A stretch of DNA of 64,000 nt from an uncultured Eubacteriales bacterium (GTDB taxonomy: Bacteria; Bacillota; Clostridia; Christensenellales; Aristaeellaceae): assembly GCA_902790495.1 (NCBI GenBank), contig CADASK010000008.1, positions 1 through 64,000 on the forward strand, in the 5' to 3' direction. Within the stretch, counting starts at the first letter, position 1. Each line of letters begins with the position of its first letter. Below are positions 1-64,000 of the stretch, in pieces. The translations under genes were made by a program, and so were the position numbers. Under the pieces are notes generated by a model that was not told where the DNA came from, searched no databases, and saw only the letters and a list, made by a program, of their open reading frames with translations.

Positions 1-2110
1 GGGCGCTTGCCGTCCTGGTTGTCCGCGTCGTCCCATGCCTTGTGCACGGTGAGGGTGATCTCCTCGGGCTCGTGGGTGTTGGTGATGCTGATGCCGGCCG
101 CCGCGGCACCCGTGGCAGGGATGTCCACGGCGGGGATGTCCGCCGTGTAGCCGTCGACGCTCTTCTCCGTCCAGGCGTAGAGGATGCGCTCTCCCTTGGC
201 GTAGACGGGCTGCTTCACAGCGGTGAACTTCCATTCGTTCGCCCCGGTCAGCTGAATGTCCTTCGCGCCTTCCACGGGCTCGCCGTTCGCCGTCAGCGTC
301 ACGGTGACGCTCGCGGGACGCTTGCCGTCCTGGTTGTCCGCGTCGTTCCAGATCTTCTCCACAGAGAGGTCGACGGTCTCGGGCGTGTAGCTGTTGGTCA
401 GGATGGTGAGCGTGGGCTGCTCGCCGTCGCGCTCATTGCCGGTCAGCGCATAGCCCTCCGCCTGCGGGGCTTCCTCCGTCCAGGTGTAGACGATCTCCCG
501 GCCGCCGGCGTACTTCGGCAGACCGGTCACGGTCGCCGTCCAGCCGTTGGCCTCGCTCAGCGGACAGGTCATGCCGTTGCTCAGCACGGCTTTCACTCTG
601 CGCGGACGCTTGCCGTCCTGGTTGTCCGCGTCGTTCCAGACCTTCTTCACAGAGAGGTCGACGGTCTCGGGCGTATGCGTGTTGGTCAGGGTGGTGGTGG
701 TGCCGTCCGTCTCGATCTTGCTCAGCCGGTAGCCGGCTTTTGCCGCGGCTTCGTCTTCCTCCCAGGTGTAGGTGATCCTGCTGCCGTTGGCGTTCTCATC
801 CAGCCCGGTCAGGGTGGCCGTCCAGCCGTTGTCCTCGTTCAGGGTCACGCTCTTGCCGGTCTCCGCGCCGTCGGCCAGGAGCTTCACGGTCAGTTTCTCC
901 GGGCGCTTGCCGTCCTGGTTGTCCACGTCGTCCCAGACCTTGACGACCGTCGCGACCGTGGTGCCGGTCTCGTGGCGGTTGGTCAGCACGGTGCTGGTGC
1001 CGGTGGTCACGTTGCTGGTCTGCTCATAGCCGTCCGGCACGCTCTCCGTCCAGGTGTAGGCGATTTCCTCGCCGCCGGCGTACTTCGGCAGGCCCTTCAC
1101 TTCGAGCTTCCAGTTGTCCTCGGCCTTGAGCGTGTAGGTTTTGCCGTTGCTCAACGTCAGGCTCAGGATCCTGGGCCGCATGTTGTCCTGGTTGTCCGCG
1201 TCGTCCCAGACCTTCCGCACGGTGAGATCCACGGTCTCTGGGGTGTGCGTGTTGGTCAGGGTGGTGACCGTTCCCTCCGCGGCGCTGCCGGTCAGGGTGT
1301 AGTCCGCGTTTTCGTTTTCCTGCCAGGTGTAGACGATCTCCTGGCCCTTGTTTTCGTACCTGTACAGGCCGGTCTCGGCGGCTGTCCAGGCGTTGGCTTC
1401 GCTCAGGGTCTTGGTGGTGAACACCGCGCCGCCCTTCATGAGGCTCACGGTCAGCTCCGCCGGGCGCTTGCCGTCCTGGTTGTCCGCATCGTCCCAGACC
1501 TTCTTCACGGTGAGGTCGATCTTCTCCGGCTCGTGCCTGTTGAGCGCGATGGAGGCGTTCGCGTCCCCCACCACGGGGACCTCCGTGAAGGTATAGCCGG
1601 GGACATCGTCCTCGCGCCAGGCGTAGGCGATGGGCTGGCCGTTCGCGTTCACGGGGAGATTCTCGACCGCGGCGCGCCAGCCGTTGCTGTCGTCCAGCGT
1701 GCGGGTCGCGACCAGCTCATCGTTGCCGTAGAGCCGCACAGTGACGCTCGCCGGGCGGATGCCGTCGCGGTCGTTCTCATCGTCCCAGGACTTGGAGACG
1801 GTGCGCGTCACGACCGCGGGCTCGTGGCTGTTGGTGAAGGTGGTCTTGCCGTTCTCGTCCGTCTGGGTGTCGGTCAGGGTGTAGTGCTGCTCGGTCTCCC
1901 CGTCCAGAACCTCCTCCCAGCGGTAGTCGATGGGCAGGTAGTTCGCGAACTTGCGCACGGTCACGGTGGCCGTCCAGTCGTTCTCCGCGCTCAGGGTCAC
2001 GGTCTCCACCACGTCGGCGCCGTTCATCAGGCGCGCCGTGATGCTCGCGGGCCGCTTGCCGTCCTGGTTGTCCGCGTCGTCCCAGACCTTCGCCACGCTC
2101 AGGTCGGTGG
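1..2110 (-). repeat. Tandem Cna-B coding repeats (about 290-bp period)
   Basis: The DNA for the motif WDDADNQDGKRP or a variant recurs near positions 5, 320, 608, 905, 1178, 1466, 1757 and 2054, i.e. every 273-315 bp. Units keep the framework residues but vary between strands of the fold, as expected for tandem Cna-B stalk domains. The array continues past the left window edge. Confidence 0.9.
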
Positions 2111-2930
2111 TGACGATGTGCTCGGTCAGCTTGCCGATGATGACCAGGCGGCCGTTGGTGCTGGCGTTGGCGCAGGTGGAGAGGGCCACCAGCTTGGTGG
2201 CGTCCTTCGCGGCCTCCGCGTCGAAGATCTTCACCTTCGTGCCGACACCGATGCCGCCCTCGCCGCCGGAGCGGAGGAAGCTCAGCACGTCGCCCATGCG
2301 GTTGCCGACGGTGTAGATGCGGTTCTCGTAGGCGTCGGTGGTGAGGGCCGCGATGAACTCGATGTCAAACACGCCGGTCTTCGTCACCACCACGCCGGTG
2401 CGGTGGCTCTCGAAGTAGGAGGCGTCCGTGATGTAGGGATCCAGGCCGCCGAACATGGCGCCGTTGTCCATGTGATGGCCGTAGATCAGGTTGTAGCTGT
2501 CGGAGAAGTTCGGGCTGTTGCCCGCCGCCAGGTAGATCGCGCCGGTCAGGCTGGTGCGGTTATAGATGTCGTGGGACGCGTAATAGAGGTCGTCCGTTCC
2601 CTGCACGACCGGGTAATCGATGTTGGTGTCGTAGACGGTCAGCCACGCCCGGTAGTCGGCGTTGATCGCGCTCAGGTCCGCCGAGTACAGAGGCGTCTCC
2701 ATGTCGTCGATGATCTCTGGCTTGTACTGCAGAAGATCCCACGCGGAGGAGGAGGCCTGCTGCTGGGTATGGAAGGTATCGTAGAGCACATACCCGGAGT
2801 AGATGATCAGCACAGCGGCCAAGAGACCGGACAGCAGCGTGACGAGGCCGCCGCCGCCGGAGAGGATGGTGTCGATCACTTTGTCGACGACTTTTTTGTC
2901 CGGAGCCTTGTGGGGATCGCGGTCCGCCAT
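1..2930 (-). CDS. Class B-like sortase fused to a Cna-B repeat array (3' partial)
   Basis: Reading the minus strand from ATG at 2930, preceded by a GGAGG ribosome site, the frame is open to the window edge (976 codons, no stop), so the C-terminus is missing. Residues about 25-50 form a membrane anchor. Residues about 75-270 are a sortase with class B features: WLTVYDTNIDYPVVQG, YGHHM (catalytic His about 152), LSTC (Cys 253) and NGR (Arg 261). From about residue 272 come seven complete Cna-B repeats and the start of an eighth, each with VxKxWxDxxNxDGxRP and a later Y-x-W-x-E; the Lys and Glu are those that form or catalyse intramolecular isopeptide bonds in this family. Sortases cleave a sorting signal and transfer the protein to the wall or to another subunit. 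The gene lies just downstream of a SipA-like gene. Sortase identity is secure; the fusion is directly visible, and its role is unknown. Confidence 0.9.
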   Translation of the reverse strand, partial: MADRDPHKAPDKKVVDKVIDTILSGGGGLVTLLSGLLAAVLIIYSGYVLYDTFHTQQQASSSAWDLLQYKPEIIDDMETPLYSADLSAINADYRAWLTVYDTNIDYPVVQGTDDLYYASHDIYNRTSLTGAIYLAAGNSPNFSDSYNLIYGHHMDNGAMFGGLDPYITDASYFESHRTGVVVTKTGVFDIEFIAALTTDAYENRIYTVGNRMGDVLSFLRSGGEGGIGVGTKVKIFDAEAAKDATKLVALSTCANASTNGRLVIIGKLTEHIVTTDLSVAKVWDDADNQDGKRPASITARLMNGADVVETVTLSAENDWTATVTVRKFANYLPIDYRWEEVLDGETEQHYTLTDTQTDENGKTTFTNSHEPAVVTRTVSKSWDDENDRDGIRPASVTVRLYGNDELVATRTLDDSNGWRAAVENLPVNANGQPIAYAWREDDVPGYTFTEVPVVGDANASIALNRHEPEKIDLTVKKVWDDADNQDGKRPAELTVSLMKGGAVFTTKTLSEANAWTAAETGLYRYENKGQEIVYTWQENENADYTLTGSAAEGTVTTLTNTHTPETVDLTVRKVWDDADNQDNMRPRILSLTLSNGKTYTLKAEDNWKLEVKGLPKYAGGEEIAYTWTESVPDGYEQTSNVTTGTSTVLTNRHETGTTVATVVKVWDDVDNQDGKRPEKLTVKLLADGAETGKSVTLNEDNGWTATLTGLDENANGSRITYTWEEDEAAAKAGYRLSKIETDGTTTTLTNTHTPETVDLSVKKVWNDADNQDGKRPRRVKAVLSNGMTCPLSEANGWTATVTGLPKYAGGREIVYTWTEEAPQAEGYALTGNERDGEQPTLTILTNSYTPETVDLSVEKIWNDADNQDGKRPASVTVTLTANGEPVEGAKDIQLTGANEWKFTAVKQPVYAKGERILYAWTEKSVDGYTADIPAVDIPATGAAAAGISITNTHEPEEITLTVHKAWDDADNQDGKR

Positions 2931-3009
2931 GGTTGTGCCTCCTTCCGTTGTAAAGTCGGAGTGTTAGGAAAACAGGTTTGCCGTCGGTTCGGCAGCAGGG
3001 GATATTGAG

Positions 3010-3060
3010 CCTTCCCCCTCTGGGGGAAGGTGTCAGCCCGCAGGGCTGACGGATGAGGGC
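3010..3060. repeat. Second-family intergenic hairpin repeat
   Basis: Two adjacent perfect hairpins: CCTTCCCCC-TCT-GGGGGAAGG and GTCAGCCC-GCA-GGGCTGAC, followed by GGATGAGGG. It fills the gap between the SipA-like gene and the sortase. Related copies lie near 40355, 60058, 60164 and 60379. Confidence 0.75.
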
Positions 3061-3831
3061 TTACAGATTATTCCTCCGCAGGATGGTGATGACGGTGCCG
3101 TCGATCTCATCCTTGCGCACGGGGCCGAAGAAGCGGCTGTCCGCGCCGCCGTTGCGGTAGTCGGCCAGGACGAAGTACTCGTTCTCCCCCAGGGTCAGGG
3201 GGTAGCTCACGAAGCCCGCGTATTCGGGGGTGTTGTAGAAGATGTTGGTCTCGATCACCGTGTTGCCGTTGATCACGGGGCGCTCGCTCTCGTTGATCTC
3301 CACCGTGTCGCCGGGGCCAGCGATCACCCGGCACACCAGCTGGGTCATGGGCGGGTCGGCGGGATCGCGGAAGCCCAGCCAGTCCAGCGCCCGGCGGATG
3401 GCGGTCTTCTCGGAGGCCGGGGTCCGTCCCCGCACCTCGGTGATCTCCATGCCCTCCTGGTACATCAGCTCCAGGGCCGCCGAGGGCTTCTCGAACACCA
3501 CGATGTCCTGGGCGTGGATCTGCTTCTCCAGGCGGTAGTAGAGCACCAGGTCGCCCGCGTCGATGCGGGGGTACATGTCCGCGTTGGGCATCAGCGTGAC
3601 GCCCACCAGGTGGAAGAACAGGATATAAACCACCAGCAGCAGCGACAGGGTGCGGATAATCAGGTCGCGCACGGCGCGGCGGCGTCTGCGGCGCTGCTTG
3701 GCTCTCCGGGCCTCCGCCTCGGCCTGCTTGCGGGCCTTTTCGGTCTCGGCCTCGGTTTCGGCTTCGGTCACAGCCGCCGGCGATTGCGCCGCTGTCTCAG
3801 GCCGAATCTGTTGCACGTCGGTTTCCGACAT
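3061..3831 (-). CDS. Signal-peptidase-I-like protein lacking the Ser-Lys dyad (SipA-like)
   Basis: 256 aa from the ATG at 3831, which has AAGGAA seven bases upstream; an in-frame ATG at 3858 has no such site. A charged Ala/Glu/Arg-rich cytoplasmic tail (1-54) precedes one membrane helix (about 55-78). The rest follows the S26 signal-peptidase fold: a MYP segment, VIAGPGDTVEI, and ADSRFFGPV matching the conserved C-terminal box. The catalytic Ser of the usual SMxP is Asp85 (NADMYP), and the usual Lys before R-V is Cys167 (LVCRVIAGPGD). The same double loss is known in SipA of streptococcal pilus loci, which assists pilus polymerisation without protease activity. Position directly before the sortase gene supports a similar assembly role here. 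Family is certain; lack of peptidase activity is inferred. Confidence 0.85.
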   Translation of the reverse strand: MSETDVQQIRPETAAQSPAAVTEAETEAETEKARKQAEAEARRAKQRRRRRRAVRDLIIRTLSLLLVVYILFFHLVGVTLMPNADMYPRIDAGDLVLYYRLEKQIHAQDIVVFEKPSAALELMYQEGMEITEVRGRTPASEKTAIRRALDWLGFRDPADPPMTQLVCRVIAGPGDTVEINESERPVINGNTVIETNIFYNTPEYAGFVSYPLTLGENEYFVLADYRNGGADSRFFGPVRKDEIDGTVITILRRNNL

Positions 3832-3987
3832 CTCTGTATTCCTTCCTGCTTCTTTCATGTCTTCGGGGAAGCTGGTTTTTTCTGTCAGGCCATGGTCTTA
3901 TTATAAGGCGGTCATGTCAGAAAATCAAGCCGTTTGGGGCGGATGCGGCTGTCCCGGGGCGGACAGTCCGTCCGATTCTGCAAGGTC

Positions 3988-4016
3988 AGTATAGCACGGT
4001 TCGGTTACATCGTCAG
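3988..4016 (-). promoter_or_regulatory. Sigma-A-type promoter for the SipA-like/sortase genes
   Basis: On the minus strand: -35 CTGACG, 17-bp spacer, -10 TATACT. It lies about 160 bp before the SipA-like start, giving a long leader. Confidence 0.5.
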
Positions 4017-4047
4017 TAACATTTCAGTGATTTTACATTCTATGCGC

Positions 4048-4074
4048 AGAAAAGGCGCGGCCGAAGCCGCGCCT
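4048..4074 (-). terminator. Rho-independent terminator of the opp operon
   Basis: Minus strand reads AGGCGCGGC-TTCG-GCCGCGCCT followed by TTTTC: a 9-bp GC-rich stem with a UUCG tetraloop and a short U tract, downstream of oppA. Confidence 0.8.
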
Positions 4075-4122
4075 CCAGACGAACTGTCTGAAACTGGATT
4101 CCTTTCCTTTTGCAGCAGGAAG

Positions 4123-4182
4123 TTTCGCCGCCTGCGGGCGGCGACCAAAGGGCTTTGCGATCGCCCTTTGGAAACCTTCGCA
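4123..4182. repeat. Two-hairpin repeat, short form (copy 1)
   Basis: Hairpin 1 CGCCGCC-TGC-GGGCGGCG, hairpin 2 CCAAAGGGC-TTTGCGATC-GCCCTTTGG, ending in AAACCTTCGC. Lies just 3' of oppA. Confidence 0.85.
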
Positions 4183-4218
4183 GCCGCGCTTCTGGAAGTG
4201 GTTTACATGAAAACCTGA

Positions 4219-5982
4219 TTACTTCGCCACGGTGGTGTACATGAAGTACTTGTAGCCCAGGGGGTTCGCGAAGAAGCCCTGAACGGCGTCGTCGATCATG
4301 TAGATGTCGGTGTAGTAGTACAGGGGGGTGATGGCGCCGGTGCTCATCAGCAGATCCTCGGCGGCGTGCATCATGCCATAGCGGGCATCCTTGTCGGTGC
4401 AGGCCTTGACGGCGGCGATGGCGGCGTCATAGGTCTCGGCCCAGGTGCCGTTCTCCACCTTCAAGTCCACGCCGAAGGGGGTCAGGTCGATGGAGTAGAT
4501 CTTGGCGTCCGCGTGAGCGCCCTTGCCGAACTGGGAGTCGTTGTTGCCGGAGCCGGAGACCCACATATCCAGGAAGGAGATCGGGTCGTTGTAGTCGGCC
4601 AGCCAGCCGTTGCGGGCCACGGTGTAGTCGCCGTTCTTGCGGGTGTTCAGGAAGGTGTTCCACTCCTGGTTGGTCAGGTTCATGGTGATGCCCACGCCCG
4701 CCAGCACGCTCTGCAGGTACTCGCCGATCAGCTTGTGGCCGTCGTTGGTGTTGTAGAGGTACTCGATGGCCGGGAAGTTGGTGAACATGCCGGTGGCCTC
4801 GTCGAAGGTGTAGTACTTCTTCAGGGTCTCCATGGCGCTTTCCCAGTTGGCCTCATAGGCGCCCTCGGCCACGTTCCAGTAACCGGCGTACTCGTCGGAG
4901 GGGCCGGCCACCTCGTAGAACTGATGGATGCCGTCGGCGTCGGTCAGACCCAGGGCGACGAAGGAGGAGGCGGGCTGCTGGCCGGCCTGGCCGATCTCCG
5001 TCACGATGTAGTTGCGGTCATACAGCAGGCCGATGGCGTTGCGGATCTCGGCGCGGGCAGCCTCGGCCTCGTCGCCGGTCAGCTCACAGCCCTCGGGCAG
5101 GATCTCCGCGTTGACGTTCCAGGAGACATAGTAGGTGCCCATCTGGGAACCCACGAAGTACTCGGTGGGATACTCGACCTGCAGGGCCGCGATCTCAGCG
5201 GTGGGCACGTCGTCGATCATCAGCCAGTCGCCGTTGCGGAAGTTGGCCAGCATGTTGTTGGCATCGTCGGAGAGATAGAAGTTGATCTCGTCCATGGTGA
5301 TGCTGTCAGCCTGGAAATAGTTGGGGTTCTTGGTCAGGGTGATCACGGAGTTGTGCTCCCAGGCGGTCATGGTGTACGCGCCGTTGCACACATAGGTGGC
5401 CGGATCGGTCGCCCAGGCTTCGTTGGTCACGACGTCCTCGCGCACGGGCAGGAAGGTCGGGAAGGCCAGCAGCTCGTTCCAGTAGGAGACGTCGTTGTTC
5501 AGGGTCACGACCAGGGTCTTGTCGTCGGTGGCTTCCACGGCCATATCGTCCGGATAGCCCTTCACGACCTCAAACATATAGCCATAGTCGGCGCCCAGCG
5601 CAGTGGAGGCGGCGCGCTTCCAGGCATACTCGAAGTCCTTCGCGGTCAGATCCTTGCCGTCGGACCACTTCAGGCCGTCCACCAGGGTGTAGGTGTAGGT
5701 GGCGGTGCCGTCGTCGTTGATCACAGCGGCGGGCAGGTCGGTCGCCAGGTCAGGCACGATGTTCAGCGCGCCGTTGGCGTCCTGGGCCCACTTGCTCAGA
5801 CCGGAGAACAGGTGCACGATCATGGTCGCGCCGTCCACAGCGGAGTTCAGCGCGGGATCCAGGGTGTCGGGCTCGGAGGCGATGCAGACATTCAGGGATG
5901 TCTTTTCGGCCTCAGCGGACGCGAAGACGACGCTGGACAGGGCCAGGGTCAGCGCCAGCACGAGCGCAAGCAGCTTCTTCAT
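4219..5982 (-). CDS. oppA: Oligopeptide ABC transporter, solute-binding protein (OppA/SBP family 5)
   Basis: 587 aa. A signal peptide (MKKLLALVLALTLALSSVVF) ends in ASAEA, an AxA-type cleavage site with no lipobox cysteine. The mature part has family 5 features: LNVCIASEPDTLDPALNSAV near the N-terminus, then LVDGLKWSDGKDLTAKDFEY and NGWLADYNDPISFLDMWVSG. It would bind extracellular peptides for the OppBC channel. It is the last gene of the minus-strand oppBCDF-A set, after a 195-bp gap containing a two-hairpin repeat, and is followed by a terminator. GGAGGAAG precedes the ATG. The missing lipid anchor is unusual for a Gram-positive binding protein. The exact substrate (peptide or other small molecule) cannot be read from sequence. 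Confidence 0.92.
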   Translation of the reverse strand: MKKLLALVLALTLALSSVVFASAEAEKTSLNVCIASEPDTLDPALNSAVDGATMIVHLFSGLSKWAQDANGALNIVPDLATDLPAAVINDDGTATYTYTLVDGLKWSDGKDLTAKDFEYAWKRAASTALGADYGYMFEVVKGYPDDMAVEATDDKTLVVTLNNDVSYWNELLAFPTFLPVREDVVTNEAWATDPATYVCNGAYTMTAWEHNSVITLTKNPNYFQADSITMDEINFYLSDDANNMLANFRNGDWLMIDDVPTAEIAALQVEYPTEYFVGSQMGTYYVSWNVNAEILPEGCELTGDEAEAARAEIRNAIGLLYDRNYIVTEIGQAGQQPASSFVALGLTDADGIHQFYEVAGPSDEYAGYWNVAEGAYEANWESAMETLKKYYTFDEATGMFTNFPAIEYLYNTNDGHKLIGEYLQSVLAGVGITMNLTNQEWNTFLNTRKNGDYTVARNGWLADYNDPISFLDMWVSGSGNNDSQFGKGAHADAKIYSIDLTPFGVDLKVENGTWAETYDAAIAAVKACTDKDARYGMMHAAEDLLMSTGAITPLYYYTDIYMIDDAVQGFFANPLGYKYFMYTTVAK

Positions 5983-6085
5983 ACAGTTCTTCCTCCTTAA
6001 AAAGTAGAGTATATTTCATCATGCCGGATTCCCCGGCAGAATGAACCCGAAACCAATTTCTTTCTTCAATCATGTACGCAGGCCC

Positions 6086-6144
6086 CGAAGGTTTCCAAAG
6101 GGCGATCGGAAAGCCCTTTGGTCGCCGCCCGCAGGCGGCGAAAC
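6086..6144. repeat. Two-hairpin repeat, short form (copy 2)
   Basis: Inverted orientation to copy 1: GAAGGTTT-CCAAAGGGC-GATCGGAAA-GCCCTTTGG then CGCCGCC-CGCA-GGCGGCG. Sits between oppF and oppA inside the operon. Confidence 0.85.
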
Positions 6145-6177
6145 TTCCTGCGGCAGCAAAGGCATATCGGCTGCCTC

Positions 6178-7150
6178 TCAGCCGATTTCCTTCACCCTGT
6201 GGCAAGCCACAAAATGCCCCTTCTCCACTTCCTCAAACGGCGGCATGCTCTCCGCGCACTTCGCCGTGGCGTTGGGACACCTCGTCCTGAACGGACACCC
6301 GCTCGGCGCGTTCAGCGGACTCGGGATATCCCCGTTCAGCACAATGCGCTTGTTCGCCCGGGCCTTCACCGGGTCCGGCAGCGGCACGGCCGACAGCAGC
6401 GACCTCGAATAGGGATGCAGCGGGTGCGTGTAAATCTCATCCGCGTCCGCCAGCTCCACCATCTTGCCCAGGTACATCACGGCAATCCGGTCGGAGATGT
6501 GGCGCACCACCAGCAGGTCGTGGGCGATGAACAGGTAGGTCAGGCCCAGCTTGTCCTGCAGATCCTCAAACATGTTGATGACCTGGGCCTGGATGGACAC
6601 GTCCAGGGCGGACACGGGCTCGTCGCAGACGATAAACTCCGGGTTGACCGCCAGCGCCCGGGCGATGCCGATGCGCTGCCGCTGGCCGCCGGAAAACTCG
6701 TGGGCGTAACGGGAGGCGTGCTCGCTGTTCAGGCCCACATAGCCCATCAGCTCCAGCACCCGCTCCTCGCGCTGCTTCTTGTCCGCGCAGAGGTTGTGCA
6801 CATCCAGGGGCTCGGCCACGATGTCCGAGACCGTCATGCGCGGGTTCAGCGAGGAGTAGGGATCCTGGAAGACCATGGTGGCCTTCTTGCGGAACTCGCG
6901 CAGGGATTCCTTGCTGTTGATCTCCTTGCCGTCGTAGATGACCTGGCCCGCGGTGGGCTTGTACAGGTGCAGGATGCTCCGGCCCACCGTGGTCTTGCCG
7001 CAGCCGCTCTCCCCCACCAGGCCCAGGGTCTCGCCCTTGCGAATGGAGAAGGAGACGTCGTCCACGGCCTTCAGGGGCTTGCTGCGGAAAAAGCCGAGGT
7101 TCACGTCAAAGTACTGCTTGAGTCCCTTCACTTCCAGGAGGGTTTTCGCC

Positions 7151-7158
<8 letters not shown>
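6178..7158 (-). CDS. oppF: Oligopeptide ABC transporter ATP-binding protein OppF
   Basis: 326 aa from GTG at 7158, which overlaps the oppD stop (GTGAGTGA) with AAGGAGG eight bases upstream; a longer reading from ATG at 7197 adds 13 Arg-rich residues and is unlikely. Walker [10 protein letters not shown], signature [15 protein letters not shown], Walker [13 protein letters not shown] and the H-loop LFIAHDL are intact. The C-terminus carries the oligopeptide-type extension with the Cys-rich [14 protein letters not shown] region typical of OppD/OppF. It powers peptide import as a heterodimer with OppD at the cytoplasmic face. The overlap implies translational coupling. Confidence 0.95.
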
Positions 7159-8167
<1,009 letters not shown>

Positions 8168-8196
8168 GTGTTTCATTCCCTTCTTAAGATCAGGTC

Positions 8197-9255
8197 TTAC
8201 GCGTTCAGCTTCGGGTCGAAGGCGTCGCGCAGGCCGTCGCCGAAGAGGTTCAGGGACAGCACGATCAGGCAGATGACCACCGCGGGGATGATCAGCCGGT
8301 AGGTGTAGGAGGTGATGCCGTTGAGGGCGTCCGAGGCCAGCGAGCCCAGGGAGGGCATGGGGGCGTTGACGCCCAGGCCCAGGAAGGACAGGAAGCTCTC
8401 GGTGAAGATCGCGTTGGGGATCTGCAGGGCCGTGGAGATGATGATCACGGAGATGCAGTTGGGCAGCAGGTGCTTGCGGATGATCCACCGCCCGCTGGCG
8501 CCGGTGGCCTGAGAGGAGAGCACATACTCCTGCTCCCTCAGGGAGAGGATCTGGCCGCGGATCAGGCGGGACATGCTCACCCAGTAGAGCAGGCCGAAGA
8601 CGATGAACATCGAGATGATGTTCGCGCCGATCTTGGCGAAGATCGTGTTCTCCACGTTCAGCGTCTTGTTGAGCACCACGGAGAGCAGGATGATCACCAG
8701 CATGTCCGGCAGAGAGTAGATGATGTCGACGATGCGCATGATGATCAGGTCGACCTTGCCGCCGAAGTAGCCCGCGATGGAGCCGATGGTCATGCCGATG
8801 ATCAGCACGATGATGGAGGCGAAGAAGCCCACCGCCAGGGAGATGCGCGTGCCGTAGACCACGCGGATGAAGTAGTCGCGCCCGTGGGCGTCGGTGCCGA
8901 AGATGTGCGGGAAGAGCTGCTCGCCCGCCTCGATGCGCTTCAGCTCCGACTTGCCCCACTGGAAGGGCGCCAGGTTATTATAGGAGGAATCCACCGGCTT
9001 GCCGGGGCGCACGCCCAGCATGGCCTCGTAGCGGTAGGGCCAGACCATGGGCAGCACGATGGAGGCGATGGTGATCAGGATGATGAGGATCAGGCTGACC
9101 GTGGCCACCTTGTTGCGCAGCAGGCGCTTGCAGCCGTCGCGGAAGAAGGTGGACGAGGGGCGCATCTTGGAGATGTAGGCCTTCTCCTCCTCGGTCGCGG
9201 GGAGGAAGGCGTCGGGATCCAGGTGCATGCTGAACGGCTTGTTGGCTGAAAACAT
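8197..9255 (-). CDS. oppC: Oligopeptide ABC transporter permease OppC
   Basis: 352 aa. A cytoplasmic N-terminal segment (1-50) leads to the first membrane helix (NKVATVSLILIILITIASIV). An extracytoplasmic loop with FGTDAHGRDYFIRVVYGTRI, diagnostic of OppC/DppC permeases, is followed by five more helices. The cytoplasmic coupling motif is YVLSSQATGASGRWIIRKHL. With OppB it forms the membrane channel. AGGAGGTGGAAGG precedes the ATG, and the gene starts 12 bp after oppB ends. Confidence 0.95.
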   Translation of the reverse strand: MFSANKPFSMHLDPDAFLPATEEEKAYISKMRPSSTFFRDGCKRLLRNKVATVSLILIILITIASIVLPMVWPYRYEAMLGVRPGKPVDSSYNNLAPFQWGKSELKRIEAGEQLFPHIFGTDAHGRDYFIRVVYGTRISLAVGFFASIIVLIIGMTIGSIAGYFGGKVDLIIMRIVDIIYSLPDMLVIILLSVVLNKTLNVENTIFAKIGANIISMFIVFGLLYWVSMSRLIRGQILSLREQEYVLSSQATGASGRWIIRKHLLPNCISVIIISTALQIPNAIFTESFLSFLGLGVNAPMPSLGSLASDALNGITSYTYRLIIPAVVICLIVLSLNLFGDGLRDAFDPKLNA

Positions 9256-9267
9256 CCTTCCACCTCC

Positions 9268-10197
9268 TCAGTCAAACTCGATGCGCGGGTCAACCACCTT
9301 GTACAGGAGGTCGCTGACCAGGTTCATGATGACGATCAGGGACGCCAGGAAGATCGTGGTGCCCATGATCATGGTATAGTCGCGGTTGGTGATGCTCGAA
9401 ACGAACTGCCGCCCGATGCCCGGCACGGCGAAGATCTGCTCCACCACCATGGAGCCGGTCACGATGAAGGCCAGCATCGGCCCGAAGTAGGTGATGACCG
9501 GGATCAGCGAGTTCTTCAGCGCGTGGCCGAAGATGATGCGCCAGTAGCTGACGCCCTTGGCCCGGGCCGTGCGGATGTAATCCTGGCCCAGCACGTCCAG
9601 CATGGAGGAGCGGGTCAGGCGGGTGATGTAGCTCATCGGGTAGAGGGCCAGGGTGATGACCGGCAGGATCAGGCCGCCCTGGGACGCGCCGTTGGCCGGC
9701 ACCCAGCCCAGCCGCACCGAGAAGATGATCAGCAGGAAGGAGCCCATGATGAACGAGGGCATCGACACGAAGGCGGTGGTGATGACCATGATGGTCTTGT
9801 CCAGCACGGTGTTGCGGCGGATGGCCGCGACGGCGCCCAGCACGATGCCCAGCACCGCCGCCGAGCACGCCGCGATGACGCCCAGCTTTGCCGAGGTCTT
9901 CATGCCGTCCATGATGATGTCGATCACCATGCGGCCGCGCTGCTTCAGCGAGGGGCCGAAGTCAAACTTCGTCACGATGTCCCGCAGGTAGGTGACGTAC
10001 TGCTCCATCAGCGGCTTGTCCAGGCCGTACTTAGCCTCCAGCGCCGCCTGGGCCTCCTTGGAGATGGCCTTTTCACTCATAAACGGGCCGCCGGGCACGG
10101 CGTGCATCACAAAAAACGTGACCGTGATCACGATCCAGATGGTCAGTATCGCCAGCAGGATTCGCTTGACGATGTAGAACAGCATTTTGGAACTCAT
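9268..10197 (-). CDS. oppB: Oligopeptide ABC transporter permease OppB
   Basis: 309 aa with six predicted membrane segments. The N-terminus (MLFYIVKRILLAILTIWIVI) and the loop GPFMSEKAISKEAQAALEAK followed by YGLDKPLMEQYV are typical of OppB/DppB. The EAA coupling loop is YIRTARAKGVSYWRIIFGHA. First gene of the operon, with a promoter at 10250-10277. It forms the translocation pore with OppC. Confidence 0.95.
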   Translation of the reverse strand: MSSKMLFYIVKRILLAILTIWIVITVTFFVMHAVPGGPFMSEKAISKEAQAALEAKYGLDKPLMEQYVTYLRDIVTKFDFGPSLKQRGRMVIDIIMDGMKTSAKLGVIAACSAAVLGIVLGAVAAIRRNTVLDKTIMVITTAFVSMPSFIMGSFLLIIFSVRLGWVPANGASQGGLILPVITLALYPMSYITRLTRSSMLDVLGQDYIRTARAKGVSYWRIIFGHALKNSLIPVITYFGPMLAFIVTGSMVVEQIFAVPGIGRQFVSSITNRDYTMIMGTTIFLASLIVIMNLVSDLLYKVVDPRIEFD

Positions 10198-10249
10198 GGA
10201 TATCCCCCGTGCGCTTCCTATAATTCATGTTCCGGAGGGGCGCGGTAAG

Positions 10250-10277
10250 ATTATACGCCAAAATAATGAAATTGCAA
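10250..10277 (-). promoter_or_regulatory. Sigma-A promoter of the opp operon
   Basis: Minus strand: -35 TTGCAA, 16-bp spacer, -10 TATAAT, about 50 bp before oppB. Confidence 0.7.
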
Positions 10278-10505
10278 GACTTCGGCCGCCATCCTGCAAA
10301 TTTTCCTGTGCGCGGGCCATTTCCAGTTCCTGCATGCTGCAAATCCGTTGATTCCGTTGGCCTTTCGGCGTTTTCCCGTCACCCGGCCCAGGGCAGCCAC
10401 TGTCCCAATCTTGACACGGAGAACAGAAAAAATGCATTTCCGTCATGATTTTCGCGCGCGCCCCGCCCAGATTCCTGTGACATGTGTGAAGTTACACCAT
10501 GTTTC

Positions 10506-10534
10506 TTGACAGTTGCGGCATATCTTATTAGAAT
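10506..10534 (+). promoter_or_regulatory. Sigma-A promoter of the surface-protein genes
   Basis: -35 TTGACA, 17-bp spacer, -10 TAGAAT. About 105 bp upstream of the first coding start; no further clear promoter or terminator is seen until 23926, so the three downstream genes may share it. Confidence 0.75.
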
Positions 10535-10540
10535 GTCATT

Positions 10541-10557
10541 GGAGGTTTCAGACCTCC
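10541..10557 (+). other. Leader hairpin
   Basis: GGAGGT-TTCAG-ACCTCC in the 5' leader a few bases after the predicted transcription start; a small stable hairpin that could protect the mRNA end. Function not known. Confidence 0.4.
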
Positions 10558-10643
10558 CGGAGCCACGTTTTAAAAAAATCCTTTCCATATTATTACTTGG
10601 CAAAAAGTGCGCCGGTTCCCCCGCGCGCTGAAAGGAGACAACT

Positions 10644-12146
10644 ATGAGAAAGCTCGAAAGACTGTCCGCCCTGCTCCTGGCCCTGCTGCTGGCCGCCGGC
10701 GCCGTGTGCGCCGAGGCGCTCCCGGAGGAGTCCGCTGCCGCGCCGCAGGAGGCCGTCGTCGAGGCGGTGTCCGGTTTCTTCACCGTCCCGGTACCAGCCG
10801 CGGCTGAGGCCGCCGCGCCCGCCGAGGAGCCCGCAGCCATCGAGCCCGCTGCGGAGGCCGCTCCGGCTGAGGCTGCCGTGACGGAAGCCGCGCCCGTTGA
10901 GGAAACCACCGAGGCGACCGCGCCCGCGGAGGACGCCGCCGAGGAAACCGCTTCCGAGACGCCCGCCGCGGACGAACCCGCCGCGGAGCCCGCCGCCGAG
11001 GCGGCTGCCGACGAGGCCGTGCCCGCCGTGGAGGCCCTCCCTGAGACCGTTGAGGCCGTCGGCGAGGAAGCCGTCGCGGAGGTCGCCGCGGAGCCCGCCG
11101 AGGTCGTCGCCGAAGCGCCCGCCGCCCAGCCCGAGGAGATTGCCGCCGCGGCCCAGTCCGAGACAGCCCTGGTGCCGGGGCAGGTCTTCACCGGCGTGCT
11201 GACCGCCGAAGCGCCCGCCCTGCAGCTCACGCTGAACCTGGCCGAGGCCGCGCCGGTCTGCCTCATCAGCTCCGAGACGCCCGTCCAGATCACCCTGCTG
11301 GACGCGGCCGGCCAGCCCGTGGCCGCCGAAACCGCCAACACGGACGCGAACGGCGTGCAGACCCTGCACTTCACCCTGCAGCCCGGCCTGTACCGCGTTA
11401 CCGTCGCCTCCGTCACCGAGGCCGGCGGCGCGTTCGCCCTGGTCGCGCAGATTCTCGAGACCACCGAAGCGCCCGCCGCGGAGCCCGTAGCCGAAGCGCC
11501 CGCCGCCGAGGTGCCCGCGGAGACCGCCGCGGAGGCTGAGCTTCCCGAGGCCGAAACCCCCGCTGAGCCCGTGACCCACATTGTGGTGGACATCCCGCTG
11601 ATCATTACCACGCAGGAAGCCGAGGCCGCGGCCGTCGAGGTTGAGGCCGCTGCGGCTGTCGAGGAACCCGTCGCCGAGGCCGGCGAGGAAGCTATCGCCG
11701 AAGCCGTGTCCGCTGAGGCCGTCGAGGCTGTCGAAGAGGCCGCAGCGGCTGTGGAGGAGCCCGCCGCTGAGGCCGCGCCCGTCGAGGCCGCCGCGGCTGT
11801 CGAGGAACCCGCCAATGCCGCCGAGCCCGTGGAGGCCGCCGAGGCTGCCGCGGAAGCCGTGCCCGCCGAGGTGGCCGACGCGCCAGCGCCCGCCCACACC
11901 ACCCGCATCGACGTGAGCACCGTGGACGGCAAGCCCTTCGACATCGGCTCCGAGATCGTGCTGCACGCCACGGTCGAGGGCGTCGAGCCTCCCTACACCC
12001 TGCAGTGGCAGTACACCCCCGACGGAGGCCAGACGGTGCTGGACGCCGAGGGCGCAAACTCCGAGGAATACCGCTTCGTCCTGGACGAAGAGAACAGCCG
12101 CTACCTCTGGCGGATCAAGGTGATCCTGCCGGCCGCCGCGGAATAA
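10644..12146 (+). CDS. Exported Ala/Glu/Pro-rich protein with two beta-sandwich-like domains
   Basis: 500 aa. AAAGGAG precedes the ATG. Signal peptide 1-24 (MRKLERLSALLLALLLAAGA, then VCAEA). Residues about 30-170 and 275-410 are low complexity, dominated by AEAAPAEE/VEAAEAA-type repeats. Between them, residues about 174-272 (ALVPGQVFTGVLTAEAPALQ to FALVAQILE) look like a pre-peptidase-C-terminal beta sandwich; the C-terminus (about 415-500, with EPPYTLQWQYTPDGGQTV) looks like an Ig-fold. There is no sorting signal or membrane tail, so it is either released or held by contacts. First gene of the wall-protein set. I do not recognise a named family; a spacer or stalk-like component is one possibility. 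Confidence 0.75.
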   Translation: MRKLERLSALLLALLLAAGAVCAEALPEESAAAPQEAVVEAVSGFFTVPVPAAAEAAAPAEEPAAIEPAAEAAPAEAAVTEAAPVEETTEATAPAEDAAEETASETPAADEPAAEPAAEAAADEAVPAVEALPETVEAVGEEAVAEVAAEPAEVVAEAPAAQPEEIAAAAQSETALVPGQVFTGVLTAEAPALQLTLNLAEAAPVCLISSETPVQITLLDAAGQPVAAETANTDANGVQTLHFTLQPGLYRVTVASVTEAGGAFALVAQILETTEAPAAEPVAEAPAAEVPAETAAEAELPEAETPAEPVTHIVVDIPLIITTQEAEAAAVEVEAAAAVEEPVAEAGEEAIAEAVSAEAVEAVEEAAAAVEEPAAEAAPVEAAAAVEEPANAAEPVEAAEAAAEAVPAEVADAPAPAHTTRIDVSTVDGKPFDIGSEIVLHATVEGVEPPYTLQWQYTPDGGQTVLDAEGANSEEYRFVLDEENSRYLWRIKVILPAAAE

Positions 12147-12287
12147 ACTCTCAGCCTATCCCCACGCATTTGCACCCAAGGCAGCCGACAAACCAGCTGC
12201 AACCACGAGAGCTGGACTTCGAGGTTTCTCCCTGCCCATCTTCACCGAATGCTTGCTTATTGATCAGGCGAGAGAACAGGAAGAGCT

Positions 12288-15200
12288 ATGAAAAGAATCC
12301 CAGCCATCGCATTGGCCCTGCTGATGCTGCTTCAAATCCTCCCTGCCGCAGCGGAGACGCCCGCCGCCTCCGGGTGGCAGCAGGTGGTTTCCGACTCCGT
12401 CACGCTCTCCAAGAGCACGACGCCCTTTGACTACAGCGATGCGGGGGCTTATGTCCGTGTGTCCATCTCCGGCACCTACCGGAAGAACCAGACGCCCGCC
12501 GCGGGACGGAATACCGCCATCGGCGGCGCGGTGCTGGAGGCCTGGACCGTCGGCAACATCAAAAAGCAGACTGCCCTGACCCTCACCGCCGTGGTCACCG
12601 CCCTGCCGGAGGACGGCGCGCTGGACGCCTGGACCGTCATGAACGGCGCCCTGGGCGCCCGCGTCGGCACAGATCTGGCCGTGGGCGACACGGTGCAGTT
12701 CGATCTCACCTCCAAGGGCCCCGAGGGCATCGCCCTGGTGCGCGCGGAGGTGACCCCGGTGGAGCTGGCCGACATCGACGCCCTCTGGGCCAACGAGCAC
12801 CTCTACCTCACCGGCAAGCTGCCCGCCAAGGGCATCGTGGACGCCCAGCCCGTCGCCGTGGACATTGAGGGCGAGGACGTGCTCTCCGCCTACGACATCA
12901 GGATCTACGGCAACGCCAGCCAGCAGCGAAAGGGCAAGACCTGGCAGCCCGCCGGCAAGAAGGTGCGGGTGCACTTCCACGGCGAGAACTTCGCCGACAA
13001 GTCCCTGCACGTCTACCACCTGCAGGACGTCCAGGCCGAGCCGGAGTTTGTGGACATCGTGCAGGCCGAGGACGGCTGGGTCTCCTTCGACGCGGCGGGC
13101 TTCTCAATCTACGCAGTCGGAGAGAAGCAGGACGACGTCAACAAGCGCGTCGGCTACCGCTTCTGGTACAACGACGGCAACGAGAACATCCTGCTGAGCA
13201 CCCAGTACTTCCGCCACAAGGACGTGCATCCCTCCGACGGCAGCATACCGATGCAGCTGTATCAGCCCACCATCCCGGGCATGGATGCCGCCACCTGGAA
13301 CCGCATCTTCAAGGGCTGGAGCAAGACCGCTGACATCCAGGACAGCACACCGCTCCACAGCATCACCGACCTGAACGCGGAGCTGAACGGTCTGGCGGAC
13401 ACCGGCTATAACGAAACCGTTCAGGATCTCTACGCAAGCCTGCAGAACGTCTACTACGTCACCTACGTGGACATCAACCCCAACAACGTCCTGCTGGTTG
13501 AGCTGGTACCCAAGGAGGCCGCCGGCGACACCACCTTCACCGTGAAAACGGCAGCGGAGCTCCGGCCCACCATCGACAGCGATACGGAGCTGCTCGGCTG
13601 GCATCTGTTGGAGGATCCGGAGCATCACTATACGCCCGGCCAGGCAGGCGTGGTTCTCGACAAGGACATGACGCTGTATCCCTCCATCGAGGGCGGCCAC
13701 TGGCTGGTCTTCGACGATAACGACCTGGTGGAGAACGAGGACGGCGAGATGGTCAGTGGCGGTGCGAGCTTCACCCCGCCTGCCTTCTACCTGAACCGGG
13801 CCACGGAAGCGCCGGCGGATCCCACCTGGGACGGCTACGAGTTCGGCGGCTGGTACACGGACAGAGCGTGCACCACCCCCTTCGTATTTGGCAATGAGCT
13901 GCCTGTCGACACCACCGTCTACGCCAAGTGGACGCCCGCGGCCAGCGCCTACCGCGTCATCATCTGGAAGCAGCGCAGCACCGATGCCGTCGGCCTGCCG
14001 GACAGCCAGAAGAACTATGACTACGTCGACAGCTACCTGTATGAGGATGTGGTCACCGGCCAGACCGTCACGCTGCCGAACAGCTACAAGAACATCTACG
14101 GCACGAACGGCACCTCCAACGACACGGACAAGAGCTATTTCGTCTACAACGCCGGCAAGACTGACCAGCAGACCATCGTCAAGGCCAACGGCAGCTCCGT
14201 GCTGAATGTCTACTACGACCGGAAGCCCGTGACGCTGAACTTCTATATCTGGGATTACGGCTATACCCCCACCACCGCCAACAGCGGGACACAGTACGGC
14301 CTGCTGGAGGATGGAAGCTATGTGCAGCTGACGCGCAACGGGAACACTTGGACATATGTTTCCGGGACAGAAACTGTGTATAGCGTGTCTTCCTCAAAAA
14401 GCAGCGGCTATTACTATATACCAGATGGTCATGGTGGATATGAAGAAATCTATCTGTACCGAAACAATAACAGGTGGTACCGTAACAGAACAGGTTTCAT
14501 TATTTACAATTACAGCGACGAATACACCGGCAATGTCTACACGCGCACCGAAAGCAATATCAACAGCACCTATGACGGGACGCGCTATACACGCAACAAT
14601 AGCCGTTCCTGGCGTATCTACAAGACCTTCACTGGCCTCTATGGTTCATCCTTGGAGGAAAACGAATACACCTGGCCCACGGAATACAACTGGTATGAAA
14701 ACGGTGGAAACAACGGCTCAACCAGCGGAACTCGAACAACTTTCATGTCCTCGTTCCTGCCAACTGATAATCAGCTCACCGTAAACTTCTATGGTTCCGA
14801 CCCCTCTACAAGCGGAAACAGAGTGAATTTCCACACGCAAAAGCTCGATGGAACCTATCAACTGGAAGATTACATCTTTACAGGCAGTGGCAATCCTACT
14901 TTCAGTATCTCAGATAAGTATAACGGGTACCACGCTTCAGAGTATTCTACCGACGGCGGTAACACTTGGACCAAGCTGTATGAGAAAGACTCCAGTGGCT
15001 ATTATGCCAGAAGCATTTCATACCGTACGCTTGACATCCGCTTCGACCGCAACGAATACACCCTGACCTTCTACACCAACAACGGCTCCAACCAGCTGAT
15101 CGAGAACATCCTCAAGTACGAGGCGCCCCTTTCCGGCTACAGCGGCCAGACCCCTGGCCAGCGGACGGGCCACTACTTCCTCGGCTGGTTCGCCGACCCG

Positions 15201-17471
15201 GGCTGCACGCAGCCCTTCGACTTCAACCAGACCATGCCGGATCACAACATCGCCGTGTATGGCAAGTGGAAGATGGAGCGCTACCGCGTGGTGATCGAGC
15301 CGGGCGCGGACAACGTGTACATGGGCAGCCAGGCCAGAAGCTTCCGCCTGGACTACGACGAGCGCATCGACGGCGGCCTGCTGACCACCGCCACCCGGGC
15401 AGGCTATCTCCTCGACGGCTGGTACACCGACCCGAGCTTCAGCCCCGAGAGCCGCTTCCTCTTCACCAACCCGGTCAACGCCAACACCCGCGGCATGGAC
15501 ATGACCTACCAGACCGGCGCGAACTGGGCCGCCGTGCGCGCGGCCTACGGCGACGATGCCCCGGATCGCGACAACGTGCGCGGCATCCTGCACCTGTACG
15601 CCAAGTGGATTCCCGACCCCAACTCCCAGGGCTACAACGTCATCTACGACGCGGGCGACGCGGCCCTCCGGGACGACCTGGGCAACCTGCTGACCACCGT
15701 CCCCATCGACACTACCATGTACGCCTTCTCGGACAGCGCTACCGCCATCGCCCGGGAAGCGCCCGCCAACTACAACGACCTGTACACCTTCAGCCACTGG
15801 GAGGCCACCACGGAGGACGGCAGAACCCTGGTGATTCAGCCCAGCGAAAACATCCCGCTGAGCCAGCTGACCGCCGTGGAAACCGTCATCGACGAGGCGA
15901 CCGGCGAGCCGCTGCGCAAGACCGTCAAGCTGACCGCCATCTACACCACCGCCGCGGAGGGCCGGCTGACCCACATCACCTACGACGGCAACGGCTTCAC
16001 CGAGCACCGGTATGTCGGCGGCGACGTCGACGTCCACGGCAGGACCATGGACGGCACCGAGCGCGAGAGCGTCACCCTCAGCAAGGAGGTCAACGAGACC
16101 ATCATTCTGCCCGGCGCGGATTACTTCTACCTGGACGGCTACAGGATGGTGGGCTGGTCCTTCGACGAGGGCGAGACCCAGACCAAACACTTTGACCTGG
16201 AGCAGGATGTCGCGGCGGACAACCTCGACTCTGACAGGCCGACCGACCAGAACACGCGCCGGAACACCCTCTACGCCATGTGGGAGCCGAAGACCTACAT
16301 CGCGACCATCCGCCAGGTGGTGGAGAGCGGCGTCCCGGTCACGAGCTTCGACTACGGCTACGCCACCGGTGTGGAGAATCAGATCGACAGCGCCTCGGCC
16401 GCAGCCCAGACGCTGACCGGCAATACCTCCTTCCAGGTCAGCGATCAGCTGCACTACTACACCCTCCACGGCGACGTGGTGGAGGTCACGCCGCCTCCGA
16501 TCCCGGCGGATGCCCCCTATGACGTGCGCGTCCACGCCATCGTCACCAGGGACGACGGCACCAGAGAGATCCTGCAGCCCACCTCGGCGGGCCTGTATCA
16601 GATCTTAGGCGACGTGGAGATCATCTACACCTACTCCCCGAAGGTGCTCGTGCAGCTGCGCAAGCGCGACGCCGCGAAGCACAGCACCGTGCTGACGGAT
16701 TCCGTGTTCGTGATGACGCCCGTGGAGTTCAGCACCGAGACCCAGCGCTACGAGATCGCGGGCGACGGCAAGACGGTCGCCATCGACGCGGACACGAAGC
16801 AGCTGCGGCTCCAGGAGGGCACCTATCAGCTGACGGAGACCACGCCCCCGGATGGCTACGCGGCGATCCGGGAAAGCCTCTACCTGACCATCCACAGAGA
16901 TGAGAGCCTGCGCTTTGAGCTCTTCGACGCCAGCGGCACCGCCGTCACCGCCAGCGTGGCGGAGCTGGACACAGCCACCGGCCGCATCCTCACCCTGTAC
17001 GACCGCCCGATCCGCACTGTCACGGTCGTCAAGCAGGTGACTGGCGGCTTCGGCGACCGCAGCCGCTCCTTCGACTTCACCGTGCGCGCCACGGAGGCGA
17101 ACGACTACGTCACCGGCACAGGCCTGACCCTGCAGAGCGACGGCTCCTGGGGCTTCCGCCTGAAACACGGGGAGTCCATCGACATCACTGTGCTCCGCGG
17201 CGACACCCTGACCCTCACCGAGAAGACCGACGCGGACGCCATCTACTACACAACGGCCTGGAGCGCCGGCGCGAGCAGCGACCCGCGAACCGCCGTGCTC
17301 ACGGTCAGCGACGACCAGACTGTCACCGTCACCAACCACCGCGATCCCGTCTCCCCCACCGGCGTGGTGCTGCGCGTCGCGCCTTACGCCCTGATGCTCG
17401 GCGCGGGCGTGGCCCTGCTCATCCTGGGCCTGCGCCATCGCAAGCGCCGCCGGGAGGACGACGAAGCATAA
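12288..17471 (+). CDS. Giant sortase-anchored surface protein with InlB-type repeats (1,727 aa)
   Basis: Signal peptide 1-22 (MKRIPAIALALLMLLQILPA). Residues about 25-285 form a module shared with the next gene (KNQTPAAGR, LPEDGALDAWTV, ANEHLYLTGKLPAKGIVDAQ, QQRKGKTWQPA). Several InlB B-repeat/Flg_new units follow, for example GYEFGGWYTDRACTTPFVFG with VYAKW, GHYFLGWFADPGCTQPFDFN with VYGKW, and GYLLDGWYTDPSFSPESRF. Residues about 660-920 are rich in Tyr, Asn and Ser. From about 1450 there are Cna-B/SpaA-like domains (YQLTETTPPDGYAAI; VVKQVTGGFGDRS). The end is SPTGVVLRVAPYALMLGAGV, a hydrophobic stretch and RHRKRRRED: a wall-sorting signal with a non-LPxTG motif. Likely adhesin or fibre subunit. 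Codon composition falls sharply near 14.3-15.0 kb. Confidence 0.85.
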   Translation: MKRIPAIALALLMLLQILPAAAETPAASGWQQVVSDSVTLSKSTTPFDYSDAGAYVRVSISGTYRKNQTPAAGRNTAIGGAVLEAWTVGNIKKQTALTLTAVVTALPEDGALDAWTVMNGALGARVGTDLAVGDTVQFDLTSKGPEGIALVRAEVTPVELADIDALWANEHLYLTGKLPAKGIVDAQPVAVDIEGEDVLSAYDIRIYGNASQQRKGKTWQPAGKKVRVHFHGENFADKSLHVYHLQDVQAEPEFVDIVQAEDGWVSFDAAGFSIYAVGEKQDDVNKRVGYRFWYNDGNENILLSTQYFRHKDVHPSDGSIPMQLYQPTIPGMDAATWNRIFKGWSKTADIQDSTPLHSITDLNAELNGLADTGYNETVQDLYASLQNVYYVTYVDINPNNVLLVELVPKEAAGDTTFTVKTAAELRPTIDSDTELLGWHLLEDPEHHYTPGQAGVVLDKDMTLYPSIEGGHWLVFDDNDLVENEDGEMVSGGASFTPPAFYLNRATEAPADPTWDGYEFGGWYTDRACTTPFVFGNELPVDTTVYAKWTPAASAYRVIIWKQRSTDAVGLPDSQKNYDYVDSYLYEDVVTGQTVTLPNSYKNIYGTNGTSNDTDKSYFVYNAGKTDQQTIVKANGSSVLNVYYDRKPVTLNFYIWDYGYTPTTANSGTQYGLLEDGSYVQLTRNGNTWTYVSGTETVYSVSSSKSSGYYYIPDGHGGYEEIYLYRNNNRWYRNRTGFIIYNYSDEYTGNVYTRTESNINSTYDGTRYTRNNSRSWRIYKTFTGLYGSSLEENEYTWPTEYNWYENGGNNGSTSGTRTTFMSSFLPTDNQLTVNFYGSDPSTSGNRVNFHTQKLDGTYQLEDYIFTGSGNPTFSISDKYNGYHASEYSTDGGNTWTKLYEKDSSGYYARSISYRTLDIRFDRNEYTLTFYTNNGSNQLIENILKYEAPLSGYSGQTPGQRTGHYFLGWFADPGCTQPFDFNQTMPDHNIAVYGKWKMERYRVVIEPGADNVYMGSQARSFRLDYDERIDGGLLTTATRAGYLLDGWYTDPSFSPESRFLFTNPVNANTRGMDMTYQTGANWAAVRAAYGDDAPDRDNVRGILHLYAKWIPDPNSQGYNVIYDAGDAALRDDLGNLLTTVPIDTTMYAFSDSATAIAREAPANYNDLYTFSHWEATTEDGRTLVIQPSENIPLSQLTAVETVIDEATGEPLRKTVKLTAIYTTAAEGRLTHITYDGNGFTEHRYVGGDVDVHGRTMDGTERESVTLSKEVNETIILPGADYFYLDGYRMVGWSFDEGETQTKHFDLEQDVAADNLDSDRPTDQNTRRNTLYAMWEPKTYIATIRQVVESGVPVTSFDYGYATGVENQIDSASAAAQTLTGNTSFQVSDQLHYYTLHGDVVEVTPPPIPADAPYDVRVHAIVTRDDGTREILQPTSAGLYQILGDVEIIYTYSPKVLVQLRKRDAAKHSTVLTDSVFVMTPVEFSTETQRYEIAGDGKTVAIDADTKQLRLQEGTYQLTETTPPDGYAAIRESLYLTIHRDESLRFELFDASGTAVTASVAELDTATGRILTLYDRPIRTVTVVKQVTGGFGDRSRSFDFTVRATEANDYVTGTGLTLQSDGSWGFRLKHGESIDITVLRGDTLTLTEKTDADAIYYTTAWSAGASSDPRTAVLTVSDDQTVTVTNHRDPVSPTGVVLRVAPYALMLGAGVALLILGLRHRKRRREDDEA
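14290..15030 (+). other. Low-GC coding patch inside the giant surface protein
   Basis: Within the open frame, third positions switch from mostly G/C to frequent A/T (for example GGAACACTTGGACATATG), encoding Tyr/Asn/Ser-rich sequence. The sharp change at both ends suggests a recombined or diversifying segment. Confidence 0.5.
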
Positions 17472-17570
17472 CCCCCGTTCCTGACCCCCGCGTGGAGACA
17501 CCCATGACCTTTCGCTTACCGGCCCGCACGCGTTGGTCTCATGCTGCGTGCGGACGGACAGGAGGCGGCT

Positions 17571-20500
17571 ATGAAACGATTCTTCGCCTTGATATTGACC
17601 CTGGTGATGCTGCTCCAGGCGCTGCCTGCGCAGGCTGCGCCGAAGGACAAGAGCGTCACCTCGGAATGGCAGCAGGTGGTCTCGGAATCCGTGAAGATCA
17701 CCAAGGAGAACGCGGATTTCGTCTATGAGGACGAGGGAGCCTACGCCTCCGTGTCCGTCTACGGCAACCACAAGAAGAACCAGCAGCCCTCCGCCGGCAG
17801 AGCCACCGGCCTCGGCGACGGTTCCGTGCTGGAGGCCTGGTCGGTGCGCGGCATCAAGAATAAGACCGAGCTGATCCTCTCCGCCCGGATCACCGCCCTG
17901 CCCGAGGAGGGCGCGCTGGACGCCTGGACCGTCGTGGACGGCCATTTAGGCGAGCGCGTGGGCGCGGACCTCAGCGTGGGCGATGAGATCGAGTTCAGCC
18001 TGAGCATGAAAGGCGCGCAGGGCCTGGCCCTGGTCGGCGCCCAGGAAGCCCCGGTGGAGCTGGTGGAGGATGGCGCGCTCTACGCCAACGAGCATCTCTA
18101 CCTCACCGGCAAGGTGCCCGGCAACGGCGTCATCGACGTGCAGCCCGTCACCGTCTCCATCGACGGCGAGGAGGTGCTCGCCGCCTACGACATCAAGATC
18201 TACGCCAACGCCAACCAGCAGCGCAAGGGCAAGACCTGGAAGCCCGCCGACAAAAAGGTGCAGGTGCACTTCTACGACGAAGCCTTCGGCTCCGAGGAGC
18301 TGAACGTGTTCCACCTGCAGGACGAGCAGGCCGAGCCGGAGTACATCGACACCGTGCAGGCGGAGGAGGGCTGGATCGCCTTCGAGGCGGAGAGCTTCTC
18401 CGTCTACGCCGTGACCCGCACCATCGAGAAGATCTTCACCGCCGGCGACGGCCAGACCTACCTGATCACCCTGACCTACGACAGCGATGCGGGCATCCCC
18501 GACGACGCCGACCTGGGCGTGACGGAGCTGACCGGCGACGCGGCGGCGGACTACCTTGTGCGCACCGCCATCGCCATGGACGCCGGCGGCTTCGGCTACG
18601 GCCGCGTGTTCGACATCTCCATCCTGGACAGCGCCGGCGCGGAGCTGCAGCCCCTGACGCCCGTGTCCGTCTCCGTGTCCCTGCTGGACACCACGAACAC
18701 GGCCCAGCCCTTCTACGTGATGCACTTCGCCGGCGAGGACGAGACCCCCGAGCCCGTCGCCGCCACCGCCGAGGGCACCACCGTCACCTTCAGCGCGAGC
18801 GGTTTCTCCGCCTACGCCATTGTCCAGGGACCGGAGCCGCTCGCAGACGAATGGCAGAAGATCACGTCCGTCGAGGATCTGATCGCCCACGCGTCGGAAG
18901 GCGTGTACATCGGTCACAAAGACGGGTATTACATGACGGACGGCATCACCAATATCAAGCCCGACCGCACCGGCATCACAAAGACCAAGCCCGCGCAGGT
19001 CCAGCCTGCCAGCAAAGCTGCCATCTACTACTTTGAACCCGCAGGCGACAGCGGGAATCAGTTCAAAGTTTACTGCGGCGAAGGCGCGGCAAAAAAGTAC
19101 GTCACACAGCCGAGCGATAACAGCCTGAATTTCACCGCGGACGCTGGCAGCGCCACCGTATTCACGGTTGAGTCTTTCCCGAACGAAGCGAACACCTTCA
19201 GCTTGAAGGGCAAGAACGGATACTACTGGAACATGCAGGGCGGCGCGAACGGCGCCAGCATCGCCTGCTACAACGTCGCCAACGACGTGAACGCCCGTTT
19301 CCAGTTCCAGTACCTCCCAGTTACCACCGATCCCTACGGTCTGGACGGACAGACCCACGGCCTGATCAACTGGAACGGCGGCCTTGCCGGCAAAGCCATG
19401 ATGGCCAGCGCGTCGGGCGATCACCTGGCCAGCAAGGCCCTGACGGTGCTGACGCACGAGGATGACACAAACAATAAGCTGTTCGTCCCCAACGACACCG
19501 ACATCACCCTGTGGACCTTCGAGTGGGTCAGCCGGGACCAGTACTATCTGAAAGCGAACGACCAGTACCTCCAGATCGACGCGAACGGCCTCTCGCTCGT
19601 CTCCGTGCCGACGGAAGCGTGCAGGATCCAGGTCATCCCCGGTACGGGCATCCACGCCGGACAGATCTGCCTCGCGCAGAAGGGCACCATGCTCACCTAC
19701 AGCGGCAGCATCGATACGGGCTTCGGCACGGGCGGCGATGCCGGAACGGAATGGCTGTACATGGCAGACCTCTCCAACCTGACCAACGAATACTTCCGGG
19801 TCTACTCCGCCACCAAGGCAGGCGCTTCCGATCCGAGAGTGCAGGACGGTGAAAAGATCATCGTCTACACCCGCGTGTGGGATGAGACCCTGGGCCAGTA
19901 CAGCTTCTACGCCGTCGGCCCGAACGGCGAGCTCGTGCCGTGCTATGAGAGCGGCGACGATATCCAGTGGCTGGGCCACAGCCTGAACGATATGCTCTGG
20001 ACGCTCGTGGAGTATGCCGATGAGAACACTGGCCTGCCCAACGGCTACTATGAACTGTACAACCCTTATTCCGGCAAATTCATGGCACCCCAGGTAGCCG
20101 GCGGGCAGGTCCTGTCCGATACCCCGATCGGCATCAACCTGAACGGGCGCACAGGCGGCGAGTACTATACCAACATCATCGCCTGGGACGACAAGCACTA
20201 CGCCTACGTCTGCCAGAAGGCTGACAAGCAGAGCGGGCAGATCGTCTCCATCCCCTTCGTGGATGCCGCTGAAACCCCTGAAGCCGTGGACTTCGCCTTC
20301 GCCATCGTGCAGGACATTCCGGTCGATGACACGCTGCATACCGTTCCGACACTGGATCACGAGCAGTACGGCATCACCATGAAACTGCTGGACTTCGCCA
20401 ACCGCAAGATGATGAGCGATTTCCTCGGCAATGACGTTGGCACCGCCACACCCGTCCTCCAGCCGGGGCTGCTGTCCACCAACCTGGGAGAAGACGGCTA

Positions 20501-23500
20501 TCCCACCGCCAAGGGCGGTTCCCTGCGCAGCCTCTTCAATCAGGCGTCGAAGCAGAGCCAGGTGAACCACCTCTTCATCCAGAGCACCTATACCAGCAGC
20601 GGCTACTACACCTTCGACAGCACACAGAACTTCGCGAGCCTGCAGCCCGACAACAACTTCCTGGTCTACCAGGAGCTTGGCTCCTATGACAGCGGCGGCA
20701 ACAAGCCGACCCTGAAGCACGGCCAGTTCTTCCCCTACAACAAGATCGAGCCGGGCAAGTTCGCCACGACCAACGGCAAAAATCTCTACACCAACACCGC
20801 GCAGCTCCTGCCGGACAGCGACCCCCGGAAGAACGAACAGCTGTATCTGGTCAAAGACGTCAACTGCCATTTCGCCGTGGAATTGGAGGCCGGCTTCACA
20901 CAGACGCCCAGCGGCAAGGATGCCTGGGGCCATGATATCATCTACGAGTTTGCCGGTGACGACGACTTCTGGCTCTATGTGGACGGAGAACTGGTCATCG
21001 ACCTGGGCGGCATCCACAGCGCAGTGGGCGGCAGCGTCAACTACCGCACCGGCGAAGTGGTGGTCAACGGACACCATACCACGCTGAAAGACCTCTTCTA
21101 CAGCAATTACATCAATCGCGGCCACTCACCTGCCGAAGCGCAGGCTTATGTGGATGCGAAATTTGAGCAAAACATCGAGGGCAACTGGGTCTTCACTGAC
21201 AACTCCAGACACACCATGCGCATCTTCTACATGGAGCGCGGCGCCGGCGCGTCCAACCTGAAAATGAAGTTCAACCTCGCCTCCGTCAGGCCGGGCACCG
21301 TGCAGCTGAGCAAGGAACTGCTCGGTGTGGACAGCTCCGACTCCATCAAGGCCGAATTCGCCTATCAGCTCTATTACACCGAAGACGGGAACCACTTTGA
21401 GCTGGAAGACTTCGGCCCCAACAAGCCTGTGAAGGTCCGGTATAAGGACACGACCCGTTACCTCACTTCCACCTCCTATACGGTCGGCGGTGTCACCTAC
21501 CCCAATGTGCTCCTCCTCAAGCCCGGCGAAACCGTCGAGATCGACTTCGGCCGAGATCTGGATTACAGGATCGTGGAGTGCGGCGTGAACACGGATGTGT
21601 ACAGCGAAGTCCTCGTGAACGGTTCAGCGGTCCAGGGTACGGACGTGAACAACGGCAAGTGGCAGGATTTTGCGGCCGCTGCTTACAAAACCAAAGACGT
21701 CAACACCGTCCGCTACCAGAACAGGGTCAACCCCGAGGCCCTGAAGAACCTGTCCTTCACGAAAAAGCTTTACAAGGAAGACGGTCTCACCGAGCTGAAA
21801 TACGGCAACGGCGAGGATGAGGACGACGCATCCTTCACGTTCCGCCTCTACCTGGGCACCGAGTCCGAAGATCCCGACGGACTGCCGCCCGCCAGCATGT
21901 ATACCTACCACGTCAAAAACCCGGCAGGCAAGTACTGCAGGTGGGACGATGCCGCGGAAGCGTTCATCGCAACGGACTACAGCGACTACAGCGCGATAGG
22001 CGCTTCCCAAAAAAAGTCCATCAGCTTCACGACTTCCACTTACGGCACCATCTCAAAGATCCCCGCCGGCTACACCGTTGAGGTGAGGAACCTGCTCGCA
22101 GGCACCCAGTACAAGGTGGTGGAACGCCCCGGTGAAGTTCCGGACGGCTACTCGTTCCAGAAGTATGTGGTCAACGGCACGGTTTCCGCCAACAGCGCTG
22201 AGACCGGTGTGGGCGGCTCAGTCGTCTCCGGCGAACCTGACCCCCATGTGGATATATGCAACCTGCGCGGTTTCGGCCTCCGCATGAACAAGGCCTGGTC
22301 GGACGCCGGCTACATGGACAGCCGCGATCCCACCTACTACGCCCTCTTCACCAGCCCCGACAGTTCCGACGCCCTGGTGCCCGGCTCCGTGCGGCAGCTA
22401 CAGTCGGTCATCCATCCGCAATCCCTCTACTGGTATTACCTGAACCTGCCGATCAGCGGCACACAGTTCAGGGACTACTACATCCGTGAGGTCACCATCA
22501 GCAACGCTTCCCCCTCTGTCAATTCCGAGGGCACCGTGCTTGATCCCGGCACCGTCACCATGATTGCGGACGGCGGAACGGTGACGCTCTCCGGACGCCA
22601 GAAGGGCGAGTCCGCAGGCGGCACATTCGATTACACAGCCTCCTACGGGAACCGCACCTTCGAGGCGAGATCCAATGTGCAGGTCCAGGAGATCACGAAC
22701 AGCCGCCCCGGCATCCAGCTGAAGAAGACCGACTGGAACGGCAGCCCGCTTGCCAACGCGGCCTTCACGCTGAAGGACGCCCAGGGCACGGAGATCGGCT
22801 CCTTCACCTCAAACTCCGCGGGTCTTATCACTGAAGCCCACCTGGCGGGCGGCGTGACCTACACCCTGACCGAGACCCGGGCGCCCACGAACTACGAAGG
22901 CCTGCCCTCTTCCATCAACCTGGTCTGGGAGAACAATACGCTGACCGTCGTGACCGATGCGGACGATTCCTACTACACCGTCGAACAGGCCACGTCCACC
23001 TCCCCGGCCACCCTGACCGTCAAGAACCGCTCCAAGTCCTTCCAGGTCCGGAAAATCGACGGCGATTCCGGCGCCCCTCTCCCCGGCGTGCATTTCGAAC
23101 TGCATAAGGAAAAGACAGTCAACAATGTCACCAGCATGGACCTGTTCCCGCTGGCCGGCTATGTCGACCTGGTATCGGACGCGAACGGCCTGATCCCCAG
23201 GCTGGACAACACCCTGCCAGCCGGCACCTACGAGCTGTGGGAGAAGGAACCGCCAGCCGGCTATCAGCCCCTCGAACCCGGTCCCGGACATATCGGCTTC
23301 ACCGTCAGCGCGGCCGGCGTGGTCACCCTGAACGCACCGCTGATCGACGGCGTGACGCTCACTTCTGATGCGCAGGGCGGCGCGGCAAGCTACGAGATCC
23401 TCATCCGTAACTACGCCTGCACCGACCTCACCATCACCAAGCTGGTCACCGGCGGCTTCGGCGACCGCAGCCCCTCCAACGCGTTCACCTTCACCTTGGA

Positions 23501-23912
23501 GAGCGTCGCGGGCGAAGCTGAAGGAACATCCTACACATGGACAAGGACCGCAAACGGCCAGACCGTGACAGGCACGATCGCCGCTGGCGGCACCTTCCAG
23601 CTCGCGCACGGCCAGTCCATCTCCATCCGCCTGCCGCTTGGCAAGGCCATCACCCTCTCGGAAGCGCACGGCATGTACACCGCTTCTTGGCAGATGGACA
23701 GCGAGAGCACCGCGACAGAAGGCGGCAGCAGGACCATCACCCTCACCGGGAACGCCGCGCTCACCGTGACCAACAACCTGGAGCCTGTATCCCCCACCGG
23801 CGTGGTGCTTCGCGTCGCACCCTACGCCCTGATGCTCGGCGCCGGCGTGGTGCTGCTGATTCTCGGCCTGCGCCGCCGTAAGCGCCGCAGCAAGGACGAC
23901 GACGAGGAGTAA
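17571..23912 (+). CDS. Giant sortase-anchored protein with fibro-slime/PA14-like and SpaA domains (2,113 aa)
   Basis: The ATG at 17571 is chosen because AGGAGG lies five bases upstream and a signal peptide follows (MKRFFALILTLVMLLQALPA); an earlier ATG at 17541 adds ten polar residues. Residues about 25-275 match the N-module of the preceding protein. About 425-600 resembles a carbohydrate-binding-like beta domain (HKDGYYMTDGI, KGKNGYYWNM). About 930-1235 is a fibro-slime/PA14-like domain: IYEFAGDDDFWLYVDGELVI, DLGGIHSAVGG, NWVFTDNSRHTMRIFYMERG. About 1240-2070 carries Cna-B/SpaA domains (IQLKKTDWNGSPLANAAFTL; FQVRKIDGDSGAPLPGVHFE). The end, SPTGVVLRVAPYALMLGAGV plus RRRKRR, nearly equals that of the previous protein. 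Probable tip or backbone adhesin of a sortase-built structure; a terminator follows. Confidence 0.85.
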   Translation: MKRFFALILTLVMLLQALPAQAAPKDKSVTSEWQQVVSESVKITKENADFVYEDEGAYASVSVYGNHKKNQQPSAGRATGLGDGSVLEAWSVRGIKNKTELILSARITALPEEGALDAWTVVDGHLGERVGADLSVGDEIEFSLSMKGAQGLALVGAQEAPVELVEDGALYANEHLYLTGKVPGNGVIDVQPVTVSIDGEEVLAAYDIKIYANANQQRKGKTWKPADKKVQVHFYDEAFGSEELNVFHLQDEQAEPEYIDTVQAEEGWIAFEAESFSVYAVTRTIEKIFTAGDGQTYLITLTYDSDAGIPDDADLGVTELTGDAAADYLVRTAIAMDAGGFGYGRVFDISILDSAGAELQPLTPVSVSVSLLDTTNTAQPFYVMHFAGEDETPEPVAATAEGTTVTFSASGFSAYAIVQGPEPLADEWQKITSVEDLIAHASEGVYIGHKDGYYMTDGITNIKPDRTGITKTKPAQVQPASKAAIYYFEPAGDSGNQFKVYCGEGAAKKYVTQPSDNSLNFTADAGSATVFTVESFPNEANTFSLKGKNGYYWNMQGGANGASIACYNVANDVNARFQFQYLPVTTDPYGLDGQTHGLINWNGGLAGKAMMASASGDHLASKALTVLTHEDDTNNKLFVPNDTDITLWTFEWVSRDQYYLKANDQYLQIDANGLSLVSVPTEACRIQVIPGTGIHAGQICLAQKGTMLTYSGSIDTGFGTGGDAGTEWLYMADLSNLTNEYFRVYSATKAGASDPRVQDGEKIIVYTRVWDETLGQYSFYAVGPNGELVPCYESGDDIQWLGHSLNDMLWTLVEYADENTGLPNGYYELYNPYSGKFMAPQVAGGQVLSDTPIGINLNGRTGGEYYTNIIAWDDKHYAYVCQKADKQSGQIVSIPFVDAAETPEAVDFAFAIVQDIPVDDTLHTVPTLDHEQYGITMKLLDFANRKMMSDFLGNDVGTATPVLQPGLLSTNLGEDGYPTAKGGSLRSLFNQASKQSQVNHLFIQSTYTSSGYYTFDSTQNFASLQPDNNFLVYQELGSYDSGGNKPTLKHGQFFPYNKIEPGKFATTNGKNLYTNTAQLLPDSDPRKNEQLYLVKDVNCHFAVELEAGFTQTPSGKDAWGHDIIYEFAGDDDFWLYVDGELVIDLGGIHSAVGGSVNYRTGEVVVNGHHTTLKDLFYSNYINRGHSPAEAQAYVDAKFEQNIEGNWVFTDNSRHTMRIFYMERGAGASNLKMKFNLASVRPGTVQLSKELLGVDSSDSIKAEFAYQLYYTEDGNHFELEDFGPNKPVKVRYKDTTRYLTSTSYTVGGVTYPNVLLLKPGETVEIDFGRDLDYRIVECGVNTDVYSEVLVNGSAVQGTDVNNGKWQDFAAAAYKTKDVNTVRYQNRVNPEALKNLSFTKKLYKEDGLTELKYGNGEDEDDASFTFRLYLGTESEDPDGLPPASMYTYHVKNPAGKYCRWDDAAEAFIATDYSDYSAIGASQKKSISFTTSTYGTISKIPAGYTVEVRNLLAGTQYKVVERPGEVPDGYSFQKYVVNGTVSANSAETGVGGSVVSGEPDPHVDICNLRGFGLRMNKAWSDAGYMDSRDPTYYALFTSPDSSDALVPGSVRQLQSVIHPQSLYWYYLNLPISGTQFRDYYIREVTISNASPSVNSEGTVLDPGTVTMIADGGTVTLSGRQKGESAGGTFDYTASYGNRTFEARSNVQVQEITNSRPGIQLKKTDWNGSPLANAAFTLKDAQGTEIGSFTSNSAGLITEAHLAGGVTYTLTETRAPTNYEGLPSSINLVWENNTLTVVTDADDSYYTVEQATSTSPATLTVKNRSKSFQVRKIDGDSGAPLPGVHFELHKEKTVNNVTSMDLFPLAGYVDLVSDANGLIPRLDNTLPAGTYELWEKEPPAGYQPLEPGPGHIGFTVSAAGVVTLNAPLIDGVTLTSDAQGGAASYEILIRNYACTDLTITKLVTGGFGDRSPSNAFTFTLESVAGEAEGTSYTWTRTANGQTVTGTIAAGGTFQLAHGQSISIRLPLGKAITLSEAHGMYTASWQMDSESTATEGGSRTITLTGNAALTVTNNLEPVSPTGVVLRVAPYALMLGAGVVLLILGLRRRKRRSKDDDEE

Positions 23913-23925
23913 TCCCCTAACGACC

Positions 23926-23960
23926 AACCGGAGCGCTGTGAACGCAGCTCTCCGGTTTTT
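23926..23960 (+). terminator. Rho-independent terminator after the surface-protein genes
   Basis: AACCGGAG, inner loop, CTCCGGTT followed by TTTTT, starting 14 bp after the giant gene's stop codon. Confidence 0.85.
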
Positions 23961-23990
23961 CTATCTGTCCTCTGCTTGCGTTTAAGAGCG

Positions 23991-24094
23991 GCTGCGAAGG
24001 GGTGGAGGGGGCTCGGAGCGCCCGGAAAACGCCATGTTATGGCGTTTTCAGCGGAGAGCGGGCGGCAGCCCCGGACCGATCGCAAAGCCCCCAA
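23991..24094. repeat. Two-hairpin repeat, long form (copy 3), overlapping the murG start
   Basis: Outer arms GGGGGCT/AGCCCCC enclose GATCGCAAA and a nested hairpin GAAAACGCCAT-GTT-ATGGCGTTTTC. The in-frame ATG of murG is inside the nested stem. Confidence 0.85.
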
Positions 24095-25169
24095 GCAACC
24101 AACCGGCAAGCGCATCGTCCTCACCGGCGGCGGCACCTGGGGCCACGTGACCCCGCACCTGGCGCTGATCCCCCACCTGATCAAGGCGGGCTACGATATC
24201 CACTACATCGGCACCGAACACGGCCTGGAGGTGGACAAGCTGCGCTCCATCCCGGAGATCACCTACCACGCGGTGAAGACCGGCAAGCTGCGCCGCTACC
24301 ACTCCTGGCAGAACTTCATCGACCCCTTCCGCGTCATCGCGGGCGCGTTTCAGTCCGCGCGGCTGATGGGCAAGCTGAAGCCGGACGTGGTGTTCAGCAA
24401 GGGCGGCTTCGTGGCCGTGCCGGTGGTGTTCGGCGCGTGGCTACACCGCGTGCCCGTGCTCTGCCACGAGAGCGACCTGACCCCCGGCCTGGCCAACAAG
24501 CTCTGCAAGCCCTTCGCCAGGCGGATGGTGACCACCTTCCCCGAGTGCGCGCAGGCCCTGGGCGCCAAGGCGGAGTGCGTCGGCACGCCCCTGCGGCCCG
24601 AGCTGTTCTCCGGCGAGCGGGCGAAGGGGCTGAAGCTCTTCGGCTTCACGGGAGAAAAGCCTGTGCTGCTGATGATGGGCGGCTCCTCCGGCGCGCAGGC
24701 GGTCAACAAGGGCCTGCGGGACGCCCTGCCGGAGCTGCTGAAGACCTTCGATGTCGCCCACCTGTGCGGCAAGGGCAACCTGGACGCGGCCCTGGACGGC
24801 ACGCCCGGCTACACGCAGATCGAGTTCCTGGACGCGGAGCTGCCCGACGCCCTCGCCGCGGCGGATCTCGTGCTCTCCCGCGCCGGCAGCAACGCGCTGA
24901 TGGAGTTCCAGGCCCTGGACAAGCCCATGCTGCTGGTGCCCTACCCCAAGGGCGCGAGCCGCGGCGACCAGATTCTCAACGCCCAGAGCCTCGAAAAGCG
25001 CGGCCTCTGCCGCGTCCTCATGCAGGAGGATATGACCGCCGAGAGCCTGACCCAGGCCCTGCTGCAGACCTGGCGCGACCGCGACGCCCTGAAGGCCGCC
25101 GTCAAAAAAGCGCCCCCCGCCAACGGCACGAAGCGCGTGCTGGAATTGATTGAGGAGATACAGAAATAA
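24039..25169 (+). CDS. murG: UDP-GlcNAc: undecaprenyl-PP-MurNAc-pentapeptide GlcNAc transferase MurG
   Basis: 376 aa as called. MurG adds GlcNAc to lipid I on the cytoplasmic membrane face, giving lipid II for peptidoglycan. Seen: the glycine loop LTGGGTWGHVTPHLALIPHL, FSKGGFVAVPVVFGAW, HESDLTPGLANKLCKPFA, MMGGSSGAQAVNKGLRDALP, CGKGNLD, LSRAGSNALMEFQALDKPML and YPKGASRGDQILNA, matching the Bacillus-type MurG. The conserved part begins about residue 24 (GKRIVLTGGG). No ATG, GTG or TTG lies between there and the ATG at 24039, which is inside a two-hairpin repeat; the next in-frame option is TTG at 23976. No good ribosome site or dedicated promoter is visible, and a terminator stands just upstream, so expression is puzzling. 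Function secure, start insecure. Confidence 0.9.
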   Translation: MAFSAESGRQPRTDRKAPKQPTGKRIVLTGGGTWGHVTPHLALIPHLIKAGYDIHYIGTEHGLEVDKLRSIPEITYHAVKTGKLRRYHSWQNFIDPFRVIAGAFQSARLMGKLKPDVVFSKGGFVAVPVVFGAWLHRVPVLCHESDLTPGLANKLCKPFARRMVTTFPECAQALGAKAECVGTPLRPELFSGERAKGLKLFGFTGEKPVLLMMGGSSGAQAVNKGLRDALPELLKTFDVAHLCGKGNLDAALDGTPGYTQIEFLDAELPDALAAADLVLSRAGSNALMEFQALDKPMLLVPYPKGASRGDQILNAQSLEKRGLCRVLMQEDMTAESLTQALLQTWRDRDALKAAVKKAPPANGTKRVLELIEEIQK

Positions 25170-25248
25170 CCAATAGGTAAATACCGATTGGGCTATTCAG
25201 TTCCCTTGGTTTCTCATAAAGCTATATCAGTGCATCATGATGCGAAAT

Positions 25249-25293
25249 CACCCGAAGACTCCTGATCCATGTTCAAGAGTCTTCGGGTGTTAT
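25249..25293. terminator. Bidirectional stem-loop between murG and the toxin gene
   Basis: A 13-bp perfect stem CACCCGAAGACTC/GAGTCTTCGGGTG with a 15-nt loop. One arm encodes the last residues (PEDS) of the toxin. The U tracts are weak on both sides. Confidence 0.6.
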
Positions 25294-25602
25294 TGATGTA
25301 TAAAACAATCGGTTATATGCAGTTCTTGTATCCGCTATGTGATAGACATAAACACAATCTTTGATTCTTTTATAGATCGCCATATGACGGCCTGCGATGA
25401 CCATGCGGTATCCCATGTTATTCAGCCAGGCATCGGGGGTTCGTGAGCCAGAATCAGGAAACTCTTCAAGACGTTCGACTGCCTCTAAAACACTGTCCGA
25501 TACCTTGATAGCCGTCTCTCCTCCAAAGTTGAGAAGATACCAATCTTCAACTGCTTTCAAGTCCTCCCAGGCTGACGGCAGCATTTCAATCCTGTACTTC
25601 AT
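25273..25602 (-). CDS. ParE/RelE-superfamily toxin
   Basis: 109 aa. MKYRIEMLPSAWEDLKAVED, repeated acidic/hydrophobic helices, LEEFPDSGSRTPDAW, and the closing strand GYRMVIAGRHMAIYKRI with VYVYHIADTRTAYNRLF fit the compact ParE/RelE fold. Such toxins either cleave mRNA on the ribosome (RelE) or poison gyrase (ParE); which one cannot be told here. It overlaps the upstream antitoxin gene by 17 bp. GC content is clearly below that of neighbouring genes, in line with lateral acquisition. Confidence 0.85.
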   Translation of the reverse strand: MKYRIEMLPSAWEDLKAVEDWYLLNFGGETAIKVSDSVLEAVERLEEFPDSGSRTPDAWLNNMGYRMVIAGRHMAIYKRIKDCVYVYHIADTRTAYNRLFYTSITPEDS

Positions 25603-25858
25603 GCAGTCTCTCCCTCAGTCTTTTGCGAGCATCTGCAATGCTCAGCGTTTCCGCTCCGGAAAGACGTTCTTCTTCTGCACGCATCACACGTGAACGCAGC
25701 TCCAGCAGCTGCTCACGTTTTTCAAAGGCTTCCATGCTCATCACAACGAGGTCGCCTTCTCCATTCTTCGTGATATAAATGGGCTCATTGACCTGTTTGG
25801 CCAATCCAGAAATCCCTGCATAGTCATTTCGCAATGCTGTCGAAGCACGGATGATCAC
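25586..25858 (-). CDS. Phd/YefM-family antitoxin
   Basis: 90 aa from a GTG start with GGAGG eight bases upstream. ISGLAKQVNEPIYITKNGEG then DLVVMSMEAFEKREQ is the signature of the Phd/YefM DNA-binding fold; the Arg/Glu-rich C-terminal helix would wrap the toxin. Antitoxin precedes toxin with a 17-bp overlap, the usual order. In this family the complex represses its own promoter; CACA-GAA-TGTG within the promoter region is a candidate operator. Confidence 0.88.
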   Translation of the reverse strand: MIIRASTALRNDYAGISGLAKQVNEPIYITKNGEGDLVVMSMEAFEKREQLLELRSRVMRAEEERLSGAETLSIADARKRLRERLHEVQD

Positions 25859-25889
25859 GCAGATCGCCTCCTATCGTTTCTCTGATAGA

Positions 25890-25918
25890 AGAATATCACA
25901 GAATGTGTATCTTGTAAA
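25890..25918 (-). promoter_or_regulatory. Promoter and possible operator of the toxin-antitoxin pair
   Basis: Minus strand: -35 TTTACA, 17-bp spacer, -10 TATTCT. The spacer contains the small inverted repeat CACAGAATGTG (25898-25908). Confidence 0.55.
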
Positions 25919-25925
25919 GTGTCTC

Positions 25926-27362
25926 TTACGCTTCGAGATACCTCTCCCTCAGCCGCTCCCGCTCCTCCTGCGTGATGCCCAGGCCCTCGCGCAGGAAGCC
26001 GTCGAAGCTGCCGAAGAGCCTGTCCGCCGTGTCGTAGGCGGCCTGCAGATAGGCCTCGTCCGCGCTGAACATGGCCCACATACCCGCGTCCGCGCCGGGC
26101 TGCGCCGCCTCGGGCATGCGCATCAGCTGGCGCAGGGTCGCGATCAGCTGGCCGTAGCTCTCCTTCATGCAGGTGTTGGTCATCAGGTAGTCCGCCAGGA
26201 TGTCCGCGTCCGAGACGCCCAGCAGCTTCTCCACGATCACGGTGGCGAAGCCCGCGCGATCCTTGCCCGCCGTGCAGTGCCAGAGCACCGCGCGCGGGTG
26301 CTCCTCCAGCAGCAGGCGGACGAAACGGGCGTACTGCCGCCGGGCCTCCGGCTCCTCCACAAACTCGATGTAGGCGCAGCGCATGTGGTGGCGCGCGGCC
26401 TCCGCGTCCGCGGCGAGCTGGGCGAAGACCTGCTCGTCGGTCTTCTGCTCCCGGGTCACGCCCGCGGAGATCGTTCGGATCACCGGCAGATGGATGTTCG
26501 TGACGCCGTCGATGGGAGGGTCGGGCTTCTCCTCCCGCTCCTTGGGCGTGCGGAAGTCCACCGCCGTGTCGATCAGCTCCGCAAGCCGCGCCAGGTCGCC
26601 GCCCTTCGCGTCGCAGAGGTTGCCGCTGCGGATCAGCATGCCGGGGCGGATGGCGCGGCCGTCGGCGCCGATGAGGCCGCCAAGGTCGCGGATGTTGGGC
26701 ATCCCCTCAAAGTGCAAGCGCATGCGATGCACCGCCTTTCGTGTATTCCAGGATTCAGCGTTGCTTTCTATCGCAAACCACTTGGCGAAGCGTTCCTCGC
26801 CGAGCATATGGCGGTAGAGCCACAGGCTTTCATCTTTGGCCTGGGCGCGCAGGATGGACATTTCCGCGTCCTCCGCGAGGGCGAAGATGATGTAGTGCAC
26901 CCCGTAGAGCCAGTAGCGCAGGCCGGTGTCCACCGCGCCGGAGCGCAGATAGAACGCCACGCGGCGCTCGCGCTCGGTGCGATCCGCTTCGTCCTGCGCG
27001 AAGGCGGGATTTTCCGCCTCGATCAGCAGCAGGGCGTAGCGCTCCGGCACCAGTGCCTTCCGCAGTTCGCGCAGGAAATGCCCGCCGTAGCCGCGGTCGC
27101 GCTCCTCCGGGATCACCGCGTAGTAGTCCAGCAGCGCGGCCTGGCGCTCCGGCTCCATGCAGAAGAAGGCGTAGGCCAGCAGTTCCTTTTGACCGTCCTT
27201 ATCGCGGAACAGACCGTAGGCCAGGTACTTTCCCGCCTGCCAGGCCTGGTCGATCACGTACCAGGGCTTGCGCTCGTCGTCGGGGAAATCGTCCTTCAGG
27301 TGCGCGCGGTAGACGCGGTGGGCTTCGGTGCGGGAAAGAGCGCGAATGTGTGTGGCATTCAA
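25926..27362 (-). CDS. GNAT acetyltransferase fused to a tyrosine-phosphatase-family domain
   Basis: 478 aa. The N-terminal half (about 1-180) reads as a GNAT domain: AYAFFCMEPERQAALLDYYA, VIPEERDRGYGGHFLRELRK (the R/Q-x-x-G-x-G/A acetyl-CoA loop), YALLLIEAENP and RRVAFYLRSGAV. The second half (about 215-478) is a Tyr_phosphatase3-type domain: GMPNIRDLGGL, RPGMLIRSGNL, AVDFRTPKERE and the P-loop WHCTAGKDRAGFAT with nucleophile Cys363 and Arg369. The phosphatase should dephosphorylate a protein or small phosphoester; the acetyltransferase substrate is unknown. One uninterrupted frame supports a true fusion. Single-gene unit facing the enolase gene in the same direction, with a repeat upstream. 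Confidence 0.85.
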   Translation of the reverse strand: MNATHIRALSRTEAHRVYRAHLKDDFPDDERKPWYVIDQAWQAGKYLAYGLFRDKDGQKELLAYAFFCMEPERQAALLDYYAVIPEERDRGYGGHFLRELRKALVPERYALLLIEAENPAFAQDEADRTERERRVAFYLRSGAVDTGLRYWLYGVHYIIFALAEDAEMSILRAQAKDESLWLYRHMLGEERFAKWFAIESNAESWNTRKAVHRMRLHFEGMPNIRDLGGLIGADGRAIRPGMLIRSGNLCDAKGGDLARLAELIDTAVDFRTPKEREEKPDPPIDGVTNIHLPVIRTISAGVTREQKTDEQVFAQLAADAEAARHHMRCAYIEFVEEPEARRQYARFVRLLLEEHPRAVLWHCTAGKDRAGFATVIVEKLLGVSDADILADYLMTNTCMKESYGQLIATLRQLMRMPEAAQPGADAGMWAMFSADEAYLQAAYDTADRLFGSFDGFLREGLGITQEERERLRERYLEA

Positions 27363-27408
27363 GAATGGTTCTTCCTCTCTGGAGGTTGTGCTTCGGCGGG
27401 GTTCCGCG

Positions 27409-27510
27409 CCTGCGGGCGCGGGTCAGGGGCTTTGCGATCGGTCCGGGGCTGCCGCCCGCTCTCCGCTGAAAACTCCATAACATGGAGTTTTCCGGGCGCT
27501 CCGAGCCCCA
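27409..27510. repeat. Two-hairpin repeat, long form (copy 4)
   Basis: Hairpin 1 CCGCGCC-TGC-GGGCGCGG; outer arms GGGGCT/AGCCCC; nested hairpin GAAAACTCCAT-AAC-ATGGAGTTTTC. Between the enolase terminator and the GNAT-phosphatase gene. Confidence 0.85.
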
Positions 27511-27525
27511 AAGAACCTATGACTT

Positions 27526-27560
27526 GAAAAGCAGGGAACCCTGCTGTGAGAGTTCCCTGC
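27526..27560 (-). terminator. Enolase terminator
   Basis: Minus strand GCAGGGAAC, 12-nt loop, GTTCCCTGC followed by TTTTC, 18 bp after the stop. Confidence 0.85.
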
Positions 27561-27577
27561 CGGTTTGCGTGGATGGC

Positions 27578-28885
<1,308 letters not shown>

Positions 28886-29021
28886 TCATTCCTTTCTGTG
28901 ATGCACGTCCCACCCGTCCGCTCGGAGGGGAGGACTGCCGGAACACGGCGTCCGCGCCGTTTCCGATCATGCTGGGCCTTACAGGAAAGCCCGCCGGAAA
29001 ACCCTATTCCCGGCAATACGC

Positions 29022-29050
29022 ATTATAAAGCCCAGCGCAGGGTTTGTCAA
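29022..29050 (-). promoter_or_regulatory. Consensus sigma-A promoter of eno
   Basis: Minus strand: TTGACA, 17-bp spacer, TATAAT. A full consensus match, in line with high glycolytic expression. Confidence 0.9.
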
Positions 29051-29102
29051 GAAAACTGCATGGAAATAGGCGGAAAGAGCGAGTCATCTTTCCTTCCCCA
29101 TG

Positions 29103-30107
29103 TCACTTCCCAGCAACCCATTCGCTCCACGCGATTCCTGCCCCGCTGCGCCATTCCGTGTGCAGGTACTCGTAGACCTGGCGGATGCGGCGGGCCCGCA
29201 GCGCATAGACGTCCGTCAGCTCGCTGGCCTCGTTCACGTAGGGGAAATAGCTGCTCCCGGTCATGGCGTGGCGCAGCATGATGTCCTCGAAAGACACCTC
29301 CGGGTTCCGGATCATATCGTAGATGGCCATGAAGATCCCGGTGCGGCTCTTCCCCGCCTGGCAGTGGAAGTGCAGCCACGCGCCGTCCGGGCCGGCCGTC
29401 CTGTCCAGCTCGCCCACGAAGGCCAAGAACGCGTCGACGGCCTCCTCCTCCGGCCAGCTGTGGTCGTTGCCGGCCAGGCGCAGGTAATGGAAACCCTCGC
29501 TCTCCACCAGCTCCCGCTCGGTCATCCAGCGCTCCACCCGCAGTTCCCGCGGATTCTCCGTCACGTTGTTCGCGGCGGTGCAGACGGTGACGGTCTGCCC
29601 GGGCAGCACGCCGAAGCGGGTTCTCTCCTCCGCCTCAGCCTCGGCCAGGGTCAGCCCCTTGTTGCCCCAGTTGTGATCCCCGTACCAGGAGACGGAGATC
29701 CCGTTGAGCAGCGCGTGGCTTTCCAGGCGGCAGTCCACGACCCAGACCTGCCGGTTCCCTGCCAGGGCGCGCAGCTCGCCCGCCAGCTGCCGGAACTGAT
29801 CCTCGGAAAACTCAGCGCTCCCGGAGATGTTCAGCGTGTCCAGCCCCTGGGCGCTGGGCTGTCTGTCGGGGTCGATGCCGTAGGCGGCACACTTCTCCGG
29901 GCTGAGCGGGCTGAAATGCCAGGCGCCCGCCGTGAGGCAGCGCACGTTCGCCAGCGGCTTCTGCCAGGCGTCCGGGTCGTCCAGGTCAAACCGGTAGAAG
30001 GGCTGGAACGCTTCCTCGCCCGCGGCGGGCAGGATCATCGCCCAGCAGAGCATGCATAGCAGCAGAAGGCAGACAGCCTTCACAGGCCGACGAGTGTTCA
30101 AACACAT
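29103..30107 (-). CDS. Secreted PTP-like phytase / inositol-phosphatase-type protein
   Basis: 334 aa from the second ATG (30107), which has GAAAGGA eight bases upstream; the ATG at 30116 abuts that site. A hydrophobic export signal (VKAVCLLLLCMLCWAMILPA, then AGEE) is followed by the catalytic domain. LDTLNISGSAEFSEDQFRQL, VVDCRLESHALLNGISVSWY, GDHNWGNKG and the P-loop HFHCQAGKSRTGIF (nucleophile about Cys249) are the hallmarks of cysteine phosphatases acting on phytate or other inositol phosphates, as in rumen Selenomonas; Asn-His-Ser-Trp (NDHSW) supplies a likely general-acid loop. Export suggests phosphate scavenging outside the membrane. It follows a GNAT gene by about 13 bp. A protein-tyrosine target remains possible. 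Confidence 0.82.
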   Translation of the reverse strand: MCLNTRRPVKAVCLLLLCMLCWAMILPAAGEEAFQPFYRFDLDDPDAWQKPLANVRCLTAGAWHFSPLSPEKCAAYGIDPDRQPSAQGLDTLNISGSAEFSEDQFRQLAGELRALAGNRQVWVVDCRLESHALLNGISVSWYGDHNWGNKGLTLAEAEAEERTRFGVLPGQTVTVCTAANNVTENPRELRVERWMTERELVESEGFHYLRLAGNDHSWPEEEAVDAFLAFVGELDRTAGPDGAWLHFHCQAGKSRTGIFMAIYDMIRNPEVSFEDIMLRHAMTGSSYFPYVNEASELTDVYALRARRIRQVYEYLHTEWRSGAGIAWSEWVAGK

Positions 30108-30120
30108 GTTACTCATCCTT

Positions 30121-30663
30121 TCAGGCTGAAGCGGATTGCAGGGCCAGCCACGCTACCCGGGTGAGGAGATTGACGTGGCCGGTTCTCGTCTCCCCCATCT
30201 GGGGTACCGGCACCTCCTGCGTCGTCCACTGGTAGGTGAAGCCGAGCTTTTCCTGCACGCGCCTGGACTTCTCGTTGCCTTCGTAGTAGGCACACCACAC
30301 CCGGGCGAGGCGCAGGTCCTCGAAGGCATGGCGAAGCACCTCCCGCGCCGCCTCCGGCACCAGGCCCTGGCCCCAGTAGGGCACGCCCAGCCAGTAGCCG
30401 AGCTCGGCCTCGTCGTCCTTCTCAGCGAGATCATTGTGGTGCAGGCCGATGCTTCCGATGGGCAGGCCGGTCGCCTTCAGCACGATGGCATAGGTCTCCG
30501 GGACCATCAGCGCGTCGCGGATGATCTGGCGGCTGTACGCCACGCTGGTGTGCGGCGGCCAGCCGGCGATGGGGCCCACGCGGGGGTCCCGCGCGTACTG
30601 GTAGCAGGCTTCGGCGTCGGTTTCCACCCACGGGCGGAGGATCAGTCTTTCGGTCTCCAGCAT
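30121..30663 (-). CDS. GNAT acetyltransferase, RimJ/RimL type
   Basis: 180 aa starting MLETERLILRPWVETDAEAC at ATG 30663; a longer reading would run back through a repeat and is rejected. GYWLGVPYWGQGLVPEAARE gives the acetyl-CoA loop, and WCAYYEGNEKSRRVQEKLGF is the standard RimJ/RimL strand-helix end. The family acetylates N-termini of ribosomal proteins or small amines; the substrate here is unknown. It lies just upstream of the phytase-like gene, probably co-transcribed. Confidence 0.88.
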   Translation of the reverse strand: MLETERLILRPWVETDAEACYQYARDPRVGPIAGWPPHTSVAYSRQIIRDALMVPETYAIVLKATGLPIGSIGLHHNDLAEKDDEAELGYWLGVPYWGQGLVPEAAREVLRHAFEDLRLARVWCAYYEGNEKSRRVQEKLGFTYQWTTQEVPVPQMGETRTGHVNLLTRVAWLALQSASA

Positions 30664-30728
30664 GGTTGTGTCCTCATCCTTTGTGTTTTTCTGTGAGAGT
30701 TTTCCTCTGTTCTTTTCGCCGCGAACAG

Positions 30729-30754
30729 AAAAACTCCTGTCAGTGCGGCAGGAG
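30729..30754 (-). terminator. Probable terminator downstream of tdk
   Basis: Minus strand CTCCTG, 9-nt loop, CAGGAG followed by TTTTTC. Lies between tdk and the GNAT gene. Confidence 0.55.
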
Positions 30755-30788
30755 CCCATGAGCGTTCCATAAAACTGTTTTCGATCAG

Positions 30789-30914
30789 GGTTTCGGCCTG
30801 CGGGCCGACCAGGGGGCTTTGCGATCGATCCGGGGCTGCCGCCCGCTCTCCGCTGAAAACAGTCCACTGGACTGTTTTCCGGGCGCTTCGAGCCCCCGGG
30901 ACCCCTTCGCAGCA
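30789..30914. repeat. Two-hairpin repeat, long form (copy 5)
   Basis: Hairpin 1 TCGGCC-TGC-GGGCCGA; outer arms GGGGGCT/AGCCCCC; nested hairpin GAAAACAGTCC-ACT-GGACTGTTTTC. Confidence 0.85.
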
Positions 30915-30945
30915 TGCGTTTAGATTTGGCAATTTGAGAATGGTA

Positions 30946-31524
30946 TTAAGCCCCCATATCCAGATCCCGGAAGGGGCCGAGATCGCCCTGGCGCCAGTGC
31001 TTGCGGCACAGGGACACGTACCTGCTGTTGCCGCCCAGGAGGATCTGATCGCCCTCCTTGACCACCCGGCCGTTGTAAACCCGGGCGTTGCAGGTGGCCT
31101 TCTTGCCGCACCAGCAGATCGTCTTGACCTCCTCGATGGTGTCCGCCCAGGCCATCAGCCACAGCGAGCCCTCGAAGAAGTTGCCCTGGAAGTCCGTGCG
31201 CAGGCCGTAGGCGATGACCGGCACGTTCAGGTCGTCCACGATGTGCACCAGCTGCTCCACCTGCGCCTTGGTCAGGAACTGGGCCTCGTCCACGATCACG
31301 CAGTCGTAGTCCTGCACGGGCAGGGAATCCAGCTCCTCCACGAACACGCACTCGGAGGCCAGGCCGCAGCGGGAGAGCACGGTGCGCGCGCCGTCGCGGG
31401 TGTCCAGGCGCGGCTTGACCATCAGAACCTTCTGTCCGCGCTCGTTGTAGTTATACTGCACCATGATCGCGTTGGCGGTCTTGCTCGACCCCATCGCGCC
31501 ATAGCGGAAATATAGCTTTGCCAT
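30946..31524 (-). CDS. tdk: Thymidine kinase
   Basis: 192 aa, the usual length for the TK1-type enzyme that phosphorylates thymidine for salvage. P-loop YGAMGSSKTANAIM, Walker B-like YDCVIVDEAQFL, the thymidine-binding lasso with YGLRTDFQGNFFEGS, and four zinc ligands in CWCGKKATC and the later CRKHW (the fourth ligand region is slightly atypical). GGAGG sits ten bases before the ATG. Flanked on both sides by long-form repeats, so probably a single transcription unit. Confidence 0.95.
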   Translation of the reverse strand: MAKLYFRYGAMGSSKTANAIMVQYNYNERGQKVLMVKPRLDTRDGARTVLSRCGLASECVFVEELDSLPVQDYDCVIVDEAQFLTKAQVEQLVHIVDDLNVPVIAYGLRTDFQGNFFEGSLWLMAWADTIEEVKTICWCGKKATCNARVYNGRVVKEGDQILLGGNSRYVSLCRKHWRQGDLGPFRDLDMGA

Positions 31525-31583
31525 ATAGAAAAAACCTCCACTTTTGCCAACATCGCCAGTGTTTTCTGCAAACCATCAATGTC

Positions 31584-31711
31584 AGGGTTCCGCGCCTGTG
31601 GGCGCGGGCGGGGGCTTTGCGGTCGGTCCGGGGCTGCCGCCCGCTCACCGCTGAAAACGCCATAACATGGCATTTTCCGGGCGCTCCAAGCCCCCTGCAC
31701 CCCTTCGCCGC
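31584..31711. repeat. Two-hairpin repeat, long form (copy 6)
   Basis: Hairpin 1 CCGCGCC-TGT-GGGCGCGG; outer arms GGGGGCT/AGCCCCC; nested hairpin GAAAACGCCAT-AAC-ATGGCATTTTC with one C-A mismatch. Confidence 0.85.
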
Positions 31712-31766
31712 CCGCGTTTTCGCCATCTGTTTTTATTAGGCTGCAAAACAGGCGTGTGATGCGTGC

Positions 31767-32567
31767 TTACAGGAAGATTGCCGGGAACAAGGCCGTGGTT
31801 CCCAGATCCAGCGCGTGGAACGACAGCGCCAGCTGCTTCTGGGGCAGACTCCTCGTCACAAACCTCGCGGTGAACCCCGTCACGCCCTCCTGGGCCATCA
31901 TCGCCATGCACCGGGTCAGCAGCGCCTTGCCCAGGCCTCGCCGGCGGTAGGGCTCCGCGATGTAAATCGCCGCCAGCTCGCAGTCCGCGCCACTGCCGGC
32001 CAGCAGGGCCTCGCCCGCCAGGTAGCCGCCGACGCTCAGGCCCAGGGCCCGGAAGTGGGGCGTGAACCGCAGGCTGCCCAGATCCTCCTGGGTGATGTGG
32101 GTGATGTCGTTCTGCTGCAGGCGCAGGATGAGGCCGCTGACCTCCTCCGGCGTGTTCAGCGGGCAGGGCACCACCTCGCAGTTCATGGGGATGCGGCCGG
32201 GATCCTCGGGCATCGGCAGGCGCAGCAGCACCTCCCGATCCTCGCAGCGCATGCCGCCCTGCTCGAAGAAGGCCCGCGCGCCTTCGTCATCCGGGGCGAT
32301 GCAGGTATAGACCCGCGCCTGCACGCCGGGATTGGAATCCCGCAGCTGACGGGCGCGCGCAATCAGGGCCCCAAAGAGCATGAAGCTCCCGGAGGCCCTC
32401 CAGTCCAGTGAGAGATAGAGATTGACCGGGCAATCGGGGTAGAGGTGCGGCTGGTACTGGTAGATCACGTAGCCGCGGCCCGCCTCGCTGCCGAGGTCGT
32501 CGGTGGCGATGAAAACGTTTTCGGCTGGAATTCCGTTCCAGCCGCCCTGGGGATGGGTCACCTGCAT
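31767..32567 (-). CDS. GNAT-family acetyltransferase
   Basis: 266 aa from the ATG at 32567 (AAGGA seven bases upstream; another ATG six bases earlier is too close). The C-terminal half has the GNAT core: GYLAGEALLAGSGADCELAA, IYIAEPYRRRGLGKALLTRC (R-x-x-G-x-G loop) and LSFHALDLG. The N-terminal half (YVIYQYQPHLYPDCPVNLYL; RVYTCIAPDDEGARAFFEQG) also looks GNAT-like but lacks a clear acetyl-CoA loop, so this may be a tandem GNAT with one degenerate copy. Substrate unknown. Confidence 0.8.
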   Translation of the reverse strand: MQVTHPQGGWNGIPAENVFIATDDLGSEAGRGYVIYQYQPHLYPDCPVNLYLSLDWRASGSFMLFGALIARARQLRDSNPGVQARVYTCIAPDDEGARAFFEQGGMRCEDREVLLRLPMPEDPGRIPMNCEVVPCPLNTPEEVSGLILRLQQNDITHITQEDLGSLRFTPHFRALGLSVGGYLAGEALLAGSGADCELAAIYIAEPYRRRGLGKALLTRCMAMMAQEGVTGFTARFVTRSLPQKQLALSFHALDLGTTALFPAIFL

Positions 32568-32633
32568 AGGCATTTCCTTCCCTGTTACTTTTAACTATCG
32601 AAATGCACTGAGAAAGTCGGCGAGCGAAGGTTT

Positions 32634-32684
32634 CCAAAGGGCGATCGCAAAGCCCTATGGTCGCCGCCCGCAGGCGGCGAAACC
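32634..32684. repeat. Two-hairpin repeat, short form (copy 7)
   Basis: CCAAAGGGC-GATCGCAAA-GCCCTATGG (one mismatch) and CGCCGCC-CGCA-GGCGGCG, between the Lgt-like and GNAT genes. Confidence 0.85.
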
Positions 32685-32720
32685 CGCTGAGAGATATCAG
32701 CTGACATGGCCATAAGCTTT

Positions 32721-33872
32721 TCAAGCTGCAGTGTTGACCTGTGCGTCGCCGCGCACCAGCGTCGTCCAGCCGATGATCACCACAGCCAGGGCCATCACGG
32801 CGTAGATCAGCGCGTTCTCCCAGGAGAGCTCCAGCCACAGCAGCACCACCAGTGCTGCCGCCGCGGCGCCCTCGCACACGGCCAGCGCCAGACGCCCTTG
32901 CGCGCTGTGGGGCTTGCCCACGCAGCGGTGGGTCAGAATCAGGCACACGGCCGTCAGCAGGATGGACAGCCGCAGCCAGATCAGCATCTGCGGCTTTTCG
33001 AGGGTAAACTCCACAAAGATGACCGTCATCGACGCCGCGCACAGCAGCGCGAAGCGGGTCAGCCGCGTGCGGCGGCTCAGGAACTCCCGGCGCATGCGCA
33101 TCCAGATCACCGCCGTGATGACCGCGATGGCCGCCAGCTGGGTGAAGCGCACGAAGCCGAAGCGCGGGTAATCGTCCTGGCGCAGCTGCTCCAGGAAGAT
33201 CTGCGAGCAGCCCAGCAGCGTCAGCACGATGCCGGTGTCCTCCCCGTCCCGCAGCTTGCGGTCGAGACGGCTCGGCCTTTTCGCCAGCCAGAGCGCCACG
33301 GCCAGCAGTGCCAGCGCCGCCAGCGCCTCATAGACGAAGACGGGCACGTGCCACTCCGTGTAATCGCCGTCGCTGTAGGTGCACACGGCCAGCGGGAAGA
33401 AGCGCAGGCTTTCCTCCTCCACCCAGGCGCCCATGCCCTGGCTGGTGAAGACCTCCGCCAGCCGCCCCACGCACAGGGCCGCGCAGGCGCCCGGCAGCGT
33501 CTCGTCGACGAGGGCCAGGGGCCGCCTCTTCAGCGTCAGGGACGTCGCCCAGGCGCCGGCCATGCCGCCCAGCACGCCGCCGTAGAGCGTCACGCCGCCC
33601 AGGTGCAGCTTCCACAGCAGGCTCAGCCCGCTGTTGTAATCGTAGAGCATGGCGTTGAACATGCTCAGGCACCACACGACGTGCCCGCCGATCACCGCGC
33701 CGAGGGTCACAAAGGCCCACAGCGTCAGTGTCTCGGCTCTGCCCAGCTTCTTCCTGTGCCTCTGCGTCAGCAGCGTCACCGCCAGACCCGCGAGGGCGGC
33801 CAGCGCCATGCCCAGGCCGTAGGCGGTCAGCTGAAAGGGGCCGATGCCCAGCAGGATGATGTCTTCTCTCAT
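32721..33872 (-). CDS. Lgt-family (prolipoprotein diacylglyceryl transferase-like) membrane protein, degenerate signature
   Basis: 383 aa with about ten hydrophobic segments, longer than typical Lgt (260-300) because of extra C-terminal helices. Lgt-like features: GPFQLTAYGLGMALAAL, GGVTLYGGVLGGMAGAW, VPVFVYEALAALALL (usual P-x-FLYE) and FLEQLRQDDY. The Lgt signature GRxGNFxNxE is here GRLAEVFTSQ: the Arg is kept but the Asn and Glu are lost. Lgt transfers diacylglycerol to lipobox cysteines; this homologue may be inactive or act on another substrate. Its ATG overlaps the stop of the upstream glycosidase gene (ATGA), indicating translational coupling. Whether a canonical Lgt exists elsewhere is unknown. 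Confidence 0.8.
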   Translation of the reverse strand: MREDIILLGIGPFQLTAYGLGMALAALAGLAVTLLTQRHRKKLGRAETLTLWAFVTLGAVIGGHVVWCLSMFNAMLYDYNSGLSLLWKLHLGGVTLYGGVLGGMAGAWATSLTLKRRPLALVDETLPGACAALCVGRLAEVFTSQGMGAWVEEESLRFFPLAVCTYSDGDYTEWHVPVFVYEALAALALLAVALWLAKRPSRLDRKLRDGEDTGIVLTLLGCSQIFLEQLRQDDYPRFGFVRFTQLAAIAVITAVIWMRMRREFLSRRTRLTRFALLCAASMTVIFVEFTLEKPQMLIWLRLSILLTAVCLILTHRCVGKPHSAQGRLALAVCEGAAAAALVVLLWLELSWENALIYAVMALAVVIIGWTTLVRGDAQVNTAA

Positions 33873-34813
33873 TCAACCGCCTCCGCGGCCTCTTCCGGCT
33901 CCGAGGTGACAAAGTACACGATGTCGCAGATGGGGCGCTTCTTGCTGCCGGGGGCGTTCACCTTCTGGCCCTTGAAGACCAGCCAGGTGGAGGAGCCGCC
34001 GTCCAGGTTGTAGGCCTGCTGCGCGCCCAGATCGTAGGCCAGCTGCGCCAGCTCCGACATGGTCAGGCCCTGGGAGTTCTTCTGCTCCGGGCCCGCCGTC
34101 GCGATCATCAGGTAGCTCAGGGTGCCCATCTGGCACAGGGCCATGCGCTGGGTGCGGCTGTTGGGCTTCATGTTCCCTTCCGGGAAGTAGGTCTGCAGCT
34201 CGCCGTCGATCACCAGACCCGGGCCGAAGGCGAAGGCCTGGACGATGCGCCCCTCGATGGTGTCAAACTTCTCCTTGGTCGGCGCGCGGAGGATGTAGAA
34301 GTCGCCGTCGCCATCCACCACCAGGGCGTCCAGACCTTCATAATAATTGTCGCGCAGCTCCTCGCCGTTGCGGACAATGTAGCCCTCCTTGCGGTCCATG
34401 AAGAAGTCGCCATTGATGGCCAGCACGGCCTTCTCGCGCACGGCGATCTTGTTGGCCATCTCGCTGGACTTGGAGGGATAGGGCTTGTAGGTGGCCGTGC
34501 GCAGCTGGCTCGCGTCCGCGATCTGCACCCAGCACAGCCAGATGTCCGTGTCCGCCCGGCGCAGGGTATCGAAGCGCACGGAGATCGTGTCGTCCAGGTA
34601 GCCCCCCAGCCCCTCAGTGAAATAGGCGTCCTCGTGGGGCGCGTAGGGGGTCTTCTCCTGATAATCAATCACATTGGCACTCTCGCCGTTGAGGCTCACC
34701 GGCTCGTAGGCCGGCAAATCCTCGGCGCCCGCCAGCGGCACAGCGCCCGGCACGAGCAACGCCACCAGCGCGAGCATGATCACGGCCAGCAAAACGCGAT
34801 AAGCAGTACGCAC
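33869..34813 (-). CDS. Exported phosphodiester glycosidase (NAGPA) family protein
   Basis: 314 aa from GTG at 34813, with AAGGAGG upstream; earlier ATG/TTG codons fall inside the promoter/start region and are excluded. N-terminal membrane or signal segment (VLLAVIMLALVALLVPGAVP). Domain features: TISVRFDTL, WLCWVQIADASQL, KAVLAINGDFF, FGPGLVIDGEL, RMALCQMGTLSYLMIATAGP, and QQAYNLDGGSSTWLVFKG (the NLDGGxS motif). Relatives remove GlcNAc from phosphodiesters or process wall polymers. Coupled to the Lgt-like gene, so an envelope role is likely. Confidence 0.88.
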   Translation of the reverse strand: MRTAYRVLLAVIMLALVALLVPGAVPLAGAEDLPAYEPVSLNGESANVIDYQEKTPYAPHEDAYFTEGLGGYLDDTISVRFDTLRRADTDIWLCWVQIADASQLRTATYKPYPSKSSEMANKIAVREKAVLAINGDFFMDRKEGYIVRNGEELRDNYYEGLDALVVDGDGDFYILRAPTKEKFDTIEGRIVQAFAFGPGLVIDGELQTYFPEGNMKPNSRTQRMALCQMGTLSYLMIATAGPEQKNSQGLTMSELAQLAYDLGAQQAYNLDGGSSTWLVFKGQKVNAPGSKKRPICDIVYFVTSEPEEAAEAVE

Positions 34814-34878
34814 GTTGGATCGGCCTCCTTGTCTGCCGCCGGACGCTGTTCGCCCCACGGCACAATGATACATCAACC

Positions 34879-34907
34879 ATTATACCGTTCCCGTGAATGT
34901 TTGTCAA
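34879..34907 (-). promoter_or_regulatory. Consensus sigma-A promoter of the glycosidase/Lgt-like genes
   Basis: Minus strand: TTGACA, 17-bp spacer, TATAAT; its predicted start site lies just upstream of the GTG leader. Confidence 0.9.
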
Positions 34908-34993
34908 TTATATGTTTGTTTTGTTGCAAAAATGTTTCATCGGCAAAAAGAGAAGAAATATCGCCGGATCCGCAATTTCCGCGCCTCTTGCCC

Positions 34994-35022
34994 TTGCATT
35001 TTTTCCGCGGCCATGTTACAAT
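34994..35022 (+). promoter_or_regulatory. Promoter of rpmB
   Basis: TTGCAT, 17-bp spacer, TACAAT, about 40 bp upstream of the L28 start. Confidence 0.75.
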
Positions 35023-35069
35023 ACATCCGCTTTGATGTGCCTTGACTCCAACAAGGAAGGTGGATTCTC

Positions 35070-35294
35070 ATGGGAAAGTTTTGTGAGATCTGCGGCAAGG
35101 GTACGCTGAACGGCAACCTGGTCAGCCATTCCAACCGGAAGACCCACACCATCTGGGCGCCGAATGTGCAGAACGTCCGTGTGATGGTGAACGGGGCCTC
35201 CAAGCGGATGAATGTCTGCACGGCCTGCCTGCGCAGCGGCAAGGTGCAGCGCGCGCTGCCCAAGACCCACGCCACGCTGGAAGCCGAGGCTTAA
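35070..35294 (+). CDS. rpmB: 50S ribosomal protein L28
   Basis: 74 aa. MGKFCEICGKGTLNGNLVSH, SNRKTHTIWAPNVQNVRV and VCTACLRSGKVQRA are characteristic. The CxxC pairs (CEIC, CTAC) mark the zinc-binding form. AGGAAGG precedes the ATG. Single gene with its own promoter and a strong terminator. Confidence 0.97.
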   Translation: MGKFCEICGKGTLNGNLVSHSNRKTHTIWAPNVQNVRVMVNGASKRMNVCTACLRSGKVQRALPKTHATLEAEA

Positions 35295-35311
35295 TCACCG
35301 GCAAATGTGCG

Positions 35312-35350
35312 AAAACGCCTGTCCATGTGCAATAAGGACAGGCGTTTTTG
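35312..35350. terminator. Bidirectional terminator between rpmB and the histidine kinase gene
   Basis: AAAACGCCTGTCC, 11-nt loop, GGACAGGCGTTTT, then T on the plus strand; the A-rich side gives a U tract for the minus-strand kinase gene that ends at 35351. Confidence 0.88.
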
Positions 35351-36232
35351 TTATGTTCCTTCCAATGCTTTCGGCACATACCCCGCAAAGACGATCATCC
35401 CATCCTCCTGGGTCAGGGCGATGTCGCCCCCGCTGTGCCGCAGGGTATTCCGCACGATGTACAGCCCCATGCCATGCCCGTCGGACTTGGTGGTCACCCC
35501 GGCCTCGAAGATCCGCGGCCGCATCTCCTCCGGGATCTCCGGGCCCGTGTTCGCCACCGAGAAGCGGTAGCTGCGCACATCCTCGGTCAGGGTCAGCACC
35601 AGGTGGCGCTTCTCCTGCGGCATATCCTCCATGGCGTCCATCGCGTTGTCAATCAGGTTGGAGAGCACCTTGCACATCTCCCAGGCCGGCATCGGCAGCT
35701 CCTTCCAGGCGCTGTTGATGTTCAGCGTCACCCGGATGCCCTGCTTCTCGCAAGCGTCCAGCTTCACCTGCAGCAGGGCGTTGATGGCCGGCGAGGCCGT
35801 CCTCAGCACCCGGCTGACGGAGGTGATGGCCCCGTACACCTTGTCGATGTAGCGGTTGGCCTCCTGGTACTCCTCCATCTCAATCAGGCTGTAGACCACC
35901 TGCAGGTGGTTGAGGAAATCGTGCCGCTGGGCGCGCAGGGTGTTGTTGAGCTTCTCCATGGCCTCCAGGCTCTCGCTCATGGCGTCCATCTGCTCCATCA
36001 CGTGCTGGGTGGAGCGCGCGGTGATCATGCCGAAGATCTCCCCCACGATGACCGCCAAAGCCGCCGCGAACACCAGCACCCGCGTGCCGCCCGTCACCGT
36101 GAGGTGGTTGCCGTAGAGCACCAGCACCAGCAGGAGCACCATGGCGCCGATCTCCATGGCGTTGACCGCCATGCCGAAGTTGGTCGCCTTGCGGATGTCC
36201 ACGCCGCGCTCCCGGCGCTTCCAGGTCTTCAT
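35351..36232 (-). CDS. Orphan sensor histidine kinase (SpoOB-type phosphoacceptor)
   Basis: 293 aa. Two membrane helices (about 22-40 and 50-70) with almost no external loop, a coiled segment, then LRAQRHDFLNHLQVVYSLIE with phosphoacceptor His104, as in CitA/AgrC-like SpoOB-type kinases. The GHKL ATPase follows: CKVLSNLIDNAMDAME (N box), FSVANTGPEIP (G1), GVTTKSDGHGMGLYIVRNTL (F/G2). No response regulator gene is next to it. Its ATG overlaps the stop of the upstream lipase-like gene by ATGA. It should sense a membrane or cytoplasmic cue; ligand unknown. Confidence 0.9.
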   Translation of the reverse strand: MKTWKRRERGVDIRKATNFGMAVNAMEIGAMVLLLVLVLYGNHLTVTGGTRVLVFAAALAVIVGEIFGMITARSTQHVMEQMDAMSESLEAMEKLNNTLRAQRHDFLNHLQVVYSLIEMEEYQEANRYIDKVYGAITSVSRVLRTASPAINALLQVKLDACEKQGIRVTLNINSAWKELPMPAWEMCKVLSNLIDNAMDAMEDMPQEKRHLVLTLTEDVRSYRFSVANTGPEIPEEMRPRIFEAGVTTKSDGHGMGLYIVRNTLRHSGGDIALTQEDGMIVFAGYVPKALEGT

Positions 36233-37761
36233 CCGTGTCGCACCTCCCTGTGCCTCCTGTCCAGCGCGCCCCGGCTGTGGGGCGTGCGGGCCTGGGCCGC
36301 GTGTCTGTCAATCATGACGCACCTCTCCCTGTCGCCGCCGGTCCACACCGAGGGCATCAGGCGATCCGTGCCGAAGAGGGTGATGTAAGGATAGGCGGCG
36401 TAGGCGTAGCCCTCGTGGGGCAGCACCCTGTGGGGCGGCAGCGCCATCTCGAGGAAGGCCGACGCGATGGCCGGCACGCCGATGCCGTCCTCCACCTTGC
36501 GGAAGATGGCGCTGATCTGCGCGGCCCGCTCCATGTTCAGCGGCCTGCCCAGGCACGACTGGTGGGCCGCCATCGCCCGGCGCAGGATGAACTGGATCAG
36601 CTGGTCCGAGGGCATGGAGGCGCGCTCGCTCAGCTCGTTGAGGGCGGGCCAGTCCGGCCGGATCGCCCGCAGGGCCGGCAGCGCCTCGGACAGCTCCAGC
36701 CCCTGCAGCGACAGCAGCAGGCCGCAGCCCACCTCGAAGCAGGAGGCCGTGTCATGAATCAGGCCGGTCAGGGGCCGCAGCAGCATGCGGTTGGCCACGT
36801 GCCGCTCGTCCCGCGGCCAGCTGTAGGAGGCCCGCCGCAGGCCCTCGTCCGCGGGATAGGTCAGGTCGATGCCCAGCCGCAGGGCCGCGCCCATCTTGGG
36901 CACCATGTCGTCGCTGTTGAGCACATGGTAGACGGGCACCAGCTCCGGGCGCTCCACCGCGCCGGGCGTGGCGACCAGCGGCGAGGCGAAGCAGTAGCCC
37001 GCCATGTTCCGCCGCAAAAGGCCCGCCTTCAGCTGATCCCAGGCCCAGATCTGGGCCACCGCGCCGCCCTGGCTGTGGCCCACCAGCAGCAGCTGGAAGG
37101 GGGAATCCTCCCGCGCGCAGGCACGGCAGATGTCGCCGAAGGTCAGCTTCTCCAGCCCCAGCTCCCGCGCCGTGTGCGGAAAGCTCAGCTCCTCGGCCCG
37201 GGCCTCGAAGGAGCGGCACACCTGCAGGAAGCCCTGGTGAAAGCCGGCCTCATCGCTCATGCGCAGGTTGCCCAGCCAGTCATAGAGGCGGGGCGTCGTG
37301 CCCATGAAGCTGACCGCCACCAGGTACTTTTTGCCGCCGTTCTCCCCCGGCAGCGGGTGGGTCATCACCAGGGTTTTCGCGCTGTCGATGGCCCGGCGCT
37401 GGCCGATGCTGCCCACCATGGCCTCCGCCGCGTCCCGCGGGTTGATGCGCGCCTGCAGGATACGCCTGCGCACACCGTCCAGCGTGCGCTTCAGGCCGTC
37501 CAGGGGCGTGTCGCCCTCCTCGCCGATGCCCTGGGTCAGCGTGCCGTCCACGTCCAGGGCGATCTCGCGCCAGCCCGCCCGGAGCCATGGCTCCAGCTCC
37601 AGGGTGTAGGTCACCGCCGCCATCTCCACGCACAGCTGCAGGGCGGCCGGGGAGAGGGGCGGGAGCATCCGGCCCCACCGGCGGGTCCAGGGCGCGGTGA
37701 GGGGGCGCAGGTCGGAAAGGCTGACCCCGGTCATGGGGCCGCCAGTGAGGATTTCAGACAT
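36229..37761 (-). CDS. Alpha/beta-hydrolase, lipase class 3-like
   Basis: 510 aa from ATG at 37761 with AAGGAGG eleven bases upstream; a longer frame back to 38019 lacks a start signal and crosses a repeat. YLVAVSFMGTTPRLYDWLGN then FQLLLVGHSQGGAVAQIWAW contains the nucleophile elbow GHSQGG (Ser230), as in lipase_3/DUF2974 proteins. PVYHVLNSDDMVPKMG supplies the likely catalytic Asp region. No signal peptide, so cytoplasmic. Stop codon overlaps the kinase start, which suggests a coupled function. Substrate unknown. Confidence 0.78.
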   Translation of the reverse strand: MSEILTGGPMTGVSLSDLRPLTAPWTRRWGRMLPPLSPAALQLCVEMAAVTYTLELEPWLRAGWREIALDVDGTLTQGIGEEGDTPLDGLKRTLDGVRRRILQARINPRDAAEAMVGSIGQRRAIDSAKTLVMTHPLPGENGGKKYLVAVSFMGTTPRLYDWLGNLRMSDEAGFHQGFLQVCRSFEARAEELSFPHTARELGLEKLTFGDICRACAREDSPFQLLLVGHSQGGAVAQIWAWDQLKAGLLRRNMAGYCFASPLVATPGAVERPELVPVYHVLNSDDMVPKMGAALRLGIDLTYPADEGLRRASYSWPRDERHVANRMLLRPLTGLIHDTASCFEVGCGLLLSLQGLELSEALPALRAIRPDWPALNELSERASMPSDQLIQFILRRAMAAHQSCLGRPLNMERAAQISAIFRKVEDGIGVPAIASAFLEMALPPHRVLPHEGYAYAAYPYITLFGTDRLMPSVWTGGDRERCVMIDRHAAQARTPHSRGALDRRHREVRHG

Positions 37762-37817
37762 CGTGAGAAAGGCCTCCTTGGGCTGATACATTTCTATTCG
37801 TAATACATCCTGTCCGC

Positions 37818-37882
37818 AGGGTTCCGCGCCTGCGGGCGCGGGCAAAGGGCTTTGCGATCGCCCTTTGCAAACCTTCGCCCGC
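37818..37882. repeat. Two-hairpin repeat, short form (copy 8)
   Basis: CCGCGCC-TGC-GGGCGCGG and GCAAAGGGC-TTTGCGATC-GCCCTTTGC. Confidence 0.85.
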
Positions 37883-37904
37883 CTCCGTATATTTGAGCAG
37901 CACT

Positions 37905-38120
37905 TTACTGTCCATCGTCCTTGCGGGTGAAATCGGCGGAGAGGATATCGGTCAGGGGCAGCGTGAGACGCTGCGGCGGGCGCAGGATGTAGAGCTGTGC
38001 TGACGTATCGTCCAGGCACTCCACCACCGCGGTGACCTGGCGCATGCCCCCGTCCGGGGTGAGGAAGATCAGGCGGATCGGCCTGTTTTTTTCAAGCGAA
38101 TAGAGCAGCATGCGGCGCAT
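37905..38120 (-). CDS. Small conserved-looking hypothetical protein
   Basis: 71 aa from ATG at 38120 (AAAGGA upstream). MRRMLLYSLEKNRPIRLIFL, then TPDGGMRQVTAVVECLD and QLYILRPPQRLTLPLTDILS suggest a small all-beta protein resembling an SH3-like or Sm-like barrel. No family recognised. Lies between the lipase-like gene and the large membrane protein in the same direction, bracketed by short repeats on both sides. Confidence 0.6.
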   Translation of the reverse strand: MRRMLLYSLEKNRPIRLIFLTPDGGMRQVTAVVECLDDTSAQLYILRPPQRLTLPLTDILSADFTRKDDGQ

Positions 38121-38170
38121 TTCTTTTTTCCTTTCAAGCTCAACTTGGATCAAGCAAGCGGAAAATGCGG

Positions 38171-38235
38171 GCTGCGAAGGGTTGCAAGGGGCGATCGCAA
38201 AGCCCCTTGCCCGCGCCCGCAGGCGCGGAATCCCT
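38171..38235. repeat. Two-hairpin repeat, short form (copy 9)
   Basis: GCAAGGGGC-GATCGCAAA-GCCCCTTGC and CCGCGCC-CGCA-GGCGCGG. Confidence 0.85.
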
Positions 38236-38240
38236 GCGAA

Positions 38241-40262
38241 TCAGCCTTTGGGCACCTTCCAGATGACAGCGAAGTCGTTCTCCCACACGCGCTCAAAGAG
38301 GGCGTCGAGGGCGGCCTCGTCCACGTCGTAGTCCTGGCGCTCGACGTCGGAGACGTAGATGTAATCCACGTCGTGGCGCTGCAGGACGTCGGCGTGGGCC
38401 GCCGGGTCGGCGTAGAAGGCTTCAATCTCCGCGTGCTCCACGTAGGTCTCGCGGAAGCCGTGCCAGTACAGCCACAGATCCGGCCCGCACACGATCCGCC
38501 GCCCGGCGATGCTGTCCACCGGGTTCAGGTGCTGGGTGCCGGTCAGGAACACGCTGTGCTCCTCCGTGTTGTCGCGGATGTAGGCGCCCGCCTCCACCGC
38601 CTCCGCGCTGAAAGCCTGGTAGTCCGAGACGCACTCGCGCCAGATGGTCAGCCCGCCGGAGAGGAACATGACCACCGCCGCAAAGGCCGCCAGCGCGGGC
38701 CGGGCGCGCAGGCCCTTGAGCCGCCGCCAGAGCAGGGCCGCGTAGTCCGCCGCGATCATGCACAGCAGCAGGAAGGCCAGGTAGAGCAGCTTGTTGTTGT
38801 CGTACTCGTTGGGCTGAAAGCGCACCAGCTCCGCCGCCAGGAGGATGGCGAAGGCCCCGGAGGCCAGGCGGCGCTCCCGCGGGTTCCTCTCCAGCAGGGC
38901 CGGCAGGAAGAGCAGGGCGGGCAGGCCGATGTTCTTAATGTAGAACCAGAGGTAGAAATCCCGCATGCCCTGGCTGTTGGGATTGTTGACCCAGTTGAAC
39001 TGCAGGCGCAGGAAGCCCTCGCCCGCCTGGCCGCCCAGAGCCTGGTGGAAGGTGAAGGCGATCAGCTGCGGCGCGGCCAGCACCACCGCCAGCGCGCCGT
39101 AGACCGCGTATTGCCGCAGCAGCCGGACGCGCTCCGGGTCGTGGGTCAGGTCGTAGACCATCATCCCGGCGGTGCACAGGCCCAGCGCCAGGAAGGAGTG
39201 GGTATGGATCAGCGGCAGGCAGCCCGCCCACAGCCCCAGCAGGATCACCGGCCGCCAGCCGCCCCGGGCCTCGCGCTTGCGGGGATCGAAGGCCGTGTAG
39301 AGCAGGTAGAAGCAGGGCAGCGCCATGCTGTAGCCACCCAGCAGGGTCCGCTGGGGAACCAGCAGGTCGACAATGATGTTGCTCCAGCGCAGGTTGTTCG
39401 GCTCGGGCTGGTTGGTGGGCGTCTTGTAGTAGCCGGTGAGGATGGCGTCCAGGCGCTTGAGCACCGTGGGCACCTCCGCCCCGCCGCCGAATAGGCCGTG
39501 CAGCCAGCGCAGGAAGGGATCGGACAGGTAGGCCGTCTCATAGCCCGCCGCCTGGTCGAAATCGTAGAGGAAGCCCAGGCCGCCGGAGAGGAAGAACATC
39601 GCCGCCGCCAGGAGGATCGTCTTCTTGCCCGCCGTCATCTCCCGCGCCAGCAGCACCACGCCCAGGTAGGTCAGGGCCATCAGGCACACCGCGGGCACGA
39701 TGGCCGCCGCCTGCAAGCTCATGCCGAACAGGTAGAAGGTGGTGGAGAGGGAGTCCGTCAGGAAGGGATAGGTCAGCCGGTGCCCCGGGTAGAAGGGGTA
39801 TTCCGGCGGGAATTTCGCGTTCTTCAGCCCGGTGATGAAGCTCAGGTGCATCGGCAGATCACCGTAGGTGCTCTGCCCCACGTTCCAGTTGCCCCAGGCG
39901 TCCACGCGCATCACGTGGGTGATCTGCAGATAGATGGAGAGGAGCGTCAGCGGCACCACCAGCCACGCGGCCTGCCGCGCCTGGCGGGTCTCCTCCGCGT
40001 CCCAAGCCTTGGGAACGGCCCCCTTGTCCCGGCCCAGCCAGGCCCCGAGGGTCGCCAGCCCCAGCGGCACGAGGGCCAGGCCGTGGGCCAGGAAGCCGAA
40101 GCCCCAGAAGAAGGCGCACAGGGCGGGCAGCGTCATCAGCAGGAGGAAGCCCAGGGCCAGCCCCAGCCAGCAACGGTTGAGCACCGGATGGCGCGGCAGC
40201 AGCCAGCGCACGATCAACACGCCGCAGATCAGGTACGGCAGGGCATACAGGCATCCGAGCAT
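38241..40262 (-). CDS. Polytopic membrane protein, GT-C glycosyltransferase-like
   Basis: 673 aa with about 12-13 hydrophobic segments. After two helices, an acidic external loop WGNWNVGQSTYGDLPMHLSF carries the D-x-x-x-H arrangement typical of the first loop in GT-C enzymes using lipid-linked sugars, followed by PPEYPFYPGHRLTYPFLTDS. The soluble C-terminal part (about 560-673: GAYIRDNTEEHSVFLTGTQH; VDYIYVSDVERQDYDVDEAA) matches the tail seen in such membrane proteins. Possible role: envelope glycan transfer. GGAGG precedes the ATG. Specific donor and acceptor cannot be inferred. Confidence 0.72.
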   Translation of the reverse strand: MLGCLYALPYLICGVLIVRWLLPRHPVLNRCWLGLALGFLLLMTLPALCAFFWGFGFLAHGLALVPLGLATLGAWLGRDKGAVPKAWDAEETRQARQAAWLVVPLTLLSIYLQITHVMRVDAWGNWNVGQSTYGDLPMHLSFITGLKNAKFPPEYPFYPGHRLTYPFLTDSLSTTFYLFGMSLQAAAIVPAVCLMALTYLGVVLLAREMTAGKKTILLAAAMFFLSGGLGFLYDFDQAAGYETAYLSDPFLRWLHGLFGGGAEVPTVLKRLDAILTGYYKTPTNQPEPNNLRWSNIIVDLLVPQRTLLGGYSMALPCFYLLYTAFDPRKREARGGWRPVILLGLWAGCLPLIHTHSFLALGLCTAGMMVYDLTHDPERVRLLRQYAVYGALAVVLAAPQLIAFTFHQALGGQAGEGFLRLQFNWVNNPNSQGMRDFYLWFYIKNIGLPALLFLPALLERNPRERRLASGAFAILLAAELVRFQPNEYDNNKLLYLAFLLLCMIAADYAALLWRRLKGLRARPALAAFAAVVMFLSGGLTIWRECVSDYQAFSAEAVEAGAYIRDNTEEHSVFLTGTQHLNPVDSIAGRRIVCGPDLWLYWHGFRETYVEHAEIEAFYADPAAHADVLQRHDVDYIYVSDVERQDYDVDEAALDALFERVWENDFAVIWKVPKG

Positions 40263-40297
40263 GGGCGATTTCCTCCTTTCATGAACCGATGAGGGTA

Positions 40298-42592
40298 TTA
40301 TACCACAACTTTGTTGCGGTGCAATGCGCAGGGCTTGCTTTTGGCGCGTGGCTGGCCCTCATCCGGCCTGGAGCCGCTGGCGGCTCCAGGCCACCTTCCC
40401 CCAGAGGGGGAAGGCGTTATAAAAGCCCTTCCTGCTTTGGCAAGAAGGGCCGCGAAGGGGTGCAGGGGGCGCCGAACGCCCGGAAAACTCCACAGTGTGG
40501 AGTTTTCAGTGAGGCGAAAGCGGCAGCGACATGATCGCAAAGCCCCCTGCAACACCGTCGTATTCGCCACAGTCATGATGGTCATCAGCAGACCGTTGGT
40601 GAACGCGGCCGTCCAGATGTTGCCGGTGCGCTTGTACAGATACCGGCTGATGCAGGCCGCGATGGCCAGCGTGGGCACCATGGCCACCAGCACGATGCCG
40701 CTCAGGGCCGCGTTCGGATGGGCCGCCACGCCGGTGGCGAACAGGGTCGCATACTGGCGGATGAGCCACAAGGTGATGCCGCCCGCGTTCAGGCAGGCCG
40801 CCACCGCATAGCCCTTCCAGCCCTGGAGGCGCTCGGTGTTGGTGTTGATGGTGATCGCCGCGGTGGACACGATGTAGTACGCCAGGAAGGTCGGCACGTA
40901 CCGCAGGATGGCCGGGCAGATGTTGCCATCAAAGGTCTTGAAGGCGAAGGTCCAGATGCGGAAGTCGGTCTTGAAGATCAGGTCGACGATCCACAGCAGC
41001 ACGTAGGCGCAGCACACGGTCACCAGGCCCGTGCACAGACCGGCCAGGATGGCCTTGGGCTTGAAGCTCACACCGTAATCCGCCAGGGTCACGCCGTCCT
41101 GAGCTTTGTACTTCAGGAAGACTACACTCATAATAAGAAGGGAAATGAATGTAGAACCGACAGTCCACTTCGCTATATCGTTAACAACAGGAGCTGTCCA
41201 AATCACAGAATTGGTATACAAGCCATTCTTTGTGAGAATCGCTAAGGCGACGCCTGCAATCAAAGCGATACATCCGCCAGCCATATGCTTCTTGCTGCCA
41301 CCGTTAATAAACACATGCATAAGACCCATGATGGCAGCGAAGACGCCTCCCCAGAAAACAAAGTTCATGCCCTCAGAAGTCGGAGTCCAGCCATACATGG
41401 TCTCAAACAGGATTGCAGGCAACAGGATAGAAACAATCATGATACCAATCCCTGTTGCTGTCTGATGAGCTGTGCCAGACTTTTGGATTCTCAAGGCTCC
41501 GGTGTTCGCGCCGGAGAAGAAGGGCAGGGAGATCAGGGTCTTCGCGATGGCCAGGATGAAGAGGATGAAGCCGACCAGCGCGCAGCACTCGCACAGCTCC
41601 TTCCACTGCCAGATCTGGCTTTCAGGCGCGATGGCTTTGATGTCCGCCTGGTAGTCCTTGAAGGCCTCGGTGTAGAAGGCAATCGCGTTGGCGGTCGTCT
41701 TCTTGGAGAAGTGGTTCCACGGATGGGTCTGGTAGGGCTCGTAGATGATGCGCTTGCCGCCGTCGCTGGTCTCGTACCAGGTGTTGGCCTCGGCGCTCTC
41801 TTGCTGCAGGAAGGTCAGGCCGTCGGGGGTGGCGACATAGTTCTTCTTGCGCACGGTGCCGGCGGGATCGTCCGGCGCGCCGAAGAAGAACTCGTCGAAC
41901 TGCGCGGCCACCTTGCCCAGGGTGCGCCCGCCGCCGGCCGCGTTGAAGGCCTCGGCGGTCACGCCGAAGATGCCGGAGTAGCCGAAGTCGCTGCCCTCGG
42001 TCAGGTTGGCGTAGACCTTGCGGATGCCGGTCTTGGCGAAGTCCTCCTCATCCTTGGCCACGGCGATGGTCGAGGAGAAGCCGCCCATGGAGTGGCCCGT
42101 GATGCCGATGATGCCGTTGCCCGCGGCGTCCTTGAGCACGTAGGGCTGGTCGTACATGTACTGCACGGCGTCATACATGGAGTTGAGCCAGAAGGGCGCC
42201 CAGGTCTTGAGGAAGTCGCCATAAGCGGCGAAGCCCTCGTAGATATCGTCGTTGATGTTGCTGTGGCCGTGGTCATACATATCCAGGGCCAGCACCACAT
42301 AGCCGCGGCGGGACAGCTCGATGGCGTTCGCGTCCTGCATCTCCGCGGAGTTCAGATAGCCGTGGGTCACGATCACCGCCGGGCGCGGCGCGCTCTCGGA
42401 GGCCCCCTTGGGCATGTACAGCAGGCCGCTCAGCTGACCGTTGGCCGTGTCAAAGCTGATGCGCGACACGTTCGTGGAGAACATGCCGGTGTTGAAGAGG
42501 CTCGCCAGGAAGCTGAAGCACAGGACGATGGCCAGAGAAACAACCAGCATCCTGACAGGCAGTTTCCTCTTCTGGTTTGTCATGATGTTCAC
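40298..42592 (-). CDS. Membrane-anchored alpha/beta hydrolase with polytopic C-terminal half, tail derived from a repeat
   Basis: 764 aa. One N-terminal helix (13-32), then an extracytoplasmic hydrolase (about 45-330): VIVTHGYLNSAEMQDANAIE, LALDMYDHGHS and GIIGITGHSMGGFSSTIAVA with nucleophile Ser168. From about 335 there are roughly ten membrane helices, ending GNIWTAAFTNGLLMTIMTVA, reminiscent of a CPBP-type end. From about residue 680 the frame enters a long-form repeat and then ordinary intergenic sequence, giving an 84-residue Arg/Pro-rich tail with no domain. The segment 41105-41490 is AT-richer than the rest. Likely an envelope esterase or lipase; substrate unknown. Confidence 0.78.
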   Translation of the reverse strand: MNIMTNQKRKLPVRMLVVSLAIVLCFSFLASLFNTGMFSTNVSRISFDTANGQLSGLLYMPKGASESAPRPAVIVTHGYLNSAEMQDANAIELSRRGYVVLALDMYDHGHSNINDDIYEGFAAYGDFLKTWAPFWLNSMYDAVQYMYDQPYVLKDAAGNGIIGITGHSMGGFSSTIAVAKDEEDFAKTGIRKVYANLTEGSDFGYSGIFGVTAEAFNAAGGGRTLGKVAAQFDEFFFGAPDDPAGTVRKKNYVATPDGLTFLQQESAEANTWYETSDGGKRIIYEPYQTHPWNHFSKKTTANAIAFYTEAFKDYQADIKAIAPESQIWQWKELCECCALVGFILFILAIAKTLISLPFFSGANTGALRIQKSGTAHQTATGIGIMIVSILLPAILFETMYGWTPTSEGMNFVFWGGVFAAIMGLMHVFINGGSKKHMAGGCIALIAGVALAILTKNGLYTNSVIWTAPVVNDIAKWTVGSTFISLLIMSVVFLKYKAQDGVTLADYGVSFKPKAILAGLCTGLVTVCCAYVLLWIVDLIFKTDFRIWTFAFKTFDGNICPAILRYVPTFLAYYIVSTAAITINTNTERLQGWKGYAVAACLNAGGITLWLIRQYATLFATGVAAHPNAALSGIVLVAMVPTLAIAACISRYLYKRTGNIWTAAFTNGLLMTIMTVANTTVLQGALRSCRCRFRLTENSTLWSFPGVRRPLHPFAALLAKAGRAFITPSPSGGRWPGAASGSRPDEGQPRAKSKPCALHRNKVVV
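40355..40416. repeat. Second-family intergenic hairpin repeat
   Basis: CCCTCATCC, then GGCCTGGAGCCGC-TGG-CGGCTCCAGGCC-type and CCTTCCCCC-AGA-GGGGGAAGG hairpins, within the extended reading frame of the hydrolase tail. Confidence 0.7.
40449..40553. repeat. Two-hairpin repeat, long form (copy 10), inside a reading frame
   Basis: Outer arms GCAGGGGGC/GCCCCCTGC; nested hairpin GAAAACTCCAC-AGT-GTGGAGTTTTC; conserved GATCGCAAA. Encodes part of the C-terminal tail of the membrane hydrolase. Confidence 0.85.
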
Positions 42593-42634
42593 CCTTTCCT
42601 CTTTGTATTCGCGCTCGGGCGCGAACCTGCCACC

Positions 42635-42662
42635 ATTATAACATGATGTTTGTAAAAAGCAA
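42635..42662 (-). promoter_or_regulatory. Promoter of the membrane hydrolase gene
   Basis: Minus strand: TTGCTT, 16-bp spacer, TATAAT, about 45 bp before the coding start. Confidence 0.65.
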
Positions 42663-42821
42663 CACTCATTTTGGACAGATTCAACAAAGCGCCCGTGTTA
42701 TTTCTCAGATGCTGTCAGCTCTGCCTGAGGCTGCTTGGCGCCGAGCGGCAGCCGGCGCGCCGTAGCCGGCTTCCCCCGCATCGTTTTCTGTCTGGAAAGA
42801 CATTTTTTTGCAATCAAATCA

Positions 42822-42850
42822 TTGCGGATTTGTAAAGATTGTGATACAAT
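42822..42850 (+). promoter_or_regulatory. Promoter of rex, with a possible Rex-like half-site pair
   Basis: TTGCGG, 17-bp spacer, TACAAT. Overlapping TTGTA-N10-TACAA (42831-42850) has the TTGT/ACAA ends of Rex operators but the wrong spacing, so autoregulation is only a possibility. Confidence 0.6.
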
Positions 42851-42916
42851 TCATCTGTATACCTTTCGCAATTCATGCCGGCACACAGCGGCAAATCCTA
42901 TCCCAGGAGGGAAAGC

Positions 42917-43564
42917 ATGGCTGGTTATGTATCGGAAGCGGTGATCCGCCGTCTGCCAGGGTATTATCGTCACCTGTGCGAACTGGAAGCCATGGGCGTC
43001 AAACAGATTTCCTCGCAGGAGATGGGCCGTCAGATGCACCTGATCCCCTCTCAGATCCGCCAGGACATCAACTGCTTCGGCGGCTTCGGCCGCAAGGGCT
43101 ACGGCTACAACGTGACGAGCCTGCGGCAGCACATCGGGGAGATTCTCGGGCTGGATCATCCCCACAGCGTCATCATCATCGGCGCGGGCTCCATCGGCTC
43201 CGCCCTCGCCCACTATCCCGACTTCCACGGGGAGACCTTCGACACGAAGGCCCTGTTTGACATCGATCCCGCCCGCGTCGGGACAAATATCGGCGGCGTG
43301 CCCGTTTATTCCATGGAGGAGCTGGACAGCTACCTGGCCTCGCACCGCGTGGACATCGCCGTGCTGTGCGTGCCCAAGGAGGCCGCCCAGGAGATTCTCA
43401 ACCGCCTTGAGGCCGGCGGCGTTTCCGCCGTGTGGAATTTCGCCCCCCTCGACCTGCAGCACGAGACGGACCGCATGCTGGTGGAGAACGTGCATCTCAG
43501 CGACAGCCTGCGCGTCCTCTCCTACAGAATGGCGCACCAGGACGGGGACGCGCCGAAGGAGTAA
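42917..43564 (+). CDS. rex: Redox-sensing transcriptional repressor Rex
   Basis: 215 aa from the ATG at 42917 with AGGAGG upstream. The N-terminal winged helix (AVIRRLPGYYRHLCELEAMG; SSQEMGRQMHLIPSQIRQDI; FGGFGRKGYGYNV) and the Rossmann NAD(H) domain (VIIIGAGSIGSALAHY; FDIDPARVGTNIGGVPVYSM; VDIAVLCVPKEAAQEILNRL) are standard Rex. It senses the NADH/NAD ratio and represses fermentation and reductive-pathway genes. Followed after 2 bp by the VanW gene. Confidence 0.97.
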   Translation: MAGYVSEAVIRRLPGYYRHLCELEAMGVKQISSQEMGRQMHLIPSQIRQDINCFGGFGRKGYGYNVTSLRQHIGEILGLDHPHSVIIIGAGSIGSALAHYPDFHGETFDTKALFDIDPARVGTNIGGVPVYSMEELDSYLASHRVDIAVLCVPKEAAQEILNRLEAGGVSAVWNFAPLDLQHETDRMLVENVHLSDSLRVLSYRMAHQDGDAPKE

Positions 43565-43566
43565 CC

Positions 43567-45198
43567 ATGTCACAGCACACACCCAAGCAGGCGCTCGGAC
43601 GCACCGACGCCCTGCTGGAGAAGGACGCCGCCCAGGAGGCCCTGCGGCAGGCCCAGCCCCATCCCGGCGCGCCCATCCCTGAAACAGAGCCGCAGCCGGG
43701 CAAAAAGAAGAAAAAGCGGCGCATCCTCAGCGCCGTCGTCAGCCTGCTGATGTGCGCGGGCACAGCCGCCGCCGGCGTGGTCGCTGCGCCCCAGCTGACC
43801 GGCATCCGCTACACCAGCCTGCCGAACTACGCCTTCGTCAACGGCGAGGTGCTCACCCTCGACAGCGCCCGCGAGGAGGCCCACCAGGAGCTGATCGACA
43901 CCCTCGCGCCTTGGCAGGGCCGTTTTCTGCCGGGCGTCTTCATTGACGGGATCGACCTGACGGGCAAGACCCTGCCAGAAGCCCGCGCAGCCCTGGAGGC
44001 CATGCACAGCGGCGACCACCAGACCTTCTCCCTGAAGGTGACCGTGGGTGAGAACACCTGGCAGCTGGACAGCGGCATGGTGCCCCTGACCCGCGACACC
44101 GAGGACATGCTGACCAAGGCCTTCGCTCTCAGCCGCACCCTCGAGAGCGCCTCCCTGCGCGAAGGCTCCTCCCTGGAGGCCCGGGCCGAGGCCCTGGCGG
44201 CCCTGGACGGCCAGCCCGTGCGCTATGAAACCACCCTCACCTGGGACGAGGAGGCCATCCGCGGCCTGTGCGAGCGCATGGCGGCCGCCGCCTGCACCGA
44301 CCCGGTCAACGCCCAGGTGCTCAGCTTTGACGTGGCGTCCCGCACCTTCGCCTTTTCGGAGGATCAGCCCGGCTCCTATGTCAGCGGCGACGAGGTGTTC
44401 GCCGCCGTGAAGGAGAAGCTGGACGCGGGCGATTACTTCGCCTCCGTGGACGTGCCCGTCGAGATCATCTTCGCCCCGGTGAGCCGCTCCGAGCTGGCCG
44501 CCTGCTTCGGCAAGATCTCCGGCTGCACCACCGAGACCACCAAGGACGCCAACCGCAACACGAACATCCGTCTCTCCGCCGAGGCCATCAACGGCAAGAT
44601 GGTGGCCCCCGGAGAAACCTTCTCCTTCAACCAGGCCACCGGCCAGCGCACCGCGGCCAAGGGCTACAAGGAGGCCACGGCCATCTCCGGCGGCCAGACC
44701 AACCCCGAGGTGGGCGGCGGCGTGTGCCAGACCAGCTCGACCCTCTTCAACGCGGTGGCGATGGCGAACCTCGAGATCGTCAGCCGCAGCCCCCATGCCT
44801 GGCCCTCCTCCTACATCGACAAGGGGCTGGACGCCACGGTCAACTGGCCCGGGCTGGATTTCAAATTCCGCAACGACACCGAGTGGCCGGTCTTCATCGT
44901 GGCCGCCTACGGCAACCGCATGGTCACGGTGGATATCTACGGCCACAGCCTGGGCGATGGCGTGAAGATCAGCCTCACCAGCCAGGTGGTGCAGACCCTG
45001 GACGCCCCCAGCGGCGTGGCCACCGAGTTCGACCCGACCCTGCCCTTCGGCACCAAGAAGACCATCGTAAAGAAGCGCAAGGGCTACATCGTGGAGACCT
45101 ACCAGATTTGGTCGGTCAACGGCATGGAGACCGAGCGCCGCCTCCTGTGCACCTCCAAGTACAAGCCCTACCAGGAAACGGTCGCCTATAATTACTAA
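43567..45198 (+). CDS. VanW family protein with PG-binding-like domains
   Basis: 543 aa from ATG at 43567; GAAGGAG upstream overlaps the end of rex, so translation is probably coupled. A Lys-rich cytoplasmic segment (KKKKKRR) precedes one helix (about 53-75). Two PGBD4-like domains follow (GVFIDGIDLTGKTLPEARAA; YETTLTWDEEAIRGLCERMA), then VanW: NIRLSAEAINGKMVAPGETF, SFNQATGQRTAAKGYKEATA, GGVCQTSSTLFNAVAMANL. The last part (GTKKTIVKKRKGYIVETYQI) resembles a G5-like beta strand unit. VanW proteins sit at the cell surface; biochemical role not established. Confidence 0.92.
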   Translation: MSQHTPKQALGRTDALLEKDAAQEALRQAQPHPGAPIPETEPQPGKKKKKRRILSAVVSLLMCAGTAAAGVVAAPQLTGIRYTSLPNYAFVNGEVLTLDSAREEAHQELIDTLAPWQGRFLPGVFIDGIDLTGKTLPEARAALEAMHSGDHQTFSLKVTVGENTWQLDSGMVPLTRDTEDMLTKAFALSRTLESASLREGSSLEARAEALAALDGQPVRYETTLTWDEEAIRGLCERMAAAACTDPVNAQVLSFDVASRTFAFSEDQPGSYVSGDEVFAAVKEKLDAGDYFASVDVPVEIIFAPVSRSELAACFGKISGCTTETTKDANRNTNIRLSAEAINGKMVAPGETFSFNQATGQRTAAKGYKEATAISGGQTNPEVGGGVCQTSSTLFNAVAMANLEIVSRSPHAWPSSYIDKGLDATVNWPGLDFKFRNDTEWPVFIVAAYGNRMVTVDIYGHSLGDGVKISLTSQVVQTLDAPSGVATEFDPTLPFGTKKTIVKKRKGYIVETYQIWSVNGMETERRLLCTSKYKPYQETVAYNY

Positions 45199-45230
45199 CA
45201 GCATTTAACTGCCGCCTGATCAAGAGCGGC

Positions 45231-45290
45231 TGCGAAGGGTTGTCAGGGGCGACCGCAAAGCCCCTGACCCGCGCCCGCAGGCGCGGAACT
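45231..45290. repeat. Two-hairpin repeat, short form (copy 11)
   Basis: GTCAGGGGC-GACCGCAAA-GCCCCTGAC and CCGCGCC-CGCA-GGCGCGG. Confidence 0.85.
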
Positions 45291-45322
45291 CCTGCTAACC
45301 GATTTGCGAAAGGAGAACAGCC

Positions 45323-45835
45323 TTGAAAAAACTGACGTTTCTCCTCATAATGGCGCTTCTCCTGAGCGTGACCGCGCTCCCTGCGGTCTCCTCCCTTGCG
45401 GAATCCCCCGCCCCCGACTTCACCGCCGCCGACCAGTACGGTCAGGTCTGGACCCTCTCCCAGCTGCGCGGCCGCGCGGTGCTGCTGCACCTGTGGACCA
45501 CCTGGTACGCCTGGTGCGACCGGGATCTGCAGGAGCTGGAGGCCTTCTACCGGGAGAGCGGCATGAACCAGGGCGACGTGGTGGTGCTGGGTGTCGCCAG
45601 CCCCGAGGGACGGGACAGCGCCACCGCCACGGAGATTGCGGGCTTCCTCGCCAAACGCGGGGTGACCTGTCCGGTGCTGATGGACACCACCGGGGTGATC
45701 TACGGCCAGCTCGCGCCCGCCGATCTGCCCGCGACGTATTTTGTCTCCCCTGCCGGGGTGCTTTTGGGGTATGCGCCCGGCGCGGCGGAGAGGCTCACCT
45801 TGATGAATCTGGCAACGATTGCGAAGGGGAATTGA
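45323..45835 (+). CDS. Exported thioredoxin-fold (TlpA/redoxin-like) protein lacking the first active-site Cys
   Basis: 170 aa from a TTG codon with AAAGGAG seven bases upstream; no ATG is available before the signal sequence. Signal peptide MKKLTFLLIMALLLSVTALP ending near SLAES, no lipobox. Then APDFTAADQYGQVWTLSQLR, LLHLWTTWYAWCDRDLQELE, VVVLGVASPEGRDSAT and LPATYFVSPAGVLLGYAPGA, all typical of the AhpC-TSA/TlpA fold. The redox motif WCxxC is WYAWC: the nucleophilic Cys is Tyr while the second Cys is kept. It cannot act as a standard dithiol reductase; a mono-Cys or binding role is possible. Confidence 0.85.
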   Translation: MKKLTFLLIMALLLSVTALPAVSSLAESPAPDFTAADQYGQVWTLSQLRGRAVLLHLWTTWYAWCDRDLQELEAFYRESGMNQGDVVVLGVASPEGRDSATATEIAGFLAKRGVTCPVLMDTTGVIYGQLAPADLPATYFVSPAGVLLGYAPGAAERLTLMNLATIAKGN

Positions 45836-45858
45836 CCCTTATCGCTACAGACGCATAA

Positions 45859-45904
45859 CGCCCGTCATCTGTCCGGATTTTTCCGGAGATGCGGGCGGTT
45901 TTTT
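45859..45904 (+). terminator. Terminator of the redoxin-like gene
   Basis: CGCCCG-TCATCT-GTCCGGA paired through TCCGGA-GATG-CGGGCG, followed by TTTTTT. Confidence 0.85.
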
Positions 45905-45933
45905 CTATTGTTTTTTCTGTCTCAGACAGCGGA

Positions 45934-45996
45934 GATTCCGCGCCTGCGGGCGCGGGCAAGGGGCTTTGCGATCGCCCCTTGCAACCCTTCGCCGCC
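45934..45996. repeat. Two-hairpin repeat, short form (copy 12)
   Basis: CCGCGCC-TGC-GGGCGCGG and GCAAGGGGC-TTTGCGATC-GCCCCTTGC. Confidence 0.85.
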
Positions 45997-46038
45997 GTCC
46001 TGAATTTGAGCTTTTCGTTTTTTGATCAATGGATTTAG

Positions 46039-47550
46039 TTACACACTCCCCAGCGCCAGGAGCATCACCAGGGTGACGGCGGGGACGGTCACTGTGTCAT
46101 ACTCGCTGGGTGAGAAGAGCTCTGCAGCGGTGCCAGCCAGCGCGGCGATTGCGGCGGTCAGCAGGGCGCGGGGCAGGGCCAGCCCCTGGGTGAACAGCAG
46201 CATCCCCATGCCGCTCAGGAAGGCCACCGCCAGCATCGCACCGCTGCCCTCCCAGGATTTCTTGCCATCCGTCCAGCGGCTGCGCACCTTGTGCCGGCCG
46301 AAGGGAATGCCCACTAGCGCCGCCGCGGCGTCGCCCGTGCCCCACATCAGGATGGCGGTCGCCGCCAGCTTCTGCTGTCCGAAGACGCCCCAGGCCACCG
46401 CCGAGACCGCCGCGACCACGGTGAAGATCATGATCATGCTGCGCTTGACCTCGCCCGGGCTCTTCTGTACCAGCGCCCTGGCGTACCACGCCTGCTTCTC
46501 GCAGAACGTCAGCAGCGGGTAGATCAGCAAAACGGCCAGCAGGGCGGCCAGCGTCGCCGCCAGCCAGCTCTGCGCGGCGTGGATCATCAGCGCCGAGAAG
46601 GTGAAGGCGACGATGTGCAGCAGCTTGCGGAAGACGAAGGAGGGCACCTTCGTCAGGAAGCGGATGGGCGCCAGCACCATCAAGCACGGGATCACGTAGG
46701 CCAGGAACACGCCGAAGCACGAGAGGATCTGGACGATCAGCTCGCAGCCGGAGAGGAAGTCCCAGTAGTGGAGGATCAGCATGGCCGCGCCCAGCACGGT
46801 CAGCACCGCGCCGGTCACCAGGCCCACCGTGCGGTTCGCCACCCGGTTGGCAAAGCGCGCCGAGACCAGGCTGGCCGCCGTCGCCACGGCGACGCACAGC
46901 AGCATCACGTCCCACTTCTCCGTGAGGATGGCCGGGTGGATCAGGATGTGGCTGACCGAGGCGATCAGCGCGGTGAAGGTCATGATGAAGGTGCTCGTGC
47001 CCACGGCGGTCTTGAGATCCATGCCGAGGAAGACCGTGAACACCACCAGCATCATCATGCCGCCGCCCGTGCCCACAAAGCCCGTGCCGAAGCCGATGGT
47101 CAGCCCGAAGAACAGGGACACAGCCACCTCCCAGGGGCCCAGCCGCGCGCCTTTCGCCGCCGTGTCGGGGCGGCTCGTGTCGGGCTTGACCAAAAAGCGG
47201 ATGCCGATGCAGAAGGTCAGGAACAGGGTGAAGGCGCCCAGCACCACGTTGCCCGCCAGGTAGGCCACATAGCTGCCCACCGTGCACATCGCGAGGATGC
47301 AGGCCATCATGAGGCCCCCGCGCTTCAGGTCGATGTTCCTGTGCCGGGCGTAGGTGTAGGCCGTCACGGCGGAGCCGAGGATATCCGAGGCCAGGGCGAT
47401 GGCCGTCGCCTGGTAAGCGCCGGTCTCGCCGGAGAAGGAGGGGCAGAGGACGATGAGGATAGGCACCATCACGGTGGCGGCGGAGAGGCCCGCCAGGCCT
47501 GTGCCGATGCCCGCGCCGAGGGATGCGATCACGTACCATAACGTTTCCAC
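46039..47550 (-). CDS. TSUP (TauE/SafE) permease fused to a phytol/dolichol-kinase-like domain
   Basis: 503 aa from GTG at 47550 with AGGAGGTG ten bases upstream; the longer ATG reading from 47607 has no ribosome site. The N-terminal half (1-255) is a TSUP permease: GAGIGTGLAGLSAATVMVPI and GFGTGFVGTGGGMMMLVVFT, the two repeat motifs, plus LKTAVGTSTFIMTFTALIAS. The C-terminal half (about 275-503) follows the CTP-dependent polyprenol-kinase family: FVFRKLLHIVAFTFSALMIH, MWGTGDAAAALVGIPFGRHK, WTDGKKSWEGSGAMLAVAFL and AELFSPSEYDTVTVPAVTLV. TSUP members export sulfite, sulfoacetate or other anions; the kinase family phosphorylates phytol, dolichol or diacylglycerol. A single open frame makes the fusion real. 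Substrates unknown. Confidence 0.85.
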   Translation of the reverse strand: METLWYVIASLGAGIGTGLAGLSAATVMVPILIVLCPSFSGETGAYQATAIALASDILGSAVTAYTYARHRNIDLKRGGLMMACILAMCTVGSYVAYLAGNVVLGAFTLFLTFCIGIRFLVKPDTSRPDTAAKGARLGPWEVAVSLFFGLTIGFGTGFVGTGGGMMMLVVFTVFLGMDLKTAVGTSTFIMTFTALIASVSHILIHPAILTEKWDVMLLCVAVATAASLVSARFANRVANRTVGLVTGAVLTVLGAAMLILHYWDFLSGCELIVQILSCFGVFLAYVIPCLMVLAPIRFLTKVPSFVFRKLLHIVAFTFSALMIHAAQSWLAATLAALLAVLLIYPLLTFCEKQAWYARALVQKSPGEVKRSMIMIFTVVAAVSAVAWGVFGQQKLAATAILMWGTGDAAAALVGIPFGRHKVRSRWTDGKKSWEGSGAMLAVAFLSGMGMLLFTQGLALPRALLTAAIAALAGTAAELFSPSEYDTVTVPAVTLVMLLALGSV

Positions 47551-47622
47551 GTTCTGTTCACCTCCTGTCAGGGCATTGTTTTTATACTTTTTCAATGAAG
47601 GGTACATCTTTTTTGTGAGAAG

Positions 47623-47679
47623 GTTTCGGCCTTCGGATGGCCCGAGGGCTTTGCGATCGGTCCGGGGACCCCTTCGCCC
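47623..47679. repeat. Two-hairpin repeat, deleted variant (copy 13)
   Basis: TTTCGGCC…GGCCCGA, then GGGCTTTGCGATCGGTCCGGGG running straight into ACCCCTTCGCC: looks like a long form with its nested hairpin removed. Confidence 0.75.
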
Positions 47680-47730
47680 ACATTCTTGTTACGTTTTGTT
47701 CTGTCAATGAATAACAGTGTGACACTTTCT

Positions 47731-47759
47731 ATTATAAGGTATAAAACAGGCCGGCGCAA
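47731..47759 (-). promoter_or_regulatory. Possible promoter of the TSUP fusion gene
   Basis: Minus strand: TTGCGC, 17-bp spacer, TATAAT; leader of about 175 nt containing copy 13. Confidence 0.5.
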
Positions 47760-47813
47760 GGCAATTTGCCGGGGCAGTTGGCCTCGATGGTATAAAAAAT
47801 AGCACATTTCCCT

Positions 47814-47842
47814 TTGACAAGCGCTTTCGGCTGTGATACAAT
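47814..47842 (+). promoter_or_regulatory. Sigma-A promoter of the sugar ABC operon with embedded operator-like palindrome
   Basis: TTGACA, 17-bp spacer, TACAAT. The perfect palindrome AAGCGCTT (47819-47826) starts at the last base of the -35 element, the core of LacI/CcpA-type operators, so repression by a LacI-family regulator is plausible. Confidence 0.75.
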
Positions 47843-47929
47843 GCAGTCAGCCGAGAACCGTCCACAGAGGGCGGCTCCCCCCTATGGAGCCTGTGTGTGC
47901 TCCGTATAATTTCAAAGGAGGTTTTTAAC

Positions 47930-49132
47930 ATGAGGAAAATCCTGGCTTTGGTTTTGGCAGCCGCGATGCTGCTCTCCATGACGGCTGTGGCGTCCGCCGA
48001 TTACTCCGGCGACCTGAAGATCTGGGTGGCCGAGGCTGTCGTCGATTTCACGAAGCAGGCCGTCGAGGACTTCAAGGCTGCCCATCCGGAATATGCCGGC
48101 ATGACGGTTGCCGTTGAGCCCGTGGGCGAAGGCGACGCCGCCAGCAATATGATCACCGACGTGGAAGCCGGCGCGGATCTGTTCGTGTTCGCGCAGGACC
48201 AGCTGGCCCGTCTGGTGGCTGCCGGCGCCCTGGAGGAGGTTGAGCCCTCCAACGCCGAGCGCGTGGCCGCCGAGAACGACGCGGGCTCCGTGGGCGCTGT
48301 GACCCTGGGCGGCAAGATGTATGCCTACCCCATGACCAGCGACAACGGCTACTTCCTCTATTATGACAAGTCCGTCGTCACCGATCCCACCGACCTCGAC
48401 GCCATCCTCGCGGACTGCGAGAAGGCCGGCAAGAGCTTCTACATGGAGATCAACTCCGGCTGGTATCAGACCGCCTTCTTCTTCGGCGCGGGCTGCGAGC
48501 TGACCTATGACACCGACGACACCGGCGCGCTGGTGGGCTGCAACGCCTCCTACGCCTCCGAGAACGGCGTCAAGGCTCTGAAGACCATGATCAAGCTGGC
48601 CAAGAGCCCCGCCTTCGTCAACGGCTCCTCCTTCTCCACCGCCACCAACGTGGGCGCCATCGTGGACGGCACCTGGGACGCCAACGCGGCCATGGAAGCC
48701 TTCGGCGAGAACTACGCGGCCTGCAAGCTGCCCATGGCGGACGGCTATCAGCTGGGCGGCTTCGGCGGCTTCAAGATGCTGGGCGTGAAGCCCCAGACCG
48801 ACGACGACAAGCTGGCTGCCTGCGACGCGCTGGCCGCCTTCCTGTCCTCCGAGGAGACGCAGATTGCCCGTTACAACGCCGTGCAGTGGGGCCCCTCCAA
48901 CCTGAACGCGCAGAAGCTGGAGGCCATTCAGCAGAATCCCGCGCTGGCCGCCCTGGCGGATCAGCTGCAGTACACCGTGCCGCAGGGCCAGTATCCCGGC
49001 GAGTATTGGTCTCTGGCTACCGGCCTGGGCGACGACATCCTGGCTGACAAGCTGGACGATGCCGACGATGCCAAGCTGATGGAAGTCCTGACCAACTTCC
49101 AGGATACCGCGATCTCCTATGCCAACAAGTAA
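47930..49132 (+). CDS. Maltose/maltodextrin-type ABC transporter, solute-binding protein
   Basis: 400 aa from ATG at 47930; AAAGGAGG eight bases upstream. Signal peptide MRKILALVLAAAMLLSMTAV ends ASAD with no lipobox Cys. Mature part resembles MalE-type binding proteins (SBP family 1): LKIWVAEAVVDFTKQAVEDF, DLFVFAQDQLARLVAAGALE, YAYPMTSDNGYFLYYDKSVV, IVDGTWDANAAMEAFGENYA. Expected to bind oligosaccharides outside the membrane. First gene of the operon and separated from the permease by a stem-loop that would favour a higher level of this protein. Exact sugar unknown. Confidence 0.9.
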   Translation: MRKILALVLAAAMLLSMTAVASADYSGDLKIWVAEAVVDFTKQAVEDFKAAHPEYAGMTVAVEPVGEGDAASNMITDVEAGADLFVFAQDQLARLVAAGALEEVEPSNAERVAAENDAGSVGAVTLGGKMYAYPMTSDNGYFLYYDKSVVTDPTDLDAILADCEKAGKSFYMEINSGWYQTAFFFGAGCELTYDTDDTGALVGCNASYASENGVKALKTMIKLAKSPAFVNGSSFSTATNVGAIVDGTWDANAAMEAFGENYAACKLPMADGYQLGGFGGFKMLGVKPQTDDDKLAACDALAAFLSSEETQIARYNAVQWGPSNLNAQKLEAIQQNPALAALADQLQYTVPQGQYPGEYWSLATGLGDDILADKLDDADDAKLMEVLTNFQDTAISYANK

Positions 49133-49155
49133 TCAGACCTGAACCCTATCATTTC

Positions 49156-49198
49156 GGGAGGGCGGGGGCGTCTGCCTCTCACCCTCCCCTTCCTTTTT
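49156..49198 (+). terminator. Intercistronic stem-loop between binding protein and permease
   Basis: GGGAGGG, 19-nt loop, CCCTCCC followed by CTTCCTTTTTCC. Probably a partial terminator or 3'-end stabiliser, as is usual after binding-protein genes. Confidence 0.6.
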
Positions 49199-49278
49199 CC
49201 GCCCTTTCAGTTTTATGGGCAACAACACCACACAACGCATCCCATGACAGAGAGGCATAGCAAGGAGGCAATTCGGAT

Positions 49279-50760
49279 ATGACTGATCTCGAATTCCTGA
49301 AGCTGAGCGGGCCTGCCAAAACCGCCTGGAAGATCGGCAACTTTTTCCGCCTGCTTCCGGGCCGTATCGGCGCGGGCTGCAGGAAGCTTGGCCTTGGGAT
49401 CGTCCGCCTTTTCCGCTCCCTGGGGCTGAACCTCAAGGATCTGGTGGACACCTTCGTCCACGGAGACTGGAAGACCAAGCTGAGCTACCTGGTGATGGGC
49501 TTCGGCTCCGCAGCCCGCGGCCAGTGGGGGCGCGGCCTGCTGTTCTTCCTGTTCCAGACCGTGTTCAACTTCTACATGATCCACTTTGGCGTGGCCTACC
49601 TGGGCAAGCTGAACACCCTGGGCACCATCGAGACCTACAAGGAGGGCCGCCGCACGGTCTACGGCGACAACTCCTTCTTCATCCTGCTCTACGGCGTGCT
49701 GACGCTCTTCTTCGTGCTGGCGTTCATCTACACCTGGCGGGTGAACATCAAGCAGAACCGCATCTCCGAGGAGATCCTCAAGAGCGGCCGCAAGCTCAAG
49801 AGCACCAAGGAAGACCTGAAGTCCCTGGCGGACGAGCAGTTCCACAAGACGTTGCTGGCCCTGCCCACCCTGGGCGTCACGGTGTTCACCATCCTGCCGA
49901 TCCTCTTCATGATCCTGGTGGCCTTCACCAACTTTGACGCGACCCACCAGCCCCCGAGCAAGCTGTTCACCTGGGTGGGCTGGGACAACTTCCGCCAGCT
50001 GCTGTCCTCCGACACGGCCTCCTACGGCAACACCTTCAAGCAGGTGCTGTTCTGGACGCTGGTGTGGGCCTTCTTCGCCACCTTCCTGAACTACTTCCTG
50101 GGCATGCTGGTGGCCATCATGATCAACAAGAAGGGCATCAAGCTGAAGAAGGTGTGGCGCACCATCCTCGTGATGACCATCGCCATCCCCCAGTTCGTGT
50201 CCCTGCTGTACGTCTCCAAGATGTTCGCGGCGGACGGCCTGATCAACAGCTACCTGATGAAGTGGGGCTGGATCTCCCAGCCGATCCCCTTCTGGACCAA
50301 CGCGGGCTGGGCGCGCTTCACCATCATCCTGATCAACCTGTGGATCGGCATCCCCTACCTGATGCTGATCGCCACCGGCATCCTGATGAACATCCCGGCC
50401 GACCTCTACGAGAGCGCGAGGATCGACGGCGCGAACGCCTTCCAGATGTACCGCAAGATCACCCTGCCATACATGCTCTTCGTCACCGGGCCCTACCTGC
50501 TCTCGTCCTTCACCGGCAACATCAACAACTTCAACGTCATCTACCTGCTCTCCGGCGGCAGGCCCCTGTCCCTGGAGCTGAGCGGCAACGCCGGCTACAC
50601 CGACCTGCTGATCACCTGGCTGTACAAGATGACCGTGACGGATACCAACTACAAGCTGGCCGCCGTCATGGGCATCCTGGTGTTCGTGGTGTCGGCGGTC
50701 ATCAACCTGATCGTCTATAACATGATACCGTCCGTCAAGAACGAGGAGGATTTCCAGTAA
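49279..50760 (+). CDS. MalF-type sugar ABC transporter permease
   Basis: 493 aa. A long N-terminal part (1-160) with two helices and charged segments precedes the conserved permease core from about 185 (ALPTLGVTVFTILPILFMIL). Coupling loop ESARIDGANAFQMYRKITLP, then PYLLSSFTGNINNFNVIYLL and the last helix (LAAVMGILVFVVSAVINLIV). The extra N-terminal region is typical of MalF relative to other permeases. It pairs with the next gene product as the pore. Preceded by AAGGAGG; its stop overlaps the next start (TAATG). Confidence 0.92.
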   Translation: MTDLEFLKLSGPAKTAWKIGNFFRLLPGRIGAGCRKLGLGIVRLFRSLGLNLKDLVDTFVHGDWKTKLSYLVMGFGSAARGQWGRGLLFFLFQTVFNFYMIHFGVAYLGKLNTLGTIETYKEGRRTVYGDNSFFILLYGVLTLFFVLAFIYTWRVNIKQNRISEEILKSGRKLKSTKEDLKSLADEQFHKTLLALPTLGVTVFTILPILFMILVAFTNFDATHQPPSKLFTWVGWDNFRQLLSSDTASYGNTFKQVLFWTLVWAFFATFLNYFLGMLVAIMINKKGIKLKKVWRTILVMTIAIPQFVSLLYVSKMFAADGLINSYLMKWGWISQPIPFWTNAGWARFTIILINLWIGIPYLMLIATGILMNIPADLYESARIDGANAFQMYRKITLPYMLFVTGPYLLSSFTGNINNFNVIYLLSGGRPLSLELSGNAGYTDLLITWLYKMTVTDTNYKLAAVMGILVFVVSAVINLIVYNMIPSVKNEEDFQ

Positions 50761-51707
50761 TGAGCAAGCAGAATCAAATACCGGAAGTCGACATCGTGGT
50801 GGACGAGAAGGCCGGCGTCATCCGGGAAGTGAAGGATGAGCGGAAGTTCCGCTCCAAGGCCGGTCACGAAAAGCGCGTGAACACCGCCATCTATGTCGTG
50901 CTCGTCCTCATGTCGATCATCTGGCTGGCGCCCTTCGTGTTTCTGGTGTTCCAGTCCTTCCGCTCCTACGCCACCGAGTCCGGCGGCATGGTGAACTACC
51001 TGCTGCCCAAGACCTGGTCCCTGGACAACTACCGCTGGCTGCTCAGCGGCGAGAGCAACTTCATCCGCTGGTACGGCAACACCCTGTTCATCGCCATCTT
51101 CTGCGCAGCCATCCAGACCGTGATGGTGCTGTCCGTGTCCTACGCCCTTTCCCGCCTGCGCTTCAAGGGCCGCAAGCTGATCATGAACACCGTGCTGGTG
51201 CTGGGCCTGTTCCCCGGCTTCCTGACCATGATCACGCTGTACTTCCTGCTCAAGCAGCTCGGCCTGACCCAGTCCGGCGCCATCCCGGGCCTGATCCTCA
51301 TCTACTGCGCGTCCTCCGGCATGGGGTATTACATCTCCAAGGGCTACTTTGACACCATCCCGAAGTCCCTGGACGAGAGCGCCCGCATCGACGGCGCGAC
51401 CCGCTTCCAGGTGTTCAAGAAGATCATCATGCCCCTGGCCAAGCCCATCGTGATCTACACCGTGCTGATGGCCTTCATGGCCCCGTGGGGCGACTATGTG
51501 TTTGCCTCCTACGTGGCCTTCGGCTCCGAGCCGAACTACAACGTGGCCGTCGGCCTCTACCGCTGGGTCAACGTCAACGATTACCAGGGCTATTTCACCC
51601 GCTTCTGCGCGGGCGGCGTCCTGGTGGCCGTGCCGATCACCATCCTGTTCATGTGCCTGCAGAAGTACTACGTGGAGGGCGTGACCGGCGGCGCGGTGAA
51701 GGGCTGA
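50760..51707 (+). CDS. MalG-type sugar ABC transporter permease
   Basis: 315 aa. Six membrane segments after a hydrophilic N-terminus (1-40). Coupling loop DESARIDGATRFQVFKKIIM and the family end with YVEGVTGGAVKG. WGDYVFASYVAFGSEPNYNV lies in the external loop before the last helix, as in MalG. Start ATG overlaps the malF-like stop by one base, so translation is coupled. Confidence 0.93.
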   Translation: MSKQNQIPEVDIVVDEKAGVIREVKDERKFRSKAGHEKRVNTAIYVVLVLMSIIWLAPFVFLVFQSFRSYATESGGMVNYLLPKTWSLDNYRWLLSGESNFIRWYGNTLFIAIFCAAIQTVMVLSVSYALSRLRFKGRKLIMNTVLVLGLFPGFLTMITLYFLLKQLGLTQSGAIPGLILIYCASSGMGYYISKGYFDTIPKSLDESARIDGATRFQVFKKIIMPLAKPIVIYTVLMAFMAPWGDYVFASYVAFGSEPNYNVAVGLYRWVNVNDYQGYFTRFCAGGVLVAVPITILFMCLQKYYVEGVTGGAVKG

Positions 51708-51746
51708 GAGGCCCCCGCTTTCTGAACATAAGAGGAGGACAAAGCT

Positions 51747-52877
<1,131 letters not shown>

Positions 52878-52930
52878 GCTTCTCCTTAGATAAGATGATC
52901 CAGTGTAAGTATATTGCTGCGATTCATCAA

Positions 52931-52970
52931 AAAACGGTTTGGGCCTCATCGGGTCCAAACCGTTCTTTTC
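52931..52970. terminator. Bidirectional terminator between the sugar ABC operon and rpoD
   Basis: AACGGTTTGG, 12-nt loop, CCAAACCGTT followed by CTTTTC on plus; on minus the stem is followed by TTTTTT, just after the rpoD stop. Confidence 0.88.
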
Positions 52971-52974
52971 GTTT

Positions 52975-54186
52975 TCAGCTCCGCATGTTCTTGATCTGCT
53001 TGTTCAGCCGCAGCTTGCGCAGGGCCTTCGCCTCGATCTGGCGGATGCGCTCGCGGGTGACGTGGAACTTCTCGCCGACCTCCTCGAGGGTGTAGGAGCG
53101 GCCGCCGTCCAGGCCGTAGCGCAGGATCAGCACCTTCTTCTCGCGGTCGGTCAGGGTGTCCAGCACCTCCATCAGCTGCTCGCGCTGCAGGGCGTAGAAG
53201 GCCGCGTCGGCGGGCGCGGGGGCCGTCTCGTCGGGGATGAAGTCGCCCAGGTGGCTGTCCTCCTCCTCGCCGATGGGGGTCTCCAGGCTCACGGGGTCCT
53301 GGGCGATCTTGATGATCTCCTGCACGCGGGTCTCGCTCAGGTGCATCGCGGCGGCGATCTCCGCCGTGGTGGGCTCCCGGCCGTACTCCTGCATCAGCTG
53401 GCGACTGGTGCGGATGAGGCGGTTGATGGTCTCCACCATGTGTACGGGGATGCGGATGGTGCGGGCCTGGTCGGCCAGGGCGCGGGTGATGGACTGGCGG
53501 ATCCACCAGGTGGCGTAGGTGGAAAACTTGAAGCCCTTGGAGTAGTCGAACTTGTCCGCCGCCTTGATCAGGCCCATGTTGCCCTCCTGGATCAGATCCA
53601 GGTAGAGCATGCCGCGGTTGTTGTAGTGGCCCGCGATGGACACCACCAGGCGCAGGTTGGCCTTGATCAGCTGCTCCTTGGCCATGGCCCCGTCGTCGAT
53701 GACGGCCTGGAAGGCCTTCTCCATCTCCGGGGTGATCTCCTCGTTCTCGTTCTTCATCTCGTCCCACTGGGACTGGGCGTTCACGCCGGCCTCGATCCGC
53801 TTGGCCAGGTCGACCTCCTCTTCGGCGGTCAGCAGCGGGATTTTGCCGATCTCCTTGAGGTACATGCGGATGGGATCGGAGAGATTGACCTCATCCACCG
53901 CGGAGGACTGGGCCTTGTTCGCCGCGTCCTGGGTCGAATCCAGCACGGGAGCCGACGCGATCTCCGGCACAGCCTCCTCCGAGGCGGCGCTCTCCGCCTC
54001 CGCGTCGCTGACCACGCGCACGCCCATGGCCTCCAGGCGGTCCAGCACTGTCTCCAGCTGGTCGGGGTCCATCTCCAGCTCCATCAGGTGATTCATCACC
54101 TCGCTGTAGGTCAGCAGGCCCTTGGCCTTGCTCATCTCACCCAGCTCGGCGAGCTTCTGTTCCATGGAGTCAGGGTTATAACTCAA
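52975..54186 (-). CDS. rpoD: RNA polymerase primary sigma factor
   Basis: 403 aa, the size of Bacillota SigA. An N-terminal region 1.1-like segment (1-95), then region 1.2 ([20 protein letters not shown]), region 2 ([40 protein letters not shown]), region 3 ([20 protein letters not shown]) and region 4 with the -35 reading helix ([20 protein letters not shown]). It directs transcription from the TTGACA/TATAAT promoters seen across the window. Last gene of the dgt-dnaG-rpoD group. Confidence 0.97.
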
Positions 54187-54418
54187 ATCAACCTCTCCTT
54201 TCGGTTCGGGACACAGCGCGGTTGAAAGAGACTGTTTCTATCGTCAAGATTCAGTCAGAAGGGCGGCGCGTCCGGGCAGGGAAAACCTTCATTCCTTCCG
54301 CGTTCGCTCACGTCCTGACCTCGGTTCTGTTCCAGAATCGGTGTTTCCACAAATCGCGGGTATTGATGATTTCGTCAAAGGGCGCTTTTTTCCTTCTCAT
54401 GTGAGCGAATTTTTCAGT

Positions 54419-56224
54419 TTACGCGCCACTCCCGTCCTGGCGCCTGCGCAGCTCCTGGCGAAGGGCCATGTAGCGGCGCATGGCCTCCTCCTTGCGCTCC
54501 GGCGGCAGGGTCGGAATCTCCCGCTGGATGTCGGCCAGCTCCTTCTGCAGCCGCTCCCGGCGCACGGTGTTCAGGCAGTCCCGCGCCATGCGGATCAGCT
54601 CGTTGGTGTCCTGGCTCGGCGGGGTCAGCAGCAGGCGGCTCACCCGCTCCCTGTCCGCGTCCGTGGGCTGGCTCTCCACCAGCGAGGCCGGGCTGGCCCC
54701 GTCCATCAGCGCCTGGTAGAGGCTGCGCAGCAGCGGATCGGTGAAGTCCTCCGCGGCGGCGATGTCCGCGGGCAGCTGGCCCGTGGCCAGCAGCGACACC
54801 ACGATCTCCTGGGCGCGCTCGGCGGCCCGGTCCTCCTTCACGGCGCTGCGGGCCGGGCGCTCGAAGACCGGCTTCGGCTTCTGGACCACGGCGGCCGCGG
54901 CGGTCTGGGGCTTGCCGACACCAATCTGCGCCACCAGCACCTCCCGCGGGAAGCCCGTCTGCACCATCAGCTGGCGGATGTAGTTCTCCTGCTCCACCGG
55001 CTCCAGGGGGCGGATCAGCTCGGCGCATTTCCGGGCGTACTCGGTGCGGCCCTCCTGGGTGCTCAGGTCGTGCTCGGCGGCCAGGCGGCGCATGCGGTAG
55101 GCCTCCGGGGTCAGCACCGGCAGCTTCTCAAAGCCCTCCGGCCCGTCCCGGCGGATGAATTCGTCCGGATCCAGCCCGTCCGGGAAGTCCAGCACCCGTG
55201 CGGGCACCCCGGCGTTGCCAAGAATCTCCAGGCCCCGCAGGATGGCGTGCTGGCCCGCGCTGTCGCCGTCGTAGGCGAGGTACACCTTCGGGGCGATGCG
55301 CTTGAGGTAGCGGGCCTGCTCGTCGGTCAGCGAGGTGCCCAGGGTGGCGCACACGCCCTCCACCCCAAACTGCGTCAGGGACACCACGTCCATGTAGCCC
55401 TCCACCAGGATCACCCGGTCGAGGTGCCGCGCCTTGCGCAGCAGGTTGGCCGCATAGACGCCCTGGCGCTTGTTGAACACGGGCGTGTCCGCGGTGTTGA
55501 GGTATTTCGGCTTCGCATCACCCAGGGTGCGCCCGCCAAAGCCCAGCACGCTGCCGCTGGCGTCGATGATCGGGAACATGGCCCGGTCGCGGAACATATC
55601 GCGCACCTGCCTGGGCCGGGGCAGCTCGCCGTTCTCCCCCGGCTCCGCCTCGCGCACCACCGTCAGGCCGCACAGGCGCAGCTCGTCCTCGGTGTAGCCC
55701 TGCTTCTCCAGCTCCAGGGTCATGGCGTCCCAGGGGCCCACAGCCGCGCCGAGGCCGAACTTGGTGATGACCCCGTCGGAGAGGCCGCGCCGCTTGAAAT
55801 AGTCCAGCACCTTCTGGCCCGCCGGGGTGAAGAGCTGGCGGTGGTAGATGCGGGCCGCCTCCCGGTTGGCGCTCAGCAGGCGCTCGCGCTGGTCGCGCTT
55901 CCGCTGCCAGTCGGGATCCTCCCGGACCTCCGGCAGGGGCATGTGGGCCCGGTCGGCCAGGCGCTCCACTGCCTCGGCGAAATCCAGCTTCTCCATGTCC
56001 ATCACGAACTGGATGACGCTGCCGCCCGCCTTGCAGCCGAAGCAGTAATAGAGCTGCAGCTCCGGGTTGACGCTGAAGGAGGCGGTTTTCTCCCCGTGGA
56101 AGGGACACAGACCCCAGTACCTCGAGCCGTTCTTTTTCAGCGGGACATAGGCGGAGACGATGTCGACGATGTCCGATTTGGCGCGGAGCTCATCGAGCCA
56201 TTGGGATGGGAAATGGCGGGGCAT
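54419..56224 (-). CDS. dnaG: DNA primase
   Basis: 601 aa. Zinc-binding domain GLCPFHGEKTASFSVNPELQ with YYCFGCKAGG (C-H-C-C ligands). Toprim core: ILVEGYMDVVSLTQFGVEGV, CATLGTSLTDEQARYLKRIA, VYLAYDGDSAGQHAILRGLE. The C-terminal part (about 430-601) is the helicase-binding region. Makes RNA primers for replication. It starts about 31 bp after dgt ends and lies 232 bp before rpoD, in the usual order of Gram-positive macromolecular synthesis operons. Confidence 0.97.
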   Translation of the reverse strand: MPRHFPSQWLDELRAKSDIVDIVSAYVPLKKNGSRYWGLCPFHGEKTASFSVNPELQLYYCFGCKAGGSVIQFVMDMEKLDFAEAVERLADRAHMPLPEVREDPDWQRKRDQRERLLSANREAARIYHRQLFTPAGQKVLDYFKRRGLSDGVITKFGLGAAVGPWDAMTLELEKQGYTEDELRLCGLTVVREAEPGENGELPRPRQVRDMFRDRAMFPIIDASGSVLGFGGRTLGDAKPKYLNTADTPVFNKRQGVYAANLLRKARHLDRVILVEGYMDVVSLTQFGVEGVCATLGTSLTDEQARYLKRIAPKVYLAYDGDSAGQHAILRGLEILGNAGVPARVLDFPDGLDPDEFIRRDGPEGFEKLPVLTPEAYRMRRLAAEHDLSTQEGRTEYARKCAELIRPLEPVEQENYIRQLMVQTGFPREVLVAQIGVGKPQTAAAAVVQKPKPVFERPARSAVKEDRAAERAQEIVVSLLATGQLPADIAAAEDFTDPLLRSLYQALMDGASPASLVESQPTDADRERVSRLLLTPPSQDTNELIRMARDCLNTVRRERLQKELADIQREIPTLPPERKEEAMRRYMALRQELRRRQDGSGA

Positions 56225-56255
56225 GGGGTCTCACCTCCTTCAAAACGGTTTTATC

Positions 56256-57257
56256 TCAGTTCGCATACCCCTTCGGGATGAACAGCTGCTCGTACTGGTG
56301 GATGGCGTAGCGGTCGGTCATGCCGGAGATGTAGTCCGCCACGCCGCGCTCCATGCCCTCGCTGTAGGCGATCAGCATGTACTCCTCGGGCATCTCGGCG
56401 GGATGGTTCATGTAATACTCCCAGAGGCCGCGCACCACGTGGTCGCAGCGGTGCTCCTCGGCGGCGCGCCAGGAGTTGCGGTACACCTTCTCGAACATGA
56501 AGGCGCGCAGGGCGTCCATGGCGCTCTGCACCTCCTCGCTCATGCACAGGTGCGGCTGATCCATGCTGTTCTCCACCACGTCGGTGATCATCGTGTTGAT
56601 CCGCTCGCCGTGGGTCGCGCCCAGCACCCGCAGGAAATCCGCCGGGATGTCGAACTGGCGCAGCACCCCGCCGCGCAGGGCGTCGTCCAGGTCGTGGTTG
56701 AGGTAGGCGATGCGATCGGCCCGGCGCACGCACTCGCCCTCCAGGGTCGCGGGGAAATCCGCACCGGAGTGGTTGCGGATGCCGTCCCGCACCTCCCAGG
56801 TCAGGTTCAGCCCCTCGCCGCCGTTCTCCAGCCGCTCCACCACGCGCAGGCTCTGCTCGTTGTGCCGGAAGCCGTCGGCCATCAGCTCGTCCAGGCTCCG
56901 CTCGCCGATGTGCCCGAAGGGTGTGTGCCCCAGGTCGTGGCCCACGGCGATGGCCTCGGTCAGGTCCTCGTTGAGCCGCAGGGCGCGGGCCATGGTGCGG
57001 GCCACCTGCGCCACCTCGAGGGTGTGGGTCAGGCGCGTGCGGTAGTGGTCGCCCTCGGGCGCGAGGAAGACCTGGGTCTTGAACTTCAGCCGCCGGAAGG
57101 CCTTGCAGTGGATGATGCGGTCCCGGTCGCGCTGGAAGGCCGTGCGGATCGCGCAGGGCTCCAGCGGCCGCTCCCTGCCCCGCGAGCGGGCGGACAGGCA
57201 GGCTCGCGGGGACAGCCACTCCGCCTCCCGCGCCTCATAGGTCTCACGAATGTTCAC
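56256..57257 (-). CDS. dgt: Deoxyguanosinetriphosphate triphosphohydrolase-like protein (HD domain)
   Basis: 333 aa, the short Gram-positive form. AFRRLKFKTQVFLAPEGDHY, then RTRLTHTLEVAQVARTMARA and AVGHDLGHTPFGHIGERSLD give the HD metal ligands (H...HD...). NHSGADFPATLEGECVRRAD and RIAYLNHDLDDALRGGVLRQ complete the family pattern. Predicted to hydrolyse dNTPs to nucleoside plus triphosphate. First gene of the dgt-dnaG-rpoD group; its 5' side is separated from telA by a terminator. Confidence 0.95.
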   Translation of the reverse strand: MNIRETYEAREAEWLSPRACLSARSRGRERPLEPCAIRTAFQRDRDRIIHCKAFRRLKFKTQVFLAPEGDHYRTRLTHTLEVAQVARTMARALRLNEDLTEAIAVGHDLGHTPFGHIGERSLDELMADGFRHNEQSLRVVERLENGGEGLNLTWEVRDGIRNHSGADFPATLEGECVRRADRIAYLNHDLDDALRGGVLRQFDIPADFLRVLGATHGERINTMITDVVENSMDQPHLCMSEEVQSAMDALRAFMFEKVYRNSWRAAEEHRCDHVVRGLWEYYMNHPAEMPEEYMLIAYSEGMERGVADYISGMTDRYAIHQYEQLFIPKGYAN

Positions 57258-57305
57258 AGCCTCATCTCCCGTATACGCAGGTTATGTATACATTCGACAC
57301 AAGCT

Positions 57306-57334
57306 GAAAAAAACCCTGCCGGCGGGCGGCAGGG
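57306..57334 (-). terminator. Terminator downstream of telA
   Basis: Minus strand CCCTGCC-GCCCGCC-GGCAGGG followed by seven T. Confidence 0.9.
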
Positions 57335-57355
57335 ATCGGCAAACGATTTGGATTT

Positions 57356-58573
57356 TTACAGATTGGTCTGCAGCAGCTTTTCCTTGAGCTCCGCTTCCAT
57401 CTTGTACAGGGTCTTCTCGGCCTCGATGCGCTTGGTGTGGCCTTCCTTCTGGATGGTCATGACCTCGTTGATCGTGTCGATCAGGTCCTGGTTGGTCTGG
57501 ATCAGCGTCTCGATGTCGATGATGCCGCGCTCAGCCTCGCGGGCGGTGTCGATGGTGCCCTGCTTCAGCTTCTCGGCGTTCTTCTTGAGCAGCTCGTTGG
57601 TCATGTCGGTCACAGCGGTCTGCGCCTTCAGGGCCTGCTCGGTGTGCTGCAGGCCGAGGCCCAGCACCATCTGGCTCTTCCACAGCGGCAGGGTGTTGCT
57701 CAGGGTGGACTGGATGCGCTCCACCAGCAGGCTGTCGTTGTTCTGCAGCAGGCGGATCTGGGGCGCCATCTGCATGGAGACCTGGCGGGTCAGCTTCAGG
57801 TCGTGCAGCTTCTTCTCCAGGCGGTCGCACTGGGCGGAGAGGTCGTTGGCCTTCTGGGCGTCCATGGCGTCGCCGCTCTTCTCGGCGGCGGCCTTCAGGG
57901 CGGCCAGGTCGGTGGTGCGTACCTTTTCCAGGTACTTGTCGCCGGCGATGATGTACAGGGTCAGCTCGCGGAAGTAGCTGCTGTTCTCCTCATAGAGGCG
58001 GTCGAACATGGCCACGTCCTTGAGCAGCTGCGCCTGGTAGTTCTCCAGCTGGTTGGCGATGTTTTCCACATTCACGCTCACCTTGGCGTAGCTGGCCTTC
58101 ATCTTCTCCACCTGGTTGATGGGCTTGTTGAAGAAAGAGCCGATCTTCTCCAGCAGGGTGTCGGGCTTGTCGTCGCTCTCCTTCTCGAAGGTCTTCAGCT
58201 CGCCCACCAGGTTGATGAGCATGTTGCCCACGTCGCCGGTGTCCTGGGTGCGCACGGCCTCCAGGGCGGTATCGGAGAAGTTGGCGATCTTCTTCTGAGC
58301 GTCCGCGCCGTAGAGCAGCACGTGGTCAGGATTGGTCACGTCCAGCTTGGAGATAAACGTCTCGATGGCGGCGCGCTCGGCGGTGGTCAGCTGGCTGTCA
58401 TCCAGCTGGGGCAGGCCTTCCTCGGTGGGGGCCAGCTCCTGCAGGGCGTCGGCGACCTCAGCGGCCTTCTCGGCGGTCTGCTGGATGGAGGAAATCACCT
58501 CGTCCGCGGCAGGGGCGGCCGGGGCCTCGGGGACCGGGGACAGCTGGGGCATCACATTGTTTTCCTCGCTCAT
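57356..58573 (-). CDS. telA: TelA family (toxic anion resistance) protein
   Basis: 405 aa, cytoplasmic, almost entirely helical. NPDHVLLYGADAQKKIANFS, VGNMLINLVGELKTFEKESD, ANQLENYQAQLLKDVAMFDR, MAPQIRLLQNNDSLLVERIQ and TLPLWKSQMVLGLGLQHTEQ are the TelA pattern. Linked in some species to tellurite and lantibiotic or cell-envelope stress tolerance; mechanism not established. It follows the xpaC-like gene after a 215-bp gap that carries a short repeat; this pairing of genes is common in Bacillota. Confidence 0.95.
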   Translation of the reverse strand: MSEENNVMPQLSPVPEAPAAPAADEVISSIQQTAEKAAEVADALQELAPTEEGLPQLDDSQLTTAERAAIETFISKLDVTNPDHVLLYGADAQKKIANFSDTALEAVRTQDTGDVGNMLINLVGELKTFEKESDDKPDTLLEKIGSFFNKPINQVEKMKASYAKVSVNVENIANQLENYQAQLLKDVAMFDRLYEENSSYFRELTLYIIAGDKYLEKVRTTDLAALKAAAEKSGDAMDAQKANDLSAQCDRLEKKLHDLKLTRQVSMQMAPQIRLLQNNDSLLVERIQSTLSNTLPLWKSQMVLGLGLQHTEQALKAQTAVTDMTNELLKKNAEKLKQGTIDTAREAERGIIDIETLIQTNQDLIDTINEVMTIQKEGHTKRIEAEKTLYKMEAELKEKLLQTNL

Positions 58574-58685
58574 GGGAATCTTCTCCTCTCCGTGTTTTAG
58601 TTTATCTATACCTGTGTCCGCACGTGGCGGACGGGAAACCTTTCTGTAGCCGCTTGATTCCTATTCATCGGCTTTTCGTATCAGC

Positions 58686-58749
58686 GGAGATTCCGCGCCT
58701 GCGGGCGCGGGCAGGGGGCTTTGCGATCGCCCCCTGCACCCCTTCGCCT
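58686..58749. repeat. Two-hairpin repeat, short form (copy 14)
   Basis: CCGCGCC-TGC-GGGCGCGG and GCAGGGGGC-TTTGCGATC-GCCCCCTGC. Confidence 0.85.
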
Positions 58750-58788
58750 CGCTTGAGTGTAATTGAGCATTTTAGCCAAAGAATCTAC

Positions 58789-59598
58789 TTACCGATGGCT
58801 GCTCTTCTGCTGGTAGTAGCTCTGAAAGGTGTCGTTGTTGTCCGCGCCGACGTCCAGGGTGGGCACGTCGCCCTCCTCCCACTGGGCCGCGGCGGCGGTG
58901 CGGGCGTTGATGGTATCCCGGCTGAAATCGCCATCGGCAAAGCCGTCACGCTTGAGCATCTGCTCCAGCACGTCAATGTCCGTGGAGACATCCAGCATGG
59001 TGTCCTTGTAGAGGTTGTCCAGCTGCTTCTGGCAGGCGGTCAGCACCATGTCCATGCCGCGGTGCATGGTCTCCTTGGCGCGCACCATCTCCCCGTAGGA
59101 GATGCCGCGGTCCTGCATGGTGCGGTAGCTGTTGAGCATCTTCAGCGTGGTGGGCAGGTAGTAGTTCATAAACTTGCGGATCTGCCCCGCCTTGGACGGG
59201 CGCTCCTCCACCGTCTTGAAGATCTGCACGCACTTGTTCTCCAGCTGGTAGAGCTTGCGGGTGACGTCCGCGTCCGGGATCGCGTTGTTGGCCGCGCGGA
59301 TCGCCTCCAGGTACTCCTTGCCCTTGGCGATCACGGCGTCGGCGTTGGCGTCGCCGGTCTGGGAGGTGCCCAGCTCCTCGTATTCCTTCTCAGGCTGACG
59401 ATCCTGGCGGTTGTGGGTGGTCAGATCCAGGCCCGTGGACATCACGCCCACCGCCTTGCCCACTGCGAAGGAGATCGCAGCAATGATGGCCACCTTGATC
59501 ATGGTGATCGGCCGGAACAGAAAGCCCAGGCCGATGGCGGTGATTGCGAAGCCGCTCAGGCCGGACCCGATTTCCTTCTTGCTCTTCTTCTTGCTCAT
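58789..59598 (-). CDS. XpaC-like (5-bromo-4-chloroindolyl phosphate hydrolysis family) protein
   Basis: 269 aa from ATG at 59598 with AGGAGA upstream; a longer frame adds nine residues without support. A Lys-rich start, two hydrophobic segments (ITAIGLGFLF; MIKVAIIAAISFAVGKAVGV), then a helical part: EYLEAIRAANNAIPDADVTR, RKFMNYYLPTTLKMLNSYRT and GMDMVLTACQKQLDNLYKDT. The family name comes from an indirect phenotype; no enzymatic motif is visible. Found upstream of telA, suggesting a joint role at the membrane. Confidence 0.88.
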   Translation of the reverse strand: MSKKKSKKEIGSGLSGFAITAIGLGFLFRPITMIKVAIIAAISFAVGKAVGVMSTGLDLTTHNRQDRQPEKEYEELGTSQTGDANADAVIAKGKEYLEAIRAANNAIPDADVTRKLYQLENKCVQIFKTVEERPSKAGQIRKFMNYYLPTTLKMLNSYRTMQDRGISYGEMVRAKETMHRGMDMVLTACQKQLDNLYKDTMLDVSTDIDVLEQMLKRDGFADGDFSRDTINARTAAAAQWEEGDVPTLDVGADNNDTFQSYYQQKSSHR

Positions 59599-59769
59599 AG
59601 CTGTCTCCTGTTCTCTTCGGTACACAGGCCGTCGCCCCGTGGCGCGTCTACTCTGCCGCGCCGCAAGCCTATCCTACTGTATCTTGAGCCACGCCGCAAG
59701 AGCAAGGGGCGCAAATGTCATTTCCAGACACCAAAACCCGCGTGCGGCGTGTCCATGATTTCCTTCCCT

Positions 59770-59798
59770 ATCATACCACACACGCCCCCTGTGCGCAA
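59770..59798 (-). promoter_or_regulatory. Promoter of the xpaC-telA genes
   Basis: Minus strand: TTGCGC, 17-bp spacer, TATGAT; leader of about 165 nt. Confidence 0.65.
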
Positions 59799-59898
59799 GC
59801 GAGGAACATGAGAAATTCATGAGAGAAGAGTAAGTTTTTCGGCAGCATGCGCATTCGATAGCTTGGGGTCTTTGCATCTCAGCTTGCCGCAGAGCTCA

Positions 59899-60029
59899 GG
59901 GGTTCAGCGCCTGCGGGCGCGGGCAAAGGGCTTTGCGATCGGTCCGGGGCTGCAACCCGTTCTCCGCTGAAAACGCCATAACATGGCGTTTTCCGGGCGC
60001 TCCGAACCCTTTGCAAACCTTCGCCCGCC
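59899..60029. repeat. Two-hairpin repeat, long form (copy 15)
   Basis: Outer arms GCAAAGGG/CCCTTTGC; nested hairpin GAAAACGCCAT-AAC-ATGGCGTTTTC; conserved TTTGCGATC. Confidence 0.85.
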
Positions 60030-60057
60030 ACTCTTGTTGCGGCAGCGATTGTCTTGG

Positions 60058-60111
60058 CTCCCCTATTAGGGGAGCTGTCATCGCGTCAGCGATGACTGAG
60101 GGGTTGGTCTT
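60058..60111. repeat. Second-family hairpin repeat
   Basis: GCTCCCCT-ATT-AGGGGAGC and GTCATCGC-GTCA-GCGATGAC, then TGAGGGG. Confidence 0.7.
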
Positions 60112-60121
60112 TGCTCGTGTC

Positions 60122-60213
60122 AGCCCTCTCCGTCAGCGCACATGTTGGTACCTCTCCCGGGACAGCCCTCTCCGTCAGCGCTTGCGCGCTGACACCTCTC
60201 CCAGAGGGAGAGG
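60122..60213. repeat. Second-family hairpin repeats, one truncated and one complete
   Basis: A partial unit (CCCTCTCCGTCAGCGCAC…ACCTCTCCC) followed by a full one: GTCAGCGC-TTGC-GCGCTGAC and CCTCTCCC-AGA-GGGAGAGG. Confidence 0.7.
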
Positions 60214-60316
60214 CAAGACCGTTCCCCCGGCTCGCACGCCGAACGTGGCTACGAGCATCTCTATCTATCGATACACACGGGCCGCAGCGGAATCTTGGCT
60301 CTCCCTCTGGGGCGAC

Positions 60317-60373
60317 GAACGCCCGGAAAACAGTCCAGTGGACTGTTTTCAGTGAGTCGTAAGCGGCAGCGGC
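60317..60373. repeat. Partial two-hairpin repeat: nested hairpin only (copy 16)
   Basis: GAAAACAGTCC-AGT-GGACTGTTTTC with the flanks GAACGCCCG and AGTGAGTCG as in copy 10, but the outer arms are missing. Followed by a second-family hairpin GTCAGCC-GTGA-GGCTGAC at 60379-60397. Confidence 0.75.
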
Positions 60374-60738
60374 CTAAGCTGTCAGCCGTGAGGCTGACTG
60401 AGAGGGCCTTTCGGGCGCTGTCACCGCACATACCCACAAGGGCTTCCCGGGCATTCACCAGCCATACGCGCTGCTCAAAACTCCCTCTGTTACAGGTGTG
60501 AACGTTCGCCCTCTCGTTCGTTCACGAATTGCGCCGTCACCACCACATCTTGTGGTTTTCCTGTCAATCTGCCACAAAATCGCGGAAAATGATTGTTCAC
60601 AAAAATTTCACAATAGGCTCTTGTGGCTGCGTAAATGCATAAAAACCGCCTCCCCGCATGAGACGCGTCACACCTGTAAACGCCGAAAAGCAAGGCAGGG
60701 CAAGGGATTGCGCGCTCCGGCCCGATGATACAATCATA

Positions 60739-60754
60739 ACACAAGATATTGTAT
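60739..60754 (+). promoter_or_regulatory. NrdR-box-like site
   Basis: ACACAAGATATTGTAT matches 14 of 16 positions of ACACAATATATTGTGT and overlaps a TATAAT hexamer. Position upstream of nrdD fits NrdR control; the usual second box one and a half turns away is not obvious. Confidence 0.5.
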
Positions 60755-60794
60755 AATCCACCCCAACGTCCCCAACCGGTGGTCGGTGTTCCCC

Positions 60795-60823
60795 TTGACG
60801 TTTTCCCTCTCCTGTGCTAAGAT
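60795..60823 (+). promoter_or_regulatory. Probable promoter of nrdDG
   Basis: TTGACG, 17-bp spacer, TAAGAT. Its leader contains two stable hairpins (AGCAGGGA/TTCCTGCT near 60861-60901 and GTTCCGCC/GGCGGGGAAC near 60950-60973). Confidence 0.65.
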
Positions 60824-61003
60824 CAGAAACCGATCGGACCCCTGAAAGCAGAAGCGGAACAGCAGGGAGAGAGGCCGGCGAGCTGGCTCCCCCTTTCCTG
60901 CTTGCGGCCATTTGGCGGAGTGTGTGTTTCCGTCGGCCGTCCGCCGGGGTTCCGCCCGCTTCCCGGCGGGGAACATCATGAAGAGAAGACAGGAGATACC
61001 GTC

Positions 61004-63181
61004 ATGAAGGTCATCAAGCGCAACGGTGCGGAGGTCTTATTCGACCGGCAGAAGATTTACAACGCGGTGGCCAAGGCCAACGCCCAGACCAGCGAGCCCG
61101 CCCGCCTCAGCGAGGACGACATGAACCGCCTGGTGGACAGCGTGTGCGAGCAGTGCCACGGAATTGACCGGGCCATCGGCGTGGAGGAGATCCAGGACCT
61201 GGTGGAGCGCGGCCTGATGCAGATGGGCTTCTACGAGACCGCCCAGCTCTACGTGCGCTACCGCTACCAGCGCTCCCTGGTGCGCAAGGCCAACACCACC
61301 GACGAGCGCATCCTCTCCCTCATCGAGTGCAACAACGAAGAGGTCATCCAGGAGAACGCCAACAAGAACCCCATCGTCAACAGCGTGCAGCGCGACTACA
61401 TGGCGGGCGAGGTCAGCCGCGACATCACCAGCCGCCTGCTGCTGCCCAAGGAGATCGTGGACGCGGACAAGGAAGGCATCATCCACTTCCATGACTCCGA
61501 CTACTACGCCCAGCACATGCACAACTGCGACCTGGTGAACCTGGAGGACATGCTGCAGAACGGCACGGTCATCTCCGGCACGCTGATCGAGAAGCCCCAC
61601 TCCTTCTCCACGGCCTGCAACATTGCCACGCAGATCATCGCCCAGGTCGCCTCCAACCAGTACGGCGGCCAGTCCATCTCCCTGACCCACCTGGCGCCCT
61701 TCGTGCAGGTGAGCCGCGAGAAGATCCGCCGGGACGTGCTGCGCGAGGTGGAGACCCTCGGCGGCAGCTATGACCCCGAGCGCGTGGAGGCCGTGGTGGA
61801 GCGCCGCCTCTACGACGAGATCCAGAAGGGCGTGCAGACCATCCAGTACCAGGTCATCACGCTGATGACCACCAACGGCCAGGCGCCCTTCCTGACGGTC
61901 TACATGTACCTGGACGAGGCCCGCAACGAGCAGGAGAAGAAGGACCTGGCGCTGATCATCGAGGAGGTGCTGCGCCAGCGCTACGAGGGCGTGAAGAACG
62001 AGGAGGGCGTGTGGATCACCCCCGCCTTCCCCAAGCTGATCTACGTCCTGGACGAGGACAACGTGCGCGAGGGCACCCCGTACTTCTACCTGACCAAGAT
62101 GGCCGCCAAGTGCACCGCCAAGCGCATGGTGCCCGACTACATCTCCGCCAAGGTGATGCGTCGCCTGAAGGTGGACAAGGCCGGCAACGGCCATGTCTAC
62201 ACCTGCATGGGCTGCCGCTCCTTCCTCACCCCCTATATCGATCCCGAGACGAACAAGCCGAAGTATTACGGCCGGTTCAACCAGGGCGTCGTCACCATCA
62301 ACCTGGTGGACGCCGCCCTGTCCTCCGGCGGGGACAAGGACAAGTTCTGGCAGATCATGGACGAGCGGCTGGAGCTGTGCCACCGCGCCCTGCGCCTGCG
62401 CCACGAGCGCCTGAAGGGCACCCTGAGCGACGCCGCGCCCATCCTCTGGCAGTACGGCGCTCTGGCCCGCCTCAAGAAGGGTGAGAAGATCGACAAGCTG
62501 CTCTACGGCGGCTACTCCACCATCTCCCTGGGCTACGCGGGCCTGTATGAGTGCGTGAAGTACATGACCGGCGTCAGCCACACCGACCCGGAGGGCAAGC
62601 CCTTCGCGCTGGAGGTCATGAACTGCCTCAACGCCTACACTGCCAAGTGGAAGAAGGCCGAGAACATCGACTACTCCCTCTACGGCACGCCCCTGGAGAG
62701 CACCACCTACAAGTTCGCCAAGTGCCTGCAGAAGCGCTTCGGCATCATCCCCGGCATCACCGACAAGAACTACATCACCAACTCCTACCACGTCAACGTG
62801 CGCGAGGAGATCGACGCTTTCACCAAGCTGAAATTCGAGAGCGAGTTCCAGCAGCTCTCCCCCGGCGGCGCCATCTCCTACGTCGAGGTGCCCAACATGC
62901 AGGACAACCTCGAGGCCGTGCTGAGCCTGATGCAGTACATCTATGACAACATCATGTACGCCGAGCTGAACACCAAGAGCGACTACTGCCAGGTGTGCGG
63001 CTACGACGGCGAGATCCAGATCGTGCAGGAGGACGGCAAGCTGCTGTGGGAGTGCCCGCGCTGCCACAACCGCGACCAGAGCAAGATGAACGTCGCCCGC
63101 CGCACCTGCGGCTACATCGGCACCCAGTACTGGAACCAGGGCCGCACCCAGGAGATCCGCGACCGCGTGATGCATCTGTAA
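61004..63181 (+). CDS. nrdD: Anaerobic (class III) ribonucleoside-triphosphate reductase
   Basis: 725 aa from ATG at 61004 with AGGAG eight bases upstream. An ATP-cone at the N-terminus (VIKRNGAEVLFDRQKIYNAV) is followed by the catalytic barrel: HFHDSDYYAQHMHNCDLVNL, GQSISLTHLAPFVQVSREKI, CTAKRMVPDYISAKVM, TCMGCRSFLTPY and FNQGVVTINLVDAALSSGGD. The end has the zinc site CQVCGYDG/CPRCHN and the glycyl-radical loop RRTCGYIGTQYWNQGR. Reduces NTPs to dNTPs without oxygen, activated by NrdG. Start codon chosen by ribosome site; a longer frame exists but is unsupported. Confidence 0.97.
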   Translation: MKVIKRNGAEVLFDRQKIYNAVAKANAQTSEPARLSEDDMNRLVDSVCEQCHGIDRAIGVEEIQDLVERGLMQMGFYETAQLYVRYRYQRSLVRKANTTDERILSLIECNNEEVIQENANKNPIVNSVQRDYMAGEVSRDITSRLLLPKEIVDADKEGIIHFHDSDYYAQHMHNCDLVNLEDMLQNGTVISGTLIEKPHSFSTACNIATQIIAQVASNQYGGQSISLTHLAPFVQVSREKIRRDVLREVETLGGSYDPERVEAVVERRLYDEIQKGVQTIQYQVITLMTTNGQAPFLTVYMYLDEARNEQEKKDLALIIEEVLRQRYEGVKNEEGVWITPAFPKLIYVLDEDNVREGTPYFYLTKMAAKCTAKRMVPDYISAKVMRRLKVDKAGNGHVYTCMGCRSFLTPYIDPETNKPKYYGRFNQGVVTINLVDAALSSGGDKDKFWQIMDERLELCHRALRLRHERLKGTLSDAAPILWQYGALARLKKGEKIDKLLYGGYSTISLGYAGLYECVKYMTGVSHTDPEGKPFALEVMNCLNAYTAKWKKAENIDYSLYGTPLESTTYKFAKCLQKRFGIIPGITDKNYITNSYHVNVREEIDAFTKLKFESEFQQLSPGGAISYVEVPNMQDNLEAVLSLMQYIYDNIMYAELNTKSDYCQVCGYDGEIQIVQEDGKLLWECPRCHNRDQSKMNVARRTCGYIGTQYWNQGRTQEIRDRVMHL

Positions 63182-63222
63182 GTTACTTCTTCATCTAAAG
63201 AGTTTGCAATAGTAAGAGCGCA

Positions 63223-63288
63223 AGCGAAGGGTTGTCAGGGGCGATCGCAAAGCCCCTGACCCGCGCCCGCAGGCGCGGAACCCTTGCT
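63223..63288. repeat. Two-hairpin repeat, short form (copy 17), between nrdD and nrdG
   Basis: GTCAGGGGC-GATCGCAAA-GCCCCTGAC and CCGCGCC-CGCA-GGCGCGG, inside the presumed operon. Confidence 0.85.
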
Positions 63289-63325
63289 GCAAAAAGCACT
63301 TGAAAATGGGAAGAGTTACAAACCC

Positions 63326-63874
63326 ATGAATTACGCTAATATCAAATACTGCGACATCGCCAACGGCCCCGGCGTGCGCACCAGCCTCTTCGTCTCGGGC
63401 TGCACCCACCGCTGCGAGGGCTGCTTTAACAGCGAGGCCTGGGCCTTCGACGCAGGCCAGCCCTTCACCGACGAGGTGATCGGGCAAATCATCGCCTCCT
63501 GCGAGCCGGGCTGGATCACCGGCCTCTCCCTCCTCGGCGGCGAGCCCCTGGAGCCGGAGAACCAGGAGGCCGTGCTGGCCCTGGTGAAGGCCTTCCGCGA
63601 GCGCCTGCCCCAGAAGAGCATCTGGTGCTACTCCGGCTACACCTTCGAGGAGCTGACCGGCCAGCAGCCCAGCCGCGCCGCGACGCCCACGGCCCTGCGC
63701 CTGCTGGAGCAGATGGACGTGCTGGTGGACGGCGAGTTCATCGAGGCGCAGCGGGACATCACCCTGCGCTTCCGCGGCTCGCTGAACCAGCGCATCCTCG
63801 ACCTGCCCGCGTCCCTGCGGGAAGGCCGCGCCGTGGACTGGCATGACGACCCGGCGTATGTGCACGGGAAGTAA
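63326..63874 (+). CDS. nrdG: Anaerobic ribonucleotide reductase activating protein (radical SAM)
   Basis: 182 aa from ATG at 63326; GGGAAGAG upstream. MNYANIKYCDIANGPGVRTS, LFVSGCTHRCEGCFNSEAW (CxxxCxxC for the 4Fe-4S cluster), GLSLLGGEPLEPENQEAVLA (SAM-binding GGE) and IWCYSGYTFEEL are diagnostic. Generates the glycyl radical on NrdD. Separated from nrdD by 144 bp containing a repeat. GC-rich like nrdD. Confidence 0.96.
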   Translation: MNYANIKYCDIANGPGVRTSLFVSGCTHRCEGCFNSEAWAFDAGQPFTDEVIGQIIASCEPGWITGLSLLGGEPLEPENQEAVLALVKAFRERLPQKSIWCYSGYTFEELTGQQPSRAATPTALRLLEQMDVLVDGEFIEAQRDITLRFRGSLNQRILDLPASLREGRAVDWHDDPAYVHGK

Positions 63875-63882
63875 ATTGAATG

Positions 63883-63925
63883 AAAACAGCAATCCATCGC
63901 CAACCAGCGAGGATTGCTGTTTTTG
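63883..63925. terminator. Bidirectional terminator between nrdG and tadA
   Basis: AAAACAGCAATCC, 15-nt loop, GGATTGCTGTTTT, then T on plus; the A-rich side serves the minus-strand gene. Confidence 0.88.
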
Positions 63926-64000
63926 TTATCTTGCTGATCCCCTGCGCCCGCCAAAGAACTCCGCCAGCACGGCCGCGCACTCCGCCTCCATCACGCCGGC
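63926..64000 (-). CDS. tadA: tRNA adenosine deaminase TadA, C-terminal fragment (5' partial)
   Basis: Only 24 codons and the stop are in the window: AGVMEAECAAVLAEFFGGRR then GSAR. The GV-x-E-x-EC-x-x-x-L-x-x-FF pattern is the characteristic tail of TadA, which makes inosine at the wobble position of tRNA-Arg. The rest lies beyond the right edge. Confidence 0.75.
   Translation of the reverse strand, partial: AGVMEAECAAVLAEFFGGRRGSAR

Follow-up and report, generated by a model that had tools for sequence, protein, structure and literature searches.

A dispersed two-hairpin repeat family with a predicted loop-to-tail pseudoknot in an uncultured gut Clostridia bacterium

Repeat copies in the window and anatomy of the element

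The window (the whole 64,000-nucleotide stretch of DNA that was analysed) carries copies of a dispersed two-hairpin repeat family, which is real in this uncultured gut Clostridia bacterium. A sequence-only reading of the window had assigned a shared layout to 17 places. The places were read individually: both hairpins are present in 13 (nine short and four long copies), and the other four are incomplete (two long copies without hairpin 1, one collapsed derivative and one inner hairpin alone). A covariance model (R1) was built from 24 aligned copies. It gave 14 full-length matches within the window at E ≤ 1.5e-6. The features are listed below, each with its position in the sequence-only reading in brackets; long copies carry a further hairpin inside the loop of hairpin 2.

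4119..4181 (4123), + strand: complete short copy, hairpin 1 TCGCCGCC/TGCG, hairpin 2 CCAAAGGGC, loop TTTGCGATC, linker AAACC, tail TTCGC; arms 9/9; R1 E 1e-19
6085..6147 (6086), - strand: complete short copy, arms as in the 4119 copy, loop TTTCCGATC matched by tail TTCGG, a compensated loop/tail change; R1 match
23994..24095 (23991), - strand: long copy without hairpin 1, hairpin-2 arms 6/9 paired, overlaps a predicted ORF start; loop and tail positions used to infer the ends
27398..27513 (27409), + strand: long copy, inner hairpin TCCATAACATGGA, hairpin-2 arms 6/9, tail TTCGC lost; R1 E 4e-10, right end inferred
30787..30910 (30789), + strand: long copy, inner hairpin AGTCCACTGGACT; R1 matches at 30787-30842 and 30868-30910
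31584..31708 (31584), + strand: long copy, inner hairpin GCCATAACATGGC, loop TTTGCGGTC; R1 match, right end inferred
32624..32686 (32634), - strand: complete short copy with one hairpin-2 mismatch; R1 match
37818..37878 (37818), + strand: complete short copy, hairpin 2 GCAAAGGGC; R1 match
38174..38234 (38171), - strand: complete short copy, hairpin 2 GCAAGGGGC; R1 match
40452..40550 (40449), - strand: long copy without hairpin 1, variant insert, hairpin-2 arms 9/9; ends inferred
45232..45292 (45231), - strand: complete short copy, hairpin 2 GTCAGGGGC, loop TTTGCGGTC; R1 match
45932..45992 (45934), + strand: complete short copy, hairpin 2 GCAAGGGGC; R1 match
47620..47677 (47623), + strand: collapsed derivative, loop and tail retained, arms degraded; R1 E 1.5e-6
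58687..58747 (58686), + strand: complete short copy, hairpin 2 GCAGGGGGC, missing from the orthologous gap of genome G005; R1 match
59899..60024 (59899), + strand: long copy, inner hairpin GCCATAACATGGC; R1 match, right end inferred
60309..60371 (60317), - strand: lacks the TTTGCGATC module and any such loop, leaving the long form's inner hairpin; not a copy of the core element
63224..63284 (63223), - strand: complete short copy, hairpin 2 GTCAGGGGC, present too at the orthologous site of G005; R1 match

The core unit of about 55-64 nt consists of a foot RRGRTT, hairpin 1, hairpin 2, a short linker and the tail TTCG[C/G]. The arms of hairpin 1 are usually 6-8 bp long and enclose mostly TGCG, not the TGC/GCA loop proposed earlier. 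Hairpin 1 directly adjoins hairpin 2, which mostly has 9 bp (range 7-10) around a 9-nt loop. This loop had been described as constant, but three variants are present among the 16 places with a loop (13 TTTGCGATC, 2 TTTGCGGTC, 1 TTTCCGATC). Hairpin 2 is followed on its 3' side by a linker of 3-6 nt and then by the tail. Conservation starts on the 5' side at the purine-rich foot (consensus at hairpin 1 of 78 copies from the own genome). On the 3' side, strong conservation stops after TTCG[C/G], with a weak GC and then T bias further out. In other single genera conserved flanks reach past the core, so the mobile unit may be longer.

The own genome is metagenome-assembled (2,466,513 bases in 78 contigs, 94.5% complete, 4.5% contaminated). 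The core 14-mer GGGCTTTGCGATCG occurs exactly 328 times in these 2.47 Mb and a second core pattern 230 times; each reversed control gave 0 matches, which excludes chance. The two-hairpin pattern was matched 262 times.

For comparison with known RNAs, Rfam was searched with the window (0 families above the gathering cut-off) and with one long copy plus two further 20-kb stretches (nothing relevant). Among sub-threshold matches on one copy, the lowest E-value belonged to the HDV-like CPEB3 ribozyme on the minus strand (0.015; 17 bits of 35 needed). In HDV-like ribozymes, P2 and P3 lie between the two P1 strands. Here 9 nt lie between the arms, leaving no room for P2/P3, the middle of the model was skipped in the alignment, and this identity was rejected. 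The layout is not that of an intrinsic terminator either: hairpin 2 is followed by the linker and TTCG[C/G], not by a T run, and only a weak T bias appears 9-11 nt after the tail. An outer stem between foot and linker (three-way junction) was seen by eye in some copies. It was not adopted because the foot, by eye, does not follow the linker between classes.

Stem pairing, loop-to-tail pairing and linker length

Pairing was scored over three helices in 24 gapless copies, without a single unpaired cell among 480. Double changes were seen in 48 cells (14.7 in shuffles, reached by 0/500) and the covariation score was 0.309 (0.126 in shuffles, reached by 0/500). Two other counts were at shuffle level: 7 pairs had changed on both sides (5.8 in shuffles, reached by 97/500), and there were 12 further pair types (12.8 in shuffles, reached by 465/500). 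Controls with slid partners gave at most 3 two-sided pairs, compared with the 7 observed, and at most 50% of cells paired. The proposal that the arms covary with pairing kept thus stands for pairing, double changes and covariation score. Covariation beyond expectation is borne out in part: it holds against the slid controls, with two of five measures within the shuffles and kinship still included in the comparison. The copies are related, so the changes represent few events seen many times. Arm covariation is present, but between a limited number of amplified subfamilies.

Among single-copy stems (copies with ≥70% Watson-Crick stems), 1982 of 2008 pairs are Watson-Crick, 10 are G-T and 7 are A-C. 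The 15 arm types seen at least twice have Watson-Crick pairs in 131/131 cases, with one other pair per stem allowed by the script. Both stem-pair scripts favour well-paired stems; the single-copy count treats G-T and A-C alike.

A third helix is predicted from the hairpin-2 loop TTT-GCGA-TC, which is complementary to the tail T-TCGC. In a subfamily with the loop TTT-CCGA-TC the tail is TTCGG. Window copies 4119-4181 and 6085-6147 have identical arms in both hairpins and differ in exactly this loop/tail pair. For a wider count, 251 copies from 28 genomes were compiled. TTT-GCG loops are accompanied by the tail TTCGC in 109/112 copies and TTT-CCG loops by TTCGG in 130/135; the remaining 4 copies have other loops. 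Tails were accepted as TTCG plus one free base or as TTC[C/T]G, and a copy needed at least 6 Watson-Crick stem pairs to be kept, so that some mixed copies are absent from this count. One mixed copy, L043:8844, has a GCG loop with tail G. In copies on IMG/VR viral contigs, which were set apart from discovery of the rule, loop and tail agree in 32/32; part of these contigs was retrieved by a pattern requiring TTCG[C/G], with the loop base and the last tail base mutually free.

Two of the four pseudoknot pairs are invariant. A third shows covarying changes on both sides, and in the other the change is confined to one side (A-U to G-U). In eight copies, those with the loop TTTCCGCTC, the fourth pair cannot form. 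At the level of sequence, a pseudoknot is supported by complementarity and by compensatory change, which affects a single pair of the four and is seen with several different arms.

The number of linker nucleotides is the number of stem base pairs minus 4 in 232 of the 251 copies. By stem length, the rule holds for 7 bp with 3 nt in 19/24, for 8 with 4 in 20/24, for 9 with 5 in 190/193 and for 10 with 6 in 3/6, and for 0/4 of the 6- and 11-bp stem calls. Most of the weight comes from the 9-bp stems; stems of 7, 8 or 10 bp follow it in 42/54. In the viral set it was found in 27/32 copies (0/2 for 10-bp stems). Some exceptions to the rule are copies whose called stem is lengthened by chance pairing.

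Linker bases in the recurrent arm types also track the 5' arm in parallel register. Apart from the first linker base, the base facing G is C in 46/46, and that facing A is A in 8 cases and T in 2. This register may reflect the geometry of a third strand along the stem and is treated as a lead. A classical parallel triplex would accommodate C over G-C as well as T over A-T, but not A over A-T.

Long and short forms can be compared at L055:12017: the copy is short in the own genome, and in G005 the loop at this site is extended by 65 nt behind CGATC. The inserted sequence forms a hairpin of its own, in which the inner arms differ between copies yet still match each other. In G035, from another genus, a different hairpin occupies the identical loop position. 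An insert at this position leaves the stem, the loop-to-tail pairing and the linker all intact. The loop/tail match is kept in 37/42 long forms (4 unreadable, 1 changed). Two copies in G002 carry another hairpin in the 5' arm instead of the loop.

Arm covariation without selection could arise if template switching during replication corrected quasi-palindromes. Near-perfect Watson-Crick arms with little G-T are what templated correction would yield, and the two covariation measures within the shuffles agree with it. It leaves unexplained the covariation of loop and tail and the linker rule, since loop and tail do not form the arms of a single palindrome, and it does not account for loops kept across genera either. 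Template switching is therefore considered an improbable explanation of the family.

Genomic placement and distribution among relatives

For the placement survey, 88 copies with exact CTTTGCGATCG were located in 460 kb, in which CDS were predicted with our own ORF script. Two copies overlap a predicted CDS, at a coding share of 73%. Between two genes lie 83 copies (64 in tandem, 13 in convergent and 6 in divergent gaps), and three more have no gene called on one side. Divergent gaps are under-used relative to their length share (p 0.007). Together with the R1 matches and the exact counts, this survey confirms a dispersed two-hairpin family on both strands and mostly between genes, as had been read from the window. 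Within tandem gaps, 27 copies are in sense and 37 in antisense orientation, which disfavours the earlier suggestion of an mRNA 3'-end element. Relative to the local majority gene strand, 30 copies are oriented with it and 47 against it, and 11/88 are without a majority (p 0.07). With the gene-strand majority as proxy, there is no clear strand bias of the kind predicted by lagging-strand insertion.

Insertion sites were compared with G005, the nearest relative searched. One of its contigs is identical letter for letter to CAMNLM010000125.1 (uncultured Clostridia bacterium). Among 27 comparable gaps, 10 are filled solely in the own genome, 1 solely in G005, 2 in both and 14 in neither; 10/12 comparable filled gaps of the own genome are thus empty in G005. 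One more copy common to both genomes, L048:10956, was found in a separate comparison. Filled gaps of the own genome have a median of 205.5 nt and empty gaps of G005 a median of 106 nt, an excess greater than the element length, and the own gap is the shorter one in 2/10 filled/empty pairs. The gaps of G005 are too diverged for a clean empty site or target duplication to be defined. No strain-level presence/absence pair was noticed among the IMG/VR BLAST matches listed.

These site differences between species, the small size and the many copies would suit a non-autonomous double-stranded DNA transposon (MITE) on which a DDE transposase acts in trans. An outer inverted repeat in the flanks had been suggested by L047:3404, but over 64 copies the mean score was 7.67, compared with 7.75 in shuffled pairings, and it was rejected. 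The flanks thus show no terminal inverted repeat, and no target duplication was seen in the comparison with G005, which is not clean. A MITE is given a low probability.

The covariance-model search suggested in the sequence-only reading returned R1 matches not only in the window but also in genomes of the genus and the family. Within the genus, 11/12 genomes match at E ≤ 0.01. About 150 candidates were scored per genus genome, so that the largest counts are lower bounds: at least 151 in G000, at least 150 each in G010 and G002, then 101 in G005, 74 in G001 and 31 in G006; five other genomes have 2-8 each and G007 has none. In the family sample, matches at E ≤ 0.001 were found in 24/120 genomes and 13/50 genera. 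Weak matches L200 (G360) and L201 (G350) were removed because loop and tail were missing by eye, leaving 22 genomes and 11/50 genera of the bacterial family. In the order sample 7/297 genomes match, the own genome included and one of them outside the bacterial family. Some relatives carry tandem arrays with a spacing of about 97-181 nt, and G002 has inverted pairs 181-185 nt apart.

A REP-associated tyrosine transposase, whose presence had been proposed as a check, did not turn up: Y1_Tnp (PF01797) has 0 matches in the own genome. It occurs in 3/12 genus genomes and in none of the five copy-richest. Among 11 genomes with at least 40 R1 matches, all incomplete MAGs, it is missing from 10 (G000, G001, G002, G005, G010, G330, G035, G025, G373 and G019); G351 has one match. 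Y1_Tnp was found in 6 of the 12 searched carriers with fewer than 40 matches (G006, G009, G284, G356, G361 and G211), and those in G356 and G361 have a stop inside. Y1_Tnp is not tied to the element, because in these incomplete genomes it is missing where copies are most numerous. A Y1 transposase, the sole enzyme family searched, is thus unlikely as a general mobiliser and was rejected in this role.

Relation to known systems and proposed mechanism

The layout resembles that of REP, REPIN and BIME repeats in its short hairpins, more than 100 copies, intergenic placement, inverted pairs and arrays, and compensated arm changes. As a palindromic repeat it is both high-copy and intergenic (328 cores; 2/88 overlapping CDS), and the tandem arrays and inverted pairs of relatives are like BIMEs. 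The differences lie in the ends and the architecture. The foot is RRGRTT and the 3' tail TTCG[C/G], neither GTAG nor CGTC, and here two hairpins abut, the 9-nt loop can pair with the tail of the same element, and the linker scales with the stem. The term REP-like refers to layout and not to membership among REPs, with neither the GTAG/CGTC foot nor the transposase found in the own genome. CGTC REPs are reported in PMC3733652 to be without a dedicated transposase and to have a short unpaired terminal tail. On that description they resemble the present family in both respects, Y1_Tnp being missing in most copy-rich genomes.

The ends of IS200/IS605 elements and REPs are hairpins, and as described in PMC6006769 a cleavage tetranucleotide is read by a guide tetranucleotide, base triples included. 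On that account IS200/IS605 ends and their miniature derivatives are similar in having subterminal hairpins at two ends and a tetranucleotide read by pairing. The guide there lies 5' of the hairpin foot, whereas the complementary four bases here lie in the hairpin loop; Y1_Tnp is also missing here in 10/11 genomes with at least 40 matches.

Among the open-licence PMC papers listed, no title or abstract beginning names a repeat with a loop-to-tail pseudoknot; such a repeat may still have been described elsewhere. The word pseudoknot does not appear in the main text of PMC3733652 or of PMC12306157.

The alternative that the family encodes a structured RNA has to be weighed against a DNA element. 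Once transcribed, hairpin 1 plus an H-type pseudoknot would block exonucleases or bind a protein, and this RNA would spread as a portable part. In predicted topology the element matches H-type RNA pseudoknots that contain loop/stem triples: stem 1 is followed by a loop, then by stem 2 and by a linker that runs along stem 1. Here, too, the linker scales with the stem, and its bases run parallel to the 5' arm, as base triples in RNA pseudoknots might. Pseudoknots are commoner in known RNAs. The loop variant TTTGCGGTC retains the tail TTCGC, a G-U pair on the + strand, and the hairpin-1 loop is often C(UGCG)G, taken here to be a UNCG-type tetraloop. The G-U pair in this variant and the pseudoknot itself are also points against the DNA reading.

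RNA families usually collect G-U pairs, but none is present in the 15 recurrent arm types (the script favours Watson-Crick stems). Unlike H-type RNA pseudoknots, the family comprises hundreds of dispersed copies in both orientations, and the 27 sense and 37 antisense copies in tandem gaps, the 0 Rfam families at gathering score in the window, and a hairpin-1 loop other than UNCG in some genera count against an RNA. For folding, single-stranded DNA minimum folds contained both hairpins in 2/2 copies tried on the + strand and in 1/2 on the - strand. The RNA minimum folds of the + strand in short copy 37818 and in the long copy tried were different structures. A DNA hairpin fits better than an RNA, because recurrent stems are all Watson-Crick and G-T is about as rare as A-C. 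With both orientations being used, a DNA element is the better reading, and a structured RNA is considered rather unlikely.

The reading favoured here, tentatively and at close to an even chance, is that the repeats are short mobile DNA elements, non-autonomous and REP-like, which have a loop-to-tail pseudoknot in addition. It is in line with the REP/MITE-like element of the sequence-only reading, which had pointed to intergenic copies on both strands and to arms changing together. A single strand would fold, and the hairpin-2 loop TTT-SCGA-TC would pair with the tail to form an H-type pseudoknot. The linker would then run along the hairpin-2 stem, so that the stem governs its length and in part its sequence. 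The 3' edge of the element could be recognised by four bases of its own loop. A protein may recognise the folded single DNA strand, reading the tail through the loop. By analogy with the reading of a tetranucleotide by a guide in IS200/IS605 and REP transposases, the loop-read tail may drive copying.

A further proposal is a new class of mobile element, in which the right-hand hairpin loop reads its own 3' edge, the linker serves as third strand and a single-strand enzyme other than Y1 acts; it is regarded as doubtful. Both the REP-like and the new-class readings are weakened a little by the two unremarkable covariation measures and by Y1_Tnp in half of the lesser carriers. The structured RNA and template switching gain slightly.

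The loop-to-tail pseudoknot, the linker rule, the long and short forms and the family-wide distribution go beyond the sequence-only reading. Where the mobiliser of REP-type repeats is known, it belongs to a single enzyme family. A family-wide group with another architecture and mostly without that enzyme would point to an unknown route that spreads small DNA hairpins. The loop/tail and linker rules provide simple tests, and with them as a descriptor the family could be located elsewhere and masked in assemblies of gut metagenomes. Close DnaG relatives are uncultured Clostridia/Clostridiales MAGs, with sources including sheep rumen and roe deer duodenum.

Shared sites and matches outside the bacterial family

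Three sites carrying the element were seen to be shared by the source genome and G005, the nearest relative searched (locus L055, position 12017; window 63224-63284; locus L048, position 10956). Around the element, identity between the two genomes at these sites was 97-100% in 60-nt steps, and the flanking genes were mostly 70-95% identical. The high local identity could be due to recombination, transfer or a binning mix-up. Only one genome with matches, G234, belonged to a different bacterial family, and all its matches were confined to a single contig (G234:C25), which could reflect contamination or transfer.

Copies without hairpin 1, mixed copies and inverted pairs

On viral contig IMGVR_UViG_3300031867_000329 (L287), 6 of the 7 copies consisted of hairpin 2 and the tail, without hairpin 1, which suggests that the pseudoknot part of the element is able to stand alone. 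Copies combining halves from two different arm classes were found at L051:12417, L051:16022, L052:5249, L058:12909 and L043:8844 (locus:position), the class switching within the hairpin-2 loop.

Inverted pairs resembling REP doublets were present in G002, another genome of the same genus (L264, 3635/3817; L265, 5437/5618 and 7442/7627), with a spacing of 181-185 nt. Two G002 copies (L264, near 3817 and 12214) carried a different hairpin, GTCCGCAGCCGGAC, inserted into the 5' arm of hairpin 2.

Other features of the window and loci

A second repeat family was mixed in among the elements, and two very long adjacent ORFs had a 300-nt stretch in common (74% alike):

Window between 60025 and 60310; L029; L052 near 5130-5200: second repeat family, with the pattern GGCTCCCCTATGAGGGGAGCTGTCATCGCG...ACTGAGGGG
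Window 12288-17471: ORF of 1727 aa
Window 17541-23912: ORF of 2123 aa
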